A stretch of DNA of 50,255 nt from an uncultured Lachnospiraceae bacterium (GTDB lineage: Bacteria > Bacillota > Clostridia > Lachnospirales > Lachnospiraceae). A program made the position numbers and the translations under genes. The notes beneath the pieces are model-generated. The model searched no databases, was not told where the DNA came from, and worked only from the letters and a program-made list of their open reading frames with translations. The DNA lies in NCBI GenBank assembly GCA_947385425.1, contig CANDKY010000012.1, forward strand, positions 1 through 50,255, given 5' to 3'. Shown here piece after piece: positions 1 through 50,255 of the stretch (position 1 is its first letter; every line of letters begins with the position of its first letter).

Positions 1-55
1 TAGATATAGATATAGATATAGATATAGATATAGATATAGATATAGATATAGATAT
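1..55. repeat. Hexanucleotide tandem repeat (TAGATA)9
   Basis: Nine perfect copies of TAGATA plus one further T begin at the first base, so the array may extend leftwards beyond the window. It ends about 20 bp before the ribosome binding site of the first gene. Copy number in such arrays can vary by slippage, and the AT-rich units resemble -10 boxes, but no promoter role can be shown from the sequence. Confidence 0.95.
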
Positions 56-88
56 GGGCAGGTGCGGGTGTAAAGCGGAGGTAGGGAT

Positions 89-1534
89 ATGTTTGTCGGC
101 AGAGAGCGTGAGTTGGAAACCCTGGATATACGGTACAGGTCAGGGAAGTTTGAATTTATCGTTATTTATGGCCGCCGTCGTGTGGGAAAAACTGCTCTGA
201 TCAATCATTTTATCAGGGGGAAAAAAGCAATATATTTTATGGGTGTGGAGAGCAACGACAGGCAGAATCTGGAAAATTTCAGTAAGAATATTCTTGAGTT
301 CGGGACAGGTATCCAGGCAGAGACTGCCTTCGTTTCCTTTCAGGCTGCTTTGGAATATGTTTTTAAACTGGCAGAAAAAGAGCGCCTGATTCTGGCAATT
401 GATGAGTATCCTTATGTGGCCCGTGCTTCGAAAAGTCTTGCTTCCACTTTACAGCTTTTGATTGACAGATATAAGGACAGTTCCAAATTGATGCTTATTC
501 TCTGCGGGTCATCCATGTCATATATGGAGGATCATGTACTGGCCTATAAGGCTCCGCTTTATGGCCGGAGGACGGCGCAGATGAAGATTTTGCCTTTTGA
601 TTTCGCGGATACCTGCCGCTGTTTTAGAAATTTTTCCGCGGAAGATAAGGCATTGGTTTACGGGATTGTGGGAGGGACACCGCAATATTTGCTTCAGATG
701 GATGATCGGCTGAGTATAGGGGACAATATCAGGAATACGTTTCTGAATCCCGCATCTTCCCTGTACGAGGAGCCGGAAAATCTGTTAAAGCAGGAGGTGC
801 GGGAGCCGGCGTTATACAATGCGGTTATTACGGCGATTGCAACCGGCTCTTCACGGATGTCGGAGATAGCCGGCAGAGTGGGGGAGGATACCAGTGTCTG
901 TACGGCTTATTTAAAAAATCTGGCAGCGTTGGGGCTGGTGCGGAAGGAAACACCCTATGGGGAAAAGGCATCCAGAAAATCAGTTTATGTCATCGACGAC
1001 AATATGTTCCGGTTCTGGTATCGGTTTGTACCGGAAAATAGTTCTGTAATTGCCAGAGGGGCCGCGGATCTGGCCTACGGGAGGATTGAACCTTTCCTGG
1101 CAGATTATATGGGAAAGGTTTTTGAGGAAATTTGTAAGCAGTATCTATGGGGGCTGCTGCTGGAAGGCGGGTCGCCGGTTGCATTCAGGGAACTGGGGCG
1201 TTGGTGGGGGACGGATCCATCTACCCGCAACCAGGAGGAGATTGATATCATGGGTGAGCAGGATAAAAATACGGCTCTGTTTGGTGAGTGTAAGTGGACA
1301 GCCGGGAAGGTGGATACGGGTGTTCTGGAAACGCTGGCCAACCGGAGCAGGCTGTTTCACTATCAAAATGTCCATTTATACCTGTTTGGGAAGAGCGGGT
1401 TCACAAAGGGCTGCATGGAGAGGGCGGAGGAGATGGGGAATGTATCGCTGGTTACGTACAGCGATATTGTAAAAACGCTGCTTAGGAAATCCTCATGCCC
1501 CGAATGCGTGGCATCACCAGTGATGAAAATATAG
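89..1534 (+). CDS. AAA-type ATPase with C-terminal DUF234 nuclease-like domain
   Basis: A 481-residue protein of the archaeal-type ATPase/DUF234 family. It opens with the FVGRERE signature. The Walker A loop is GRRRVGKT at residues 28-35, and the Walker B is LILAIDEYPYV with D105-E106. A winged-helix-like middle (about 240-310) is followed by a C-terminal region whose EEID (D386) and ECK (E400, K402) residues look like a PD-(D/E)xK nuclease core. The family is common in archaea and Clostridia; its role is poorly known. The ATG is supported by a GGAGG box at about 77-81. The last ~17 residues after KTLLRK look like read-through into intergenic sequence. It is separated from the glycan locus by convergent and divergent genes, so it is probably unrelated to it. 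Confidence 0.85.
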   Translation: MFVGRERELETLDIRYRSGKFEFIVIYGRRRVGKTALINHFIRGKKAIYFMGVESNDRQNLENFSKNILEFGTGIQAETAFVSFQAALEYVFKLAEKERLILAIDEYPYVARASKSLASTLQLLIDRYKDSSKLMLILCGSSMSYMEDHVLAYKAPLYGRRTAQMKILPFDFADTCRCFRNFSAEDKALVYGIVGGTPQYLLQMDDRLSIGDNIRNTFLNPASSLYEEPENLLKQEVREPALYNAVITAIATGSSRMSEIAGRVGEDTSVCTAYLKNLAALGLVRKETPYGEKASRKSVYVIDDNMFRFWYRFVPENSSVIARGAADLAYGRIEPFLADYMGKVFEEICKQYLWGLLLEGGSPVAFRELGRWWGTDPSTRNQEEIDIMGEQDKNTALFGECKWTAGKVDTGVLETLANRSRLFHYQNVHLYLFGKSGFTKGCMERAEEMGNVSLVTYSDIVKTLLRKSSCPECVASPVMKI

Positions 1535-1645
1535 GCAGGGAGGCTTTTTCATAGTAACTGACGGGAGGGTACAGCGCGCCAGCCGCACAGGCAGAGTTAT
1601 TTTGGGACAGTTCCTTACTGTTTGAGGCACAGGATTGAGGCGCTT

Positions 1646-2512
1646 TCAGATGTTTTCCGCACATTGCGTCAGAAGAAGGATCACTTTTTCAAGCCTGTGT
1701 TCTTTAACCTGGGGGTAGGAAATATGGTAGTGGATTTCCAGTTCCCTGTCTGTCAGCGGTATCAGTACGCGGCCCGGGCCGTCGTTGCGGTAATGTTTTA
1801 CAATTTCGGTTGTGGTAGTGATGATTTCCGGATTTTTGAGCATCTGGCTGAACAAAAAATAATCGGTGGTTGCCGTTACGGCAGTCTGCTTTTTGACGGA
1901 TTCCCAGAATGGCTGCTGTTTTTGATGGAAAAAGCCGTTTACCGTAAAAAGGAAAAGTGATTGGATGCGGGGATCCCTGGCTGAGATAGCTTTTTCGGCA
2001 GAGAGCGGATGGGAGGCATCCACGGAAAGGTATTTCCGCTCTCTGATAAAAGGCTTGCTGATAATGTCTGTGGAATCCAGTTTGCCGGAGGATATAATAA
2101 TGTCATATTTATCGTCATATAAGAGAGCCTCTTCCCGGGGAGGCATAGTGTAATAACCGTAGTCCAGTTGCCCGTCCATTACGGAAAGCTGCGGGACACA
2201 ATACCACATAGGGCCCGGATCGCAAAAGCCTAACCGGATATGGGAGTTTTTATTGGCATATTCTTTTAATTCTGTTTCCATCTGCCTGCTCTGCAGGAGA
2301 ATCGCATTGGCATATTTTAAGGCTAACCTTCCCGCTTCGTTTAATTGAATCTTATTGCCGGAATGCTGGAAAAGGGGCAGTCCCAGTTCGCTTTCCAGCT
2401 TTTTTACCGCGCAGCTTAAGGCGGGCTGGGATATGTGGAGTTCTTCGGCTGCCGCGGAGATGGAGTTCTTTTCTGCCACTGCCTGAAATTGTTTTAATTG
2501 GGTAAGTTCCAT
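1646..2512 (-). CDS. LysR family transcriptional regulator
   Basis: A 288-residue LysR-type regulator. Residues 1-60 form the winged helix-turn-helix: MELTQLKQFQAVAEKNSISA, then a recognition helix with SQPALSCAVKKLESELG. The rest is a periplasmic-binding-protein-like effector domain. Length is normal for the family. It is transcribed divergently from the aldo/keto reductase at 2757, with 244 bp between them, the classical arrangement for a LysR protein controlling its neighbour and itself. The effector is unknown. Control of the reductase is inferred from position only. Confidence 0.93.
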   Translation of the reverse strand: MELTQLKQFQAVAEKNSISAAAEELHISQPALSCAVKKLESELGLPLFQHSGNKIQLNEAGRLALKYANAILLQSRQMETELKEYANKNSHIRLGFCDPGPMWYCVPQLSVMDGQLDYGYYTMPPREEALLYDDKYDIIISSGKLDSTDIISKPFIRERKYLSVDASHPLSAEKAISARDPRIQSLFLFTVNGFFHQKQQPFWESVKKQTAVTATTDYFLFSQMLKNPEIITTTTEIVKHYRNDGPGRVLIPLTDRELEIHYHISYPQVKEHRLEKVILLLTQCAENI

Positions 2513-2546
2513 AGGGTATCTCCTTTGTAATAGTCTGTCTAAAATC

Positions 2547-2638
2547 TGCTTTTCGCCAGATGTGCGCCACAGTTTGTGAGAGGTTTGCCCCGAATGAGGG
2601 AGGCGTAGTGGGGCATCGCCCCCCGAATGAGGGGCAGC
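2547..2638 (+). repeat. Intergenic repeat, copy 1 (~92 bp)
   Basis: This stretch aligns over about 90 bp with 3811-3901, in the same orientation, with roughly a dozen mismatches and one single-base gap. The core, GTTTGTGAGAGGTTTGCCCC, is identical in both copies. It contains internal short repeats (GAATGAGGG twice, GGGGCA twice) and a GGGGCATCGCCCC-type dyad. The two copies bracket the aldo/keto reductase. It is a dispersed noncoding repeat of unknown function. The adjoining TGTCTAAAATCT on its left reappears inverted to the right of copy 2. Confidence 0.85.
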
Positions 2639-2675
2639 AGTATAAAATCTGTTTATGCCGCATTAACTAATATGT

Positions 2676-2690
2676 ACTGTATTTTACAGT
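2676..2690. promoter_or_regulatory. Inverted repeat in the LysR/reductase divergent promoter region
   Basis: ACTGTA-TTT-TACAGT is a perfect 6-bp inverted repeat with a 3-bp spacer, placed between the divergent starts at 2512 and 2757 and about 70 bp before the reductase start. AT-rich -10-like hexamers lie just downstream (2701-2714). It is a plausible binding site for the adjacent LysR protein. No experimental or comparative support is visible here. Confidence 0.45.
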
Positions 2691-2756
2691 GTATATAGTA
2701 TATTATAGTATAAAAGAAAGAAAAGCACAATCAATTATTCGGGAGGGTGAAAGTAT

Positions 2757-3767
2757 ATGGAAACAAGATTTCTCAGGGCAATAGAGGTTTCGGAAATAGG
2801 TATGGGATGTATGGGATTTTCCCATGGGTACGGGCAGATCCCGGAGCGGGAGTACAGCATCGGGGCGATAAGGGATGCTTATGAGTATGGATGCACCTTC
2901 TTCGATACGGCGGAGGTCTATGGGGACGTGCTGTATTATCCGGGGCATAACGAGGAGATTGTAGGGGAGGCGGCGGAGGCTTTCCGGAAGAACGTTGTCC
3001 TTGCGACGAAATTCCATTTCCGGGCGGAGGAACTCCAGGCGGGGGAGGAAAAATACCGGATTGTCCGCAGGCATTTGGAGGCATCCATGAAAAAACTCCG
3101 TACCGACTATATCGATCTCTATTATCTGCACCGGGTGAATGACAATGTGCCGGTGGAAGAGGTGGCGGAAGTTATGGGGAAGCTGATAAAAGAGGGCCTG
3201 ATACGGGGCTGGGGGCTGTCCCAGGTTTCCGGGGAGATGTTGGAGAGGGCAGACAGGGTTGCGCCGGTATCGGCGGTGCAGAATCTCTATAATATCCTGG
3301 AGCGGGACTGCGAAACGGATATTTTCCCGTATTGCCTGGAGCATGGTATCGGAGTGGTTCCTTTTTCGCCCATTGCCAGCGGCTTTTTGTCAGGGAAAGT
3401 GACGGCGGGGACAAAGTTTGAGGAAAAGGATGATGTCCGTAACTGGGTACCCCAGTTGTCCAGGGAAAATATTATCGGCAACCAGCCTGTTTTGGATGTC
3501 CTGGGCAGGTATGCACAGGAGAAGGGCGCAACCAAAGCGCAGATTTCCCTTGCATGGATGCTGCATAAATATCCGAATGTTGTCCCGATCCCGGGTTCAA
3601 AAAACCGGGAAAGGATTTTGGAGAATCTCGGTGGCTGGAATGTGAAACTGACCGGGGAGGAATTTGCCCGGCTGGAAGCTGCATTGGATGCATGTGAGGT
3701 GCACGGGCACAGGGGGCATGTGGAGTCGGAGAAGATGAATTTTGGAAGGAATTGGAAAAAGGGCTGA
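2757..3767 (+). CDS. Aldo/keto reductase
   Basis: A 336-residue NADP(H)-dependent oxidoreductase of the aldo/keto reductase superfamily, a TIM barrel. The catalytic tetrad is visible: D50 and Y55 (FFDTAEVYG), K85 (VVLATKFHF) and H125 (IDLYYLHR). The cofactor-binding region VVPIPGSKNRERILENLGG lies near residues 276-295. Length and motifs match the YajO/Tas-like group. A GGGAGG box at 2741-2746 supports the ATG. It stands alone, divergent from a LysR regulator, and is flanked by two copies of an intergenic repeat. The physiological carbonyl substrate cannot be told from sequence. Confidence 0.93.
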   Translation: METRFLRAIEVSEIGMGCMGFSHGYGQIPEREYSIGAIRDAYEYGCTFFDTAEVYGDVLYYPGHNEEIVGEAAEAFRKNVVLATKFHFRAEELQAGEEKYRIVRRHLEASMKKLRTDYIDLYYLHRVNDNVPVEEVAEVMGKLIKEGLIRGWGLSQVSGEMLERADRVAPVSAVQNLYNILERDCETDIFPYCLEHGIGVVPFSPIASGFLSGKVTAGTKFEEKDDVRNWVPQLSRENIIGNQPVLDVLGRYAQEKGATKAQISLAWMLHKYPNVVPIPGSKNRERILENLGGWNVKLTGEEFARLEAALDACEVHGHRGHVESEKMNFGRNWKKG

Positions 3768-3810
3768 AAATGGTGTGGGATGGGATAGCGGCGCACAGTG
3801 GGATATATAG

Positions 3811-3901
3811 CTGATTTTTGTCAGATGTGCACCATAGTTTGTGAGAGGTTTGCCCCGAACGAGGGAGGAGTAGCGGGCATCGCCCTCTGAATGAGGGGCA
3901 A
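3811..3901 (+). repeat. Intergenic repeat, copy 2 (~91 bp)
   Basis: Second copy of the repeat seen at 2547-2638, same orientation, with about a dozen substitutions and one missing base. It is followed at 3953-3966 by GAGATTTTAGACAG, which is the inverted form of the sequence just left of copy 1. The full element may therefore be longer (~160 bp) with inverted ends. It lies between two genes that end towards each other, where such elements are usually tolerated. Confidence 0.82.
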
Positions 3902-3969
3902 AGATCTCGCAAAATGGTGAAACGGTTACACCGAGTACAGATGGCGGAAATGAGATTTTAGACAGGCTC

Positions 3970-4995
3970 TTACAGCCTGCGTGCCGCTTCACGCAAAATT
4001 TTCTGGCTTGCTGCGGGAATCCGGCCGAGATGGTCGGGACCGACATTTAAAAGGTAGTTGATCCCCATGCCGTTTAATTTTTGTTTGATTGCAAGAATCT
4101 GATCCGCATTTTTCCAGTCATGGTCCCAGGAACAATAGCCCCAACTGTTGTTTATGGTAGCGGCAGTTTCGTATAGGCCGTAGGGGGACGGTTTTGGGCC
4201 GTCGCAGTCATTGAAGTTAAGCCTGGACGGGTCATATTCCTCGTTCGGCGGGAGGGAATCAGGGATTTCGTTGTCACCCAGGGAAACGTAATCGTAGGCG
4301 CCGTTTCCAAGGCGGGAGTTAATGAGGCAGTCCGGCTGGTATTTCTTTACCAGATCGAACAGTTCCCGGCTTTGGGCATCGTTTATTGTCATCGGCACAT
4401 CGAACCAGATCAGGCAGAGTTCACCGTATCCGCGGAGGATTTCCTCCACCTGCGGCTTGATTTTGTTCCGGAAGCAGATATCGAAATCCTTTTTGCTGTT
4501 GTCCGGGAAATCCCAGTCATTGCACCAGGATTGCCCGGCGCATGGGATATTCCCGGAAAGGTATCCGCCGCCATGTTCCTCATGCCAGTCTAAATCCTGG
4601 GAGTAGTAAAGGCCGAACTTGAGCCCATGTTTATAACAGGCTTCGGAAAGTTCGCCGATAACATCCCTTCCGAAGGGTGTCGCATCCACAACGTTGAAGG
4701 TATCGGCTTTTGAGCGGAATAATGCAAAACCGTCATGGTGTTTGCTTGTGATAACAAAGTATTTCATCCCGCATTCTTTTGCGAAGCGGATCCACGCATC
4801 GGCATTGAAGTATACCGGGTTAAATGCCTGGGCGAGTTTGCCGTATTCCGCGCCCGGGATGCGGAGGTTGGACTGGATCCATTCCGCATAGCTGCTGCTT
4901 TTGGCTCCGTCCCATTCGCCGCCAAGCAGGGAATAAAGCCCCCAATGCACCATCATGCCGTACTGCGCTTCTTTGAACCATTTTTTCATATCCAT
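3970..4995 (-). CDS. GH29 family alpha-L-fucosidase
   Basis: A 341-residue single-domain enzyme of glycoside hydrolase family 29. It starts with WFKEAQYGMMVHWGLYS (6-22), carries the SKHHDGF substrate-binding motif (84-90), and has the probable nucleophile D199 in LIWFDVPM. It ends with NGMGINYLLNVGPDHLG. It lacks a signal peptide and C-terminal carbohydrate-binding modules, so it should act in the cytoplasm on imported fucosyl oligosaccharides. It is shorter than many secreted GH29 enzymes. AAGGAGA nine bases before the ATG supports the start. It points against the downstream glycan locus and is probably not part of it. Confidence 0.9.
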   Translation of the reverse strand: MDMKKWFKEAQYGMMVHWGLYSLLGGEWDGAKSSSYAEWIQSNLRIPGAEYGKLAQAFNPVYFNADAWIRFAKECGMKYFVITSKHHDGFALFRSKADTFNVVDATPFGRDVIGELSEACYKHGLKFGLYYSQDLDWHEEHGGGYLSGNIPCAGQSWCNDWDFPDNSKKDFDICFRNKIKPQVEEILRGYGELCLIWFDVPMTINDAQSRELFDLVKKYQPDCLINSRLGNGAYDYVSLGDNEIPDSLPPNEEYDPSRLNFNDCDGPKPSPYGLYETAATINNSWGYCSWDHDWKNADQILAIKQKLNGMGINYLLNVGPDHLGRIPAASQKILREAARRL

Positions 4996-5059
4996 TTTAG
5001 TTGTCTCCTTGCTTAAGCTAAGTATTTTTCATTATTAGCATAGTCATACAGTAATCTTG

Positions 5060-5281
5060 TTACTGCTGACATAATTTCAGAAACTTTAGTTTCCCAATTA
5101 GAAAATTCTTCTGCAGCATTAAGTACCACAAATTAGATTCCGTGTCTATTATTTGATCGTCAATATTTAATTCCTGTTCTTTAAAGCCTTTAACCTTTCC
5201 CATAAAATCAGCCCGGCGATATAAACGATGTAAGCGGGCATCATCCGGCAATTATTTTTCAATTATATTTTCTATTGCCAT
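5060..5281 (-). pseudogene. Decayed short ORF, product unknown
   Basis: On the minus strand an ATG at 5281 opens MAIENIIEK, then an in-frame TAA, then about 63 more codons (LPDDARLHRLYRRADFMGKV onwards) ending at 5060. The part after the stop has no ATG, only a TTG. The composition (acidic and basic residues, conserved-looking DDARLHRLYRRADF) suggests the remains of a real protein rather than random sequence, but I do not recognise the family. The sequence upstream of the ATG is also broken. Confidence 0.35.
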
Positions 5282-5359
5282 AATTTCTTTCTCTGCCTAC
5301 AATTTCGAACATCGTGTGGTCATATCTTTATTATAGCAAGGTTTAAGAAATAAACAACA

Positions 5360-5391
5360 CCTTGGCCTCGGCCAAAGGTAAAATAACCTTT
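5360..5391. promoter_or_regulatory. Overlapping dyads in the 4996-5778 intergenic region
   Basis: TTGGCC-TC-GGCCAA (5362-5375) sits inside CCTT...AAAGG. The same AAAGG can also pair with AACCTTT at 5385-5391, so two hairpins or operators compete for one arm. A GC-rich dyad in AT-rich sequence resembles the long-spacer operators of MerR-type regulators, but no good -35/-10 pair was found at the required spacing on either strand. From 5392 to 5584 nothing convincing was found. Confidence 0.3.
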
Positions 5392-5584
5392 ATTGTGTAA
5401 CATGCCCCATAAATATCATTAATAAAATTGTTGGGAATACAAATCTTCGTCAAAACCGCCCTGTGCGGTGCTGCAAGTAGTGGAAGGACTTATCAGAGGG
5501 ATTGGGAAAGCACGTATTTATGCGGAAAAGACGGGATGTGGGGGAGTGTTTTGCTGTCCCATTATCCTGTTATATATCATGATT

Positions 5585-5624
5585 AAAAGGCATTCGAAAA
5601 AGTATACTTTTTCGGATGCCTTTT
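5585..5624. promoter_or_regulatory. Palindrome L: operator/crossover-like site, possibly also a terminator
   Basis: A 40-bp inverted repeat with one mismatched pair. Its centre, CGAAAAAGTATACTTTTTCG (5595-5614), is a perfect 20-bp palindrome. The inner 26 bp (5592-5617) recur almost exactly at 5728-5753. Because the arms end in AAAAGGCAT and ATGCCTTTT, the sequence could also fold into a bidirectional rho-independent terminator, though it has no loop. The two readings are not exclusive. Centre-to-centre distance to palindrome R is 136 bp. Confidence 0.75.
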
Positions 5625-5716
5625 CTCCTTTGAAAACTACTTCATTATATATCTATATCATCCAAAATGCAAGTAAATTTGTAACTTTTTTTTAACAATT
5701 TGACGAAGGATTTCCA

Positions 5717-5744
5717 TTGAATGGAAAATCCGAAAAAGTATACT
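5717..5744 (+). promoter_or_regulatory. Predicted promoter of the glycan locus
   Basis: TTGAAT (5717-5722), a 16-bp spacer, and TATACT (5739-5744) form a sigma-A-like promoter 35 bp before the first start codon, leaving a short leader with AAGGAGG at 5766-5772. The -10 hexamer is the centre of palindrome R, so a protein bound there would block RNA polymerase. TTGACG at 5700-5705 is an alternative -35 but lacks a matching -10. Confidence 0.55.
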
Positions 5745-5753
5745 TTTCTGGAT
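5728..5753. promoter_or_regulatory. Palindrome R: operator/crossover-like site over the -10 box
   Basis: An imperfect 26-bp palindrome whose first 20 bases, ATCCGAAAAAGTATACTTTT, are identical to the reverse complement of palindrome L. The length and the symmetric centre (GTATAC) resemble a serine-recombinase crossover site. The placement over the -10 box resembles an operator. It lies 25 bp before the start of a serine-recombinase-fold protein, the obvious candidate to bind it. Confidence 0.7.
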
Positions 5754-5778
5754 TGGAGAAATAAAAAGGAGGATATCC

Positions 5779-6417
5779 ATGGGGAAAATATACGGGTATA
5801 TCCGCATATTGGCTAAGAAGCAGGATGTGGAAAATCAGATAGTTACACTACGTGAGATGCAGGTAAGGGATAGGGATATCTTTATAGATAGTTTTAGGGA
5901 TGAGCAGGAAAATGAAAGTGACAGTAAATGTTTACAGTATGAGAAGCTCCTTAAGAAATTGAGGGATAAGGATCTGCTCTATATACAGAGCCTGGATATG
6001 CTGGGGGATGGATATGCGGAGATTGGCAGGCAGTGGAGAATGCTGACGAAGGAAAAGAAAGCGGATGTGGTGGTATTAGATATGCCGCAGCTTGATACCA
6101 GGCGCGGCAGAGGGCAGTTCGGGACGCTGGTGGGGGATGTGGTGCTGGCGATGCTGGAATATGCTTCGGATGCGGAGTGGGTGGCGCGGAAACAGAAACA
6201 GAGTGCGGGGATAGAACGGGCTAAAAGCCGGGGGGTACAGTTTGGCAGGCCGGAACGGCCCTGGACGGAGAATTTTGATAAGGCTTATCAGATGTGGAAG
6301 AGGAAGGAGATAAAGGGGGAAGAGGCGGCGGAACTTTGTAATATTTCCAGGGCGTTGTTTTATAAGAGGGCTGGGAAGGTGAGGGAGATGGAAGAACGGG
6401 GATTGTATAGTGGTTAG
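5779..6417 (+). CDS. Catalytically degenerate serine-recombinase-fold DNA-binding protein
   Basis: A 212-residue protein aligning end to end with resolvases and invertases of the Tn3/Hin type. Residues 1-100 keep the fold (IYGYIR, D73, DVVVLD), but the nucleophilic serine of YxRxS is L11. In the usual LDRLGR motif both arginines are replaced (LDMLGD, M74 and D77). The E helix (AEWVARKQKQSAGIERAKSR) and the C-terminal FGRPE plus helix-turn-helix (about 160-205, EEAAELCNISRALFYKRA) remain. Recombination should be impossible, while dimerisation and DNA binding look preserved. It heads the plus-strand locus behind the paired palindromes. A role as autoregulator or locus regulator is inferred. AAGGAGG at 5766-5772 fixes the start. 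Confidence 0.85.
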   Translation: MGKIYGYIRILAKKQDVENQIVTLREMQVRDRDIFIDSFRDEQENESDSKCLQYEKLLKKLRDKDLLYIQSLDMLGDGYAEIGRQWRMLTKEKKADVVVLDMPQLDTRRGRGQFGTLVGDVVLAMLEYASDAEWVARKQKQSAGIERAKSRGVQFGRPERPWTENFDKAYQMWKRKEIKGEEAAELCNISRALFYKRAGKVREMEERGLYSG

Positions 6418-6429
6418 CAGGAGAGAAGG

Positions 6430-7101
6430 ATGAATGTAGCAGTATTGTTTGATGCCGCAGAGGATGGAGGAGTAGAAACAGATACATTGCTTGCAGGGAA
6501 AGAATTGTACAGCTATGCTTTGGAAACTTTTTATTTTCATCCTTGTATTGATTGTATTGCCGTGATGCGGTGTGGAAGTGAAAATGTGATTAATGCGAGA
6601 GTGTATATAGAAAGCTGGAAAACGGAGTATGGTGTAGATAAGCCGGTATGGATATGCCAACGGAATCAGAATTTACAGCAGGTATTGGGCGAGTTTGAGA
6701 AAGAGGAAAGACAGCATGTGGAGTTGTATGTGCTGCATGATGTCAGATATCCGTTTGTGAATGCAGATATGATTTACAGAGTGATAGAGAAAGCTGCATT
6801 GCATGGGGTGGCGGTGACTGTGGGGGAGGTAAGGGATGATTTAGTGGTATGTCCGGGAGAGGAAATACTTGGAGTGGAAGATGCACAGTATGCAAAGTAT
6901 CCCATGGCAGTTGGGGCAGGGCATGGAATGTTGGATGAGTTGTCGGGAATAGCTGAAGTGCTGGGGGCATGTTTGAAGTGCAAGCCGCATTTATGTAATT
7001 GCGGGAAAGGGAATTTGTTTGTAGGTGATTGGGAGGGCCTGGAAATAGCAGAGGCTGTTTTGCGGATGGACAGGATGGGGGATTTGACCGTTGGAAAATA
7101 G
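6430..7101 (+). CDS. Degenerate IspD-like cytidylyltransferase-fold protein
   Basis: A 223-residue protein that I align with IspD/TarI-type cytidylyltransferases. ELYSYALETFYFHPCIDCIA matches the first helix and strand. YVLHDVRYPFV (about 98-108) matches the family's HDAARPF, VGEVRDD matches VRDT, and LFVGDWEGLEIAEAVL matches the closing NIKVTxPEDLxxAE. The N-terminal nucleotide-binding signature AAGxGxRM is replaced by LFDAAEDGGVETD and the conserved PKQ lysine is missing, so CTP chemistry is doubtful. Extra cysteines occur near the C-terminus (CLKCKPHLCNC). It starts 12 bp after the recombinase-like gene, with AGGAGAGAAGG before the ATG, so the two are co-transcribed. Confidence 0.65.
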   Translation: MNVAVLFDAAEDGGVETDTLLAGKELYSYALETFYFHPCIDCIAVMRCGSENVINARVYIESWKTEYGVDKPVWICQRNQNLQQVLGEFEKEERQHVELYVLHDVRYPFVNADMIYRVIEKAALHGVAVTVGEVRDDLVVCPGEEILGVEDAQYAKYPMAVGAGHGMLDELSGIAEVLGACLKCKPHLCNCGKGNLFVGDWEGLEIAEAVLRMDRMGDLTVGK

Positions 7102-7157
7102 TGGAAAGTGGATTTACAGAAATTGGGGAATATGAGAGTGATAACGGATAATCGGAA

Positions 7158-7736
7158 ATGAAGCATTTATATATCGAAGAATTGATTGAAAAGTTATATG
7201 GTACAACAATACAGACAAAAGCCGAAGGGGAATGCAGTGTTTATCAGGGCGGGCTGCAGGTGTTGTTGGATGTTTTTTCGAAACATAAAGAAAACCAGTC
7301 AATACTCTTTTTTATTGGAAATGGGGGCAGTTCTGCCATAGCCAGTCATATGACAGCGGATTTTATGAAAAATGGCGGGATGAATACTTATAGTTTGTAT
7401 GATAATGCGGTTACTACCTGTATGGGGAATGACTATGGTTATGAGTACATATTTTCAAAGCCTATGGAATTCCTTGTACGGGAGGGGGATCTGGTGGTGG
7501 CGATCAGCAGTTCCGGGAACTCTCCTAATATTATTAATGGTATTGTCACCGCAAGAAAAAAGAAAGCGGAAGTTATTACCTTTACAGGGTTTTCTGAGGA
7601 CAACAGGGCAAAGCAACTGGGAGATGTCAATTTGTATGTGCCCTGCACAAAATATGGTATTGTGGAATCTATCCACAACCTGATACTGCAGCAGATTGTA
7701 GATCTGATTATGGAACGGGATGGGGCAGGGTTTTGA
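7158..7736 (+). CDS. SIS-domain sugar-phosphate isomerase (GmhA-like)
   Basis: A 192-residue phosphosugar isomerase of the SIS fold, closest in layout to sedoheptulose-7-phosphate isomerase. The phosphate-binding loops are FIGNGGSSAIASH (52-64) and AISSSGNSPN (115-124). Length matches GmhA. The HFAEE stretch of classical GmhA reads HMTADF here, so the exact substrate is uncertain. With the nucleotidyltransferase-kinase at 8792 and the split transketolase at 12494-14286, which could supply sedoheptulose 7-phosphate, it fits the first committed step of an activated heptose pathway. The action is cytoplasmic. Confidence 0.82.
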   Translation: MKHLYIEELIEKLYGTTIQTKAEGECSVYQGGLQVLLDVFSKHKENQSILFFIGNGGSSAIASHMTADFMKNGGMNTYSLYDNAVTTCMGNDYGYEYIFSKPMEFLVREGDLVVAISSSGNSPNIINGIVTARKKKAEVITFTGFSEDNRAKQLGDVNLYVPCTKYGIVESIHNLILQQIVDLIMERDGAGF

Positions 7737-7763
7737 TATTATAGCTGGAAGTGAGGTATCAAT

Positions 7764-8750
7764 ATGATTTCATTAGTAACCGGAGGATGCGGTTTTATCG
7801 GTTCCCATATGGTGGACCGGCTGCTGGCCGAAGGACATACGGTAAGGGTTATAGACAACTGGACAACAGGCAGGCCTGAAAATCTGCATCATCAGAAGGA
7901 TAATGAGAACCTGACTGTTTACCACATGGATATCAGAAACAGGGGAGAAATAGAGCCGGTGTTCAAAGATGTGGATTATGTATTTCATTTCGCGGCACTG
8001 GCGGATATTGTCCCCTCTATTCAAAAGCCCTGGGAATATTATTCCTCCAACGTGCTGGGAACCTATAACGTAGTGGAATGCGCTAAGGAAGCCAATATTA
8101 AGAAACTTATATACGCAGCTTCTTCCTCCTGCTATGGAATTCCCGATGAATATCCTACCAGGGAAAGCGCGGAAATCAGACCCCAGTATCCTTATGCGCT
8201 GACCAAGAGACTGGGGGAGGAAACCGTACTGCACTGGGGGCAGGTGTACGGGCTACCGGTGGTGACACTCCGGCTCTTTAACGTATATGGAACAAGGTCA
8301 CGGACTTCGGGAACATACGGGGCAGTGTTTGGGGTTTTCCTTGCGCAGAAGCTGGCAGGCAAACCTTTTACCGTGGTAGGGGATGGTAACCAGACAAGGG
8401 ATTTCACCTATGTGACAGATATTGCGGATGCTTTTTATACAGCGGCGGTCTCGGATGTGGTGCAGGATACCTTCAATGTGGGAAGCGGCGGCACATACTC
8501 GGTAAACCGTCTCTGCGGACTGTTGGGAGGAGAAATCACCCATATTCCCAAACGGCCGGGTGAACCGGACTGTACTTTTGCCGATACATCCAAAATTAAG
8601 GACAAGCTCGGATGGAAGGCAAAAGTAACTTTTGAGGAAGGTGTGCAGAAAGTCCTGGACAATATTGATTACTGGAAGGAGGCGCCGGTATGGACACCGG
8701 AGAGCATCGGCGCCGCTACAGAGGACTGGTTTAAATATCTGGGGAAATAA
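7764..8750 (+). CDS. NAD-dependent sugar-nucleotide epimerase/dehydratase (extended SDR)
   Basis: A 328-residue extended short-chain dehydrogenase. The NAD loop is [10 protein letters not shown] (6-15). The catalytic triad is in AASSSCYG (about 118-125) and Y144-x3-K148 (YPYALTK). [12 protein letters not shown] and the GRPE-type end of GalE/WbpP-like enzymes are present. It probably epimerises or oxidises a nucleotide sugar. It does not show the N-terminus typical of HldD, so it is not called a heptose 6-epimerase. It lies between the isomerase and the nucleotidyltransferase-kinase and presumably acts on the sugar they activate. Confidence 0.88.
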
Positions 8751-8791
8751 GCCCCATTAACATTAGTATGATATGAAGGGCAGATTCCTTT

Positions 8792-10324
8792 ATGAATAAG
8801 ATTGTATCAAAAGAAGAATTTAAAACAAAGATTAAGCCTGGGTTGGAAAAAGATGGGAAAACCATTGCCCTGTGCCATGGGGTATTCGACCTGATCCATC
8901 CGGGGCATATTATTCATTTCGAGCAGGCCAGAGAGATGGCGGATGTTCTGGTGGTATCGGTTACAGCGGCCAGATTCGTGCGCAAAGGGCCGGGAAGGCC
9001 GTATTTTGACGATGAAATGCGCATGAAATTTCTGTCAGCCATTGAATGTATAGATTATGTGATGCTTTCTGAAAATTATACAGTTGATGATATTGTCGAA
9101 AGCGTGGAACCGGACATTTATGTCAAGGGTGAGGAATACGCGAAGGCGAAAGATGATATTACCGGGAAGATTGCGGACGAAAAAGCGCTGGTGGAAAAGC
9201 ATGGGGGAAGGCTTGGATTTACCACGGGACAGGTATTCAGTTCCACGAAGCTGATTAATACGGCCATGTCGGGGCTGTCTGACGAAGTCATCCATTTCAT
9301 GCAGGATTTTAAGACCAGATATACCATGAGGGAAATCAGGGATTATGCAGAGAAAGCCAGTACGTTGAAAGTGTTGGTGGTTGGCGATGTCATAATTGAT
9401 AAATATACTTACTGCAGCGTACAGGGAACGATGTCAAAGGATATGGGATATTCCGCAAGGCTTTCCCATTCGGAAGAGTATCTGGGAGGCGCGGTGGCTA
9501 TTACCAGACATCTAGCATCTTTTTCCGATGATGTGACGATGATGTCGATTATTGGGAGTGAGGAGGAGATGCGCCTGCGTCTGTTTGACGAACTGGCGGA
9601 CAGGGTACAGCTTAGGCTGACCTACAGTTCAGAATTCCCAACCATCATAAAACACAGGTATCTTACACGCAATGAAAAGCGTGAAGAGTACAGGAAGATA
9701 TTCGCCATTAATAACATTCCGGAAAAGATGCAGTATGAGGAAGGAGCCTATAAAAATTTTAAAGAAAGACTTAGGGAAAAAATAGCAGACTATGATGCAG
9801 TGTTCCTATGCGATTTCGGACATGGCGTGGTAAACAGGGAGATTATGGATATTGTGCAGGAGGATGCAAAATATCTGGCGCTCAACTGTCAGACCAACTC
9901 TGCGAATAAAGGCTTGAATGTGATTACTAAATATAACAGGGCGGATGTTTTTACCCTGGATCAGCAGGAACTGAAGCTTGCGTTTCCGGATTCGTCGCTG
10001 GATGAAAAATTAAGTTTGGGAAGGCTGTCGGAGCATCTGAAAGGAAACGGCTGGCTGACAAGGGGGGCGAAAGGAGCTTATGGGATAACCGGCGGAGAAA
10101 TACAGGAATGCCCGGCTTTTACATTAAGCGTAAAGGATACGGTAGGGGCAGGGGACGCGTTCTTTGCGGTGGCAGGGATTTTCACGGCGGCAGGCGCTTC
10201 TGTAGAGATAGGGACTTTCATGGGCAATATAGGCGGGGCGTTAGGAGCCAATATTGTGGGGAATAAAGAGGCAGTGGAAAAGGTGAATGTGCTGAAATTC
10301 GCAAGCACGTTGATGAATGTGTAG
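8792..10324 (+). CDS. Bifunctional sugar-1-phosphate nucleotidyltransferase / PfkB-type kinase (reversed HldE order)
   Basis: A 510-residue fusion. Residues 1-150 are a cytidylyltransferase-like fold with HGVFDLIHPGH (H36, H39) and the SSTKLI closing motif. Residues about 175-510 are a PfkB/ribokinase-type kinase with LVVGDVIIDKYT at its start and KDTVGAGDAFFA near its end, where D455 is the expected catalytic base. Enterobacterial HldE has the same two activities in the opposite order. By analogy the kinase phosphorylates a sugar 7-phosphate at C1 and the other domain activates it with a nucleotide, but neither the sugar nor the nucleotide (ADP, CDP or GDP) can be read from sequence. No GmhB-type phosphatase is seen nearby. 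Confidence 0.85.
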   Translation: MNKIVSKEEFKTKIKPGLEKDGKTIALCHGVFDLIHPGHIIHFEQAREMADVLVVSVTAARFVRKGPGRPYFDDEMRMKFLSAIECIDYVMLSENYTVDDIVESVEPDIYVKGEEYAKAKDDITGKIADEKALVEKHGGRLGFTTGQVFSSTKLINTAMSGLSDEVIHFMQDFKTRYTMREIRDYAEKASTLKVLVVGDVIIDKYTYCSVQGTMSKDMGYSARLSHSEEYLGGAVAITRHLASFSDDVTMMSIIGSEEEMRLRLFDELADRVQLRLTYSSEFPTIIKHRYLTRNEKREEYRKIFAINNIPEKMQYEEGAYKNFKERLREKIADYDAVFLCDFGHGVVNREIMDIVQEDAKYLALNCQTNSANKGLNVITKYNRADVFTLDQQELKLAFPDSSLDEKLSLGRLSEHLKGNGWLTRGAKGAYGITGGEIQECPAFTLSVKDTVGAGDAFFAVAGIFTAAGASVEIGTFMGNIGGALGANIVGNKEAVEKVNVLKFASTLMNV

Positions 10325-10335
10325 CGGGGGATAAT

Positions 10336-11397
10336 ATGGCAGAGAATATCAGAATGGACTCACATAAATTAATCTACCATCCGGAGGCGGTGGCCAGGTG
10401 GATGAAGGGGGAAGACATTTACCCTATTGAGATAGAGATATCCCCTAGCGGCGCCTGCAACCACAGGTGCGTATTCTGCGCAGTGGATTATATCGGATAT
10501 GAGCCTGCATTTCTGGAGAAGGATGTTATTTTAAGGGACATATCCCGGATGGCCGGGAAAGGGCTGAAAAGCATTATCTGCTCCGGAGAGGGGGAGCCGC
10601 TTCTAAATAAGGACATGCCGGATATTGCCAATGGGATCAAAGCCTGCGGCGTGGATGTGGCTATGAGTACCAATGGGGCGTTATTCACAAAGGAAAAAGC
10701 GCAGGAATGCCTTGGGGCATTTACATGGGTACGTTTCAGCGTGGCAAGTATGGAGGAAGCATCCTACGATAAGATCCAGAGAGGGAAAGCAGGAGATTTA
10801 GATAAGGTCAAAGTTAACCTGGCAGAGGCAGTCAGAATCAAGAAAGACAGGAAACTCAAAACGACCTTGGGTGTGCAGTGCCTGCTGCTGCCCGACAATA
10901 TGGCACAATTGCCGGACATGGCGGGGCAGCTTCGTGAAATCGGGGTGGATTATTTGACCGTCAAGCCATACTCGCAGCACTTACATAGTGAGAATACATT
11001 CCGGATTGATTATGGTGCCATGCTGGAGCTGGAACAGGAAATAAAGGAGTATGCCACGGAGGACTTTGCTATTTATTTCAGGGCCAATGCCATGAAGAAA
11101 ATGCATCACGAAAAATGTTACAGCCAGTGTTACGGGCTCTCTTTTATGGCACATATTGATGCAAAAGGGAATGTATGGCCCTGCGTGGCCCATATCGGTA
11201 CGGAAGAATTTTGTTACGGGAATATATATGAGCAGACTTTTGAAGAGATATGGGAAGGGCACCGGCGGAAGGAAGTTACAGACAGGCTGAATGGGCTGGA
11301 TATTAATAAAGTGTGCAGGGATGCATGCAGGCTGGATGAGATCAACAAGTATCTTGACAGTTTGAAGAATCCGGGGGAGCATGTGAATTTTATATAG
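10336..11397 (+). CDS. Radical SAM protein with SPASM-like C-terminal cysteines (first of a pair)
   Basis: A 353-residue radical SAM enzyme. The [4Fe-4S] site is C41-x3-C45-x2-C48 (GACNHRCVFC). SGEGEPLLN provides the SAM-binding GGE-like motif (GEGEP), and a C-terminal cysteine set (CYSQCYG, WPCVAH, VCRDAC) looks like an auxiliary-cluster region. It is related to the next gene, with which it shares spacing, length and the ending HVNFI / HINFI. The reaction is unknown. In this cluster it may modify the sugar made by the neighbouring genes. The start follows the previous stop by 11 bp. Confidence 0.85.
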   Translation: MAENIRMDSHKLIYHPEAVARWMKGEDIYPIEIEISPSGACNHRCVFCAVDYIGYEPAFLEKDVILRDISRMAGKGLKSIICSGEGEPLLNKDMPDIANGIKACGVDVAMSTNGALFTKEKAQECLGAFTWVRFSVASMEEASYDKIQRGKAGDLDKVKVNLAEAVRIKKDRKLKTTLGVQCLLLPDNMAQLPDMAGQLREIGVDYLTVKPYSQHLHSENTFRIDYGAMLELEQEIKEYATEDFAIYFRANAMKKMHHEKCYSQCYGLSFMAHIDAKGNVWPCVAHIGTEEFCYGNIYEQTFEEIWEGHRRKEVTDRLNGLDINKVCRDACRLDEINKYLDSLKNPGEHVNFI

Positions 11398-11409
11398 CAG
11401 GAGAAGGAA

Positions 11410-12477
11410 ATGGAAAAGGCGACACCATATAGTAATTTGAAAATATTTGCCCATGCCCATGCACTGGATGATATAGGGGCAGGAAAGAGGATAGCGCCAA
11501 TTTATATCCGCATCAAACCTACAAACTACTGTAACCATAAATGTTACTATTGCAGTTATGCGGACAGTCAATTGGGACTGCGGGATTCTGTGAAGCGACA
11601 GGATCAGATCCCGTGGGAGAAAATGCAGGAGATTATTTCAGATATATCGGATATGGGGGTAAAAGCAGTTACGTTTAGTGGCGGGGGAGAGCCGCTGGTT
11701 TATCCGCATATTGTGGAGACAATGCAGAAAATACTGGATTCCGGAATTGACCTTTCTATTATAACAAACGGACAGTTACTGAAGGGGGATCGTGCCAACG
11801 TACTTGCCAATGCAAAATGGGTCAGGATTTCCTTTGATTCGGCGGATGCCGGGACCTATGCGAGGATAAGAAAGCTGCCGCCGGAGGCTTTTGGCGAGGT
11901 ATGTGATAATGTCCGCAGATTTTCGGAAATAAAAAAAGAAGGCTGTGAACTGGGAGTTAATTTTGTCATTAACCATGAAAATGCACATCAGGTGTATGCT
12001 ATGGCAGAAATGGTGAAAGAGCTGGGGGCCAACCATATTAAGTATACAGCCCGTGTTACAAAGGATTTATTCCAATACCATGAACCTTTTAAGCAGGATG
12101 CGATAGAGCAGATTCACAGGGCAGAAGGGCTAAATGGCGGAGGATTCAGGGTAATTAATAAATATGAAGGGGATTTTGATTCTGCGCTGGTATTCCACCG
12201 TTGTTATGAAAAGTGTTATGTGAACCGTATTTTTACGGTAATAGCGGCAGACAGCAAAGTGTATTTTTGCCATGACAAAGCCTATGTTAAGGAAGGGGTT
12301 GTGGGTGACCTGAAAAACCAGTCTTTTAAGGATTTGTGGTTTTTGCGGGAGACTGTGAAGAGATACCAGGAATTTAACCCGCAGAAGGAATGCAACCATC
12401 ACTGTGTTTATGACGACAGGAATGGACTGTTAAATACTTTTTACAGTCTGGACAGGAACCATATTAATTTTATTTAG
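11410..12477 (+). CDS. Radical SAM protein with SPASM-like C-terminal cysteines (second of a pair)
   Basis: A 355-residue paralogue of the preceding gene. C41-x3-C45-x2-C48 (NYCNHKCYYC) binds the cluster, and FSGGGEPLVYP is the SAM motif. Later cysteines (RCYEKCYVN, VYFCHDK, ECNHHCVY) are suited to an auxiliary cluster. Both proteins place the first cysteine at residue 41 and end in H(V/I)NFI, so they probably arose by duplication and may work as partners. GGAGAAGGA precedes the ATG. It is followed after 16 bp by the transketolase N-terminal subunit. Confidence 0.85.
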   Translation: MEKATPYSNLKIFAHAHALDDIGAGKRIAPIYIRIKPTNYCNHKCYYCSYADSQLGLRDSVKRQDQIPWEKMQEIISDISDMGVKAVTFSGGGEPLVYPHIVETMQKILDSGIDLSIITNGQLLKGDRANVLANAKWVRISFDSADAGTYARIRKLPPEAFGEVCDNVRRFSEIKKEGCELGVNFVINHENAHQVYAMAEMVKELGANHIKYTARVTKDLFQYHEPFKQDAIEQIHRAEGLNGGGFRVINKYEGDFDSALVFHRCYEKCYVNRIFTVIAADSKVYFCHDKAYVKEGVVGDLKNQSFKDLWFLRETVKRYQEFNPQKECNHHCVYDDRNGLLNTFYSLDRNHINFI

Positions 12478-12493
12478 GCAGCAAGAGGGAGAA

Positions 12494-13375
12494 ATGTCAG
12501 AGATATCGGAAATTGCAAAAGACATAAGGAAGAAAATATATATGACTGCACATTATGCAGGAGGAGGCCATATGGGTGCTTCCTTTTCCATGGCGGATAT
12601 TATCAGTGTATTATATTTCGGCAATGTTTTAAGATATGACGCCAAAAATCCGGAATGGGAAGAGCGGGATAAATTTATTCTGAGCAAAGGCCACGCCTGC
12701 TATGCCTTATATGCGGCACTGGCAAAGGCAGGGTATTATCCGGAGGAAGAATTGTGGAACGTGGGGAAGCCAGGATCTAAGTTTGGCGGGCACCCAAAGA
12801 TGCACGACATACCCGGTGTGGAAGCGTCTACAGGCGCGCTTGGACACGGACTGTCATTTGCAATAGGGATTGCCTATGCCAATAAAAGGGATAAAAAGGA
12901 CAGCCATGTCTATGTAGTTCTTGGGGATGGGGAATGCCAGGAAGGATCCGTGTGGGAAGGTGCATTGTCGGCACCGACACTGGGACTGGACAATATGACG
13001 GTTATTGTAGACCATAACAAACTCCAGGCAATGGATGATTTGGAAAAGATTGTCCATATGAAGCCGTTTGCAGATAAATGGAGAGCTTTCGGATGGAATG
13101 TTGTTGAAATAGACGGCCATGATTATGGCCAGATTAAGGACGGGCTCCTTGTACGGGCGGAGGGAAAACCGACATTAATTGTGGCAAATACAATAAAAGG
13201 CAAAGGCGTATCCTTCATGGAGAATGTGCCGATATGGCATTACCGCATGCCAAATGAGGAAGAAATTCCTGTCCTGATGGAAGAACTTGGCTTAACGGAA
13301 GCAGATCTGGAACAAAGTCAGCAAGCCCGGTTACCTGAAATGTTACAAAAAGTGAGAGGTACACAGAAGGGATGA
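12494..13375 (+). CDS. Transketolase N-terminal (TPP-binding) subunit
   Basis: A 293-residue thiamine-diphosphate-binding half of a split transketolase. SKGHACYALYAAL, GHPKMHDIPGVE and STGALGHGLSFAIGIAYA are transketolase signatures. G144-D145-G146 with N175 forms the GDG...N motif for the metal and diphosphate. It lacks the pyrimidine-binding domain, which the next gene supplies. Two-carbon transfer from ketoses could make sedoheptulose 7-phosphate for the upstream isomerase or add a two-carbon branch. Its placement inside a sugar-nucleotide cluster rather than a central-metabolism operon argues for a dedicated role. Confidence 0.93.
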   Translation: MSEISEIAKDIRKKIYMTAHYAGGGHMGASFSMADIISVLYFGNVLRYDAKNPEWEERDKFILSKGHACYALYAALAKAGYYPEEELWNVGKPGSKFGGHPKMHDIPGVEASTGALGHGLSFAIGIAYANKRDKKDSHVYVVLGDGECQEGSVWEGALSAPTLGLDNMTVIVDHNKLQAMDDLEKIVHMKPFADKWRAFGWNVVEIDGHDYGQIKDGLLVRAEGKPTLIVANTIKGKGVSFMENVPIWHYRMPNEEEIPVLMEELGLTEADLEQSQQARLPEMLQKVRGTQKG

Positions 13376-14286
13376 GAACAGCTTATCTTGATACATTATA
13401 TGAACTGGCCAGACAGGATCAAAGGGTATATGCGTTGATATCAGACAACGGTGCCATTGTATACGATAAATACCGGAGAGATCTGGCGGACCAGTACTTA
13501 AATCTTGGAATATCGGAGGCAAATATGCTGGGGATGGCGGCCGGAATGGCAAGCTGTGGAAAAATTCCATTTTCCTATACCATAGGTGCGTTTCTAGCAT
13601 ACCGGGCATTTGAATTTATACGGAACGATATATGTCTGCAGAAACAGAATGTAAAAATAGTCGGGACAGGAGCAGGGCAGGTCTACAGTGCCCTGGGGCC
13701 GACACACCACTCAACAGAAGATTTGGGAGGGCTGCGTTCTTTGCCTGACTTAACTATTTTATGCCCGGCAAGCCCGTTGGAAGTGAGGAAAGCAACGGTA
13801 GCCGCTTATGAACATGAGGGCCCGGTGTATCTTAGGCTGGGGACGAACAGGGAGCCGGAGATATATAAGGAAGATTATGCATTTGAAATTGGTAAGGGTA
13901 TAACTGTAAGGGATGGTAAAGATGTTACTCTTATTGGAACTGGCAGTATAGTGGGGGATATTCTGGGTGTGGTAGAACAATTACAAAGGGATGGAATTCA
14001 TGCAAGAGTAATCAATATACATACAATTAAGCCGATTGATAAAGGAATTATTTTGCGGGCAATTGAAGAAACTGGCAAGATTATCACAGTAGAAGATCAT
14101 AATATAATTGGCGGATTGGGCAGCGCGGTAGCGGAAGTGATAGCGGAATCTGGGAAAGGCGTGGCATTTAAGCGTATGGGATTACAAAAGTTTTCGAATG
14201 GATACGGAGACTATGTTCAGGTGAAAGAAATGAATGGAATTGGGATTAAGCAAGTTTATGATGAAGTGAAGATGATTATAAAATAG
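13372..14286 (+). CDS. Transketolase C-terminal subunit
   Basis: A 304-residue partner of the preceding gene, overlapping it by the ATGA arrangement typical of translational coupling. It has the pyrimidine-binding domain, with the catalytic-type glutamate E49 in NLGISEANMLGMAAGMA, and a transketolase C-terminal domain after about residue 180. GPTHHSTEDLGGLRSLPDL is also typical. Codon use becomes markedly more AT-rich within this gene (after about 13,880) and stays so in the genes that follow, which may mark an old recombination junction. Confidence 0.93.
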   Translation: MRTAYLDTLYELARQDQRVYALISDNGAIVYDKYRRDLADQYLNLGISEANMLGMAAGMASCGKIPFSYTIGAFLAYRAFEFIRNDICLQKQNVKIVGTGAGQVYSALGPTHHSTEDLGGLRSLPDLTILCPASPLEVRKATVAAYEHEGPVYLRLGTNREPEIYKEDYAFEIGKGITVRDGKDVTLIGTGSIVGDILGVVEQLQRDGIHARVINIHTIKPIDKGIILRAIEETGKIITVEDHNIIGGLGSAVAEVIAESGKGVAFKRMGLQKFSNGYGDYVQVKEMNGIGIKQVYDEVKMIIK

Positions 14287-14318
14287 AAATGTAAAATTGG
14301 TTAAAGAGGTTAAACTGT

Positions 14319-15458
14319 ATGAAGAATGATTTCTTGGAATATTATGGAAAACATAACATATCGCCAGTGCGACAGGATATTAGTGACATAGAGATTCATT
14401 TTGAAAGACGAAAGAAATTATATCGACAGTGTGGAATTCCGATAATGGCTTTTCGTGACGCGGAAATGTTGGAAGTAGGACCGGGTGGGGGTTATAATAC
14501 ATTAGCTTTTTTCTACTGGAATTGTAAGCATGTTGATTTGGTAGAAGCAAATCAACGGGGGAGAGAGGATATGAAAAATCTTTTTGACTATCACAGTATT
14601 GGAGAAGAGCGGTACAAGATTTTTCCATGTAAGATTGAAGATTACGTTACAGAAAAGAAGTACGATATCATTATAGCAGAAGGATTTTTACCTGTAATTT
14701 ATAACCAGAGAGAGGTAATAGATGCTTTAACAGCGTTAGTGGCAGAAAATGGAATTATTGTTATAACGTGCGGGGATGATGTTTGTTTTTTTATTGAAAC
14801 ATTGAAAAGGTTAGTCGGGATTGTGCTTACAGCAGATATTTCAGATTATGATAAAAAAGTCAAAAAGCTGACAAATTTTTTTGCGCCTCAGTTATCTAAA
14901 TTGCGGGGAATGTCAAGAAAGCCTGAGGACTGGGTTCAAGATCAAATTCTTAATCCGGCACTTGTAAATGGCATGGAATTATCATTGTTGCAGGCAATAG
15001 ATTATTTTGGAGAAGAATTTGATATATTGGGGAGTTCACCACAAATGTTCACAGATTATTCCTGGTATAAAGACATATGGTATGATTATAAAGAGGAGAG
15101 TAGGATTCAGTTTAAAAGAAAAAGATTAAGTTTATTACAAGCTAATATGCCTGAAATAATACTATCTTTAGAGCAGGCCGATAAATTGGTAGAATTTTTT
15201 GAGCAAATTAAAAAACTTGAGACACAATATGAAAAAGACTTAAATATAAATGCAATAGGCCAAATTGTCGAAGAAATGCATTCAATGAAAAAATTGGTGC
15301 AAGAGTGTTTTAACAATCAGTTTGTTGATGTTTTTCATGAGATTGAACAAATTTTGAGGTGTTTATTGCAAAAAGAAAATATAGATATGGAAGAATACCC
15401 TAATTTTTTTTCAGCTTTTGGGCGAACACAGCAGTACATCAGTTTTGTGAGAAAATAA
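14319..15458 (+). CDS. SAM-dependent methyltransferase-like protein with long C-terminal extension
   Basis: A 379-residue protein with a class I methyltransferase core near the N-terminus. MLEVGPGGGYNT (about 49-60) is motif I, VDLVEAN ends strand 2, and YDIIIAEGFLPV corresponds to the motif after strand 4. Residues about 180-379 are an extension without a recognised family, rich in helical segments and possibly coiled coil near 270-340. The target is unknown; the neighbours suggest a sugar or glycan-linked substrate. A weak AGAGG box precedes the ATG. Confidence 0.75.
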   Translation: MKNDFLEYYGKHNISPVRQDISDIEIHFERRKKLYRQCGIPIMAFRDAEMLEVGPGGGYNTLAFFYWNCKHVDLVEANQRGREDMKNLFDYHSIGEERYKIFPCKIEDYVTEKKYDIIIAEGFLPVIYNQREVIDALTALVAENGIIVITCGDDVCFFIETLKRLVGIVLTADISDYDKKVKKLTNFFAPQLSKLRGMSRKPEDWVQDQILNPALVNGMELSLLQAIDYFGEEFDILGSSPQMFTDYSWYKDIWYDYKEESRIQFKRKRLSLLQANMPEIILSLEQADKLVEFFEQIKKLETQYEKDLNINAIGQIVEEMHSMKKLVQECFNNQFVDVFHEIEQILRCLLQKENIDMEEYPNFFSAFGRTQQYISFVRK

Positions 15459-15473
15459 AGGAAAGGTTATATA

Positions 15474-16136
15474 ATGGCATATGTTGATTTTGTATCAGAA
15501 CTGCATAAAGCAACCAAACGTGATTATATTGGACGCGTGATTAGTGACGACAAGGCAGAGTGCGCGAAGATAGCAAAAGAGTATGGATATGATTATTGGG
15601 ATGGCGATCGGAAGTATGGTTATGGCGGTTACCGGTATGATGGCAGATGGAGAAGCGTTGCGCAGAAGCTTACGGAACATTATGATTTAAAGTCGGGGCA
15701 GAAAGTGCTGGATGTAGGCTGCGGTATGGCGCATCTGTTGTATGAACTGACACAGGTGGTGCCAGGATTAATTGTGAAAGGTATTGATATTTCACAATAT
15801 GCTTTGGAACACGCAAAAGAGGAAATACGTGATAATCTGCAATATGGACAGGCACAGAATATACCCTTTGAAAATAATGAATTTGATTTGGTTATTTCTT
15901 TGACAACGTTACATAATTTGAAGATATATGATTTGAAAAAGGCCGTACAGGAAATAGAACGTGTCAGTAAAGGAAACTGTTACATTATGGTAGAATCTTT
16001 TCGTGATGACAGGGAAGAGGTGAATATGCTTTACTGGCAGCTTACCTGTTCAAGTTATTATTCAGTTGACGAATGGGAATGGCTATACCAGGAATGGGGT
16101 TATGCAGGGGATTATAGCTTCATTTTTTTTGAATAG
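15474..16136 (+). CDS. Class I SAM-dependent methyltransferase
   Basis: A 220-residue methyltransferase. VLDVGCGMAHLLYEL (about 79-93) is motif I, GIDISQYALEHAK is strand 2, and FDLVISLTTLHNL is the substrate-pocket strand. The N-terminal DYWDGDRKYGYGGYRYDGRW is a hallmark of a methyltransferase group that I recall from other surface-glycan loci, including some with heptose or phosphoramidate modifications; this is from memory. It follows the previous gene by 15 bp. Methylation of a nucleotide sugar or attached small acid is plausible. Confidence 0.85.
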   Translation: MAYVDFVSELHKATKRDYIGRVISDDKAECAKIAKEYGYDYWDGDRKYGYGGYRYDGRWRSVAQKLTEHYDLKSGQKVLDVGCGMAHLLYELTQVVPGLIVKGIDISQYALEHAKEEIRDNLQYGQAQNIPFENNEFDLVISLTTLHNLKIYDLKKAVQEIERVSKGNCYIMVESFRDDREEVNMLYWQLTCSSYYSVDEWEWLYQEWGYAGDYSFIFFE

Positions 16137-16156
16137 GGAGTAAGTGGAGGAAAAGT

Positions 16157-16234
16157 GATAGAAAAAAGAGAGTCGGAGTCTTACTGGAAAAATTTAAAGA
16201 TAGAACTATATATTTGTATGGTGCAGGAACATAA
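16157..16234 (+). pseudogene. Remnant of a Rossmann-module N-terminus
   Basis: The gap 16137-16348 contains a stretch without start codon reading RVGVLLEKFKDRTIYLYGAG and then T and a stop. LEKFKDRTIYLYGAG is the pattern that opens the small Rossmann modules elsewhere in this locus (for example KVFLFGAG at 30725 and RYLVYGTG near 38750). Nothing of the rest of the module follows. It is best read as the stump left by deletion of a module-carrying gene. Short length keeps confidence low. Confidence 0.4.
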
Positions 16235-16348
16235 TGGGAGATTCCTTTGCTGATTAAAACAATGAGCCGGACTATAAAATTTATATAAGAAATTATAAAG
16301 ATAGGTTAGATGAGATTGTATGTTATGCAGTTTGATTTAGGTAACAAT

Positions 16349-17161
16349 ATGAAAAAAGTAATGTTATTTAGCCCTACTGGATATATAGGCAGTTATATAA
16401 AGGATAGGCTTATAAAAGAAAAAAATATACAGTTATATGAGATGACACGAGACAGTGATATGAGCCAATATATAGGTTTATATGATATTTTGATTTATTC
16501 AGCATCTGTCAGTAATGCAGATGTAGAAAAGTATATACAGGATAATGTTGTGACAGCCGTTTTGATGGTAGGATTTTGTAGGGAACATGGTATTAAGCGA
16601 ATTATCTATCTTTCGTCAGACTCAATATATGGAGAAATAAATATAGATGAAGTGAGTGAAAAGGCAGTTATGATTAATCCGGATATGTATGGAACTACAA
16701 AATATTTGGCTGAGAAAATTATTATTGCGAGTGGAATACCGTATTATATTTTGAGACTGCCAGGGGTAGTAGGTGGTATTTGGCGAAAAAATTTTATATC
16801 TAATTTAATGGAAAGAATTAGATATAATGAACATATATACTTATACAATGTTGATCGGGAGTTTAATAATATTTTGTATATAGATGATTTGACAAAATTT
16901 ATTCTTTTACTTTGTAATTATGCAGATGAGAATCAAGGTGAAATTTTTTTGTTGGGTAATACAGAAAAAATAGAGTTAATGCAAATAGTTGCCTATTTAA
17001 AAGAATTGTATAATTCTACATCTTCCGTTAGCAGTATAGATACAGAACAGAAACGCTATTTTACATTGGATGTAACTAAGGCGGTAAAATATGGTTATAC
17101 GGCTAAATCAATAAAAGAAATTTTGGACAGTTTATATCAAATTTGGGAGGAGAAATTTTAG
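16349..17161 (+). CDS. NAD-dependent epimerase/dehydratase-like protein (SDR)
   Basis: A 270-residue protein if it starts at the ATG of MKKVMLFSPTGYIGSYI; an ATG 39 bp upstream (16310) adds 13 residues ahead of the Rossmann strand and both have weak ribosome binding sites. The nucleotide loop is SPTGYIG, where the first glycine of GxxGxxG is serine. The SDR triad is present in YLSSDSIYG and MYGTTKYLAE (YxxxK). It is shorter than typical sugar-nucleotide epimerases and resembles dTDP-4-dehydrorhamnose-reductase-like members. Substrate unknown. Its end is 2 bp from the next start. Confidence 0.78.
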   Translation: MKKVMLFSPTGYIGSYIKDRLIKEKNIQLYEMTRDSDMSQYIGLYDILIYSASVSNADVEKYIQDNVVTAVLMVGFCREHGIKRIIYLSSDSIYGEINIDEVSEKAVMINPDMYGTTKYLAEKIIIASGIPYYILRLPGVVGGIWRKNFISNLMERIRYNEHIYLYNVDREFNNILYIDDLTKFILLLCNYADENQGEIFLLGNTEKIELMQIVAYLKELYNSTSSVSSIDTEQKRYFTLDVTKAVKYGYTAKSIKEILDSLYQIWEEKF

Positions 17162-17163
17162 AT

Positions 17164-18273
17164 ATGAAAGCGATTATATTAGGTGGAGAGGTATCAGGGT
17201 GTGCAGTTGCCAATGAGTTAGATAAAAAGGGCGTAGAGACGGTAGTTATAGAGAAAAATGGATATTTAGGCGGCGGCTGCCATACGTTCTTTTATGGCGG
17301 GCATCCTTACACGGAGGGGCCAAGACCGCTTTCAATAAAAGATGGAAAGGCTTTTGATTATATTAATTCAGTGGTGAAGTTAAGAACATTTCCTTTGGTG
17401 TTGGATTCATATAATGAGCAGGATCGCCAATTTTATGGTTTTCCAATTCATTGGGATGATATTCAGATTATGCCGGATCGGGACAAGATTCTGCATGAAT
17501 TAGAAAATAGGCCTAAAATAAATACGGCGACAAATTTGGAAGATGGGTGGATAAATGCAGTTGGCCCAACGTTGTATGAAAAATATGTAAAAACATACAC
17601 AGAAAAAATGTGGGAAGTAGAATCAAATAAAGTGTTTGAGGATTATTCATGGTCGGTAAAAGGATCTCCTATACAGAGGGGAGATAGGATGTGTCGCCTG
17701 GCATCGGAAACGGAAAATCAGTTACATGCATATCCAATTGAGGAAACAGGTTATAATAGGTTTTTTGAATATTGTGTCAGAAATAGCGAAGTTCTTCTAA
17801 ATACAAATATAGAAAAGGTTGATTTGGAAAAAAAGGAAGTTTATATTGCAGGTGAAATGATAAAAGGTGACATCATCATTTCCACAATTGCACTGGATGA
17901 CCTTATGGAAAAGTGTTACGGAGAATTGAGGTACATGGGAAGAGATTTTCATATGATTGTCCTTCCAACAGAACATATTTTTAAGGAAGGACATCATTTT
18001 ATTCATTATCCAAATAATGAAAAATTTACCAGAATTGTAGAGTATAAGAATCTGACAGGGCATAAAGCAGATTCTACGCTTCTGGTGATGGAAATACCTT
18101 CACACAGCAATAAATTGTATAGTTATAGCATTAAGAGTGAGCAGGATAAGGCATTAAAATACATTAATAGCCTTCCCAATGGAGTCTATACAATAGGAAG
18201 GCTGGGAACATATAGATATCTGAACATAAATCAGTGTATTGATTCTGCATGCGAACTTGCAGAAAAGCTTTAA
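17164..18273 (+). CDS. Divergent UDP-galactopyranose-mutase-like flavoprotein
   Basis: A 369-residue FAD enzyme related to the canonical Glf at 45930. The FAD loop is ILGGEVSGCAVANEL, and the shared closing motif GRLGTYRYLN matches GRLGTYRYLD in Glf. FTRIVEYKN matches YTRIIEHKH. It differs at the substrate face: where Glf has HKYGPHIFHT this protein has the unrelated GHPYTEGPRPLS. It may therefore ring-contract a different nucleotide sugar. The ATG at 17164 is chosen because GGGAGGAG lies just upstream; a TTG at 17143 would place that box inside the gene. Confidence 0.75.
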   Translation: MKAIILGGEVSGCAVANELDKKGVETVVIEKNGYLGGGCHTFFYGGHPYTEGPRPLSIKDGKAFDYINSVVKLRTFPLVLDSYNEQDRQFYGFPIHWDDIQIMPDRDKILHELENRPKINTATNLEDGWINAVGPTLYEKYVKTYTEKMWEVESNKVFEDYSWSVKGSPIQRGDRMCRLASETENQLHAYPIEETGYNRFFEYCVRNSEVLLNTNIEKVDLEKKEVYIAGEMIKGDIIISTIALDDLMEKCYGELRYMGRDFHMIVLPTEHIFKEGHHFIHYPNNEKFTRIVEYKNLTGHKADSTLLVMEIPSHSNKLYSYSIKSEQDKALKYINSLPNGVYTIGRLGTYRYLNINQCIDSACELAEKL

Positions 18274-18320
18274 AGACGAAGAATTAGATAAACTTATAAA
18301 ATATGAAGGAGGAATATAAA

Positions 18321-19418
18321 ATGTTTTTATCAGCTAATGAGTATAATGAGCATGAGAAGAAGGGGAAGAAAAGTTTACCAGTCAGATTTTTGGAAGCATT
18401 TCAGCCAGAAGTATTTGAAAAGAGAGGATATCCTACTCGAATTGGAGATGAGACAGAGATATATAAATTTTTGGATTCTATGCATGAGAATAGGTTTAAC
18501 AGATACTATGGAGGCTACAATTTCGATTATGCCCCTACATATGAAGAATTTGAAGAGATGAAAGGAGTATTAAAGGATATTTACCGGTTGACAAAAGACA
18601 GGTATGGCAGGGGAATTGTTGTAAAGGCGCCATTAATTGCCAGCATGAATGTATTGCGTAGAATAAGATACTTGGGGGAGGGTATTAGCTTGCCTGTAGT
18701 TTTTGAAATAGGTGGAGGAAATGGCGTATTAGGGGCATTGCTGCATCAATCAGGGTATAAATATATTTCTACAGATATTACGCAGGCATTTTACCTGACA
18801 CAAAATGGCTTATGGGAAGGCTTAGACCCTGATTGTGTGGTAGAGTGTATGGATTCTGTGGAAAAACTTAACAGCATAGATAATCACAAAATAATACATA
18901 TTCCATATTGGAAATTATGGGAATTGCGTAATAATGATTTAGAAGCTGATATTATAGTTTCAAATCATAATTTGGCAGAAATGCATGAGTGGTCATTACG
19001 CTTCTATCTCCGATATGCCAAACAACTTATGCGCAATAGCGAATACAAGTTGTTTGTTGCCCAGACGGCTGGGTCTACTTGTTTTAGAAATGTTGATTAT
19101 GTAATAAAAACATTTTCAGCGATGGGATTTGAATTGTTATATAGTGAAAGATGTTTTGCAGTATTTGCTTTAAGTGATAAGAAGCAGATAGTACCAGTAC
19201 ATATTGGGGCGGTACTGAGACAGGAAAGTTATCAGGCTGCTTTTCCGGTTTGTGGTAATCCTTTGGACAAGACAGCAGCATTAATTTATTCTGCCGAGCA
19301 GAAATTTCGCGATGAGCAGAAAGTTCCTTTATCGGAAATAGAGGAGTATTTCCATACGTTGGATGATAATCCTGATTCGCCAGATGAGGAATTTTTCCAT
19401 TATTGTAGTGTTATATAA
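18321..19418 (+). CDS. Putative sugar O-methyltransferase
   Basis: A 365-residue protein with a class I methyltransferase core in its middle: VVFEIGGGNGVLGALL (about 125-140) is motif I, YISTDIT ends strand 2, and ADIIVSNHNLAEMHEW follows strand 4. Long N-terminal and C-terminal segments resemble the family annotated as putative sugar O-methyltransferase. The ATG at 18321 is preferred over 18303 because AAGGAGG (18306-18312) lies 8 bp before it, inside the longer reading. Likely acts on a glycan residue in the cytoplasm. Confidence 0.75.
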   Translation: MFLSANEYNEHEKKGKKSLPVRFLEAFQPEVFEKRGYPTRIGDETEIYKFLDSMHENRFNRYYGGYNFDYAPTYEEFEEMKGVLKDIYRLTKDRYGRGIVVKAPLIASMNVLRRIRYLGEGISLPVVFEIGGGNGVLGALLHQSGYKYISTDITQAFYLTQNGLWEGLDPDCVVECMDSVEKLNSIDNHKIIHIPYWKLWELRNNDLEADIIVSNHNLAEMHEWSLRFYLRYAKQLMRNSEYKLFVAQTAGSTCFRNVDYVIKTFSAMGFELLYSERCFAVFALSDKKQIVPVHIGAVLRQESYQAAFPVCGNPLDKTAALIYSAEQKFRDEQKVPLSEIEEYFHTLDDNPDSPDEEFFHYCSVI

Positions 19419-19461
19419 AAAGAGATAATGGTAAAATATTTAATTTTAGAAGGGAAGATTG

Positions 19462-19842
19462 ATGAAAAAAATACTTATTTGGGGAACAGGCATAAAGGCA
19501 AGGAGGTTGTGTAATTATCTAGATTTTAATGAAGTTGAAATTCTTGGTTTTACAGACAATTCAGGTTTAACTGACATCAAGTTATGGGATGGATACAAAT
19601 TTATTCCGAAGAGCGAGGCATTAAAATTTGATTATGATTATATAGTGATTGCCAGCGGAGCATATTGCGAAATTACTGCACAGCTTATCGCTGAGAATAT
19701 AACTGAGAATAAAATAATCCAGGCAGATAATGTTCAGTTTATGATCCCAGATACACTATATTTTTTTAATGAAATAGAAACAAATGAAGAAAAGTACAAA
19801 ATATTCACTAATATTAATTTATATTCGTGTATTATCGTATAG
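19462..19842 (+). CDS. Stand-alone Rossmann-like module protein
   Basis: A 126-residue protein consisting of one Rossmann-like module. KILIWGTGIKARRLCNYL is the nucleotide-type loop, EILGFTDNS is the second strand with an acidic residue, and YDYIVIASGAYCEITAQL is the later strand and helix. The same layout is fused to many other proteins of this locus. It resembles the N-terminal nucleotide-sugar-binding part of PglD-like proteins and the C-terminal domain of some C-methyltransferases. It has no catalytic domain, so a binding or scaffolding role is possible. Confidence 0.7.
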   Translation: MKKILIWGTGIKARRLCNYLDFNEVEILGFTDNSGLTDIKLWDGYKFIPKSEALKFDYDYIVIASGAYCEITAQLIAENITENKIIQADNVQFMIPDTLYFFNEIETNEEKYKIFTNINLYSCIIV

Positions 19843-19851
19843 GGGGGTAGT

Positions 19852-21093
19852 ATGGATGCTATTAGAGTGCTGATTTGGACTCCAGGTTATATATCATATC
19901 TTACAGACCTGCTTAAGGTGATTGACGGAAAATATGGAATGAATTGTAAGGACAAATCAGAGTTTGGATTTGAAGCTGATTACACCAGTCAGAATGATTT
20001 TGACAGGATTGTAGAAGATTATAAACCTAATATTATTTTTTTATACAATGTGTCGAGTAAAAATCTATCGATCAAAATTCCGGATAATCTTAGCGTAATA
20101 ACTTATTGTGATCATTTTATGGAACAGTTTCTTATCCTAGGTAAAAATTATTTTCAACAGTTACCTAAAAATAATTTTTTGTATATACCGGTCTTGGATG
20201 TAGATAGAATAGATAGAGACAAGATATTAGATGATTGTAATATTAGAAAGAAGATATATTTTGCTCCATTTGTTGATGTATGGAAAGGCAATAAGTTGGC
20301 AAAAGACAAAGAATATGAGAAGAAATATGAATGTGATTTGTCTTTTATGGGCATGTATAAAAAGGTTGAGTATTATTATTGGTGCTATAATATTAATTCA
20401 TCGACTTTTCAAGGCAGGATTCTTATGCATTTTGTTAGTGAATTGGTGGCATTGGTAAGAAAGGAGATAAAACAGCGTGAGACAGCGAATCTAGATGGCA
20501 GTTGGGTACGTGAAAATGTTATAAATATGTATGAAAAGTTGAATGTTAAAAGATGTGTGAGAGATGAAAACAGTTTTATTGATAAATGGATAGATACAGT
20601 AATATTCAATATTATTCAACATGAATATGTAAATATTGTTATAGACTGGTTAATAGAGCGGGGATATAATTTAAAAATATATGGTAGTGGTTGGAATAAG
20701 ATTGATAATTATAAAAAGTATGCAATGGGTATGGTTGATGAAGGTTCAGATGACCTGCGGATGGCTTATCAATATAGTAAGATTAATATAGGAGCTAATT
20801 GCGGTATGGGAATACATAGAAGAGTTTGCGAGTGTATTAGAAATGGGAGTTTGTGTTTTCAGGCAGAGACAAAACCTGAGTATATGTTTTCAGATTACCG
20901 TCATTTTTTTAAAGATGGAAGAGATATTGTAGTATACAGGAATAAACAAGAGTTATATGAAAAAATAGATTACTATTTAACGCATGATGATGAAAGGAAG
21001 CAGATAATAAAAGAAGGAAAAAGGGTACTTGAACAAAAACTAGATACATCGGATATAGTGGTAAACGCGATAAAAACGCTATATGAAAGATGA
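19852..21093 (+). CDS. CgeB-like glycosyltransferase (GT4-type C-terminal domain)
   Basis: A 413-residue GT-B-type protein. The C-terminal 110 residues match the CgeB/Glyco_trans_1_2 type: INIGANCGMGIHRRVCECIR, then GSLCFQAETKPE and YEKIDYYLTHDDERKQIIKEG. The N-terminal half is a poorly conserved acceptor domain. It has no membrane segment, so it would act in the cytoplasm. It starts 9 bp after the stand-alone Rossmann module, GGGGGGTAG being the binding box. Acceptor and donor are unknown. Confidence 0.75.
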   Translation: MDAIRVLIWTPGYISYLTDLLKVIDGKYGMNCKDKSEFGFEADYTSQNDFDRIVEDYKPNIIFLYNVSSKNLSIKIPDNLSVITYCDHFMEQFLILGKNYFQQLPKNNFLYIPVLDVDRIDRDKILDDCNIRKKIYFAPFVDVWKGNKLAKDKEYEKKYECDLSFMGMYKKVEYYYWCYNINSSTFQGRILMHFVSELVALVRKEIKQRETANLDGSWVRENVINMYEKLNVKRCVRDENSFIDKWIDTVIFNIIQHEYVNIVIDWLIERGYNLKIYGSGWNKIDNYKKYAMGMVDEGSDDLRMAYQYSKINIGANCGMGIHRRVCECIRNGSLCFQAETKPEYMFSDYRHFFKDGRDIVVYRNKQELYEKIDYYLTHDDERKQIIKEGKRVLEQKLDTSDIVVNAIKTLYER

Positions 21094-21164
21094 TATAAAT
21101 GTACTTATTGAGCAAACTCATAAGTTATATTCATTAGTTATTAATTTGCAGAGGGAAAGCAATC

Positions 21165-22373
21165 ATGAATGATAATTCAAATTGTTTTATATGGAGTGAC
21201 AACTGGTATATAGATAATAATGAGGCATGGTTTGTTGACGGAGAACGGGATATATTATGTTGTCTGAATTTAAAGTCAAATACATGTGATTATGCAGTAA
21301 AAATACCTAATTCAAATTTAGATGAATTTCGGCTAAATTCGAGATGTATAAAATTTGAAAATGAAGTATTTTGTATGCCAGATAAAGGAGAAAGGATATG
21401 GGTTTATAATTTAAATGATAGATATTTTCAGCAAATTGATATAAAGAATCCTAATAAAGTAAGAATTTCAATAGTGGATTTCTGGGAATATGATAATAAG
21501 TTATTTGCGGTATCAATTGGTTTAAAACAAGTTATTGAGATTAATATAGATAAAAAGGTAATTGATAATTATTATGCACTTTGCGATACACCAGAAAAAC
21601 AAATAGCAAAGAGTATCAAAGTTGGAATGAATATATATTGTGTGTCTGCTGTTTCAAATCATATATATCAATTTGATTTGAAAATAAAAAAAAGTACAGT
21701 ATATACAATTCCGAAAGCAGAAGGAGGCTTTTATACAATAAGTTTTGATGGGTGTAAGTTTTGGCTAAGCGGATATCGTAAAGAAATATATATATGGGAT
21801 AAGGAAAATAATTCGACAAATATTCTTAGAGATTTTCCTAGACAATTTGGTATTTATAACTTTGCCAGAAATGAAAAATATATTTTAGATTGTGAAAGAA
21901 CAGTTTATGATACTCCTGCCTTTATAGAATCAAGAGTGGCAGGGAACTATATTTGGTTTATACCATTTCAAACGAATAAAATTATATATGTGGACAGAGT
22001 TACATTTCAAGTGAATGTTTTAGAAAATGAAGAAAATGAATCCATATCAAGTTTGTCGAGTTATTATTTGGCTCATAAATATTTAGTGCTATATATGGAG
22101 GATGATAGATATATTGGGCTCTTTTCTTTTAAGGATAATTCTGTGTTGGAGATTGATGCTATTAAAATGACTATAGTAAAGAAAGTTTATTCGTTTGGAC
22201 AAGAATATTTGAATACGTTTATGGCAGCATTAGAAAAGAATTTTAATGAAGTTAACTGGTTTCATAGAATAATTTTTCAAAAGATATTACTGGCAGCTTC
22301 AACTAGGGTTAACAGAAAAATGTCCAATGAAGTGGGAACTAGTATCTATAGTAAAATGATGTTAAATGGTTAA
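21165..22373 (+). CDS. Beta-propeller-like protein, function unknown
   Basis: A 402-residue protein without signal peptide or membrane segment. It consists of repeated units of about 45-50 residues with alternating hydrophobic strands (for example IWVYNLNDRYFQQIDI, LKQVIEINIDKKVIDNY, IYQFDLKIKKSTVYTI, IYIWDKENNSTNILRDF). This is the look of a WD/Kelch-like beta-propeller of perhaps six or seven blades. It lies between a glycosyltransferase and the WbpB-like dehydrogenase. It could be a cytoplasmic scaffold or glycan-binding factor. The composition is strongly AT-rich like its neighbours. Confidence 0.7.
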   Translation: MNDNSNCFIWSDNWYIDNNEAWFVDGERDILCCLNLKSNTCDYAVKIPNSNLDEFRLNSRCIKFENEVFCMPDKGERIWVYNLNDRYFQQIDIKNPNKVRISIVDFWEYDNKLFAVSIGLKQVIEINIDKKVIDNYYALCDTPEKQIAKSIKVGMNIYCVSAVSNHIYQFDLKIKKSTVYTIPKAEGGFYTISFDGCKFWLSGYRKEIYIWDKENNSTNILRDFPRQFGIYNFARNEKYILDCERTVYDTPAFIESRVAGNYIWFIPFQTNKIIYVDRVTFQVNVLENEENESISSLSSYYLAHKYLVLYMEDDRYIGLFSFKDNSVLEIDAIKMTIVKKVYSFGQEYLNTFMAALEKNFNEVNWFHRIIFQKILLAASTRVNRKMSNEVGTSIYSKMMLNG

Positions 22374-22468
22374 CTAGTTTTGCAATTATAGATTGAAAAT
22401 TTCTAATATATACATTGAGGCAGAAATTTTTGGATAAAAATGGTAGAAACTGAGAGGATAGTAAAGGG

Positions 22469-23539
22469 ATGAAGTATGCACTAATTGGCTGTGGGCGCAT
22501 TTCTCCAAATCATATTGTAGCAGCACAGAACAATGGGCTTGAACTTGCGGCGATATGTGATATTGAAATATCATGCATGAAAGATAAAGTGCTTAAGTTT
22601 AAACTAGGCAGTGGTGTAAAGCAGTATACAGACTATAAAGAAATGATTGATACAGAAAAGCCGGAACTTGTTGCAATCTGTACCGAAAGCGGAAAACATG
22701 CAGAGCATGCGTTATTTTGTATAGAACATGGCTGTAACTGTATTATAGAGAAACCAATTGCATTATCCATGGCAGATGCTGATGCAATTATTTCTGCATC
22801 CATAAGGTATCATGTAAAGGTCTGCGCATGTCATCAGAACAGATTTAACAAGTCAATCCAGATTATACGGGAAGCAATTGACATGAACCGCTTTGGAAGA
22901 TTGTTTTACGGCACAGCTCATATTAGATGGTGCAGAGATTATGAATATTACGACAGGGCTTCATGGAGAGGCACATGGGCACAGGATGGCGGTGCATTGA
23001 TGAATCAGTGTATTCATAATATTGATTTACTTAGATGGATGATGGGAAGCGAGATTGAAGAGGTAGTAGGAATGACGGACAGGCTTAACCATAATTACAT
23101 AGAAGCCGAGGATTTAGGAATTGCCCTGATAAGGTTTAAAAATGGAAGTTATGGAATTATTGAAGGAACAACGGACGTTTATCCCAAAAATCTGGAAGAG
23201 ACATTATATATATTTGGTGAGAAGGGAACTGTTAAGGCTGGCGGACAGTCCGTCAATGTGATAGAAGAGTGGAGATTTTCAGATATGCTGGATGATCCGG
23301 ATGAAGTAAAAGCAAGATTCCACGAGAATCCGCCTAATGTGTACGGTTATGGGCATACACCTTTGTATGCGGATGTAATCAATGCCATAAAACAGGACAG
23401 GCAGCCGTATGTAACTGCCATGGATGGAAGAAAGGCTCTGGAACTTGTACTGGCAATATATAAATCTGCAGCGGAAGGATGCTGTGTCACACTGCCGCTT
23501 AAAGATTGTGCAACGATGGACTTTAAAGGAAGATTTTGA
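22469..23539 (+). CDS. wbpB: UDP-GlcNAc(3-keto)A-type dehydrogenase, Gfo/Idh/MocA family
   Basis: A 356-residue oxidoreductase. ALIGCGRISPNH (4-15) binds NAD, and E94-K95-P96 is the family lysine motif. WRGTWAQDGGALMNQCIHNIDLLRWMMG is the strongly conserved signature of the WbpB/WlbA group, which oxidises C3 of UDP-N-acetylglucosaminuronic acid. The next two genes encode matching acetyltransferase and aminotransferase enzymes, and a 2-epimerase follows at 27836, so the pathway to a UDP-2,3-diacetamido uronic acid is nearly complete. The UDP-GlcNAc 6-dehydrogenase needed first is not clearly present. Confidence 0.9.
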   Translation: MKYALIGCGRISPNHIVAAQNNGLELAAICDIEISCMKDKVLKFKLGSGVKQYTDYKEMIDTEKPELVAICTESGKHAEHALFCIEHGCNCIIEKPIALSMADADAIISASIRYHVKVCACHQNRFNKSIQIIREAIDMNRFGRLFYGTAHIRWCRDYEYYDRASWRGTWAQDGGALMNQCIHNIDLLRWMMGSEIEEVVGMTDRLNHNYIEAEDLGIALIRFKNGSYGIIEGTTDVYPKNLEETLYIFGEKGTVKAGGQSVNVIEEWRFSDMLDDPDEVKARFHENPPNVYGYGHTPLYADVINAIKQDRQPYVTAMDGRKALELVLAIYKSAAEGCCVTLPLKDCATMDFKGRF

Positions 23540-23540
23540 G

Positions 23541-24038
23541 ATGTCTGTTTATATACATGAGAGCAGTTATGTTGATGAGAACGTAACAATAGGAGATGGA
23601 ACAAAGATATGGCACTTTTGCCATATACAGTCAGATGCAAAAATAGGTACAGACTGCGTGTTTGGGCAGAATGTTAATATTTCTAATAATGTGAAGATTG
23701 GAAACGGTGTCAAGATTCAAAACAATGTTTCAGTTTATGAAGGAGTTGAGCTTGAGGATTACGTGTTTTGCGGGCCGTCCTGTGTATTTACCAATGATTT
23801 GACACCGCGCGCCAAATATCCCAAAGGAAAAGAAAATTATAAAAAAACACTGGTCAGGGAAGGTGCAAGTATTGGGGCAAATGCAACTATTGTGTGTGGG
23901 CATACAATAGGGAAATATGCAATGATAGCGGCAGGGGCGGTTGTGACAAGAGATGTGGGGGATTATGAAATGGTAGCAGGAGTACCTGCGGTAAAAGTTG
24001 GACAGGTAGACGAAATGGGGAATATTGTTGGGATATAA
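23541..24038 (+). CDS. wbpD: N-acetyltransferase of the left-handed beta-helix type (WbpD-like)
   Basis: A 165-residue hexapeptide-repeat acyltransferase. ENVTIGDGTKIWHFCHIQSD, then VFGQNVNISNN and successive IG-type turns make the beta-helix. NDLTPRAKYP and IGANATIVCGHTIGKYAMI are typical of the WbpD/WlbB enzymes that acetylate the 3-amino group. The start is the ATG right after the previous stop; the open frame upstream overlaps the dehydrogenase gene and is rejected. AAAGGA within that gene's end serves as ribosome binding site. Confidence 0.92.
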   Translation: MSVYIHESSYVDENVTIGDGTKIWHFCHIQSDAKIGTDCVFGQNVNISNNVKIGNGVKIQNNVSVYEGVELEDYVFCGPSCVFTNDLTPRAKYPKGKENYKKTLVREGASIGANATIVCGHTIGKYAMIAAGAVVTRDVGDYEMVAGVPAVKVGQVDEMGNIVGI

Positions 24039-24072
24039 GGCCGGAGACTTTGTTAAATAAAGGAGTTCAGAT

Positions 24073-25194
24073 GTGGAATTTCGGGATTTAGGACAGCAAT
24101 ATCAATTACATAAAGAGAAGATAGATGGTGCTATACAAAGTGTGCTTTTTAAAACTGATTTTATACAGGGAAAGCAGATACTACAGCTGGAAGAAGTACT
24201 TGCAGAATATGCAGGTGTAAAGCATTGCATTACCTGTGCAAATGGAACAGATGCATTGCAGCTGGCCCTCATGACATGGAATATTGGAAAAGGCGACGCG
24301 GTATTTGTACCTGATTTTACCTTTTTTTCAAGTGGGGAAGTTGTTCCTCTGGTTGGGGCGACGCCTGTTTTTGTGGACATAGAGGAGGATACTTATAATA
24401 TCAGTGTTGAAAGCCTTGAACGAGCGGTTGAATGCGTATTACAGAATACTTCATTAAAGCCCAAAGTAATTATTGCAGTTGATTTATTCGGGCAGCCGGC
24501 GGATTTTCTGCGGATTGGAGAAATAGCAGAAAAATATAATCTTCTGGTTTTGGAAGATGCTGCACAGGGATTTGGTGGAAAAATCCATATGCAGAGATCC
24601 TGTAGTTTTGGAGATATATCTACAACATCTTTCTTTCCGGCAAAGCCGTTAGGATGCTACGGTGACGGAGGGGCGGTATTCACTGATAATGAAGAGTGGG
24701 CAGAACTGCTTCGTTCATACCGTGTACATGGAAAAGGGAAGGATAAGTATGATAATGTTCGGATAGGAATGAACTCGCGGCTGGATACAATACAGGCAGC
24801 AGTATTGCTGGAAAAGTTAAAGTTTTTTGATGAAGAGATTGATAAATGTAACCAGATAGCAATGGAATATACAAGGCATTTAAAAGATGCTGTGAAAGTA
24901 CCTGTTGTAAAAGAGGGAATGGGTTCAAGCTGGGCACAGTATACAATATGCTTTCAAAATAATGAGAAACGTGAACTGGCAATAAAAGGGTTAAAAGAAA
25001 ATGGCATTCCAACAGCAGTATATTATAGGAAGCCTATGCATAAGCAGAAGGCTTTTAAGAAAAATGAATTTAAGGGGTTGGATTATAGCGTTACGGAGAG
25101 GATATGTAACTGCTGTTTGTCTTTGACTGTGCATCCATACCTAAGTATGGATGAAGTGGGGAATGTTGTGAATAAAGTGATGCAAATGCGGTAA
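24073..25194 (+). CDS. wbpE: PLP-dependent sugar aminotransferase, DegT/DnrJ/EryC1 family (WbpE-like)
   Basis: A 373-residue aminotransferase. CANGTDALQLAL binds the cofactor phosphate, EDAAQGFGG (161-169) holds the ring-stacking region, and K191 in SFFPAKPLGCYGDGG is the Schiff-base lysine. It should add the 3-amino group to the keto sugar made by the WbpB-like enzyme. The start is GTG at 24073 with AAAGGAG 8 bp upstream; the overlapping ATG at 24071 is in the wrong frame and soon stops. Confidence 0.93.
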   Translation: MEFRDLGQQYQLHKEKIDGAIQSVLFKTDFIQGKQILQLEEVLAEYAGVKHCITCANGTDALQLALMTWNIGKGDAVFVPDFTFFSSGEVVPLVGATPVFVDIEEDTYNISVESLERAVECVLQNTSLKPKVIIAVDLFGQPADFLRIGEIAEKYNLLVLEDAAQGFGGKIHMQRSCSFGDISTTSFFPAKPLGCYGDGGAVFTDNEEWAELLRSYRVHGKGKDKYDNVRIGMNSRLDTIQAAVLLEKLKFFDEEIDKCNQIAMEYTRHLKDAVKVPVVKEGMGSSWAQYTICFQNNEKRELAIKGLKENGIPTAVYYRKPMHKQKAFKKNEFKGLDYSVTERICNCCLSLTVHPYLSMDEVGNVVNKVMQMR

Positions 25195-25210
25195 GCGGGA
25201 GAGATTATAT

Positions 25211-25930
25211 ATGACATTTACATCAGATGGATATGTGGGCTTATTAAAGTTATTGATTGAAAATGGATATGGGATAGTGGATTATTCTGACTGGGAAGAG
25301 AGCGACCAATGTGTGATTTTGAGACATGATGTTGATATAGACTTACAACAGGCGCATGCATTGGCACAGATTGAGTACAGACATAATGTCAAAAGTACAT
25401 ATTTTGTATTGCTGACAAGCAGTTTTTATAATATGCATTCATACAGAAACAGAATTATAGTCAAAGAAATTCAGGATATGGGCCATACAATCGGACTTCA
25501 TTTTGATGAAACAGCATACCCGAATTTAGCAGGAAATACAGCCAAAGTAGGGCAGGAAATAAAAAAGGAATTAGATATATTGTCGGAAATTATAGAAACG
25601 GATGTTACTGTTTTTTCATATCACAGACCAACCCAAATAATTTTGGATTCTGATATGGAGATAGAGAGAGCCATAAATTCATATGGAAATATTTTTTTCA
25701 GACAGTTTAAATATCTGTCAGATTCAAGAATGCATTGGAGGGAGCCTGTGTTAGACATCATTCGAAGAAGGGAATATACCCGGCTGCATATCCTTACCCA
25801 TCCTTTTTGGTATCATAATGAGGAAAAAAGCATGAAAGAAATTTTGCATGAATTTATAAATATGGCAGGAACAGAAAGATATGATAATTTGAATGATAAC
25901 TTTACAAACCTGAAGGATGCCATAGGGTAG
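25211..25930 (+). CDS. Polysaccharide-deacetylase-like protein (NodB fold, RHDVD type)
   Basis: A 239-residue protein with NodB-like motifs: VILRHDVDIDL (about 36-46) with the metal-binding aspartates, IGLHFDETAY with a histidine, YHRPT, and LTHPFWY near the end. It lacks a signal peptide, so it would act in the cytoplasm, unlike most peptidoglycan deacetylases. Relatives occur in glycan loci with uncertain chemistry. GGGAGAG precedes the ATG. Confidence 0.75.
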   Translation: MTFTSDGYVGLLKLLIENGYGIVDYSDWEESDQCVILRHDVDIDLQQAHALAQIEYRHNVKSTYFVLLTSSFYNMHSYRNRIIVKEIQDMGHTIGLHFDETAYPNLAGNTAKVGQEIKKELDILSEIIETDVTVFSYHRPTQIILDSDMEIERAINSYGNIFFRQFKYLSDSRMHWREPVLDIIRRREYTRLHILTHPFWYHNEEKSMKEILHEFINMAGTERYDNLNDNFTNLKDAIG

Positions 25931-25943
25931 GAGGTGACAGGAT

Positions 25944-26648
25944 ATGATGGCTGCAATTCATCAGCCGCATTACTTTCCGTGGCTGGGATATTTGGCGAAG
26001 ATGGCAAGTGTGGATAAGTTTATATTTATGGATATGGTACAGTTGGAAAAAAGATCGTATATGCTTAGAAATCGTATAGTTGATCCTGACGGTCAGATAA
26101 GATACCTGAATATTTCCTGTGAAAAGCATAATCATTATGAACGGGAGTACAGGGAACTTAGAACCAAAGATTTTGAAGCCTGGACAGGCAGACAGAAGGG
26201 TACAATTATCAGATCCTATAAAAAATGTGACTATTTTGATGAAGTATGGGAAGCAATTGCTCCTATTTTTACTGAAAATCATGAGCTGCTCTGCGATGTC
26301 ACCATACATAGCGTCAATATTCTGAGGGGGATTTTTGAGATAGTTACGCCAGTAGTTTTACAGAGTGACATAAATATTGACAGAGGCCTAAAAAAGGAGA
26401 AGCTAATAATGGGGCTTTGTAAAGCAGTTGGTGCTGATAGATATTATGCCGGCCAGGGAGCGAGTATGCAATACCTGGACGTGGAAGAGTGTGGGAGAGA
26501 AGGGATTAGTGTAATTTATCAGAATTTTCAACATCCTATATATGATCAGATAGGAAATCATCCATTTGTATATGGGTTATCAGCACTTGATTTACTTTTT
26601 AATAAAGGGCTTGAAAAATCAAAGGAAATATTTTGGAATTCAATATGA
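25944..26648 (+). CDS. WbqC family protein
   Basis: A 234-residue WbqC-like protein. AAIHQPHYFPWLGYLAKMAS near the N-terminus and DKFIFMDMVQLEKRSYMLRNR are the family signatures, and YYAGQGASMQYLD with the closing SALDLLFNKG completes it. The family is widespread in O-antigen and flagellin glycan loci, where it is suspected to act on amino sugars or amino acids attached to them; no reaction is established that I know of. AGGAGGTGA lies upstream of the ATG. Confidence 0.9.
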   Translation: MMAAIHQPHYFPWLGYLAKMASVDKFIFMDMVQLEKRSYMLRNRIVDPDGQIRYLNISCEKHNHYEREYRELRTKDFEAWTGRQKGTIIRSYKKCDYFDEVWEAIAPIFTENHELLCDVTIHSVNILRGIFEIVTPVVLQSDINIDRGLKKEKLIMGLCKAVGADRYYAGQGASMQYLDVEECGREGISVIYQNFQHPIYDQIGNHPFVYGLSALDLLFNKGLEKSKEIFWNSI

Positions 26649-26658
26649 GGTAATAAAA

Positions 26659-26802
26659 ATGTGGGAAGAGTTTGAAAATATAGTAAATAGAATGTTTCAA
26701 TTTACTAATGGAAAAAAGTAGTTCTGTGGGGGATATGAAAGAAGCGGATGGTTTATAGAGCATATATTCAATATGCATAATAAGCAGATTGAATATATAT
26801 GA
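26659..26802 (+). pseudogene. Broken partial duplicate of the next gene's N-terminal module
   Basis: An ATG opens MWEEFENIVNRMFQFTNGKK, then an in-frame TAG, then FCGGYERSGWFIEHIFNMHN and QIEYI before another stop. Residue for residue this follows the first 50 residues of the gene at 26853 (WKEFDEFVDKLFYFSNGK, WGYGLSGLFIHHLF, RIEYI) with no gap. The rest of the module and the methyltransferase domain are missing. It is a tandem partial duplication that has decayed. Confidence 0.85.
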
Positions 26803-26852
26803 AAAATATTACAATAAAATGATGTTATTATGAGAAGGAAAAGAAGACTGTT

Positions 26853-27800
26853 ATGGAAATATGGAAAGAATTTGATGAATTTGTAGACAAATTGTTTTAT
26901 TTTTCAAATGGAAAATGTACAGTGCTTTGGGGATATGGATTAAGCGGGCTGTTCATACATCACTTATTTTCGCGGTTTAACAGGAGAATAGAATATATTG
27001 TAGATGACAGCTCCATGAATCCTAAAGTTTCAATTATGAGATCGTGTGAGATAGAAAATATTACTCCGGAAACATGTGCAGTAATTTTGTCAGGAGAACA
27101 TGACACAGAGAAGGAAAAATTTCTGAAAGAGCGGAGATTTATGGAAAATGTTCATTTTATATATGCGAGAAAATATTTATATGAGAGTATAAACAGTCAA
27201 AATGTGTGGAAAAACATATCGTATTATGAATACCTGGAAAACAGATTCAATGTAGACATTGTGGAAAGAAAGTTTGTCGAAAAAATGGAGAATCCAAAGA
27301 AGGATGCATTAAATTATTCACCAGGAATGGGGTATCCTCTCATAGATGTATTGGATAATTTTATTTTTAAACCTGAAGATGCAGTATTTGACTTTGGCTG
27401 TGGTAAGGGAGGAGCTTTGCTCTTATTTCAAAAAAGCGGAGTTCAAAAGATAGCAGGAGTTGAGTATGATAAACCATTGTATAATATATTGTTGGATAAT
27501 TTTCAAAAAGTAAATGTATCTTCTGAAAATATAATAAACGGGGATGCGGCACTTATAAAGAATGAACTCGATGAATACAATTATTTTTTTATGTATAATC
27601 CGTTTCAGGGCGAGACATTCCGTCAGGTTATAGATAATATTGAGGAAAGCTGGCATAGGAAAAAAAGACGTATTACTTTTATTTATGCGGGGCCATATTG
27701 TCATCATCATGTGGTTGAACATGAAATATTCCGGTTGTCCAAACAGATTTGTACAGATTATTCTGTCCGAAATGTAAATATTTATACGATAGAAAAATGA
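26853..27800 (+). CDS. Rossmann module fused to a class I methyltransferase-like domain
   Basis: A 315-residue two-domain protein. Residues about 18-115 are the locus-wide Rossmann-like module (CTVLWGYGLSGLFIHHLF, then IEYIVDDS and CAVILSGEHD). Residues about 150-315 are a methyltransferase-like fold with AVFDFGCGKGGALLLF as motif I, AGVEYDKPLY after strand 2 and YNYFFMYNPFQG where the catalytic NPPF-like motif is expected. The target is unknown. A decayed copy of its N-terminus lies just upstream. Confidence 0.75.
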   Translation: MEIWKEFDEFVDKLFYFSNGKCTVLWGYGLSGLFIHHLFSRFNRRIEYIVDDSSMNPKVSIMRSCEIENITPETCAVILSGEHDTEKEKFLKERRFMENVHFIYARKYLYESINSQNVWKNISYYEYLENRFNVDIVERKFVEKMENPKKDALNYSPGMGYPLIDVLDNFIFKPEDAVFDFGCGKGGALLLFQKSGVQKIAGVEYDKPLYNILLDNFQKVNVSSENIINGDAALIKNELDEYNYFFMYNPFQGETFRQVIDNIEESWHRKKRRITFIYAGPYCHHHVVEHEIFRLSKQICTDYSVRNVNIYTIEK

Positions 27801-27835
27801 TTTAAAAGGTCTGGCTGAATTGTAGGGAGATTGAC

Positions 27836-28930
27836 ATGGAAAGAGTAATTATGCACATTGTGGGAAACAGGCCGAATTTCATTAAACTTGCCCCCATTTC
27901 AAGGGAAATAAGAAAAAGAGGTTATAAAGAAATCATTATTCATACAGGACAACATTTTGATGAGAATATGTCAGATGTGTTTTTCAGGGAATTGGATATT
28001 CCTGAACCGGATGAAAATCTTCATGTATCTGGCGGTAGCCACTCAGAAATGACTGCAAGGATTATGTTAGAATTAGAGACTGTAGTAATAAAGTATCATC
28101 CGCATGTTGTTTTTGTTTATGGTGATACTAATTCTACATTGGCAGCAGCTTTGGTAGTCCGTAAATTGAATATTCCAATTGCACATATAGAAGCGGGAAT
28201 TAGAACAGGAATATATGAGAATCCGGAGGAGGCAAATAGAATTTTCGTAGATCATGCTTCGGAATTACTGTGTACTCCGGATAGAGCTTCAAAAAGAAAT
28301 TTGGAAATGGAAGGATTAGGAGCGAAAAGCTGTTTTACCGGAGATGTTATGTATGACGCGTTTCTCTATTATAAAAAAAGAGTTAATGCAGAAAGAATAA
28401 TGGAGAAGTATGGAGTAAGAAGTAAAGAATACATTCTTATGACATGGCATCGCCAGGAAAATACGTCAGACGCCGAAAGAATGATTCAAATACTTGATTT
28501 TGTGAAGAGTATTGAAAGAACTGTAATATGTCCCATGCATCCCAGAACATATGGTAAATTACAGGATTATTATTTATTAGACAGAGCGGTAGGGATAGAA
28601 GGATTTCATATCATAGAACCGCTAGGGTATCTGGAGATGACAGCACTGTTATCAAACTGCCGGATGGTTATAACGGATTCAGGTGGTCTGTCAAAAGAAG
28701 CATATTTCGCAGGTGTAAAATGTTTATATATGCTGGATATAAATGTATGGCCAGATCTTCAAAAAGATGGGTGGATAGAGAATATGTCACAAAATAATCA
28801 GGACAATATTAATATGGTTAATAAATGTTTTGATATACATATGCAGATAAATAAGAATAATGAGGAATTATATTACGGAGATGGAAATGCCGCAAGGAAA
28901 ATTGTTGGTTTGATGGAAAAATTATTTTAG
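27836..28930 (+). CDS. wbpI: UDP-N-acetylglucosamine 2-epimerase family enzyme (WbpI/WecB-like)
   Basis: A 364-residue non-hydrolysing 2-epimerase. IVGNRPNFIKLAPI (8-21), IIHTGQHFD, VYGDTNSTLAAAL, HIEAGIRTG and TWHRQENT are the family hallmarks, and ITDSGGLSKEA binds UDP. In this setting it most likely inverts C2 of the diacetamido glucuronic acid made by genes 22469-25194, giving a manno-configured product. Action on plain UDP-GlcNAc cannot be excluded. It is separated from the other pathway genes by four genes and a remnant. Confidence 0.88.
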   Translation: MERVIMHIVGNRPNFIKLAPISREIRKRGYKEIIIHTGQHFDENMSDVFFRELDIPEPDENLHVSGGSHSEMTARIMLELETVVIKYHPHVVFVYGDTNSTLAAALVVRKLNIPIAHIEAGIRTGIYENPEEANRIFVDHASELLCTPDRASKRNLEMEGLGAKSCFTGDVMYDAFLYYKKRVNAERIMEKYGVRSKEYILMTWHRQENTSDAERMIQILDFVKSIERTVICPMHPRTYGKLQDYYLLDRAVGIEGFHIIEPLGYLEMTALLSNCRMVITDSGGLSKEAYFAGVKCLYMLDINVWPDLQKDGWIENMSQNNQDNINMVNKCFDIHMQINKNNEELYYGDGNAARKIVGLMEKLF

Positions 28931-28991
28931 CAGTAACCTTTAGTATCTGCATTATGAAAAAAATAATAGATAGATTTGGAATGGAGAGTCT

Positions 28992-29396
28992 ATGAAAAAT
29001 AGAGATGAGTTAATTGATATTTACGGATATGAGGCAGAAATTTTTAAAAAGAGTTATAACATGATGGGTAGATTATTAGATAAAAACTTTATAAAAAATG
29101 AAGTTGAGAAAAGAAAATTGTCTGATATGTATATTTATGGTGGAGGATTTCTGGGTATACAGTTTTATAGAGCAATTACCCCGTTTGTCAATGTATTATC
29201 AGTGGTAGATAAAAGTGGAAAGCTGTTGGTTGAGATGGATGATATACCAGTTATTAATATATCTGATTTCCGTAATCAATATGAAGATGAAACTGTAATT
29301 GTTACACCTTTAAAGTTTTATAGGGAAATATATCACGAATTAAAGGAATTTGTATTGAATAATAAAATTATTTTTTTAGAAGAATTCGGAGGATAA
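28992..29396 (+). CDS. Stand-alone Rossmann-like module protein
   Basis: A 134-residue protein made of a short helical lead (1-42) and one Rossmann-like module: DMYIYGGGFLGIQFYRAI (about 45-62), then VLSVVDKSG with the acidic residue, DIPVINISDF and TVIVTPLKFYREIYHELKEF. It has no catalytic domain and belongs with the modules at 19462 and 34971. It ends 2 bp before the next glycosyltransferase, with which it is surely co-translated. Confidence 0.68.
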   Translation: MKNRDELIDIYGYEAEIFKKSYNMMGRLLDKNFIKNEVEKRKLSDMYIYGGGFLGIQFYRAITPFVNVLSVVDKSGKLLVEMDDIPVINISDFRNQYEDETVIVTPLKFYREIYHELKEFVLNNKIIFLEEFGG

Positions 29397-29398
29397 TA

Positions 29399-30505
29399 AT
29401 GCTTTTTTACATTACAATTGTTGACTTTGGAGCTCTTTTTGCGCAGGGAGTACACAGAAAAATACAAGGTCAGATAAAGTCGATGGAAAGAGAATTAGGT
29501 AAGGCATACTATACAGGTTGGTCATATCCCAAGGCGCTTTTAATGGACGGAAGAGAGGTCCTTGAAGCGGAGCCTGCTGTTACAATAAAAGATTTTGTAG
29601 GAGTATTAGTAGAGTGGATTCAAAAATATGAGGTTACACAAACATATATTAGATATTCTAGTGCAAGTAAGTGGTTTATAGATTTACTAAAATATCAGAA
29701 CATGCATGGAATAAAGTCTGTTTTGGAAATTACAACTTATCCATATGATATTGAGGTGGCAGAAGGAATTGTTAAACTAGAAAATCTTATTTTTGTTAAA
29801 GAAATAAACAGGTATATTCATAGAATTGCAACCTATTCCAGCCATCAGGAAATATGGGAGCAACCATGCTTTAATTTAATGAATGGGATAAATATGAATG
29901 ATCATCCAATTAGTATAAAAAGAGCAGAGGATATAAAAATTGTGTTTATTGCGGTGAGCACTTTGCAATACTGGCATGGCTACGAAAGGTTTTTAGAAGG
30001 AATGTATTTGTATTATAAGGGGGGAGGTGAGTATGATTTAAAACTTAAATTAATTGGAGATGGACCAGAAAAAAAATATTATGAAGATTTAGTGGAAAAG
30101 TACCACATTCAGCTACAGGTGGAATTTTTAGGAAGGATTGAAATATCTGAAAAAGAAAGATTGGATCAACAGTATGATTTATCGGATATGGCAGTGGGAT
30201 CGCTAGGGTTTTATAAGGCAATGGGAGCAGAAGAAGGATCCCCTATAAAAGGTTCTGAATATTGTGCAAGAGGGCTCCCTTTTATATGTGGATATCGAGA
30301 TTTGCGTTTTCCGCCTGATTGGGAATTTATGCTGAATGTTCCAAATAATTCGGAGCCAATTGATATGAACAGAGTAATTGATTTCTATGAGAAAGTAACA
30401 TTGAAGGAAAACTATAAGGAATTGATGCGGAAATACGCAGCAGAACACTTGACATGGGATAAGATTATGGAGCCAGTGGTAGAATATTTAAATCTAGATT
30501 TCTGA
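29399..30505 (+). CDS. Glycosyltransferase, GT4-like (GT-B fold)
   Basis: A 368-residue GT-B-type protein. DIKIVFIAVSTLQYWHGYER marks the linker into the C-terminal donor domain, LKLIGDGPEKKYYEDLV and VEFLGRI are typical GT4 strands, and AEEGSPIKGSEYCARGLPFI replaces the usual EX7E donor motif with E-E-x-S-P-I-K-x-x-E. Cytoplasmic, no membrane segments. Donor and acceptor unknown. The start is 2 bp after the preceding module gene, with GGAGG inside that gene's end. Confidence 0.8.
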   Translation: MLFYITIVDFGALFAQGVHRKIQGQIKSMERELGKAYYTGWSYPKALLMDGREVLEAEPAVTIKDFVGVLVEWIQKYEVTQTYIRYSSASKWFIDLLKYQNMHGIKSVLEITTYPYDIEVAEGIVKLENLIFVKEINRYIHRIATYSSHQEIWEQPCFNLMNGINMNDHPISIKRAEDIKIVFIAVSTLQYWHGYERFLEGMYLYYKGGGEYDLKLKLIGDGPEKKYYEDLVEKYHIQLQVEFLGRIEISEKERLDQQYDLSDMAVGSLGFYKAMGAEEGSPIKGSEYCARGLPFICGYRDLRFPPDWEFMLNVPNNSEPIDMNRVIDFYEKVTLKENYKELMRKYAAEHLTWDKIMEPVVEYLNLDF

Positions 30506-30531
30506 AAAAATTGTATCTAGGCACAGAATCT

Positions 30532-30559
30532 TTGACTTTAATGGGTTTCTGCTTATACA
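30532..30559 (+). promoter_or_regulatory. Candidate internal promoter
   Basis: The 159-bp gap 30506-30664 contains TTGACT (30532-30537), a 16-bp spacer, and TATACA (30554-30559), a good sigma-A-like match. It may provide extra transcription of the right half of the long unidirectional locus. No strong terminator was seen before it. Confidence 0.45.
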
Positions 30560-30664
30560 AATTATATCTATAAATTTGGAAATCCGCATAAGCATTGTGG
30601 TTGAGGCATCCTATATATAAAAATCCGGGAATTTAGGTTTAAAGAAAAAAGTGAGGTAGCTTTC

Positions 30665-31741
30665 ATGCAAAAAGATTTCATGGTAGATACATGGGGAGAT
30701 GTTAAAAAAATCACTGTAGGGAAAAAGGTGTTTCTATTCGGAGCAGGATATTGGGGACAAAAAATCTGGGAAAATATAGATAACTATGCCTCATCGTGGG
30801 ATGTAGCAGGATTTTTGGATAATGATATCAGTAAGCAAAATCAAAAGATTGGTAGACTTACAGTATTTTCTCCTGCTATATTGAATGACTATACTTTAGA
30901 CGAAGTGGTGGTTTTGATTTGCTGTATGACTACTGCTGAAATATCCAGGCAATTATATTCAATGGGAGTGAAAAATTATTATTCGGTGCATCATTTAAGT
31001 TTGCCTTCGGAATTGAGAACCACGTGTCAGCAGGATAACATAGATAACCAAGATGTTGAGTGGCTGCTGAACCGTGTGGAGGATGAGCGGTCTAGAGAAG
31101 TAGTAAGGAGTATTGTAGAAAAAAGAAAGACAGGATTTTTTGATTATACGGATTTGCGGGAAAATGGAAGCGAGTACTTTATAGATGATTTTTTTGACAA
31201 AGAGAATCAGGAGGTATTTGTAGACGGTGGGGCATATGATGGAGATACCATCGAAGAGTTTATTGAGTGGACAAAGAATAACTATAAGAAAATTTATTCT
31301 TTTGAACCACAAAAGGATAAAGCGGAAATAATAAGAAATAAACTTTGGAGATATGATGGGAAAGTAGAGTTATTTGAAAAGGGTTTATACGATTCCGCAA
31401 CAGAGATTGCCTTTTGTGATGGTAACGAAGTTTTATCAGGGAAAATTGGAGAAGAAGGGGCAAGTTCTAAAGTACATACCATAGATATTGATTCGGTAGT
31501 ATATGAAAAAGTGACTTTTATTAAGATGGATATAGAAGGAGCAGAGTTAAAGGCATTAGAAGGCGCTATACAGACAATTCAAAAAAATAAACCCAAACTT
31601 GCAATTTGTATTTATCATAAGCCGGAGGATATGTGGCAGATACCAAGATATATAGATTCATTGGTACCTGAATATAAGTTTTATATTCGTCATTTTGGTA
31701 TGAGATATGCAGGAACCATCTTGTATTGTAGTTTTAAGTGA
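30665..31741 (+). CDS. Rossmann module fused to FkbM family methyltransferase
   Basis: A 358-residue two-domain protein. Residues about 20-110 are the Rossmann-like module (KVFLFGAGYWGQKIWENI, then DVAGFLDNDI and EVVVLICCMTTAEISRQL). Residues about 180-358 are an FkbM-type methyltransferase with VFVDGGAYDGDTIEEF (184-199) and IKMDIEGAELKALEGA. FkbM enzymes O-methylate sugars and natural products. The N-terminal module is of the same kind as the separate proteins of the locus. GTGAGG precedes the ATG. Confidence 0.85.
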   Translation: MQKDFMVDTWGDVKKITVGKKVFLFGAGYWGQKIWENIDNYASSWDVAGFLDNDISKQNQKIGRLTVFSPAILNDYTLDEVVVLICCMTTAEISRQLYSMGVKNYYSVHHLSLPSELRTTCQQDNIDNQDVEWLLNRVEDERSREVVRSIVEKRKTGFFDYTDLRENGSEYFIDDFFDKENQEVFVDGGAYDGDTIEEFIEWTKNNYKKIYSFEPQKDKAEIIRNKLWRYDGKVELFEKGLYDSATEIAFCDGNEVLSGKIGEEGASSKVHTIDIDSVVYEKVTFIKMDIEGAELKALEGAIQTIQKNKPKLAICIYHKPEDMWQIPRYIDSLVPEYKFYIRHFGMRYAGTILYCSFK

Positions 31742-31767
31742 TCTTGTTGTAGAGGGAGAAGGTATAT

Positions 31768-32379
31768 ATGGGGTGGAGATATAAAGAAGTAGCATATAAT
31801 GTTTTGCAAAAATTCTTTGGATTTCACAAATGGCATGTGATACCTGTAGAGCAAAGGCCATATGGTATGGAGATAGTAAAGTGGTGTAACAGAATCTTGG
31901 AAAAGGACAGGAATGCATGTAATGGAAAGGTCATTGAAGTTGGCTGTGGACTGGGAGATATATTAGCTAAAATTAATATTAAGAGAGAGAATAAGACAGG
32001 ATATGATATCAATGAAAAGGTAATTAGGGCTGCTAAGATAGTTCATCCGGGTATTAAGTTTCAGGTGGGAAATTTTGCACCAGATATTAAGGGCGAGAGA
32101 ATTTCAATTTTCATAACCATAAATTTTCTTTATTCTTTGGACTACAAGATTGTTGAAGAGCAATTTAAAAAATTAATTTCAAATAATGACATTAAATATA
32201 TCGTTACTGAAACTATGTATCCAATAACGTCTAATTATCCATACAGTCATGATTTTGAAAAGATTTTAGGAAGTAAGTATACATGTATTAGAAAAAGAGG
32301 CTTTTCTGCTGCTGAACACTCAAGACGGTATATTCTTCTATATAAAAGGAGAGAGAAGAATAATGAAGTGACTGAATAA
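31768..32379 (+). CDS. Class I SAM-dependent methyltransferase-like protein
   Basis: A 203-residue methyltransferase-like protein. KVIEVGCGLGDILAKI (about 53-68) is motif I and TGYDINEKVIRAAK ends strand 2. ISIFITINFLYSLDYKIVEEQ corresponds to the region after strand 4. The N-terminus (HKWHVIPVEQRPYGMEIVKW) is typical of small glycan-locus methyltransferases. Substrate unknown. It ends 8 bp before the next gene. Confidence 0.78.
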   Translation: MGWRYKEVAYNVLQKFFGFHKWHVIPVEQRPYGMEIVKWCNRILEKDRNACNGKVIEVGCGLGDILAKINIKRENKTGYDINEKVIRAAKIVHPGIKFQVGNFAPDIKGERISIFITINFLYSLDYKIVEEQFKKLISNNDIKYIVTETMYPITSNYPYSHDFEKILGSKYTCIRKRGFSAAEHSRRYILLYKRREKNNEVTE

Positions 32380-32387
32380 GGAGATTT

Positions 32388-33353
32388 ATGAACAAATATT
32401 TTATTATAACAGTTGATACAGAAGGAGATAACTTGTGGAAGCCAGTGATAAAATCAACTGGTATGAGAAAAATTACAGTGGAAAATGCAGATTATATAGA
32501 AAGATTTCAGGCATTGTGTGAAAAGTATCATTTTATTCCAACTTATCTTGTAGATTACGAAATGGCAATGGCCGCATCCTTTGTAGGAATGGCAAAGGAG
32601 CGTTTGGAGGATGGAAAATGTGAAATAGGCATGCATATGCATGCATGGAATACACCGCCAGTATTTGATTTAAAGTATAAAAGAGGAAGCCATAATCCAT
32701 ATGCAGGTGAATATCCGCATGATGTGATGTGGAAAAAGTTGAAATTAATGACAGGTTTATTATGGAAACAATTTGGAGAAAAGCCTGTTAGCCATAGAGG
32801 AGGAAGATGGTATATTGATCCATGGTATATACATGCGCTACAGAAATTGGGATATATTGTTGATTGTAGTGTAACTCCCGGAGTCAATTGGCAGCGAAAT
32901 ATTGGATATGAATGTTATGGAATCAACTATACAAAATTTCCTCACAGAGCATACTATATGGATGGAAAATATTTGTATAAGGAGAAAAAAACAGGAATTT
33001 TAGAAGTGCCACCGACAATTATGGATTATCCATTGAATGACAGGATAAGTGCGGTAATTAAAAATCCGCTAGCTTATAAAGAAATTATATGGAAGAAAAT
33101 GTGGCTAAGACCTAATGGAAATAATTTAGAGGATATGATAAATATTATTAGCTTTTCTGAAAAGAACTCATGTGATTATTTGGAGTTTATGATACATTCA
33201 TCAGAACTGATGCCAGGAGGAAGCCCAACATTTGTAAGTGGGAGAAGCGTAGAGAGGATGTATAGCCATTTGGAAAACGTGTTTGAAAGAATAGGAAATT
33301 CATATAAAGGGGTTTCCTTAAGGGAATATGCAAAGAGAAAGCATGGGGGATAA
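32388..33353 (+). CDS. Polysaccharide-deacetylase-like protein (WalW type)
   Basis: A 321-residue protein of the NodB-like superfamily. TVDTEGDNLW (8-17) carries the first aspartates, CEIGMHMHAWNTPP the metal-binding histidines, and VSHRGGRWYID the conserved arginine. LEFMIHSSELMPGGSP is the closing motif. No signal peptide is present. Members named WalW occur in O-antigen loci; their chemistry is unproven. AAGGAG precedes the ATG. Together with 25211 it gives the locus two cytoplasmic deacetylase-like proteins of different subtypes. Confidence 0.82.
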   Translation: MNKYFIITVDTEGDNLWKPVIKSTGMRKITVENADYIERFQALCEKYHFIPTYLVDYEMAMAASFVGMAKERLEDGKCEIGMHMHAWNTPPVFDLKYKRGSHNPYAGEYPHDVMWKKLKLMTGLLWKQFGEKPVSHRGGRWYIDPWYIHALQKLGYIVDCSVTPGVNWQRNIGYECYGINYTKFPHRAYYMDGKYLYKEKKTGILEVPPTIMDYPLNDRISAVIKNPLAYKEIIWKKMWLRPNGNNLEDMINIISFSEKNSCDYLEFMIHSSELMPGGSPTFVSGRSVERMYSHLENVFERIGNSYKGVSLREYAKRKHGG

Positions 33354-33369
33354 ACGGGATGAGAGTGGC

Positions 33370-33607
33370 GATAGGCAGCAATCGGCATCCATTAAAACAC
33401 TTTGACTGCCGGAAAAAAGTATTTGCATTCCGGAGAAGTCTTGCCAGTAGACTGCAAGAAAAAGGAAAACATAGGAAGTTTCAAGAACAACGGCGCGGAA
33501 TATGAACCAAAGAAGCATCCTGTACAGGTTCTCGATCATGATTTTCCTCTTCCAGAAAACGGGAAAGCGGTTCCTTATGGAGTATATGATATTATCAGCA
33601 GTTCCTA
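33370..33607 (+). mobile_element. ISAzo13-type transposase remnant
   Basis: The 382-bp gap 33354-33735 holds a fragment that I recognise as the middle of an ISAzo13-family transposase: PVDCKKKENIGSFKNNGAEY, then EPKKHPVQ, DHDFPLPENGKAVPYGVYDI. A preceding piece (DRQQSASIKT) is in another frame, so a frameshift is present, and both ends of the transposase are missing. No inverted repeats were found. The composition is richer in GC than the neighbouring genes. From 33608 to 33735 nothing further was recognised. Confidence 0.75.
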
Positions 33608-33735
33608 ACCCGGATAAACCGGAACCAAAATTTTGCCATCTTGTGCAAGAAATTGTTTATAAGCGCCTAATTTGTATGAAAGAGGAAATTAGTCTATTGT
33701 GTAATGTATGATTTGAAGTATGGGAGAACGAAAAT

Positions 33736-34917
33736 ATGAATATTGGGATTTTAATACCGGAATTGGGTGGAGGCGGTGCAGAGCGTGTAGCACAGATTTT
33801 TGGTAATTATTATATTGCGCGAGGGCATAATGTTTACTATTTCATAGCGAATACAAAAATAAAGCAGGATTATCCGGTAAAGGGACAGATTATTCAGACA
33901 AATATAAAAAGTTGTACCGATGGAAATTATAGTGACATTGAGAGATTGATGAAACTATTTTTAGCATCCTTTAAGATTCGAAAGCTCAAAATGCGATATA
34001 AAATTGATGTAGCAGTAAGCTTTATGGAGGAGTTCAGTTATCTGAATGTTTTGTCAAAGGGAAAAGAGACTGTGATTGCTGTAATGTGTACGGTGCTTTC
34101 GAAGAGAGAAGAATTCAATGGTTTTTTATATAAAAAGAGGATTGTACGCTTTTTTTATTCTAAAGCAGACAAGACTGTGGTGCTGACTCAATATGCATTA
34201 AATGACATGCATTTTCGATATGGTATACCATTAAAAAAACTCATAAAATTACCAACGCCTGTAGCAGATTTGGAAATAAAGGATAATGAAAATGCATGGT
34301 CGTTTGGATCCAAAGCGGTAGTATGTGTTGGGCGTTTAGAACTGGTAAAACAGCATGAAAGAATAATAAGAGCTTTCTCGTATGTCTGTCAATGGGAAAT
34401 AGACGCGAGGCTGATAATTTTGGGAAAAGGACCAAGGCTGAAATCTTTAAGAAATTTATGTGAAAAACTGCATATTGAAAATCATGTGGTATTTGCAGGA
34501 TTTACAGAAAATGTACCGTTTTATTTACAAAATGCCCGGGTATTTGTAATGGCATCAAAAGTGGAAGGATTTCCCAACAGCATGATAGAAGCTATGCACT
34601 ATGGGGTTCCTGTCATTACAACTGATTCGTTTGGAGGATGCAGTGAAATAGTAAAAAAACCCAAAGGAATGGGATATGTAAATTCAGTTGTTTTTTGTAA
34701 GTATGGTATTTTGACGCCCAATATGCCATCTGGAAAATTTAGAATTAATTCAAAGATTTCTGAAGAAGAAGTAATATTAGGAGAAGCAATGCGAAAAGTA
34801 ATTACAGAGGACAATATATATGAGAAATATAGAAGGCAGTCATTAAAGCGTGCAGAGATGTTTCGCGTGGAAAAGGTTATGGAGCGATGGAATAATATCA
34901 TAAAAGAGGGACAGTAA
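33736..34917 (+). CDS. Glycosyltransferase, GT4 family
   Basis: A 393-residue GT-B enzyme. GILIPELGGGGAERVAQIF opens the acceptor domain. VVCVGRLELVKQHERIIRAF starts the donor domain, and EGFPNSMIEAMHYGVPVI (E-x7-E) binds the nucleotide sugar. It shares the GGGAERV motif with many retaining surface-glycan transferases. No membrane segment. It follows the transposase remnant and is the first gene of the next group. Confidence 0.92.
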   Translation: MNIGILIPELGGGGAERVAQIFGNYYIARGHNVYYFIANTKIKQDYPVKGQIIQTNIKSCTDGNYSDIERLMKLFLASFKIRKLKMRYKIDVAVSFMEEFSYLNVLSKGKETVIAVMCTVLSKREEFNGFLYKKRIVRFFYSKADKTVVLTQYALNDMHFRYGIPLKKLIKLPTPVADLEIKDNENAWSFGSKAVVCVGRLELVKQHERIIRAFSYVCQWEIDARLIILGKGPRLKSLRNLCEKLHIENHVVFAGFTENVPFYLQNARVFVMASKVEGFPNSMIEAMHYGVPVITTDSFGGCSEIVKKPKGMGYVNSVVFCKYGILTPNMPSGKFRINSKISEEEVILGEAMRKVITEDNIYEKYRRQSLKRAEMFRVEKVMERWNNIIKEGQ

Positions 34918-34970
34918 ATTTGGTGTGATAAAAGGCTTCATAGATAATAAAGGGATAGGGAGGAAGGGAA

Positions 34971-35447
34971 ATGAAAAAGGGAACAGTTGGGGTATTGTCA
35001 ATAGTAGCAGGAATAGCGGCTGGAGCCGGCGTAATAGGAAAAATGGCAGGGAATAGATTGAATAAGGCAGAAAAAATGTCTGAAAAGCATCTGGCTTTAT
35101 TTTTGATGATGAATCAATGGGTTAAAGTTAAGCAGGAGGGAGTCAGTTTGGCATCTTATTTTGAAAAAAATGGATACAAGCGCATTGCCATATATGGGAT
35201 GAGTTATGCAGGAGAAACCCTTGTAGATGAGTTAAGAGGATCAGGGGTGGAAATTGCATATAGTGTTGATAAAAGGGCAGATTCTTTATGCGCAGATTGG
35301 GATATTGTATCTGCAGATGATGAATTGGAAGAGGTAGATGCTGTGATAGTTACGGCAATTACTTTCTTTGATGAGATAGAAGAAAAGTTGAGTGAGAAAG
35401 TTGAATGCCCAATTATTTCGTTGGAGGATATCTTGTACGAGGTATGA
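34971..35447 (+). CDS. Membrane-anchored stand-alone Rossmann module protein
   Basis: A 158-residue protein. Residues 5-27 (TVGVLSIVAGIAAGAGVIGK) form one glycine- and alanine-rich hydrophobic helix, a likely membrane anchor and the only one predicted from the recombinase-like gene to the end of the locus. Residues about 58-158 are the Rossmann-like module: RIAIYGMSYAGETLVDEL, VEIAYSVDKRA, VDAVIVTAITFFDEIEEKL and the end ISLEDILYEV. Its last 40 residues match the tail of the glycosyltransferase at 36749. It could tether the module, or partners binding it, to the membrane. Confidence 0.72.
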   Translation: MKKGTVGVLSIVAGIAAGAGVIGKMAGNRLNKAEKMSEKHLALFLMMNQWVKVKQEGVSLASYFEKNGYKRIAIYGMSYAGETLVDELRGSGVEIAYSVDKRADSLCADWDIVSADDELEEVDAVIVTAITFFDEIEEKLSEKVECPIISLEDILYEV

Positions 35448-35530
35448 TATGAAAAAGGCAGTTATAATTAGGCAGATTCTTTTGAGAGTATGTATCAAAA
35501 ACAATCTTTACTTTAGGAGATGAGATTGAT

Positions 35531-36652
35531 TTGGAAAAGAAACTGATTATCCGGTGTGCCGGAAAGACTGGCAGAAAAGCTGCAAGAGAATATGGGAAAG
35601 AGAACATAGCATTTTTTTGTGATGATTATGTCACGGACAGGGAGATAGAAGGCATACCTGTGATTAATACAGAGCAATTAAAAAAAATCCATATGCCATA
35701 TTGTGTCGTTGTGGCTTTGGAGCGTACGGAGGAAAGGATTGAAATGGCGGAACTGCTCCATAAGGATGGCATTCCATGTACAGGTTATGGATATCATGAA
35801 AAATATGGGATACCTAGCCGTACGATCCATATTTATGGGGACGCAGAACATCTGGCCTATGATTTTAACGACAGCTATTTGTTTGCCGAAATTGACCATA
35901 TACGCGGGGATATTACTATGGATATGTACCGCGAGATGTTCCGCATATACAGGGATGATTTTACAGGTAAAAAAATAGATATTCATATATGTATTGGTGA
36001 TACGCTCTATGAAGCTTATGAGTATGCAAAGGTATGCCAGTGGAAATGTGTCCATGCATATTCTGGGCATTATGTGTATGAGGATATCATTGTTCCGATA
36101 CCGGATTACCGTTCGTGTTTTAATGAGGAAAAATATTTTTATAAGGACGCAACGCCTGCACAGTGCAAGGATGCGGCAAGGAAGCCATATTCTGATGGGC
36201 GCGCATACTGGATCGGCTCTTTTTTGGGATTGGATAGCAGATTGAATCTATGGGCTTTGTCGAAAAAATATCCTGGACATTTACTGATAGAACATTCAGC
36301 AAAAACGCGCCGGAGTATGCCTGAACAGGCAGCGTTTAAATATCTGATTGATGTAAGGGGTTTCGGGTGGACAGACAGGGTAAAAACCTTAATGATGTTA
36401 GGGCGTCCCCTTTTATTGGCAGACCGGCCAAATAAGGAATGGTATATGGATTTTATGGAGCCAATGGTACATTATGTTCCTGTCAAAGAAGATCTGTCTG
36501 ACCTGATACAAAAAATAGACATGCTTAATGCAGACAAGAATTTATATGAAAGCATTGTGGAAAACCAGAAAGAGTTTGTTGCCAGATACCTTTCCTGTGA
36601 AGCAATATTATCCTATTTGCGTGATGTGACACTAAAATATGATGTGTATTGA
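35531..36652 (+). CDS. Rossmann-like module fused to GT90/CAP10-like glycosyltransferase
   Basis: A 373-residue protein. Residues 1-95 are a divergent Rossmann-like module (KLIIRCAGKTGRKAAREYG, FFCDDYVTDREIEGIPVINT, CVVVALERTEERIEMAELL). The remainder matches the CAP10/GT90 fold: KYLIDVRGFGWTDRVKTLMM, GRPLLLADRPNKEWY and MVHYVPVKEDLSDLIQKI. GT90 members include xylosyl- and glucosyltransferases, and the locus encodes a UDP-xylose synthase, so xylose transfer is a reasonable guess. The start is a TTG with AGGAG about 11 bp upstream; no in-frame ATG fits. Confidence 0.8.
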   Translation: MEKKLIIRCAGKTGRKAAREYGKENIAFFCDDYVTDREIEGIPVINTEQLKKIHMPYCVVVALERTEERIEMAELLHKDGIPCTGYGYHEKYGIPSRTIHIYGDAEHLAYDFNDSYLFAEIDHIRGDITMDMYREMFRIYRDDFTGKKIDIHICIGDTLYEAYEYAKVCQWKCVHAYSGHYVYEDIIVPIPDYRSCFNEEKYFYKDATPAQCKDAARKPYSDGRAYWIGSFLGLDSRLNLWALSKKYPGHLLIEHSAKTRRSMPEQAAFKYLIDVRGFGWTDRVKTLMMLGRPLLLADRPNKEWYMDFMEPMVHYVPVKEDLSDLIQKIDMLNADKNLYESIVENQKEFVARYLSCEAILSYLRDVTLKYDVY

Positions 36653-36748
36653 ACTGTGGCCGCATATTTTTCAAAAACGGTTCGGATTCTAAAAGCACAG
36701 TAGTTACTTTTTGCTCTAATGTGGGGATTAGTAAAGGATTTTTAATTT

Positions 36749-37861
36749 ATGAAAAACAGATATTTAATTCTGCTCCCGGAATACACGCTTGGCGGCCTTG
36801 AGGCACAAATGCGACAGATAATTTATTCTCTTGAGGAGAAACATATACTGGCGGATGTCTGTATCCTGAATACATTGAAAAAGGGAAAAAACTCTCTTCT
36901 TGATTGTGACCGGAAAAGACTTCGGTTTGTGGATTTTTTTGAACTTCATATGTACCATCGGTCAGAGTATCAGGAAAGGGAAAGCATCAGAGAATATGTA
37001 ATTAAGAATATGGAACGAATGTATCGTGTTGTTTTGATTTTTAATCAGACATATACTCCATTGATTCCTTTTTTCAGAGAAAATGGTATTTCAACTGTGT
37101 ATTCGGAACGCTCGGATGGAAACAGGACATGTAATGATGAAATATGCAGGTTAAGCGTAAAGGAATGTGATATTTTGTGTGCGAATTCTTTTTGTGCGGC
37201 AAGGAAAATGGAGTTGGAATTTGCCAGAAAGATCCGTGTGATACCAAACGGAAAGGAATATAGGGAGAGGTTAGGGTATACCAGAAAGAAGCAGATTAAG
37301 AATATTCTTGTACCATGCAGGATTGCGCCAATAAAAAACCTGGGAATTGTTGTAGATATGGCTTTTGCGCATGCTGATAGAAGTTTTGTCGTGCATTTTG
37401 TGGGTGGGAAGGATTATGTGAATTATGCAAAGAGTCTTGAAGATAAGGTGAAAAATTATGGCATAGGAGACAAGGTGTTTTTTACTGGTTATAAAGAATT
37501 TATGGAAGAAGAGTATTTCTGGGCGGATTTGGTAATCCTGCCATCATTTATTGAAGGGGCATCTAATGTTGTGTTGGAAGCATATCAGTATGGGCGTCCT
37601 ATAATTGTTTCAGATATTGAGTCGGAAAGGGAACTTGTCACAGATGACAGGCTTAGGTTTTCAACAGAAAGCGCAGAAGAACTCTTTAAGTGTATTGAAT
37701 ATGTGGAGAAGTTGTCCGATGCGAAATTTGACTGGGAGGTAGATGTGATAGTAGTTACTGCAATTTCATACTTTAATGCGGTCAAGGATGAGTTAAAAAG
37801 AAAGTGGGACGGTGACATTATATCTTTAGAGGATGTCATATATGAGGAACAAGCCAGATGA
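36749..37861 (+). CDS. GT4 glycosyltransferase with a chimeric Rossmann-module tail
   Basis: A 370-residue protein. Residues 1 to about 325 are a GT4 enzyme: LLPEYTLGGLEAQMRQII, NILVPCRIAPIKNLGIVVDM, and EGASNVVLEAYQYGRPII as the donor motif. At residue 330 (37736) the sequence changes into the last part of a Rossmann module, EVDVIVVTAISYFNAVKDEL then ISLEDVIYE, closely matching the end of the 34971 protein. The module's own glycine loop is missing. It looks like a recombination or deletion joint that fused two genes in frame and removed the normal C-terminal helix of the transferase. Activity may be affected. Confidence 0.82.
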   Translation: MKNRYLILLPEYTLGGLEAQMRQIIYSLEEKHILADVCILNTLKKGKNSLLDCDRKRLRFVDFFELHMYHRSEYQERESIREYVIKNMERMYRVVLIFNQTYTPLIPFFRENGISTVYSERSDGNRTCNDEICRLSVKECDILCANSFCAARKMELEFARKIRVIPNGKEYRERLGYTRKKQIKNILVPCRIAPIKNLGIVVDMAFAHADRSFVVHFVGGKDYVNYAKSLEDKVKNYGIGDKVFFTGYKEFMEEEYFWADLVILPSFIEGASNVVLEAYQYGRPIIVSDIESERELVTDDRLRFSTESAEELFKCIEYVEKLSDAKFDWEVDVIVVTAISYFNAVKDELKRKWDGDIISLEDVIYEEQAR

Positions 37862-37945
37862 ATGCAAAACTGGGTATCATGCACTTCAATATAATGTAAC
37901 AGGTATTACAACAGTTATTTAGTCAGTAGGGAAAGGAATGAACCA

Positions 37946-39031
37946 GTGGTTTCGATAATTATAAACAATTATAATTATGCCCGTTATCTGCATGAGGCAA
38001 TTGAGTCTGTCCTGTTTCAGACATACACGGACTGGGAGCTGGTTATGGTAGACGACGGGTCAGAGGATGAATCAGTCAAGGTAATGGAAGCGTATGTGAA
38101 AAGATATCCGGAGAAGATGCGCTGTATAAAAAAGGATAATGGCGGCCAGGCTTCGTGTTTTAATGCTGGATTTGCCAAATCAAAGGGGGAGATCATTGCT
38201 TTTCTTGACAGTGATGATTTCTGGTTCCCTAATAAGCTGGAGCGTATTGTGAAGGCTCATGAAGAACACAGTTTTGTTGCCCATGAAAAGCATTTCTCGG
38301 ATGGAACCAGGCAGAATATTTATACGGACATTAATTCTGAAAGGTCGCGTATTCTGAGGACATACGGTGTGATGGACAGTTATGACATTACGACATCAAC
38401 AATGTCCTTGAAAAGAGAGTTGGCAGAAAAAATATTTCCGATGCCGGAAGAGAGTTTCCGGATATGTGCGGATCACTATGTGAACTTTGCCGCGACCTAT
38501 TATGTGGATGTTTGCTACTTGCATGAAAAACTCTCATATTACCGCATCCATGGAAAAAACGGTTTTGTTACACAATCTTCAGAAATGAAGTCAACCTTTG
38601 CAAACCAGTCGCTTGACTATGCCTGTGTAGAATATTTGAATGAGAAACTGAAAAGCGAAGGAGAAGATACCGTACCGCACAGGTCATTCCGGCAAACAGA
38701 TGCGTTATGGAAAGATATCGGTGAGGGTTTTGAGATACAAAGCGGAAAACGCTATCTTGTCTATGGGACAGGGAATGATTCGTACCGTTTCAGCCGTTCT
38801 ATTATAGAACGGGAAGGAATAATAGTGGGCTACTGCGATTCCAACCCTGTGAAACATGGAAAGATACATCATGCTAAGCTGGTCTGGAAGCCGGATGATC
38901 TTATAGGGCGCCGGAAAGATTACGATTTGATTATCATTGCTTCAATACAATACTATCCGGAAATTGTAAAAAAACTGGAAAGTTTGGGGCTGAGCAGGGG
39001 CAGGGATTTTATATTCACACCTGTTTTCTAG
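37946..39031 (+). CDS. GT2 glycosyltransferase with C-terminal Rossmann module
   Basis: A 361-residue protein. Residues 1-230 are a GT-A family 2 transferase: VSIIINNYNYARYLHEAIES, MVDDGSEDES, and AFLDSDDFWFPNKL with the metal-binding DSDD. Residues 267-361 form a complete Rossmann-like module (KRYLVYGTGNDSYRFSRSII, IVGYCDSNPVKHG, YDLIIIASIQYYPEIVKKL). The start is GTG with AAAGGA 9 bp upstream; the nearby ATG at 37938 is out of frame. Donor unknown. Confidence 0.88.
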   Translation: MVSIIINNYNYARYLHEAIESVLFQTYTDWELVMVDDGSEDESVKVMEAYVKRYPEKMRCIKKDNGGQASCFNAGFAKSKGEIIAFLDSDDFWFPNKLERIVKAHEEHSFVAHEKHFSDGTRQNIYTDINSERSRILRTYGVMDSYDITTSTMSLKRELAEKIFPMPEESFRICADHYVNFAATYYVDVCYLHEKLSYYRIHGKNGFVTQSSEMKSTFANQSLDYACVEYLNEKLKSEGEDTVPHRSFRQTDALWKDIGEGFEIQSGKRYLVYGTGNDSYRFSRSIIEREGIIVGYCDSNPVKHGKIHHAKLVWKPDDLIGRRKDYDLIIIASIQYYPEIVKKLESLGLSRGRDFIFTPVF

Positions 39032-39205
39032 GTGATTACACATGACTTTTGCGAGGAAGGGGAAAATTTTGGTTCTGGTTTATGTCGGGCATGTTTAGCA
39101 AAGGCCAAAACAGAGTGCAGACTGGCAATGCAGATAAAGATTCAGGCAGGTTAAATGCACAAGTTATTTATTGACAGATATTAACCATAAGGAGGGACAG
39201 AAACA

Positions 39206-40987
39206 ATGAGATCACCAAAAGATATGCGGATAATTCAGATAGAACTTACCAATGCGTGTGTACATACATGTTCTAATTGTTCGCGGATGTGCGGACATCA
39301 TGAGCATCCGTTTTTTATGGATTTCCAGACGTTTAAGCGCGCCGTTGATTCGATGGAAGGTTATGAAGGCACGGTAGGGATGATGGGCGGCGAACCGACG
39401 CTGCATCCGGAGTTTGAACGTTTTGCCGAGTACCTTTCATCCAAATATCCTAAAAAGGGCGGCGAACACAACCTGATTGCGCCGACGAATACATTTATGA
39501 GGAACCTGAAACTGGAGGAACGCAGCAGGATAGAGGCCTATGAGGAGGAAGCAGGGACGAATGAGAGGATAAAGGGGCCGGGATTGTGGTCGTCCCTTGT
39601 ATCGAGTTATGCGAAATATTACGAGACGATTCAGGATGTATTTATTTACCAATGTGTGAATGACCATACGGAGAGTTCGTTCCATCAGCCGGTAATGGTT
39701 ACAAGAAAAGATTTGGGGATTTCCGATGAAGAATGGTATCCCCTGAGGGACAAGTGTTGGATGCAGATGAACTGGAGTGCATCCATAACTCCAAAGGGGG
39801 CATTTTTCTGTGAGGTTGCGGCAGCTTTAGATATGCTGTTTGATGGGCCGGGCGGCTGGCCCATTGAACCGGGATGGTGGAAACGCACTCCCGATGAGTT
39901 TGGCGATCAGTTGCATTGGTGTGAATGGTGCGGGCTTGCGCTTGAGACAAGATCCAGGGATGCAAATGAGGGGGCGGATGATATATCCCCGTCATTTTTG
40001 GAGCGGCTTAAGAAATTGAACAGTCCTAAATTGGAGAAGGGACAGTTTCATGTTTACTATAAGGATGAGGCGGGAAATGATTCTCTGGTTCGACATAATA
40101 ATTATCAGGACAATGATTTTAACCGTCTGGGTAAGCATAACCGCAGTATTTATCCCAAGGGGTTTGTACTTGTCATTTTGCCCGAGGTTAAAGGAATGGA
40201 TGAAGAGCTGATAAAAAGGACATTGCGTTCCGCATCCGGTCAGTTTAAGAAAATTTACATTTTTTCCAATCATATCGGCGGCGTTTGTGAAACGGAGTAT
40301 GCAGAGATTCTGCCTGAGGAATCAACTTTTGGAGATGCCATGAACCGTGTGAACAGTAAAGCAGACGGGATGTATATTGTCTGTGCGTCGCAGGGGACAG
40401 AATTTTCTGGGGGTTTCGTGGAAACTATGTCGGGTTATGCCATTAATCCGGGGACAGTCCATGTCTGCAGGAGTGGTAAAAACGAGCTTGCACTCATAAA
40501 GTCAGAGGAAAAGGATGGGCTGATGTATCTGTATCATCCAAAAGCGCATACGCTTAGAGATTATGGATTTGACAGAATCGCAGGATGTAAGACAGCAGAG
40601 GAATTCATTTCCCTGTGGGATGAGAAAAAGACAGTCACGTTTGATAATGCGATGTTAACACAAAATACGATTGAGTCTGCAATACATATCGAGGGCGGGA
40701 AGGACTATGTGGTATATGGAGCAGGCAGAGTATCTCCTGTGGCAGTCAGGATAATAGAGAAAGCAGGCGGCAGGGTCGTGGCTCTGTGCGATTCGGATTC
40801 CGGTAAGTGGGGGACGGAGACAGGCGGAAAGAAAGTAATTTCACCGGAGGACCTTGTAACTTCAAGAGGGATGTATGACAAAGTGGTTATTGGGTCATCG
40901 CGTTATTACCGTGAGATCAGGGACAGGCTTCGTTCTTTGGGGATTGAGGAAGAGCGTATATCAGCGCCGTTACTTTTGGAAGAATAG
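39206..40987 (+). CDS. Radical SAM protein with middle domain and C-terminal Rossmann module (first of tandem pair)
   Basis: A 593-residue multi-domain protein. C18-x3-C22-x2-C25 (NACVHTCSNCSRMC) binds the SAM cluster, GMMGGEPTLHPEFERF is the SAM-binding motif, and FFCEVAAALDMLFDGPGGW with LHWCEWCG suggests an auxiliary cluster. Residues about 325-490 are an alpha/beta region (KGFVLVILPEVKG, ADGMYIVCASQGTEFSGGFV) reminiscent of a degenerate GT-A domain. Residues 497-593 are the Rossmann-like module (KDYVVYGAGRVSPVAVRII, VALCDSDSGKWG). Function unknown. AGGAGG precedes the ATG. The 174-bp gap before it holds nothing recognised. Confidence 0.82.
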   Translation: MRSPKDMRIIQIELTNACVHTCSNCSRMCGHHEHPFFMDFQTFKRAVDSMEGYEGTVGMMGGEPTLHPEFERFAEYLSSKYPKKGGEHNLIAPTNTFMRNLKLEERSRIEAYEEEAGTNERIKGPGLWSSLVSSYAKYYETIQDVFIYQCVNDHTESSFHQPVMVTRKDLGISDEEWYPLRDKCWMQMNWSASITPKGAFFCEVAAALDMLFDGPGGWPIEPGWWKRTPDEFGDQLHWCEWCGLALETRSRDANEGADDISPSFLERLKKLNSPKLEKGQFHVYYKDEAGNDSLVRHNNYQDNDFNRLGKHNRSIYPKGFVLVILPEVKGMDEELIKRTLRSASGQFKKIYIFSNHIGGVCETEYAEILPEESTFGDAMNRVNSKADGMYIVCASQGTEFSGGFVETMSGYAINPGTVHVCRSGKNELALIKSEEKDGLMYLYHPKAHTLRDYGFDRIAGCKTAEEFISLWDEKKTVTFDNAMLTQNTIESAIHIEGGKDYVVYGAGRVSPVAVRIIEKAGGRVVALCDSDSGKWGTETGGKKVISPEDLVTSRGMYDKVVIGSSRYYREIRDRLRSLGIEEERISAPLLLEE

Positions 40988-41003
40988 GGGATGGTGGAAA
41001 TTT

Positions 41004-42620
41004 ATGCGTTCAGTTGCTGATATGGAATTTATACAAATTGACATTACAAATGCCTGCAATATGCGATGCTCTAATTGCACGCGTTTCTGCGGAAATCATG
41101 AAAAGACATTTTTTATGGATTTTGACACCTTTAAGCGCGCAGTGGATTCATTGGATGGATTTGACGGTGTGACGGGTATCATCGGAGGCGAGCCTACGCT
41201 TCATCCGGAATTTGAGAGATTTGCGCGGTATATGCAGAAGAAGTTCGGCAGGCCCTGCGGATGGGACACATTATTATATCCTCAGCATGATTTCATCCAT
41301 GCGGTCCATCAGAGGGAGTTTGAAAGCGAGGTACTGCGTAAAAGGCCGGACGGCAGTCATTTCCTGAAGAAACATGGAGCCGGGCTTTGGTCGAACATGA
41401 GCGGTACTTACCGCAAGTATTATGAGGTGATACAGGATACTTTTTCTGTGGAATATTTAAATGATCACATGAATCCGTCTTACCATCAGCCAGGGCTTTT
41501 TGCCAGGAAGGATTTAGGCATCCCGGATGACGAGTGGATAAAGCTGCGCGATAATTGTTGGATTCAAAATACATGGAGCGCGACAATTACGCCGAAGGGG
41601 GCGTTCTTCTGTGAGGTTGCGGGAGCGTTGGATATGCTTTTTGACGGGCCGGGTGGGTGGAGGATAGAACCTGGATGGTGGAAACGTAAGCCTGAAGATT
41701 TTACCGATCAGCTTCATTGGTGTGAATTGTGCGGTTTTGCGTTGGACAATACATTTACGCGTGATTCCCAGGAAGAGACGGATGACCTTTCACCGACTTT
41801 GTATGAGATGATCAGGAAAGTAAACAGCCCTAAATACCGCTCCGGAAAAATTAATCCGGTGAAAATAGAAAACGGTGTAATCGACAAGGGGTCTAAGCCG
41901 GAAGACAAAAGGTTCATTGTCGGCGACCGGTATATTGAAAAGTATGAGGATCGGTTTAACCGTAACAACTCTGTGCTTTTCGAGATGAATTTTGTGGAAT
42001 TGGCTTTTCCTGCCGATGAAATGTTTGGACGGTGGCTGAACAGGATTTTGAAGAGGAAAGAGGAATGGCTGCTTCTGAAGTTGTCTGATTGCGCGGATAC
42101 CGGAGAGATCCGGAATATGATAGGGAAGCGCATTTTCCATCCGGGTGTATTACTGTTGGGGGAAAATGTGGCTTTATTGTGCAGGGATGCGCTTTCTGTC
42201 AGGAAGATTGGTTTTGACCGTATTGCCCATATGGCTTCTTTTGACGAGTTGGAAAAGGCATGGGAGCAGGATAAGGTGATACGGTTTGCCGATATCGACG
42301 AGAAGGTCAGTCTGAAGCGGCAGTCAATGAACGCAGGCGGAAAATATGCTGTCTGGGGCGCAGGAATGTTAGGGGAATTTTTCATTGAAACGGTGCAATT
42401 GTCCGGCGGGACGGTGACTGTAGTAGTAGATAAGGAGCCGGGTAAAATCGGTATGGGATTCCATGGGGTAACTATTGAAAGGCCGGAAGTATTGGCAGGG
42501 CAGGGAGAATTGTTTGATTATCTGCTCATTGCCCATCATACGAGATTTGAAGAGATAGAGAGGGAAGCTCTGGAGATGGGTGTGCCGGAGGAAAAGATAG
42601 TGCTTCCTTATGAGGTTTAG
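41004..42620 (+). CDS. Radical SAM protein with C-terminal Rossmann module (second of tandem pair)
   Basis: A 538-residue paralogue of the preceding gene. The cluster cysteines are again C18, C22, C25 and C29 (NACNMRCSNCTRFC); GIIGGEPTLHPEFERFARYM, FFCEVAGALDMLFDGPGGW and LHWCELCG are shared. The middle region is shorter. Residues 445-538 are a complete Rossmann-like module (KYAVWGAGMLGEFFIETV, VVVDKEPGKIG, YLLIAHHTRFEEIEREAL). The ATG at 41004 is chosen because homology to the first paralogue begins there; the open frame runs back to 40875 only by overlapping the previous gene. GGTGG lies upstream. Confidence 0.82.
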   Translation: MRSVADMEFIQIDITNACNMRCSNCTRFCGNHEKTFFMDFDTFKRAVDSLDGFDGVTGIIGGEPTLHPEFERFARYMQKKFGRPCGWDTLLYPQHDFIHAVHQREFESEVLRKRPDGSHFLKKHGAGLWSNMSGTYRKYYEVIQDTFSVEYLNDHMNPSYHQPGLFARKDLGIPDDEWIKLRDNCWIQNTWSATITPKGAFFCEVAGALDMLFDGPGGWRIEPGWWKRKPEDFTDQLHWCELCGFALDNTFTRDSQEETDDLSPTLYEMIRKVNSPKYRSGKINPVKIENGVIDKGSKPEDKRFIVGDRYIEKYEDRFNRNNSVLFEMNFVELAFPADEMFGRWLNRILKRKEEWLLLKLSDCADTGEIRNMIGKRIFHPGVLLLGENVALLCRDALSVRKIGFDRIAHMASFDELEKAWEQDKVIRFADIDEKVSLKRQSMNAGGKYAVWGAGMLGEFFIETVQLSGGTVTVVVDKEPGKIGMGFHGVTIERPEVLAGQGELFDYLLIAHHTRFEEIEREALEMGVPEEKIVLPYEV

Positions 42621-42623
42621 AAG

Positions 42624-43826
42624 ATGATATCAGTTATTGTGCCTGTATACAATTCGGAATGTTTCCTGCCGCAGTGCCTGGAGTCGCTGATCCGGCAATC
42701 ATATCGGGATTTTGAAGTTATATGTGTAGACGATGGCTCTGCGGACGGTTCCCTTGATGTACTGAAAAGATATGCTTTATTGGATGGCCGCATCAGGGTA
42801 TATACGAAAGAAAATGAGGGGAAGGGGGCGGCGCCGGCAAGGAATGCAGGGCTTGAAAGGGCTTCCGGCGATTATGTTTGTTTTCTTGACAGCGATGACT
42901 TCTTTGATCCTGATATGTTGGAGGTTGTGCTTCAAAAGGCTATGGGTACGGATGCTGACGTGGTGGTTTGGAAAGGGAAATTTTTTGACCACGAAAAGCA
43001 GACGGTTGCAGGGGAGTGCCCGCATCCTGATTTATATTATGCACCGGATTTTGAACCGTTTTCATGGAAGGACTGTCCGGAGTATATATTTGATATCGGA
43101 GACTTTTATGCCTGGAACAAACTATTCAGACGGGAGCTTTTGATGCGGAATAAGCTCCGGTTTGAACCGATTCCGATTTCTGATGATCAGTATATTTCCG
43201 TGATTGGCATGGTTTTGGCGGAGCGGATTGCTGTGGTGGACAGGGCGTTTGTGAATTACAGGATTCATACCGGCGCAAGCCAGTGTGACTCCAGGGCAAA
43301 ATATCCCGAGGCAGCTTACCGGGGGACATTTTCAATTGTGGGAAAACTGAAAGAAATGGGGATTTATGAAGCTGTAAAGCCTAGTTTTGTGAATATTTCC
43401 CTGCGTCTTATGAGGGAGTATTTCGATATAATGCCAGATTATGCATCCATGAAGAAATTATATGATACCTATTGGGAGGAAGTGTTTCCTAATATCGGGG
43501 CTTTGGACCTGACGAAGGATTATTTCCATGACCCCAGGCTCGGGGAGTGGTATGAGCTTATCCGTGACAACAGATTGGAAGAGATACTTTTTAAAGCTGC
43601 ACGGGCCGGAGGCGGGACCATGACTACGGCTCCTTTGCGTTTTCAGGTACCATATGGTGAGATTCCTAAAGGGGGCCGTCTGGTTCTGGTAGGGAAAGGA
43701 TTGGCGGGACGTTACTGGTATTCGCAGTTAATCCTTTCGCAGTATTGTGATGCGGTTTGCTGGGTTGGGGCGGAAGAGGAGATACCGGAAGGGTTTTCTT
43801 ACGATGCTGTTGTAAAAGCGAGGTAG
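42624..43826 (+). CDS. GT2 glycosyltransferase with truncated C-terminal Rossmann module
   Basis: A 400-residue protein. Residues 1-240 are a family 2 GT-A transferase: ISVIVPVYNSECFLPQCLES, CVDDGSADGS, CFLDSDDFFDPDML. Residues about 350-400 begin a Rossmann module (GRLVLVGKGLAGRYWYSQL, CDAVCWVGAEEE) but end after about 50 residues with YDAVVKAR, roughly half the usual length. The missing half could be an internal deletion or a natural short form. It starts 3 bp after the radical SAM gene and ends 3 bp before a gene that begins with a Rossmann module. Confidence 0.88.
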   Translation: MISVIVPVYNSECFLPQCLESLIRQSYRDFEVICVDDGSADGSLDVLKRYALLDGRIRVYTKENEGKGAAPARNAGLERASGDYVCFLDSDDFFDPDMLEVVLQKAMGTDADVVVWKGKFFDHEKQTVAGECPHPDLYYAPDFEPFSWKDCPEYIFDIGDFYAWNKLFRRELLMRNKLRFEPIPISDDQYISVIGMVLAERIAVVDRAFVNYRIHTGASQCDSRAKYPEAAYRGTFSIVGKLKEMGIYEAVKPSFVNISLRLMREYFDIMPDYASMKKLYDTYWEEVFPNIGALDLTKDYFHDPRLGEWYELIRDNRLEEILFKAARAGGGTMTTAPLRFQVPYGEIPKGGRLVLVGKGLAGRYWYSQLILSQYCDAVCWVGAEEEIPEGFSYDAVVKAR

Positions 43827-43829
43827 GAT

Positions 43830-44927
43830 ATGGATATTTATATTTTTGGGGCAAAAGCTACGGCAGCAGGGTTATACAGGGCATTGGCGGTATTGGAGCC
43901 GGAAAAGAAAATAAAGGGCTTTCTGGTGTCAGACATGAAGGGAAATCCTCATGATATATGGAATTGCCCGGTCATGCTTCTTGATAATGTTTCCGGTATG
44001 TTTTCGGATAACCGGAAAAAAGATGTACTTATATATGTGGCAGTCCCGGAACTGATACATAAGGAAATAAGGGAACTGTTGGGGGAGCATGGATTTACAA
44101 ATCTTAAAATGCTTGATTCCCGGACGGAAGCAGGTATTATGGAGCGGTATTTTCAGAAGGACGGGCAGTTTTTATCTGTTCATTCCCTGCCATTGGCCGG
44201 AGACATATCAGTGATACCGAAACTGACAATTTATGCTGTGTCATTTTATAAGGACAAGCCATTGAATAATCCGCCTGAGTTTCCGGTATATGTCAAAAGG
44301 CTGTATCTGGGGTGTGATAGGGCGGTGGAACGGGGAGTGAATATATCCGGCAAAGCGGATTTTTATGACAACACCGGCGATAACATTTCATCGAAGAATC
44401 CGAATCGGTGTGAGATGACAGCGCACTACTGGATTTGGAAGAACCGGTTGGATACGGATGATGAGTATGTAGGCATATGTCATTACCGCAGGACTCTGGA
44501 TCTGTCATTGGATGATTTGAAACGGATAAAATCAAATGATGTGGATGTGGTACTTCCGTTTCCTATGATCCATTATCCGGATAGCCGGGTCCAGCATACA
44601 TGGTATGTATCGGAGGAAGACTGGGAGCTGATGGTCAGAGTTGTGGGAGAATTATATCCGGATTATGAGCCGGTGCTCGATAAAATTTTTGATGAACCAT
44701 TTTTTTATAATTACAATATGATACTGGCAAAAAAGCAAGTGTTTGCGGATTATTGTGCATGGCTGTATCCGATACTGGACAGGATCGAAGAATTGTCAAA
44801 ACCTAAAGGGACAGAACGTGAAGACAGGTACACGGCATATATGAGTGAAAGTCTGACAACATTATATTTTATGGTACACAAAGATGACTTGAAGATATAT
44901 CACACAGGGAGAATTCTTTGTACGTGA
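43830..44927 (+). CDS. N-terminal Rossmann module fused to DUF4422 glycosyltransferase-like domain
   Basis: A 365-residue protein. Residues 1 to about 105 are a Rossmann-like module (MDIYIFGAKATAAGLYRAL, KIKGFLVSDMKG, KDVLIYVAVPELIHKEI). Residues about 125-365 match DUF4422, a capsule-locus domain thought to be a glycosyltransferase: DEYVGICHYRRTLDLS is its hallmark, followed by FYNYNMILAKKQVFADYCAW. Hydrophobic strands but no membrane segment. Donor unknown. Confidence 0.85.
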   Translation: MDIYIFGAKATAAGLYRALAVLEPEKKIKGFLVSDMKGNPHDIWNCPVMLLDNVSGMFSDNRKKDVLIYVAVPELIHKEIRELLGEHGFTNLKMLDSRTEAGIMERYFQKDGQFLSVHSLPLAGDISVIPKLTIYAVSFYKDKPLNNPPEFPVYVKRLYLGCDRAVERGVNISGKADFYDNTGDNISSKNPNRCEMTAHYWIWKNRLDTDDEYVGICHYRRTLDLSLDDLKRIKSNDVDVVLPFPMIHYPDSRVQHTWYVSEEDWELMVRVVGELYPDYEPVLDKIFDEPFFYNYNMILAKKQVFADYCAWLYPILDRIEELSKPKGTEREDRYTAYMSESLTTLYFMVHKDDLKIYHTGRILCT

Positions 44928-44940
44928 AAGGGCTGGCATT

Positions 44941-45915
44941 ATGGCAATACTGGTATGCGGAGGAGCCGGATATATTGGTTCCCATATTAATATGCAATTA
45001 AATAGAGCGGGCTATGAGACAATTGTTTTTGATAATCTGGTTTGCGGGCATAGAGAAGCAGTGAAATGGGGAAAATTTATTAAAGGGGATCTGTCCAATT
45101 TTGCTGATATCGAAAAGGTATTTTCAGAGTACCGGATTGATGCAGTGTTCCATTTGGCTGCCTATGCATATGTAGGAGAGTCGGTGGGTGAACCGGAGAA
45201 GTATTATTACAATAATGTGGTTAATACATTGAATCTGCTTAAAGTTATGGGGCAGCATGGATGTAACAGGATTATTTTTTCATCGACATGTGCTGTGTAC
45301 GGGGAACCGGAGTATGTACCCATCACTGAGGATATGCCTCAGAACCCGATCAATCCGTATGGTATGACCAAACTGATGGTGGAACGGATTTTCCGGGATT
45401 ATCAGAAAGCGTATGGATTGCAGTTTGTGGTTCTGCGGTATTTTAACGCAGCCGGAGCAGATCCGGCGGGGAAAATAGGAGAGAGTCATAATCCGGAGAC
45501 ACATATTATCCCTTTGGTGTTGGATGCAGCCAGCGGTAAACGTGCGGACATCAAAATATTCGGAAATGATTATGAAACGCCGGATGGAAGCTGTATCAGG
45601 GATTATGTCCATGTGATGGATCTGGCTGATGCGCATTTGAAGGCGCTTCACTATCTGGAAGAGGGAAACAAAGGAGATTTTTTTAACCTCGGAAATACTG
45701 CCGGGACATCTGTTTTAGAAATCGTTGAGGCGGTGAAAAGGGTTACTGCCAGGGAGTTTATTGTCACTCCGGCTGCCAGACGGCCTGGAGATCCGGCAAA
45801 GCTGGTGGGAAGCAATGAAAAGGCAGTGCGTGTGCTTGGCTGGGCGCCAAAGTATGGGGATATAGATACGATTGTTGGACACGCCTGGAAGTGGCATGAG
45901 AATGCAGGCTACTGA
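44941..45915 (+). CDS. galE: UDP-glucose 4-epimerase
   Basis: A 324-residue GalE. ILVCGGAGYIGSHIN binds NAD, the SSTCAVYGEPE serine/threonine and the YGMTK (YxxxK) motif form the active site, and RYFNAAGADPAGKIGESHNPETHIIP is diagnostic for GalE. The ending RRPGDPAKLVGSNEKA is typical. It interconverts UDP-glucose and UDP-galactose and feeds the mutase encoded next, which makes UDP-galactofuranose. Confidence 0.96.
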   Translation: MAILVCGGAGYIGSHINMQLNRAGYETIVFDNLVCGHREAVKWGKFIKGDLSNFADIEKVFSEYRIDAVFHLAAYAYVGESVGEPEKYYYNNVVNTLNLLKVMGQHGCNRIIFSSTCAVYGEPEYVPITEDMPQNPINPYGMTKLMVERIFRDYQKAYGLQFVVLRYFNAAGADPAGKIGESHNPETHIIPLVLDAASGKRADIKIFGNDYETPDGSCIRDYVHVMDLADAHLKALHYLEEGNKGDFFNLGNTAGTSVLEIVEAVKRVTAREFIVTPAARRPGDPAKLVGSNEKAVRVLGWAPKYGDIDTIVGHAWKWHENAGY

Positions 45916-45929
45916 GGAGACAGGGATTT

Positions 45930-47030
45930 ATGAAATATGATTATCTGATTGTTGGCACCGGCCTTTATGGGGCGGTATTTGCGCAAAGGAAGACAGCTCA
46001 GGGAAAGAAATGCCTTGTGATAGACCGGAGGGATCATATTGCCGGGAATATATATTCGGAGAAAGAGGAAGGGATCGATGTACATAAATATGGGCCGCAT
46101 ATTTTCCATACAGATAAAGGGTATGTATGGAAATATGTGAACCGGTTTGCGGAATTTAATCACTTTGTCTATTCTCCGGTGGCAAATTATAAAGGGGAAA
46201 TTTATAATCTGCCATTTAACATGAATACGTTTGCTAAGATGTGGCCGGATGTAACGACCCCGGAACAGGCGTGGTGTAGGATTGCTGATCAGGTAAAAGC
46301 GGCAGGGGTCACTGTGCCAAAGAACCTTGAAGAACAGGCAATTTCGATGGTTGGAACTGATATTTATGAAAAACTTGTCAAGGGATACACACAGAAGCAG
46401 TGGGGGAGGCCCTGTACAGAACTTCCGGCATTTATCATTAAGAGACTGCCGGTGCGTATGACTTTTGACAATAATTATTTTAACCATCCATATCAGGGTA
46501 TTCCCAAAGCAGGGTATACAAGTATGGTTGAGGCAATGCTTGACGGGGCGGAAGTCGAGCTTGGCGTGGATTTTCTGCATGATAAATCCCGGCTGGCTTC
46601 ACGGGCAGAGACTATCATTTATACCGGGCCGATTGATGAATATTATGGGTATTGTTTTGGCGCCCTGCAATACAGGAGCCTGCGTTTTGAAACGGAAGTT
46701 CTGGATATTCCGAATTATCAGGGGGTTGCAGGGATGAATTATACGGATACGGAACATCCTTACACGAGGATTATTGAACATAAGCATTTCTTATTTGGAG
46801 CCGGCAATCCGGGAAAGACTGTGATCACCAGAGAATATCCGGCAGAATGGAAGTGTGGGGATGAGCCGTATTATCCGGTAAATGATATGGCAAACGGAGA
46901 GTTATACCGAAGATATGAGGAATTGTCAAAAAAAGAGAACAATCTCCGGTTTGGAGGGAGGCTTGGTACATATCGGTATCTGGATATGGATCAGGTGATA
47001 ATGCAGGCAATGGAGGATGCAGAAAGATGA
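45930..47030 (+). CDS. glf: UDP-galactopyranose mutase
   Basis: A 366-residue canonical mutase. YDYLIVGTGLYGAVFAQ binds FAD, and GIDVHKYGPHIFHT holds the flavin-site histidines. YTRIIEHKHF and NLRFGGRLGTYRYLDMDQ are signature segments. It converts UDP-Galp to UDP-Galf, so the locus product probably contains galactofuranose. Its stop overlaps the next start (ATGA). Compare the divergent homologue at 17164. Confidence 0.97.
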   Translation: MKYDYLIVGTGLYGAVFAQRKTAQGKKCLVIDRRDHIAGNIYSEKEEGIDVHKYGPHIFHTDKGYVWKYVNRFAEFNHFVYSPVANYKGEIYNLPFNMNTFAKMWPDVTTPEQAWCRIADQVKAAGVTVPKNLEEQAISMVGTDIYEKLVKGYTQKQWGRPCTELPAFIIKRLPVRMTFDNNYFNHPYQGIPKAGYTSMVEAMLDGAEVELGVDFLHDKSRLASRAETIIYTGPIDEYYGYCFGALQYRSLRFETEVLDIPNYQGVAGMNYTDTEHPYTRIIEHKHFLFGAGNPGKTVITREYPAEWKCGDEPYYPVNDMANGELYRRYEELSKKENNLRFGGRLGTYRYLDMDQVIMQAMEDAER

Positions 47031-48376
47031 AGATTGCAGTGATTGGAACCGGGTATGTGGGGCTTGTTACAGGCACATGCTTTGCAGAGATGGGTAATAT
47101 TGTGTGGTGTGTGGATGTTGATGAAGCAAAGATTGAAAAATTGAGGAAAGGGGTTATTCCAATCTATGAACCAGGACTTTCTGAGATGGTGGAGCGGAAT
47201 TATGCGGTGAAAACATTAAATTTCACCACGGATATACAAGATGCATTGGAGGAGTCAGAAGTAGTTTTTATTGCGGTAGGAACGCCGATGGGGGAGGATG
47301 GCTCGGCGGATCTTCAGTATGTGCTTACGGCAGCCAGGAATATTGGTGAAAATATGAAGCGATATATGGTTATTGTGGATAAGTCTACCGTTCCCGTAGG
47401 CACTTCAGAAAAAGTCCGGGTGGCTGTGCAGGCAGCGTTGGATGCAAGAAGCAGCAGTCTTACGTTTGATGTGGTATCAAACCCGGAGTTCCTGAAGGAG
47501 GGAAGTGCAATTGCCGACTGCATGAAGCCGGACAGGATTGTTATCGGGGTTGATTCGGAGAGGGCTGAGGAGGTTATGCGGGAACTCTATAAGCCATATG
47601 TGATGAATACGGAGAACTTTATCCTGATGGATATCCCAAGCGCGGAAATGACGAAATATGCCGCTAATTCCATGCTTGCGACTAAGATTTCTTTTATGAA
47701 TGAAATTGCGAATATTTGTGAGAGGGTTGGGGCGGATGTAAATAAGGTGCGGCGTGGAATTGGCAGTGACAGGCGTATCGGATTTTCATTTATTTATCCA
47801 GGATGTGGTTACGGCGGAAGCTGTTTTCCGAAAGATGTGCAGGCGCTTATTAAGACAGCAGACGGTGTGGGGTATGAAACGAAGCTTCTGCAGTCGGTGG
47901 AGGATGTCAACAACAGACAGAAGAGCGTGCTTGTCTGGAAAATTAAGGGACTGTTTGGCGATGAACTGACGGGAAAGACTTTTGCCGCGTGGGGGCTTGC
48001 TTTTAAACCGGATACGGATGATATGAGGGAGTCTCCGGCAATTGTAATCCTAAAGCAGTTGACAGATGCCGGGGCAAAGATCAGGGCATATGATCCGAAG
48101 GCTGTCTGTGAGGCAAGGGAGTGTTATTTAAAAGGTAATGAGGGGATAGTGTACTGTGATAACAAGTACGAGGCGCTGAAAGATGCAGATGCCCTGATAC
48201 TGATTACTGAGTGGAAAGAATTCCGCAGCCCGGATTTTTATGAGATCAAGCGTCTGTTAAAGGGAGCGGTAATATTTGACGGGCGGAACCAGTATGATGC
48301 GAAGCGTGTAAGGGAATATGGGATAGATTATTATCAGATCGGTGTAGGGGCAGTTGCAGGGGAGGTGAATGTATGA
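47027..48376 (+). CDS. ugd: UDP-glucose 6-dehydrogenase
   Basis: A 449-residue UDP-sugar dehydrogenase. [20 protein letters not shown] binds [14 protein letters not shown] and [15 protein letters not shown] are family motifs, and C266 in [12 protein letters not shown] is the catalytic thiol. The translationally coupled UDP-GlcA decarboxylase downstream argues that it makes UDP-glucuronic acid. It might also, or instead, serve as the UDP-GlcNAc dehydrogenase needed by the WbpB/D/E route, but it looks like an ordinary Ugd. Confidence 0.94.
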
Positions 48377-49320
48377 AGCGTATCCTTGTAACCGGCGGTG
48401 CAGGATTTATCGGGTCCCATTTGTGTAGCCGATTGGTGGAAGAAGGGAACGATGTCATTTGTATCGATAATTTTTTTACCGGTTCTAAAAGTAATATAGA
48501 AGGATTGTTGGACAGGCACAATTTTGAACTGATACGGCATGATGTGACAAAAGAATTATTAGTAGAGGTGGATCAGATTTACAATCTGGCATGTCCGGCA
48601 AGCCCGGTGCATTATCAGTATAATCCGGTCAAGACGATGAAGACATCTGTAATGGGTGCAATCAATATGCTTGGGCTTGCCAAGAGAGTTAAGGCGAGAA
48701 TCTTGCAGGCATCTACCAGTGAAGTGTATGGCAACCCAAATGAGCATCCTCAGCCGGAGAAATATTGGGGAAATGTAAACCCTATAGGAATACGTTCCTG
48801 CTATGATGAAGGTAAGAGGGCGGCGGAAACACTGTTTTTTGACTATCACAGGCAGAACGGTGTGGATATCAAAGTAATCCGTATTTTTAACACCTATGGG
48901 CCGAACATGAATGCAAATGACGGACGTGTGGTTTCGAACTTCATCGTCCAGGCGCTAAAAAATGAAGATATTACAATATATGGAGACGGGAAGCAGACGC
49001 GGAGTTTTTGTTACGTAGAAGACTTGGTGGAAGGAATGATCCGCATGATGAACAGCAGGGAAGGATTTACAGGGCCGGTAAATTTAGGAAACCCTGAGGA
49101 ATTTACGATGTTGGAGCTTGCGGAGAAGGTGCTTGCACTCACTGGGAGCAGATCAAAAATTATACATAAGTTGCTGCCCAAGGATGACCCGGTACGGCGG
49201 AAACCAATGATTGACATGGCTAAGAAGGAACTGGATTGGCAACCGCGTGTTAATTTGGAGGAAGGGTTACAGAGGACGATTACGTATTTTGAGAAAGCTG
49301 TTAATGTGGCATTACAATGA
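48373..49320 (+). CDS. uxs: UDP-glucuronic acid decarboxylase (UDP-xylose synthase)
   Basis: A 315-residue [19 protein letters not shown] binds [23 protein letters not shown], then [10 protein letters not shown], the [10 protein letters not shown] (YxxxK) motif and [10 protein letters not shown] are diagnostic of UXS. It converts UDP-GlcA to UDP-xylose. It overlaps ugd by ATGA, so UDP-Glc to UDP-GlcA to UDP-Xyl is one coupled unit. UDP-xylose could serve the GT90-like transferase at 35531. Confidence 0.95.
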
Positions 49321-49437
49321 TTCTGTTCCGTTATCAACGGATTTAGGAGAGGACGGAGGAATTGAGCATGTAGGCAGGTTTATGTTAAATTGAGCCATTT
49401 TTGTTATGGGCATGAGGTTTTTAAGAAAGGAAAACAT

Positions 49438-50100
49438 ATGCAATTCGAATTAATGGCATCCATGATGTGCGCCAACTATGGGAACCTGGAAAAAGAAATA
49501 AAAAACCTGGAAGCAGGCGGCATAGACTCCTTCCATATAGATATCATGGACGGCAGGTATGTGCCAAACTTCGCTATGTCTTTAAATGATATGAAATACA
49601 TAACCCAGACTTCCACAAAGCCTGTGGATGTTCACCTGATGATCGAACATCCCAACAACCGTATCCAGCTATTCCTGGATCATTTAAGGCAGGGGGACAC
49701 AGTATATATCCACCCGGAAGCGGAATACCATCCTTCCACTACATTACAGAGCATTATCAATGCTGGTATGATACCAGGCATTGCTATAAATCCTGGCACT
49801 TCCGTAGAGACAGTGATGGAGATGCTCCGCATCGTAAAGAAGGTTCTGGTCATGTCAGTAAATCCGGGAAATGCCGGGCAGATGTATCTGCCTTATGTAG
49901 GTAAGAAAATCACAAAACTGCTTGCCTTAAAAGAGGAAATGGATTTTGAGATTTATTGGGATGGTGCCTGCAGTGCGGATAAAATTCTGGAATATGGCCC
50001 CAAAGGTGTGAAAGGATTTGTGCTTGGAACAACACTTCTGTTTGGAAAGGGGCATGCCTATGATGAAACTTTGCAGGATATCAGGGAGCTGCGTTTTTGA
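49438..50100 (+). CDS. Ribulose-phosphate 3-epimerase-like protein
   Basis: A 220-residue TIM-barrel epimerase. SFHIDIMDGRYVPNF contains the catalytic aspartate region, VDVHLMIEHP the metal-binding histidine, VMSVNPGNAGQMY the phosphate-side loop, and IYWDGACS takes the place of the usual VDGG strand. That last change and the length resemble AlsE-type (allulose-6-phosphate) relatives more than housekeeping Rpe. It could balance pentose or ketose phosphates for the split transketolase of the locus. The ATG at 49438 follows AAAGGA; the longer TTG frame from 49390 is rejected. Codon use is richer in C than in the preceding genes. Confidence 0.85.
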   Translation: MQFELMASMMCANYGNLEKEIKNLEAGGIDSFHIDIMDGRYVPNFAMSLNDMKYITQTSTKPVDVHLMIEHPNNRIQLFLDHLRQGDTVYIHPEAEYHPSTTLQSIINAGMIPGIAINPGTSVETVMEMLRIVKKVLVMSVNPGNAGQMYLPYVGKKITKLLALKEEMDFEIYWDGACSADKILEYGPKGVKGFVLGTTLLFGKGHAYDETLQDIRELRF

Positions 50101-50182
50101 CATTGCAAAAGCTTTCCTATATATGTGGTGGGAATCGTTTTGTGGGTTCGTTCGGGTAAAAAAGTTGTGAAAGGGGATATTT

Positions 50183-50255
50183 ATGGACATGGAATTTTAT
50201 TGGACGCTTGGCAATAATGTACGCAGTTACCGCATGCAGAGGGGCATGACCCAGG
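50183..50255 (+). CDS. XRE-type helix-turn-helix regulator, 5' end only
   Basis: The first 24 codons (MDMEFYWTLGNNVRSYRMQR, then GMTQ) are cut by the window end. LGNNVRSYRMQRGMTQ is the usual start of a Cro/C1-type helix-turn-helix domain. AAGGGGAT lies upstream of the ATG. It may be a separate unit beyond the glycan locus. No clear terminator or promoter was found in 50101-50182. Confidence 0.65.
   Translation, partial: MDMEFYWTLGNNVRSYRMQRGMTQ

Follow-up and report, generated by a model that had tools for sequence, protein, structure and literature searches.

A Rossmann-like module on chemically unrelated surface-sugar enzymes and a small membrane-anchored protein of Lachnospiraceae suggests a shared pairing-and-sensing part

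Rossmann-like accessory domains on unrelated glycan enzymes are known from the DUF of WbaP (PF13727) and the N-terminal domains of PglF-like dehydratases, which the module presented in this study resembles in this respect. The excerpts of one report describe dimerization and uridine-nucleotide sensing by the WbaP DUF, as well as its destabilization by UDP-Gal in a screen (PMC10942596). The WbaP-type domain is described on two kinds of enzyme and with a four-helix membrane bundle, whereas the module occurs on many kinds of enzyme and on a hub protein with one helix. The PglD_N domain (PF17836) of the NeuD, PglD, and VioB acetyltransferases shares with the module the glycine loop and an Asp residue after strand 2. 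In the excerpts of a study of the PglD relative Pcryo_0637, the N-terminal domain is a platform for UDP in which Asp40 and Ser11 are located at the ribose and Asp41 holds the uracil (PMC8040287). In the excerpts of open-licence PMC papers among the matches listed, no description of the module itself was found.

The window is the whole stretch of 50,255 nucleotides that was analyzed (positions 1 to 50,255 of contig CANDKY010000012.1, assembly GCA_947385425.1, from an uncultured Lachnospiraceae bacterium). The initial annotation proposed that one module recurs about twelve times within positions 19,462 to 44,927; profile and phmmer searches bear this out as nine firm full modules, one weak module, and two half-modules, all on the + strand. 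The module forms the bulk of a stand-alone 126-residue protein (ORF 19462; module at 19462..19719, E = 4.3e-17 with the window-free profile described below) and lies at 29121..29372 (E = 1.8e-14) in a stand-alone 134-residue protein with an N-terminal extension (ORF 28992), to which a 142-residue protein on contig C1 is similar. It is N-terminal to the FkbM methyltransferase of ORF 30665 (30722..30979, E = 1.3e-16; FkbM PF05050, 2.1e-15), the GT90-like domain of ORF 35531 (35537..35776, E = 9e-10; PF05686, 9.2e-17), and the DUF4422 domain of ORF 43830 (43833..44111, E = 9.8e-12; PF14393, 2.5e-40). It is C-terminal to the GT2 of ORF 37946 (38744..38998, E = 1.8e-16) and C-terminal in the radical SAM proteins 39206 (40697..40960, E = 4.3e-19) and 41004 (longest ORF from 40875; 42339..42602, E = 1.1e-13); the modules of 39206 and 37946 are 41% identical over 90 residues. 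The membrane-anchored hub (ORF 34971-35447) has its module at 35169..35399 (E = 3.8e-20) and a predicted membrane segment of residues 5-23 at 34983..35039 (Kyte-Doolittle mean of 1.99). Firm full copies therefore occur on five enzyme families (GT2, GT90-like, FkbM, DUF4422, and radical SAM), as the proposed spread over five or more chemistries had it, and a methyltransferase with the weak copy and a GT4 with a half copy come in addition. The weak copy is N-terminal to the class I methyltransferase domain of ORF 26853 (26913..27146, E = 0.0019), and phmmer found just one other relative of it (E = 0.03). The two sequences first described as a tail fragment and a half-length copy proved to be C-terminal and N-terminal half-modules, respectively. 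The former, at the end of the GT4 of ORF 36749 (37736..37846; profile E = 0.036, residues 321-351), matches the final ~37 residues of hub proteins (best phmmer E = 5.8e-11) and shares 69% DNA identity with 34971 over 113 nt. The latter, at the end of GT2 42624 (43638..43778), was missed by the profile and is visible in pairwise comparison only, in which the C-terminal 71 residues of the protein align with the opening half of modules carried by other GT2s (best phmmer E = 3.6e-8, against the complete module of another GT2).

The window-free profile was built from 680 module rows that included neither window sequences nor the Rex row, and it was searched against the 167 window ORFs; since segments of the window had seeded the profile by which these rows were originally gathered, the test is not fully independent. 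Eleven of the 12 listed segments outranked all other window ORFs, and the nine full modules gave E ≤ 9e-10, i.e., the significant similarity that the initial annotation expected from a profile HMM. Apart from the listed segments, no window ORF fell below E = 0.34, the best being UDP-glucose dehydrogenase, and 7100 shuffled ORFs gave zero reported matches with the same profile and default filters. In leave-one-out searches, with second-round profiles seeded by the remaining window segments and trained on sets that contain a Rex-like C3 match, eight segments were clear (19462, 28992, 30665, 34971, 35531, 37946, 39206, and 41004), of which 35531 gave E = 0.045 in the first round and became clear in the second. 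In the second round, 43830 and 26853 gave E = 0.004 and 0.08, respectively, and the tail of 36749 and 42624 were missed.

The module takes the shape of a Rossmann-like fold of ~90 residues, that of residues 1-98 of 2g6t, and is near 2g6t, Rex, and 3nkl among the matches listed. In the AlphaFold model of the hub (mean pLDDT of 82), the Rossmann-like portion spans residues 59 to 158. The model of 37946 (elements at residues 269-346) shows the identical order of strands and helices until the last strand, which has low confidence in 37946; these two modeled copies thus agree, as the structural comparison suggested at the outset would have it. The pTM of 0.71 for 37946 does not fix the relative placement of GT2 and module. 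Profile matches of the module include 3nkl, named UDP-D-quinovosamine 4-dehydrogenase (E = 2.7e-10), VioB (3.6e-8), WbaP (2.5e-4), and the FkbM structure 2py6 (0.0028). The likeness to PglD N-termini and C-methyltransferase C-termini noted initially was recovered in a set of 72 module sequences, in which 23 match PF17836 (best E = 1.7e-5) and 11 match PF08484 at E ≤ 0.1; none of the twelve window proteins matched PF17836 at E ≤ 1. C2185-like_N (PF22674; structure 2g6t) has a cut-off of 27 bits; the whole proteins 19462 and 41004 score 23.6 and 24.9 bits, and the fragment C12:42513-42602 scores 28 bits in a six-frame search. Methyltransf_14 (PF08484) scores 11.7 bits against 41004, below its 23.5-bit cut-off. 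PglD acetyltransferases carry a hexapeptide domain, and in Rex a DNA-binding domain precedes the NAD(H)-sensing Rossmann domain, whereas the twelve window proteins gave neither an acetyltransferase (hexapeptide) match nor a Pfam match to such a DNA-binding domain. The C-methyltransferase C-terminal domain (PF08484; TcaB9, D-mycarose 3-C-methyltransferase) has 0 matches at E ≤ 0.001 in the genome itself, and the PGT catalytic domain PF02397 has seven places there, none on contigs with modules at E ≤ 0.001.

The analysis shows the sequence and loop motif common to the copies, the fold predicted for two of them, and how they are distributed over their carriers. It is quite possible, at somewhat short of an even chance, that the module is an accessory domain of the PglD_N, C2185-like_N, or WbaP-DUF type that would be blind to the chemistry of its carrier, sense nucleotides, and pair with itself. 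The glycine loop (YGxGxxG) is kept in 96% of the modules. PglD_N has an Asp-Asp pair for ribose and uracil, whereas the modules keep the first Asp in 77%, and at the second, uracil-reading position they mostly have Asn, Ser, Lys, Arg, or Thr. The residue statistics by class cover 691 proteins, of which 344 form a mixed class, so class-wise statements hold for the named classes only. The ribose Asp is replaced by Val in 88% of DUF4422-linked modules and 28% of GT2-linked modules; with these substitutions, a single ligand common to all copies is unlikely. Binding of nucleotide-sugars, as originally put forward, is not supported in that form: its one source is the relatives, the uracil Asp is mostly absent, and DUF4422-linked modules mostly have no ribose Asp.

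The same residues bear on the rather improbable alternative that each module holds the NDP-sugar of its own enzyme, as in the PglD and VioB acetyltransferases. The UDP bound by Pcryo_0637 in the excerpts of PMC8040287, the place of VioB among the best profile matches, and the Ser that stands in for the second glycine of the loop in 49% of hub-class modules agree with such a role, but the loss of the second Asp and, in DUF4422-linked modules, of the first does not. Carriage of the module also argues against plain substrate holding: in 80 loci, none of the 73 genes for making or converting sugar nucleotides has it, yet glycosyltransferases that have their own donor sites do. In these loci, which were retrieved with the 34971 family and hence are biased toward the module, 631 of 1402 genes have the module, including 179 of the 277 transfer or tailoring genes (98 are without). 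Outside the counted pools, five relatives of methyltransferase 31768, two WbqC genes, and one polysaccharide-deacetylase-like gene are without it, and the GT90 and radical SAM seeds found no relative among the 1402 genes. A sample of 110 module-less genes includes GT2, GT4, and methyltransferase matches; carriage is therefore a tendency of the transfer side and not a rule.

Outside the window contig, the genome contains 32 more module matches on seven contigs. The spread of carriers is indeed unusual, as first remarked, but the unusual feature is a class of loci and not this locus by itself. With one GT2 profile, six of the eight places on module-rich contigs have the module, vs 0 of 29 on the other contigs of the genome. 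This contrast, the retained motif, and 139 module domains in proteins shorter than 190 residues speak against a PglD_N-like domain that several families acquired long ago and that has no shared role, with glycan loci just collecting such families. That explanation, which we regard as quite unlikely, would suit the family-fixed position of the module, the scarcity of local copying, the relative in 2py6, and the half-modules 42624 and 36749, which suggest that the module can decay. A role in flagellin glycosylation was rejected, as none of the seven flagellin places shares a contig with a module at E ≤ 0.001. On viral contigs, the hub query found no relative, and of 29 pattern matches none was confirmed.

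The membrane hub is conserved and present in a subset of Lachnospiraceae, but it is not universal. Among its 54 homologues, the best 19-mer of the N-terminal stretch reaches a Kyte-Doolittle value of at least 1.6 in 45 and is charge-free in 51. The mean column identity of the hub set, which was chosen as the best matches of one query, is 63%, vs 22% across the spread of modules. Profile matches number ~1-3 per genome at baseline (median of 2 in hub-less genomes), which, from frame lengths, we take to be Rex and dehydratases of ~630 residues; we therefore defined an array as five or more modules. High counts are lower bounds, since the searches scored no more than 34 or 20 candidates. With hub copies removed, at least five modules were found in 13 of 16 hub genomes vs 17 of 134 hub-less genomes. 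Thirty-four longer proteins have a hub-type module, and the four that are Pfam-typed include GT2, GT4, PIG-L, and WbsX. These features favor a pure docking tag, in which ligand-free modules would bind the hub or each other and form a membrane-bound assembly line. We consider this unlikely, since docking needs neither the conserved glycine loop nor the Asp, and arrays occur without the hub, both in the 17 hub-less genomes and in 12 of 14 array stretches without a long hub match (most stretches were selected for a hub-less genome). The membrane anchor proposed for 34971 thus agrees with the hydrophobic, uncharged N-terminus of most homologues, while the arrays in hub-less genomes mean that it cannot be a general organizer.

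The position of the module is nearly fixed within each tested enzyme family, and the nearest relative of a module is in the same locus in 16 of 563 cases (7 expected), which rules out multiplication inside the locus as the main route. Loci therefore seem to be assembled from ready carriers, and the module would serve as a compatibility tag. Natural fusions join two enzymes via back-to-back modules, and such fusions could also stem from chance read-through. Among gene neighbors, C-then-N pairs (76 vs 49) are not special as split tandems, because N-then-C pairs are likewise enriched (67 vs 49).

Returning to the pairing and nucleotide-sensing reading, the module would retain a nucleotide pocket and pair with other copies. 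The sugar-adding and tailoring enzymes of one pathway might then respond to a common nucleotide signal, e.g., a uridine nucleotide released or used there, and would associate through pairing of their modules, and the one-helix protein of the 34971 family, itself carrying the module, could bring the set to the membrane in a subset of Lachnospiraceae. The 98 module-less transfer or tailoring genes and the destabilization of the WbaP domain by UDP-Gal weigh against this reading. A plug-compatible assembly, in which enzymes of unrelated chemistry are recruited via this common module and the hub is a scaffold in part of Lachnospiraceae, is a tentative and rather doubtful extension. Its enzymes would be swapped like the dockerin-bearing enzymes of cellulosomes, but the module system would be intracellular.

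How the enzymes of one glycan pathway cooperate and how flux is shared over a scarce lipid carrier are poorly understood. One small module that dozens of enzymes in a single genome share, and that the counted sugar-nucleotide makers and the genome's remaining GT2s lack, offers a handle on this question, i.e., one domain, one pocket, and one hub. Many gut-bacterial proteins now seen as a glycosyltransferase plus an unknown domain would join one recognizable system. That chemically unrelated surface-sugar enzymes and a small protein anchored in the membrane have the module in common suggests that whole pathways share a part for pairing and sensing, and if the plug-compatible arrangement is true, these loci would evolve by the exchange of module-bearing enzymes.

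The ~90-residue Rossmann-like module that the initial annotation had placed in about twelve segments is a single recurring domain. All twelve segments were translated, and in pairwise BLASTP within this set, without composition correction, 37946 and 39206 (proteins are named by ORF start) were linked at 1e-18, 39206 and 41004 at 8e-14, the tails of 34971 and 36749 at 1e-11, 19462 and 37946 at 9e-6, and 34971 and 41004 at 2e-4. With a profile of 680 module rows containing no window sequence, 11 of the 12 segments outrank all remaining window ORFs; the exception is 42624, whose N-terminal half-module this profile misses and pairwise search alone matches. The tail of 36749 is the complementary C-terminal half-module and resembles the nearby gene 34971 (DNA identity of 69% over 113 nt). 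The match of 26853 stays weak (E = 0.0019 with the 680-row profile and 0.08 in the leave-one-out search). For the modules, three proteins match C2185-like_N of Pfam below threshold, one PF08484 match has E = 0.23, and NCBIfam adds NeuD and Rex, again below threshold; neither database gives anything more. At 39206-42620, two radical SAM proteins that resemble each other are encoded side by side, each with a C-terminal module; Pfam matches nothing in the stretch that links the radical SAM domain to the module, and the seed 39206 finds no relatives among 1402 genes of 80 related loci. Elsewhere in the window, 7158-14286 encodes a SIS isomerase, an SDR, a cytidylyltransferase-plus-PfkB protein, two radical SAM proteins and a transketolase as two genes, which looks like a set for synthesis of an unusual sugar, presumably heptose-like. 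A resolvase-type recombinase (5779-6417) and an alpha-L-fucosidase (3970-4995) lie at the left edge.

Profile searches of the locus and of related genomes, part of the check proposed with that annotation, bear out the repeat, which is larger than is visible from the window alone. In the source genome (4.42 Mb, 198 contigs), a ten-segment profile at E ≤ 0.001 gave 43 matches: ten query rows, one Rex-like match on contig C3, and 32 further modules (C21, 8; C15, 7; C1, 5; C19, 5; C26, 3; C95, 3; C140, 1). The Pfam-labelled carriers include GT2, TupA-like ATP-grasp, DltD-like and citrate-lyase-ligase proteins, and window seeds also found FkbM- and DUF4422-like carriers. Matches occur in 13 of 15 other genomes of the genus; at least five modules are present in 32/150 genomes of the family and in 16/249 of the phylum (tallied by eye). 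Phosphoglycosyl transferases (PF02397) occupy seven places in the source genome, on C149, C2, C17, C77, C7 and C13, none sharing a contig with a module at E ≤ 0.001, which in a fragmented assembly does not prove separate loci. Given this distribution, the genome may contain glycan loci of two distinct kinds.

The 80 loci are the best 80 of 134 found with the family of 34971, the hub, a small predicted one-helix membrane protein carrying the module, and are thereby biased to module-rich loci; most of the source records bear the name Lachnospiraceae. The module is on 631 of their 1402 called genes (seven further module ORFs were not retained as genes), with a median share per locus of 0.47 (range, 0.05-0.83). 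Together with the source-genome loci and the window, an iterated profile yielded 691 module proteins; 298 of 697 domains are N-terminal, 224 C-terminal, 36 internal, and 139 in proteins of <190 aa. Enzyme classes among the 1402 genes were identified by window seeds. The module is carried by 94 of ~144 GT2, 22/64 GT4, 40/42 FkbM and 20/22 DUF4422 genes, and by none of the SDR (0/32), UDP-glucose dehydrogenase (0/9), DegT aminotransferase (0/25), WecB (0/3), GLF (0/2), Gfo/Idh (0/1) or LbH (0/1) genes; pooled, 179/277 transfer or tailoring genes versus 0/73 sugar-nucleotide genes (Fisher 8e-28, kinship ignored). Outside these pools, carriage was 0/2 for WbqC, 0/1 for a deacetylase-like seed, 0/5 for methyltransferase 31768 and 1/1 for methyltransferase 26853. 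A random 110 of 509 fusions matched 50 Pfam models at 1e-4, including GT2, FkbM, GT4, DUF4422, RgpF, GT-D, CDP-glycerol glycerophosphotransferase and WcbI; 110 random genes of at least 130 aa without the module matched 85, among them epimerases, IspD and LicD, but GT2, GT4 and methyltransferases appear there as well, at 10 each. Across all 37 GT2 places of the source genome, searched with one profile and with the 42624 half-module not counted as full, a full module is present in 6/8 on module-rich contigs versus 0/29 elsewhere (Fisher 1.2e-5). In another module-rich locus, a citrate-lyase-ligase-type domain has a C-terminal module (L041, 9052-10359).

A hydrophobic, uncharged N-terminal segment is typical of the hub family (Kyte-Doolittle ≥ 1.6 in 45/54), and twelve columns are invariant in 54 sequences. 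The model of 34971 (pLDDT 82, pTM 0.72) has a long predicted helix at residues 15-55 plus the module, with residues 1-18 at pLDDT <50. The family is found at E ≤ 1e-12 in 16/150 genomes, and, hub copies subtracted, at least five modules are present in 13/16 hub genomes versus 17/134 others (Fisher 2.5e-8, kinship ignored). Fourteen array stretches from eleven genomes, most chosen for absence of a hub in the genome, were inspected; 12 lack a long hub match, two of these having a hub-type protein elsewhere in the genome (G127 and G302). The hub therefore accompanies arrays, yet is dispensable for them.

The superfamily is already known; in searchable papers, judged from listings, no description was found of the module as a tag shared over a class of loci. 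For nucleotide binding and pairing, the best precedent comes from the domain of WbaP, which is reported to form dimers; UMP, UDP and UTP stabilise it, UDP-Gal destabilises it, and UMP inhibits the WbaP enzyme (PMC10942596). The authors of that study describe the regulation as "one-size-fits-all" and point out that dehydratases carry this domain too. For EpsZ, another large transferase, proximity labelling, heterologous expression and modelling led to the proposal that a regulator protein aids dimer formation (PMC12802240). Some two-module proteins join GT2 to DUF4422 or to a methyltransferase via adjacent modules. The former corresponds to the window order 42624-43830, fused: a single 797-aa protein in another locus (L075, 17182-19575) reads GT2-module-module-DUF4422, and at 42624-44927 GT2 with its half-module and module-DUF4422 are separate genes with three bases between. 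Such fusions fit pairing of modules, but plain gene fusion could account for them as well. The analysis thus shows that one module recurs, with a predicted fold for two of its copies and with its loop, which enzymes carry it, and that none of the counted makers of sugar nucleotides does; from this and the precedents we infer that the module would bind nucleotides and mediate pairing.
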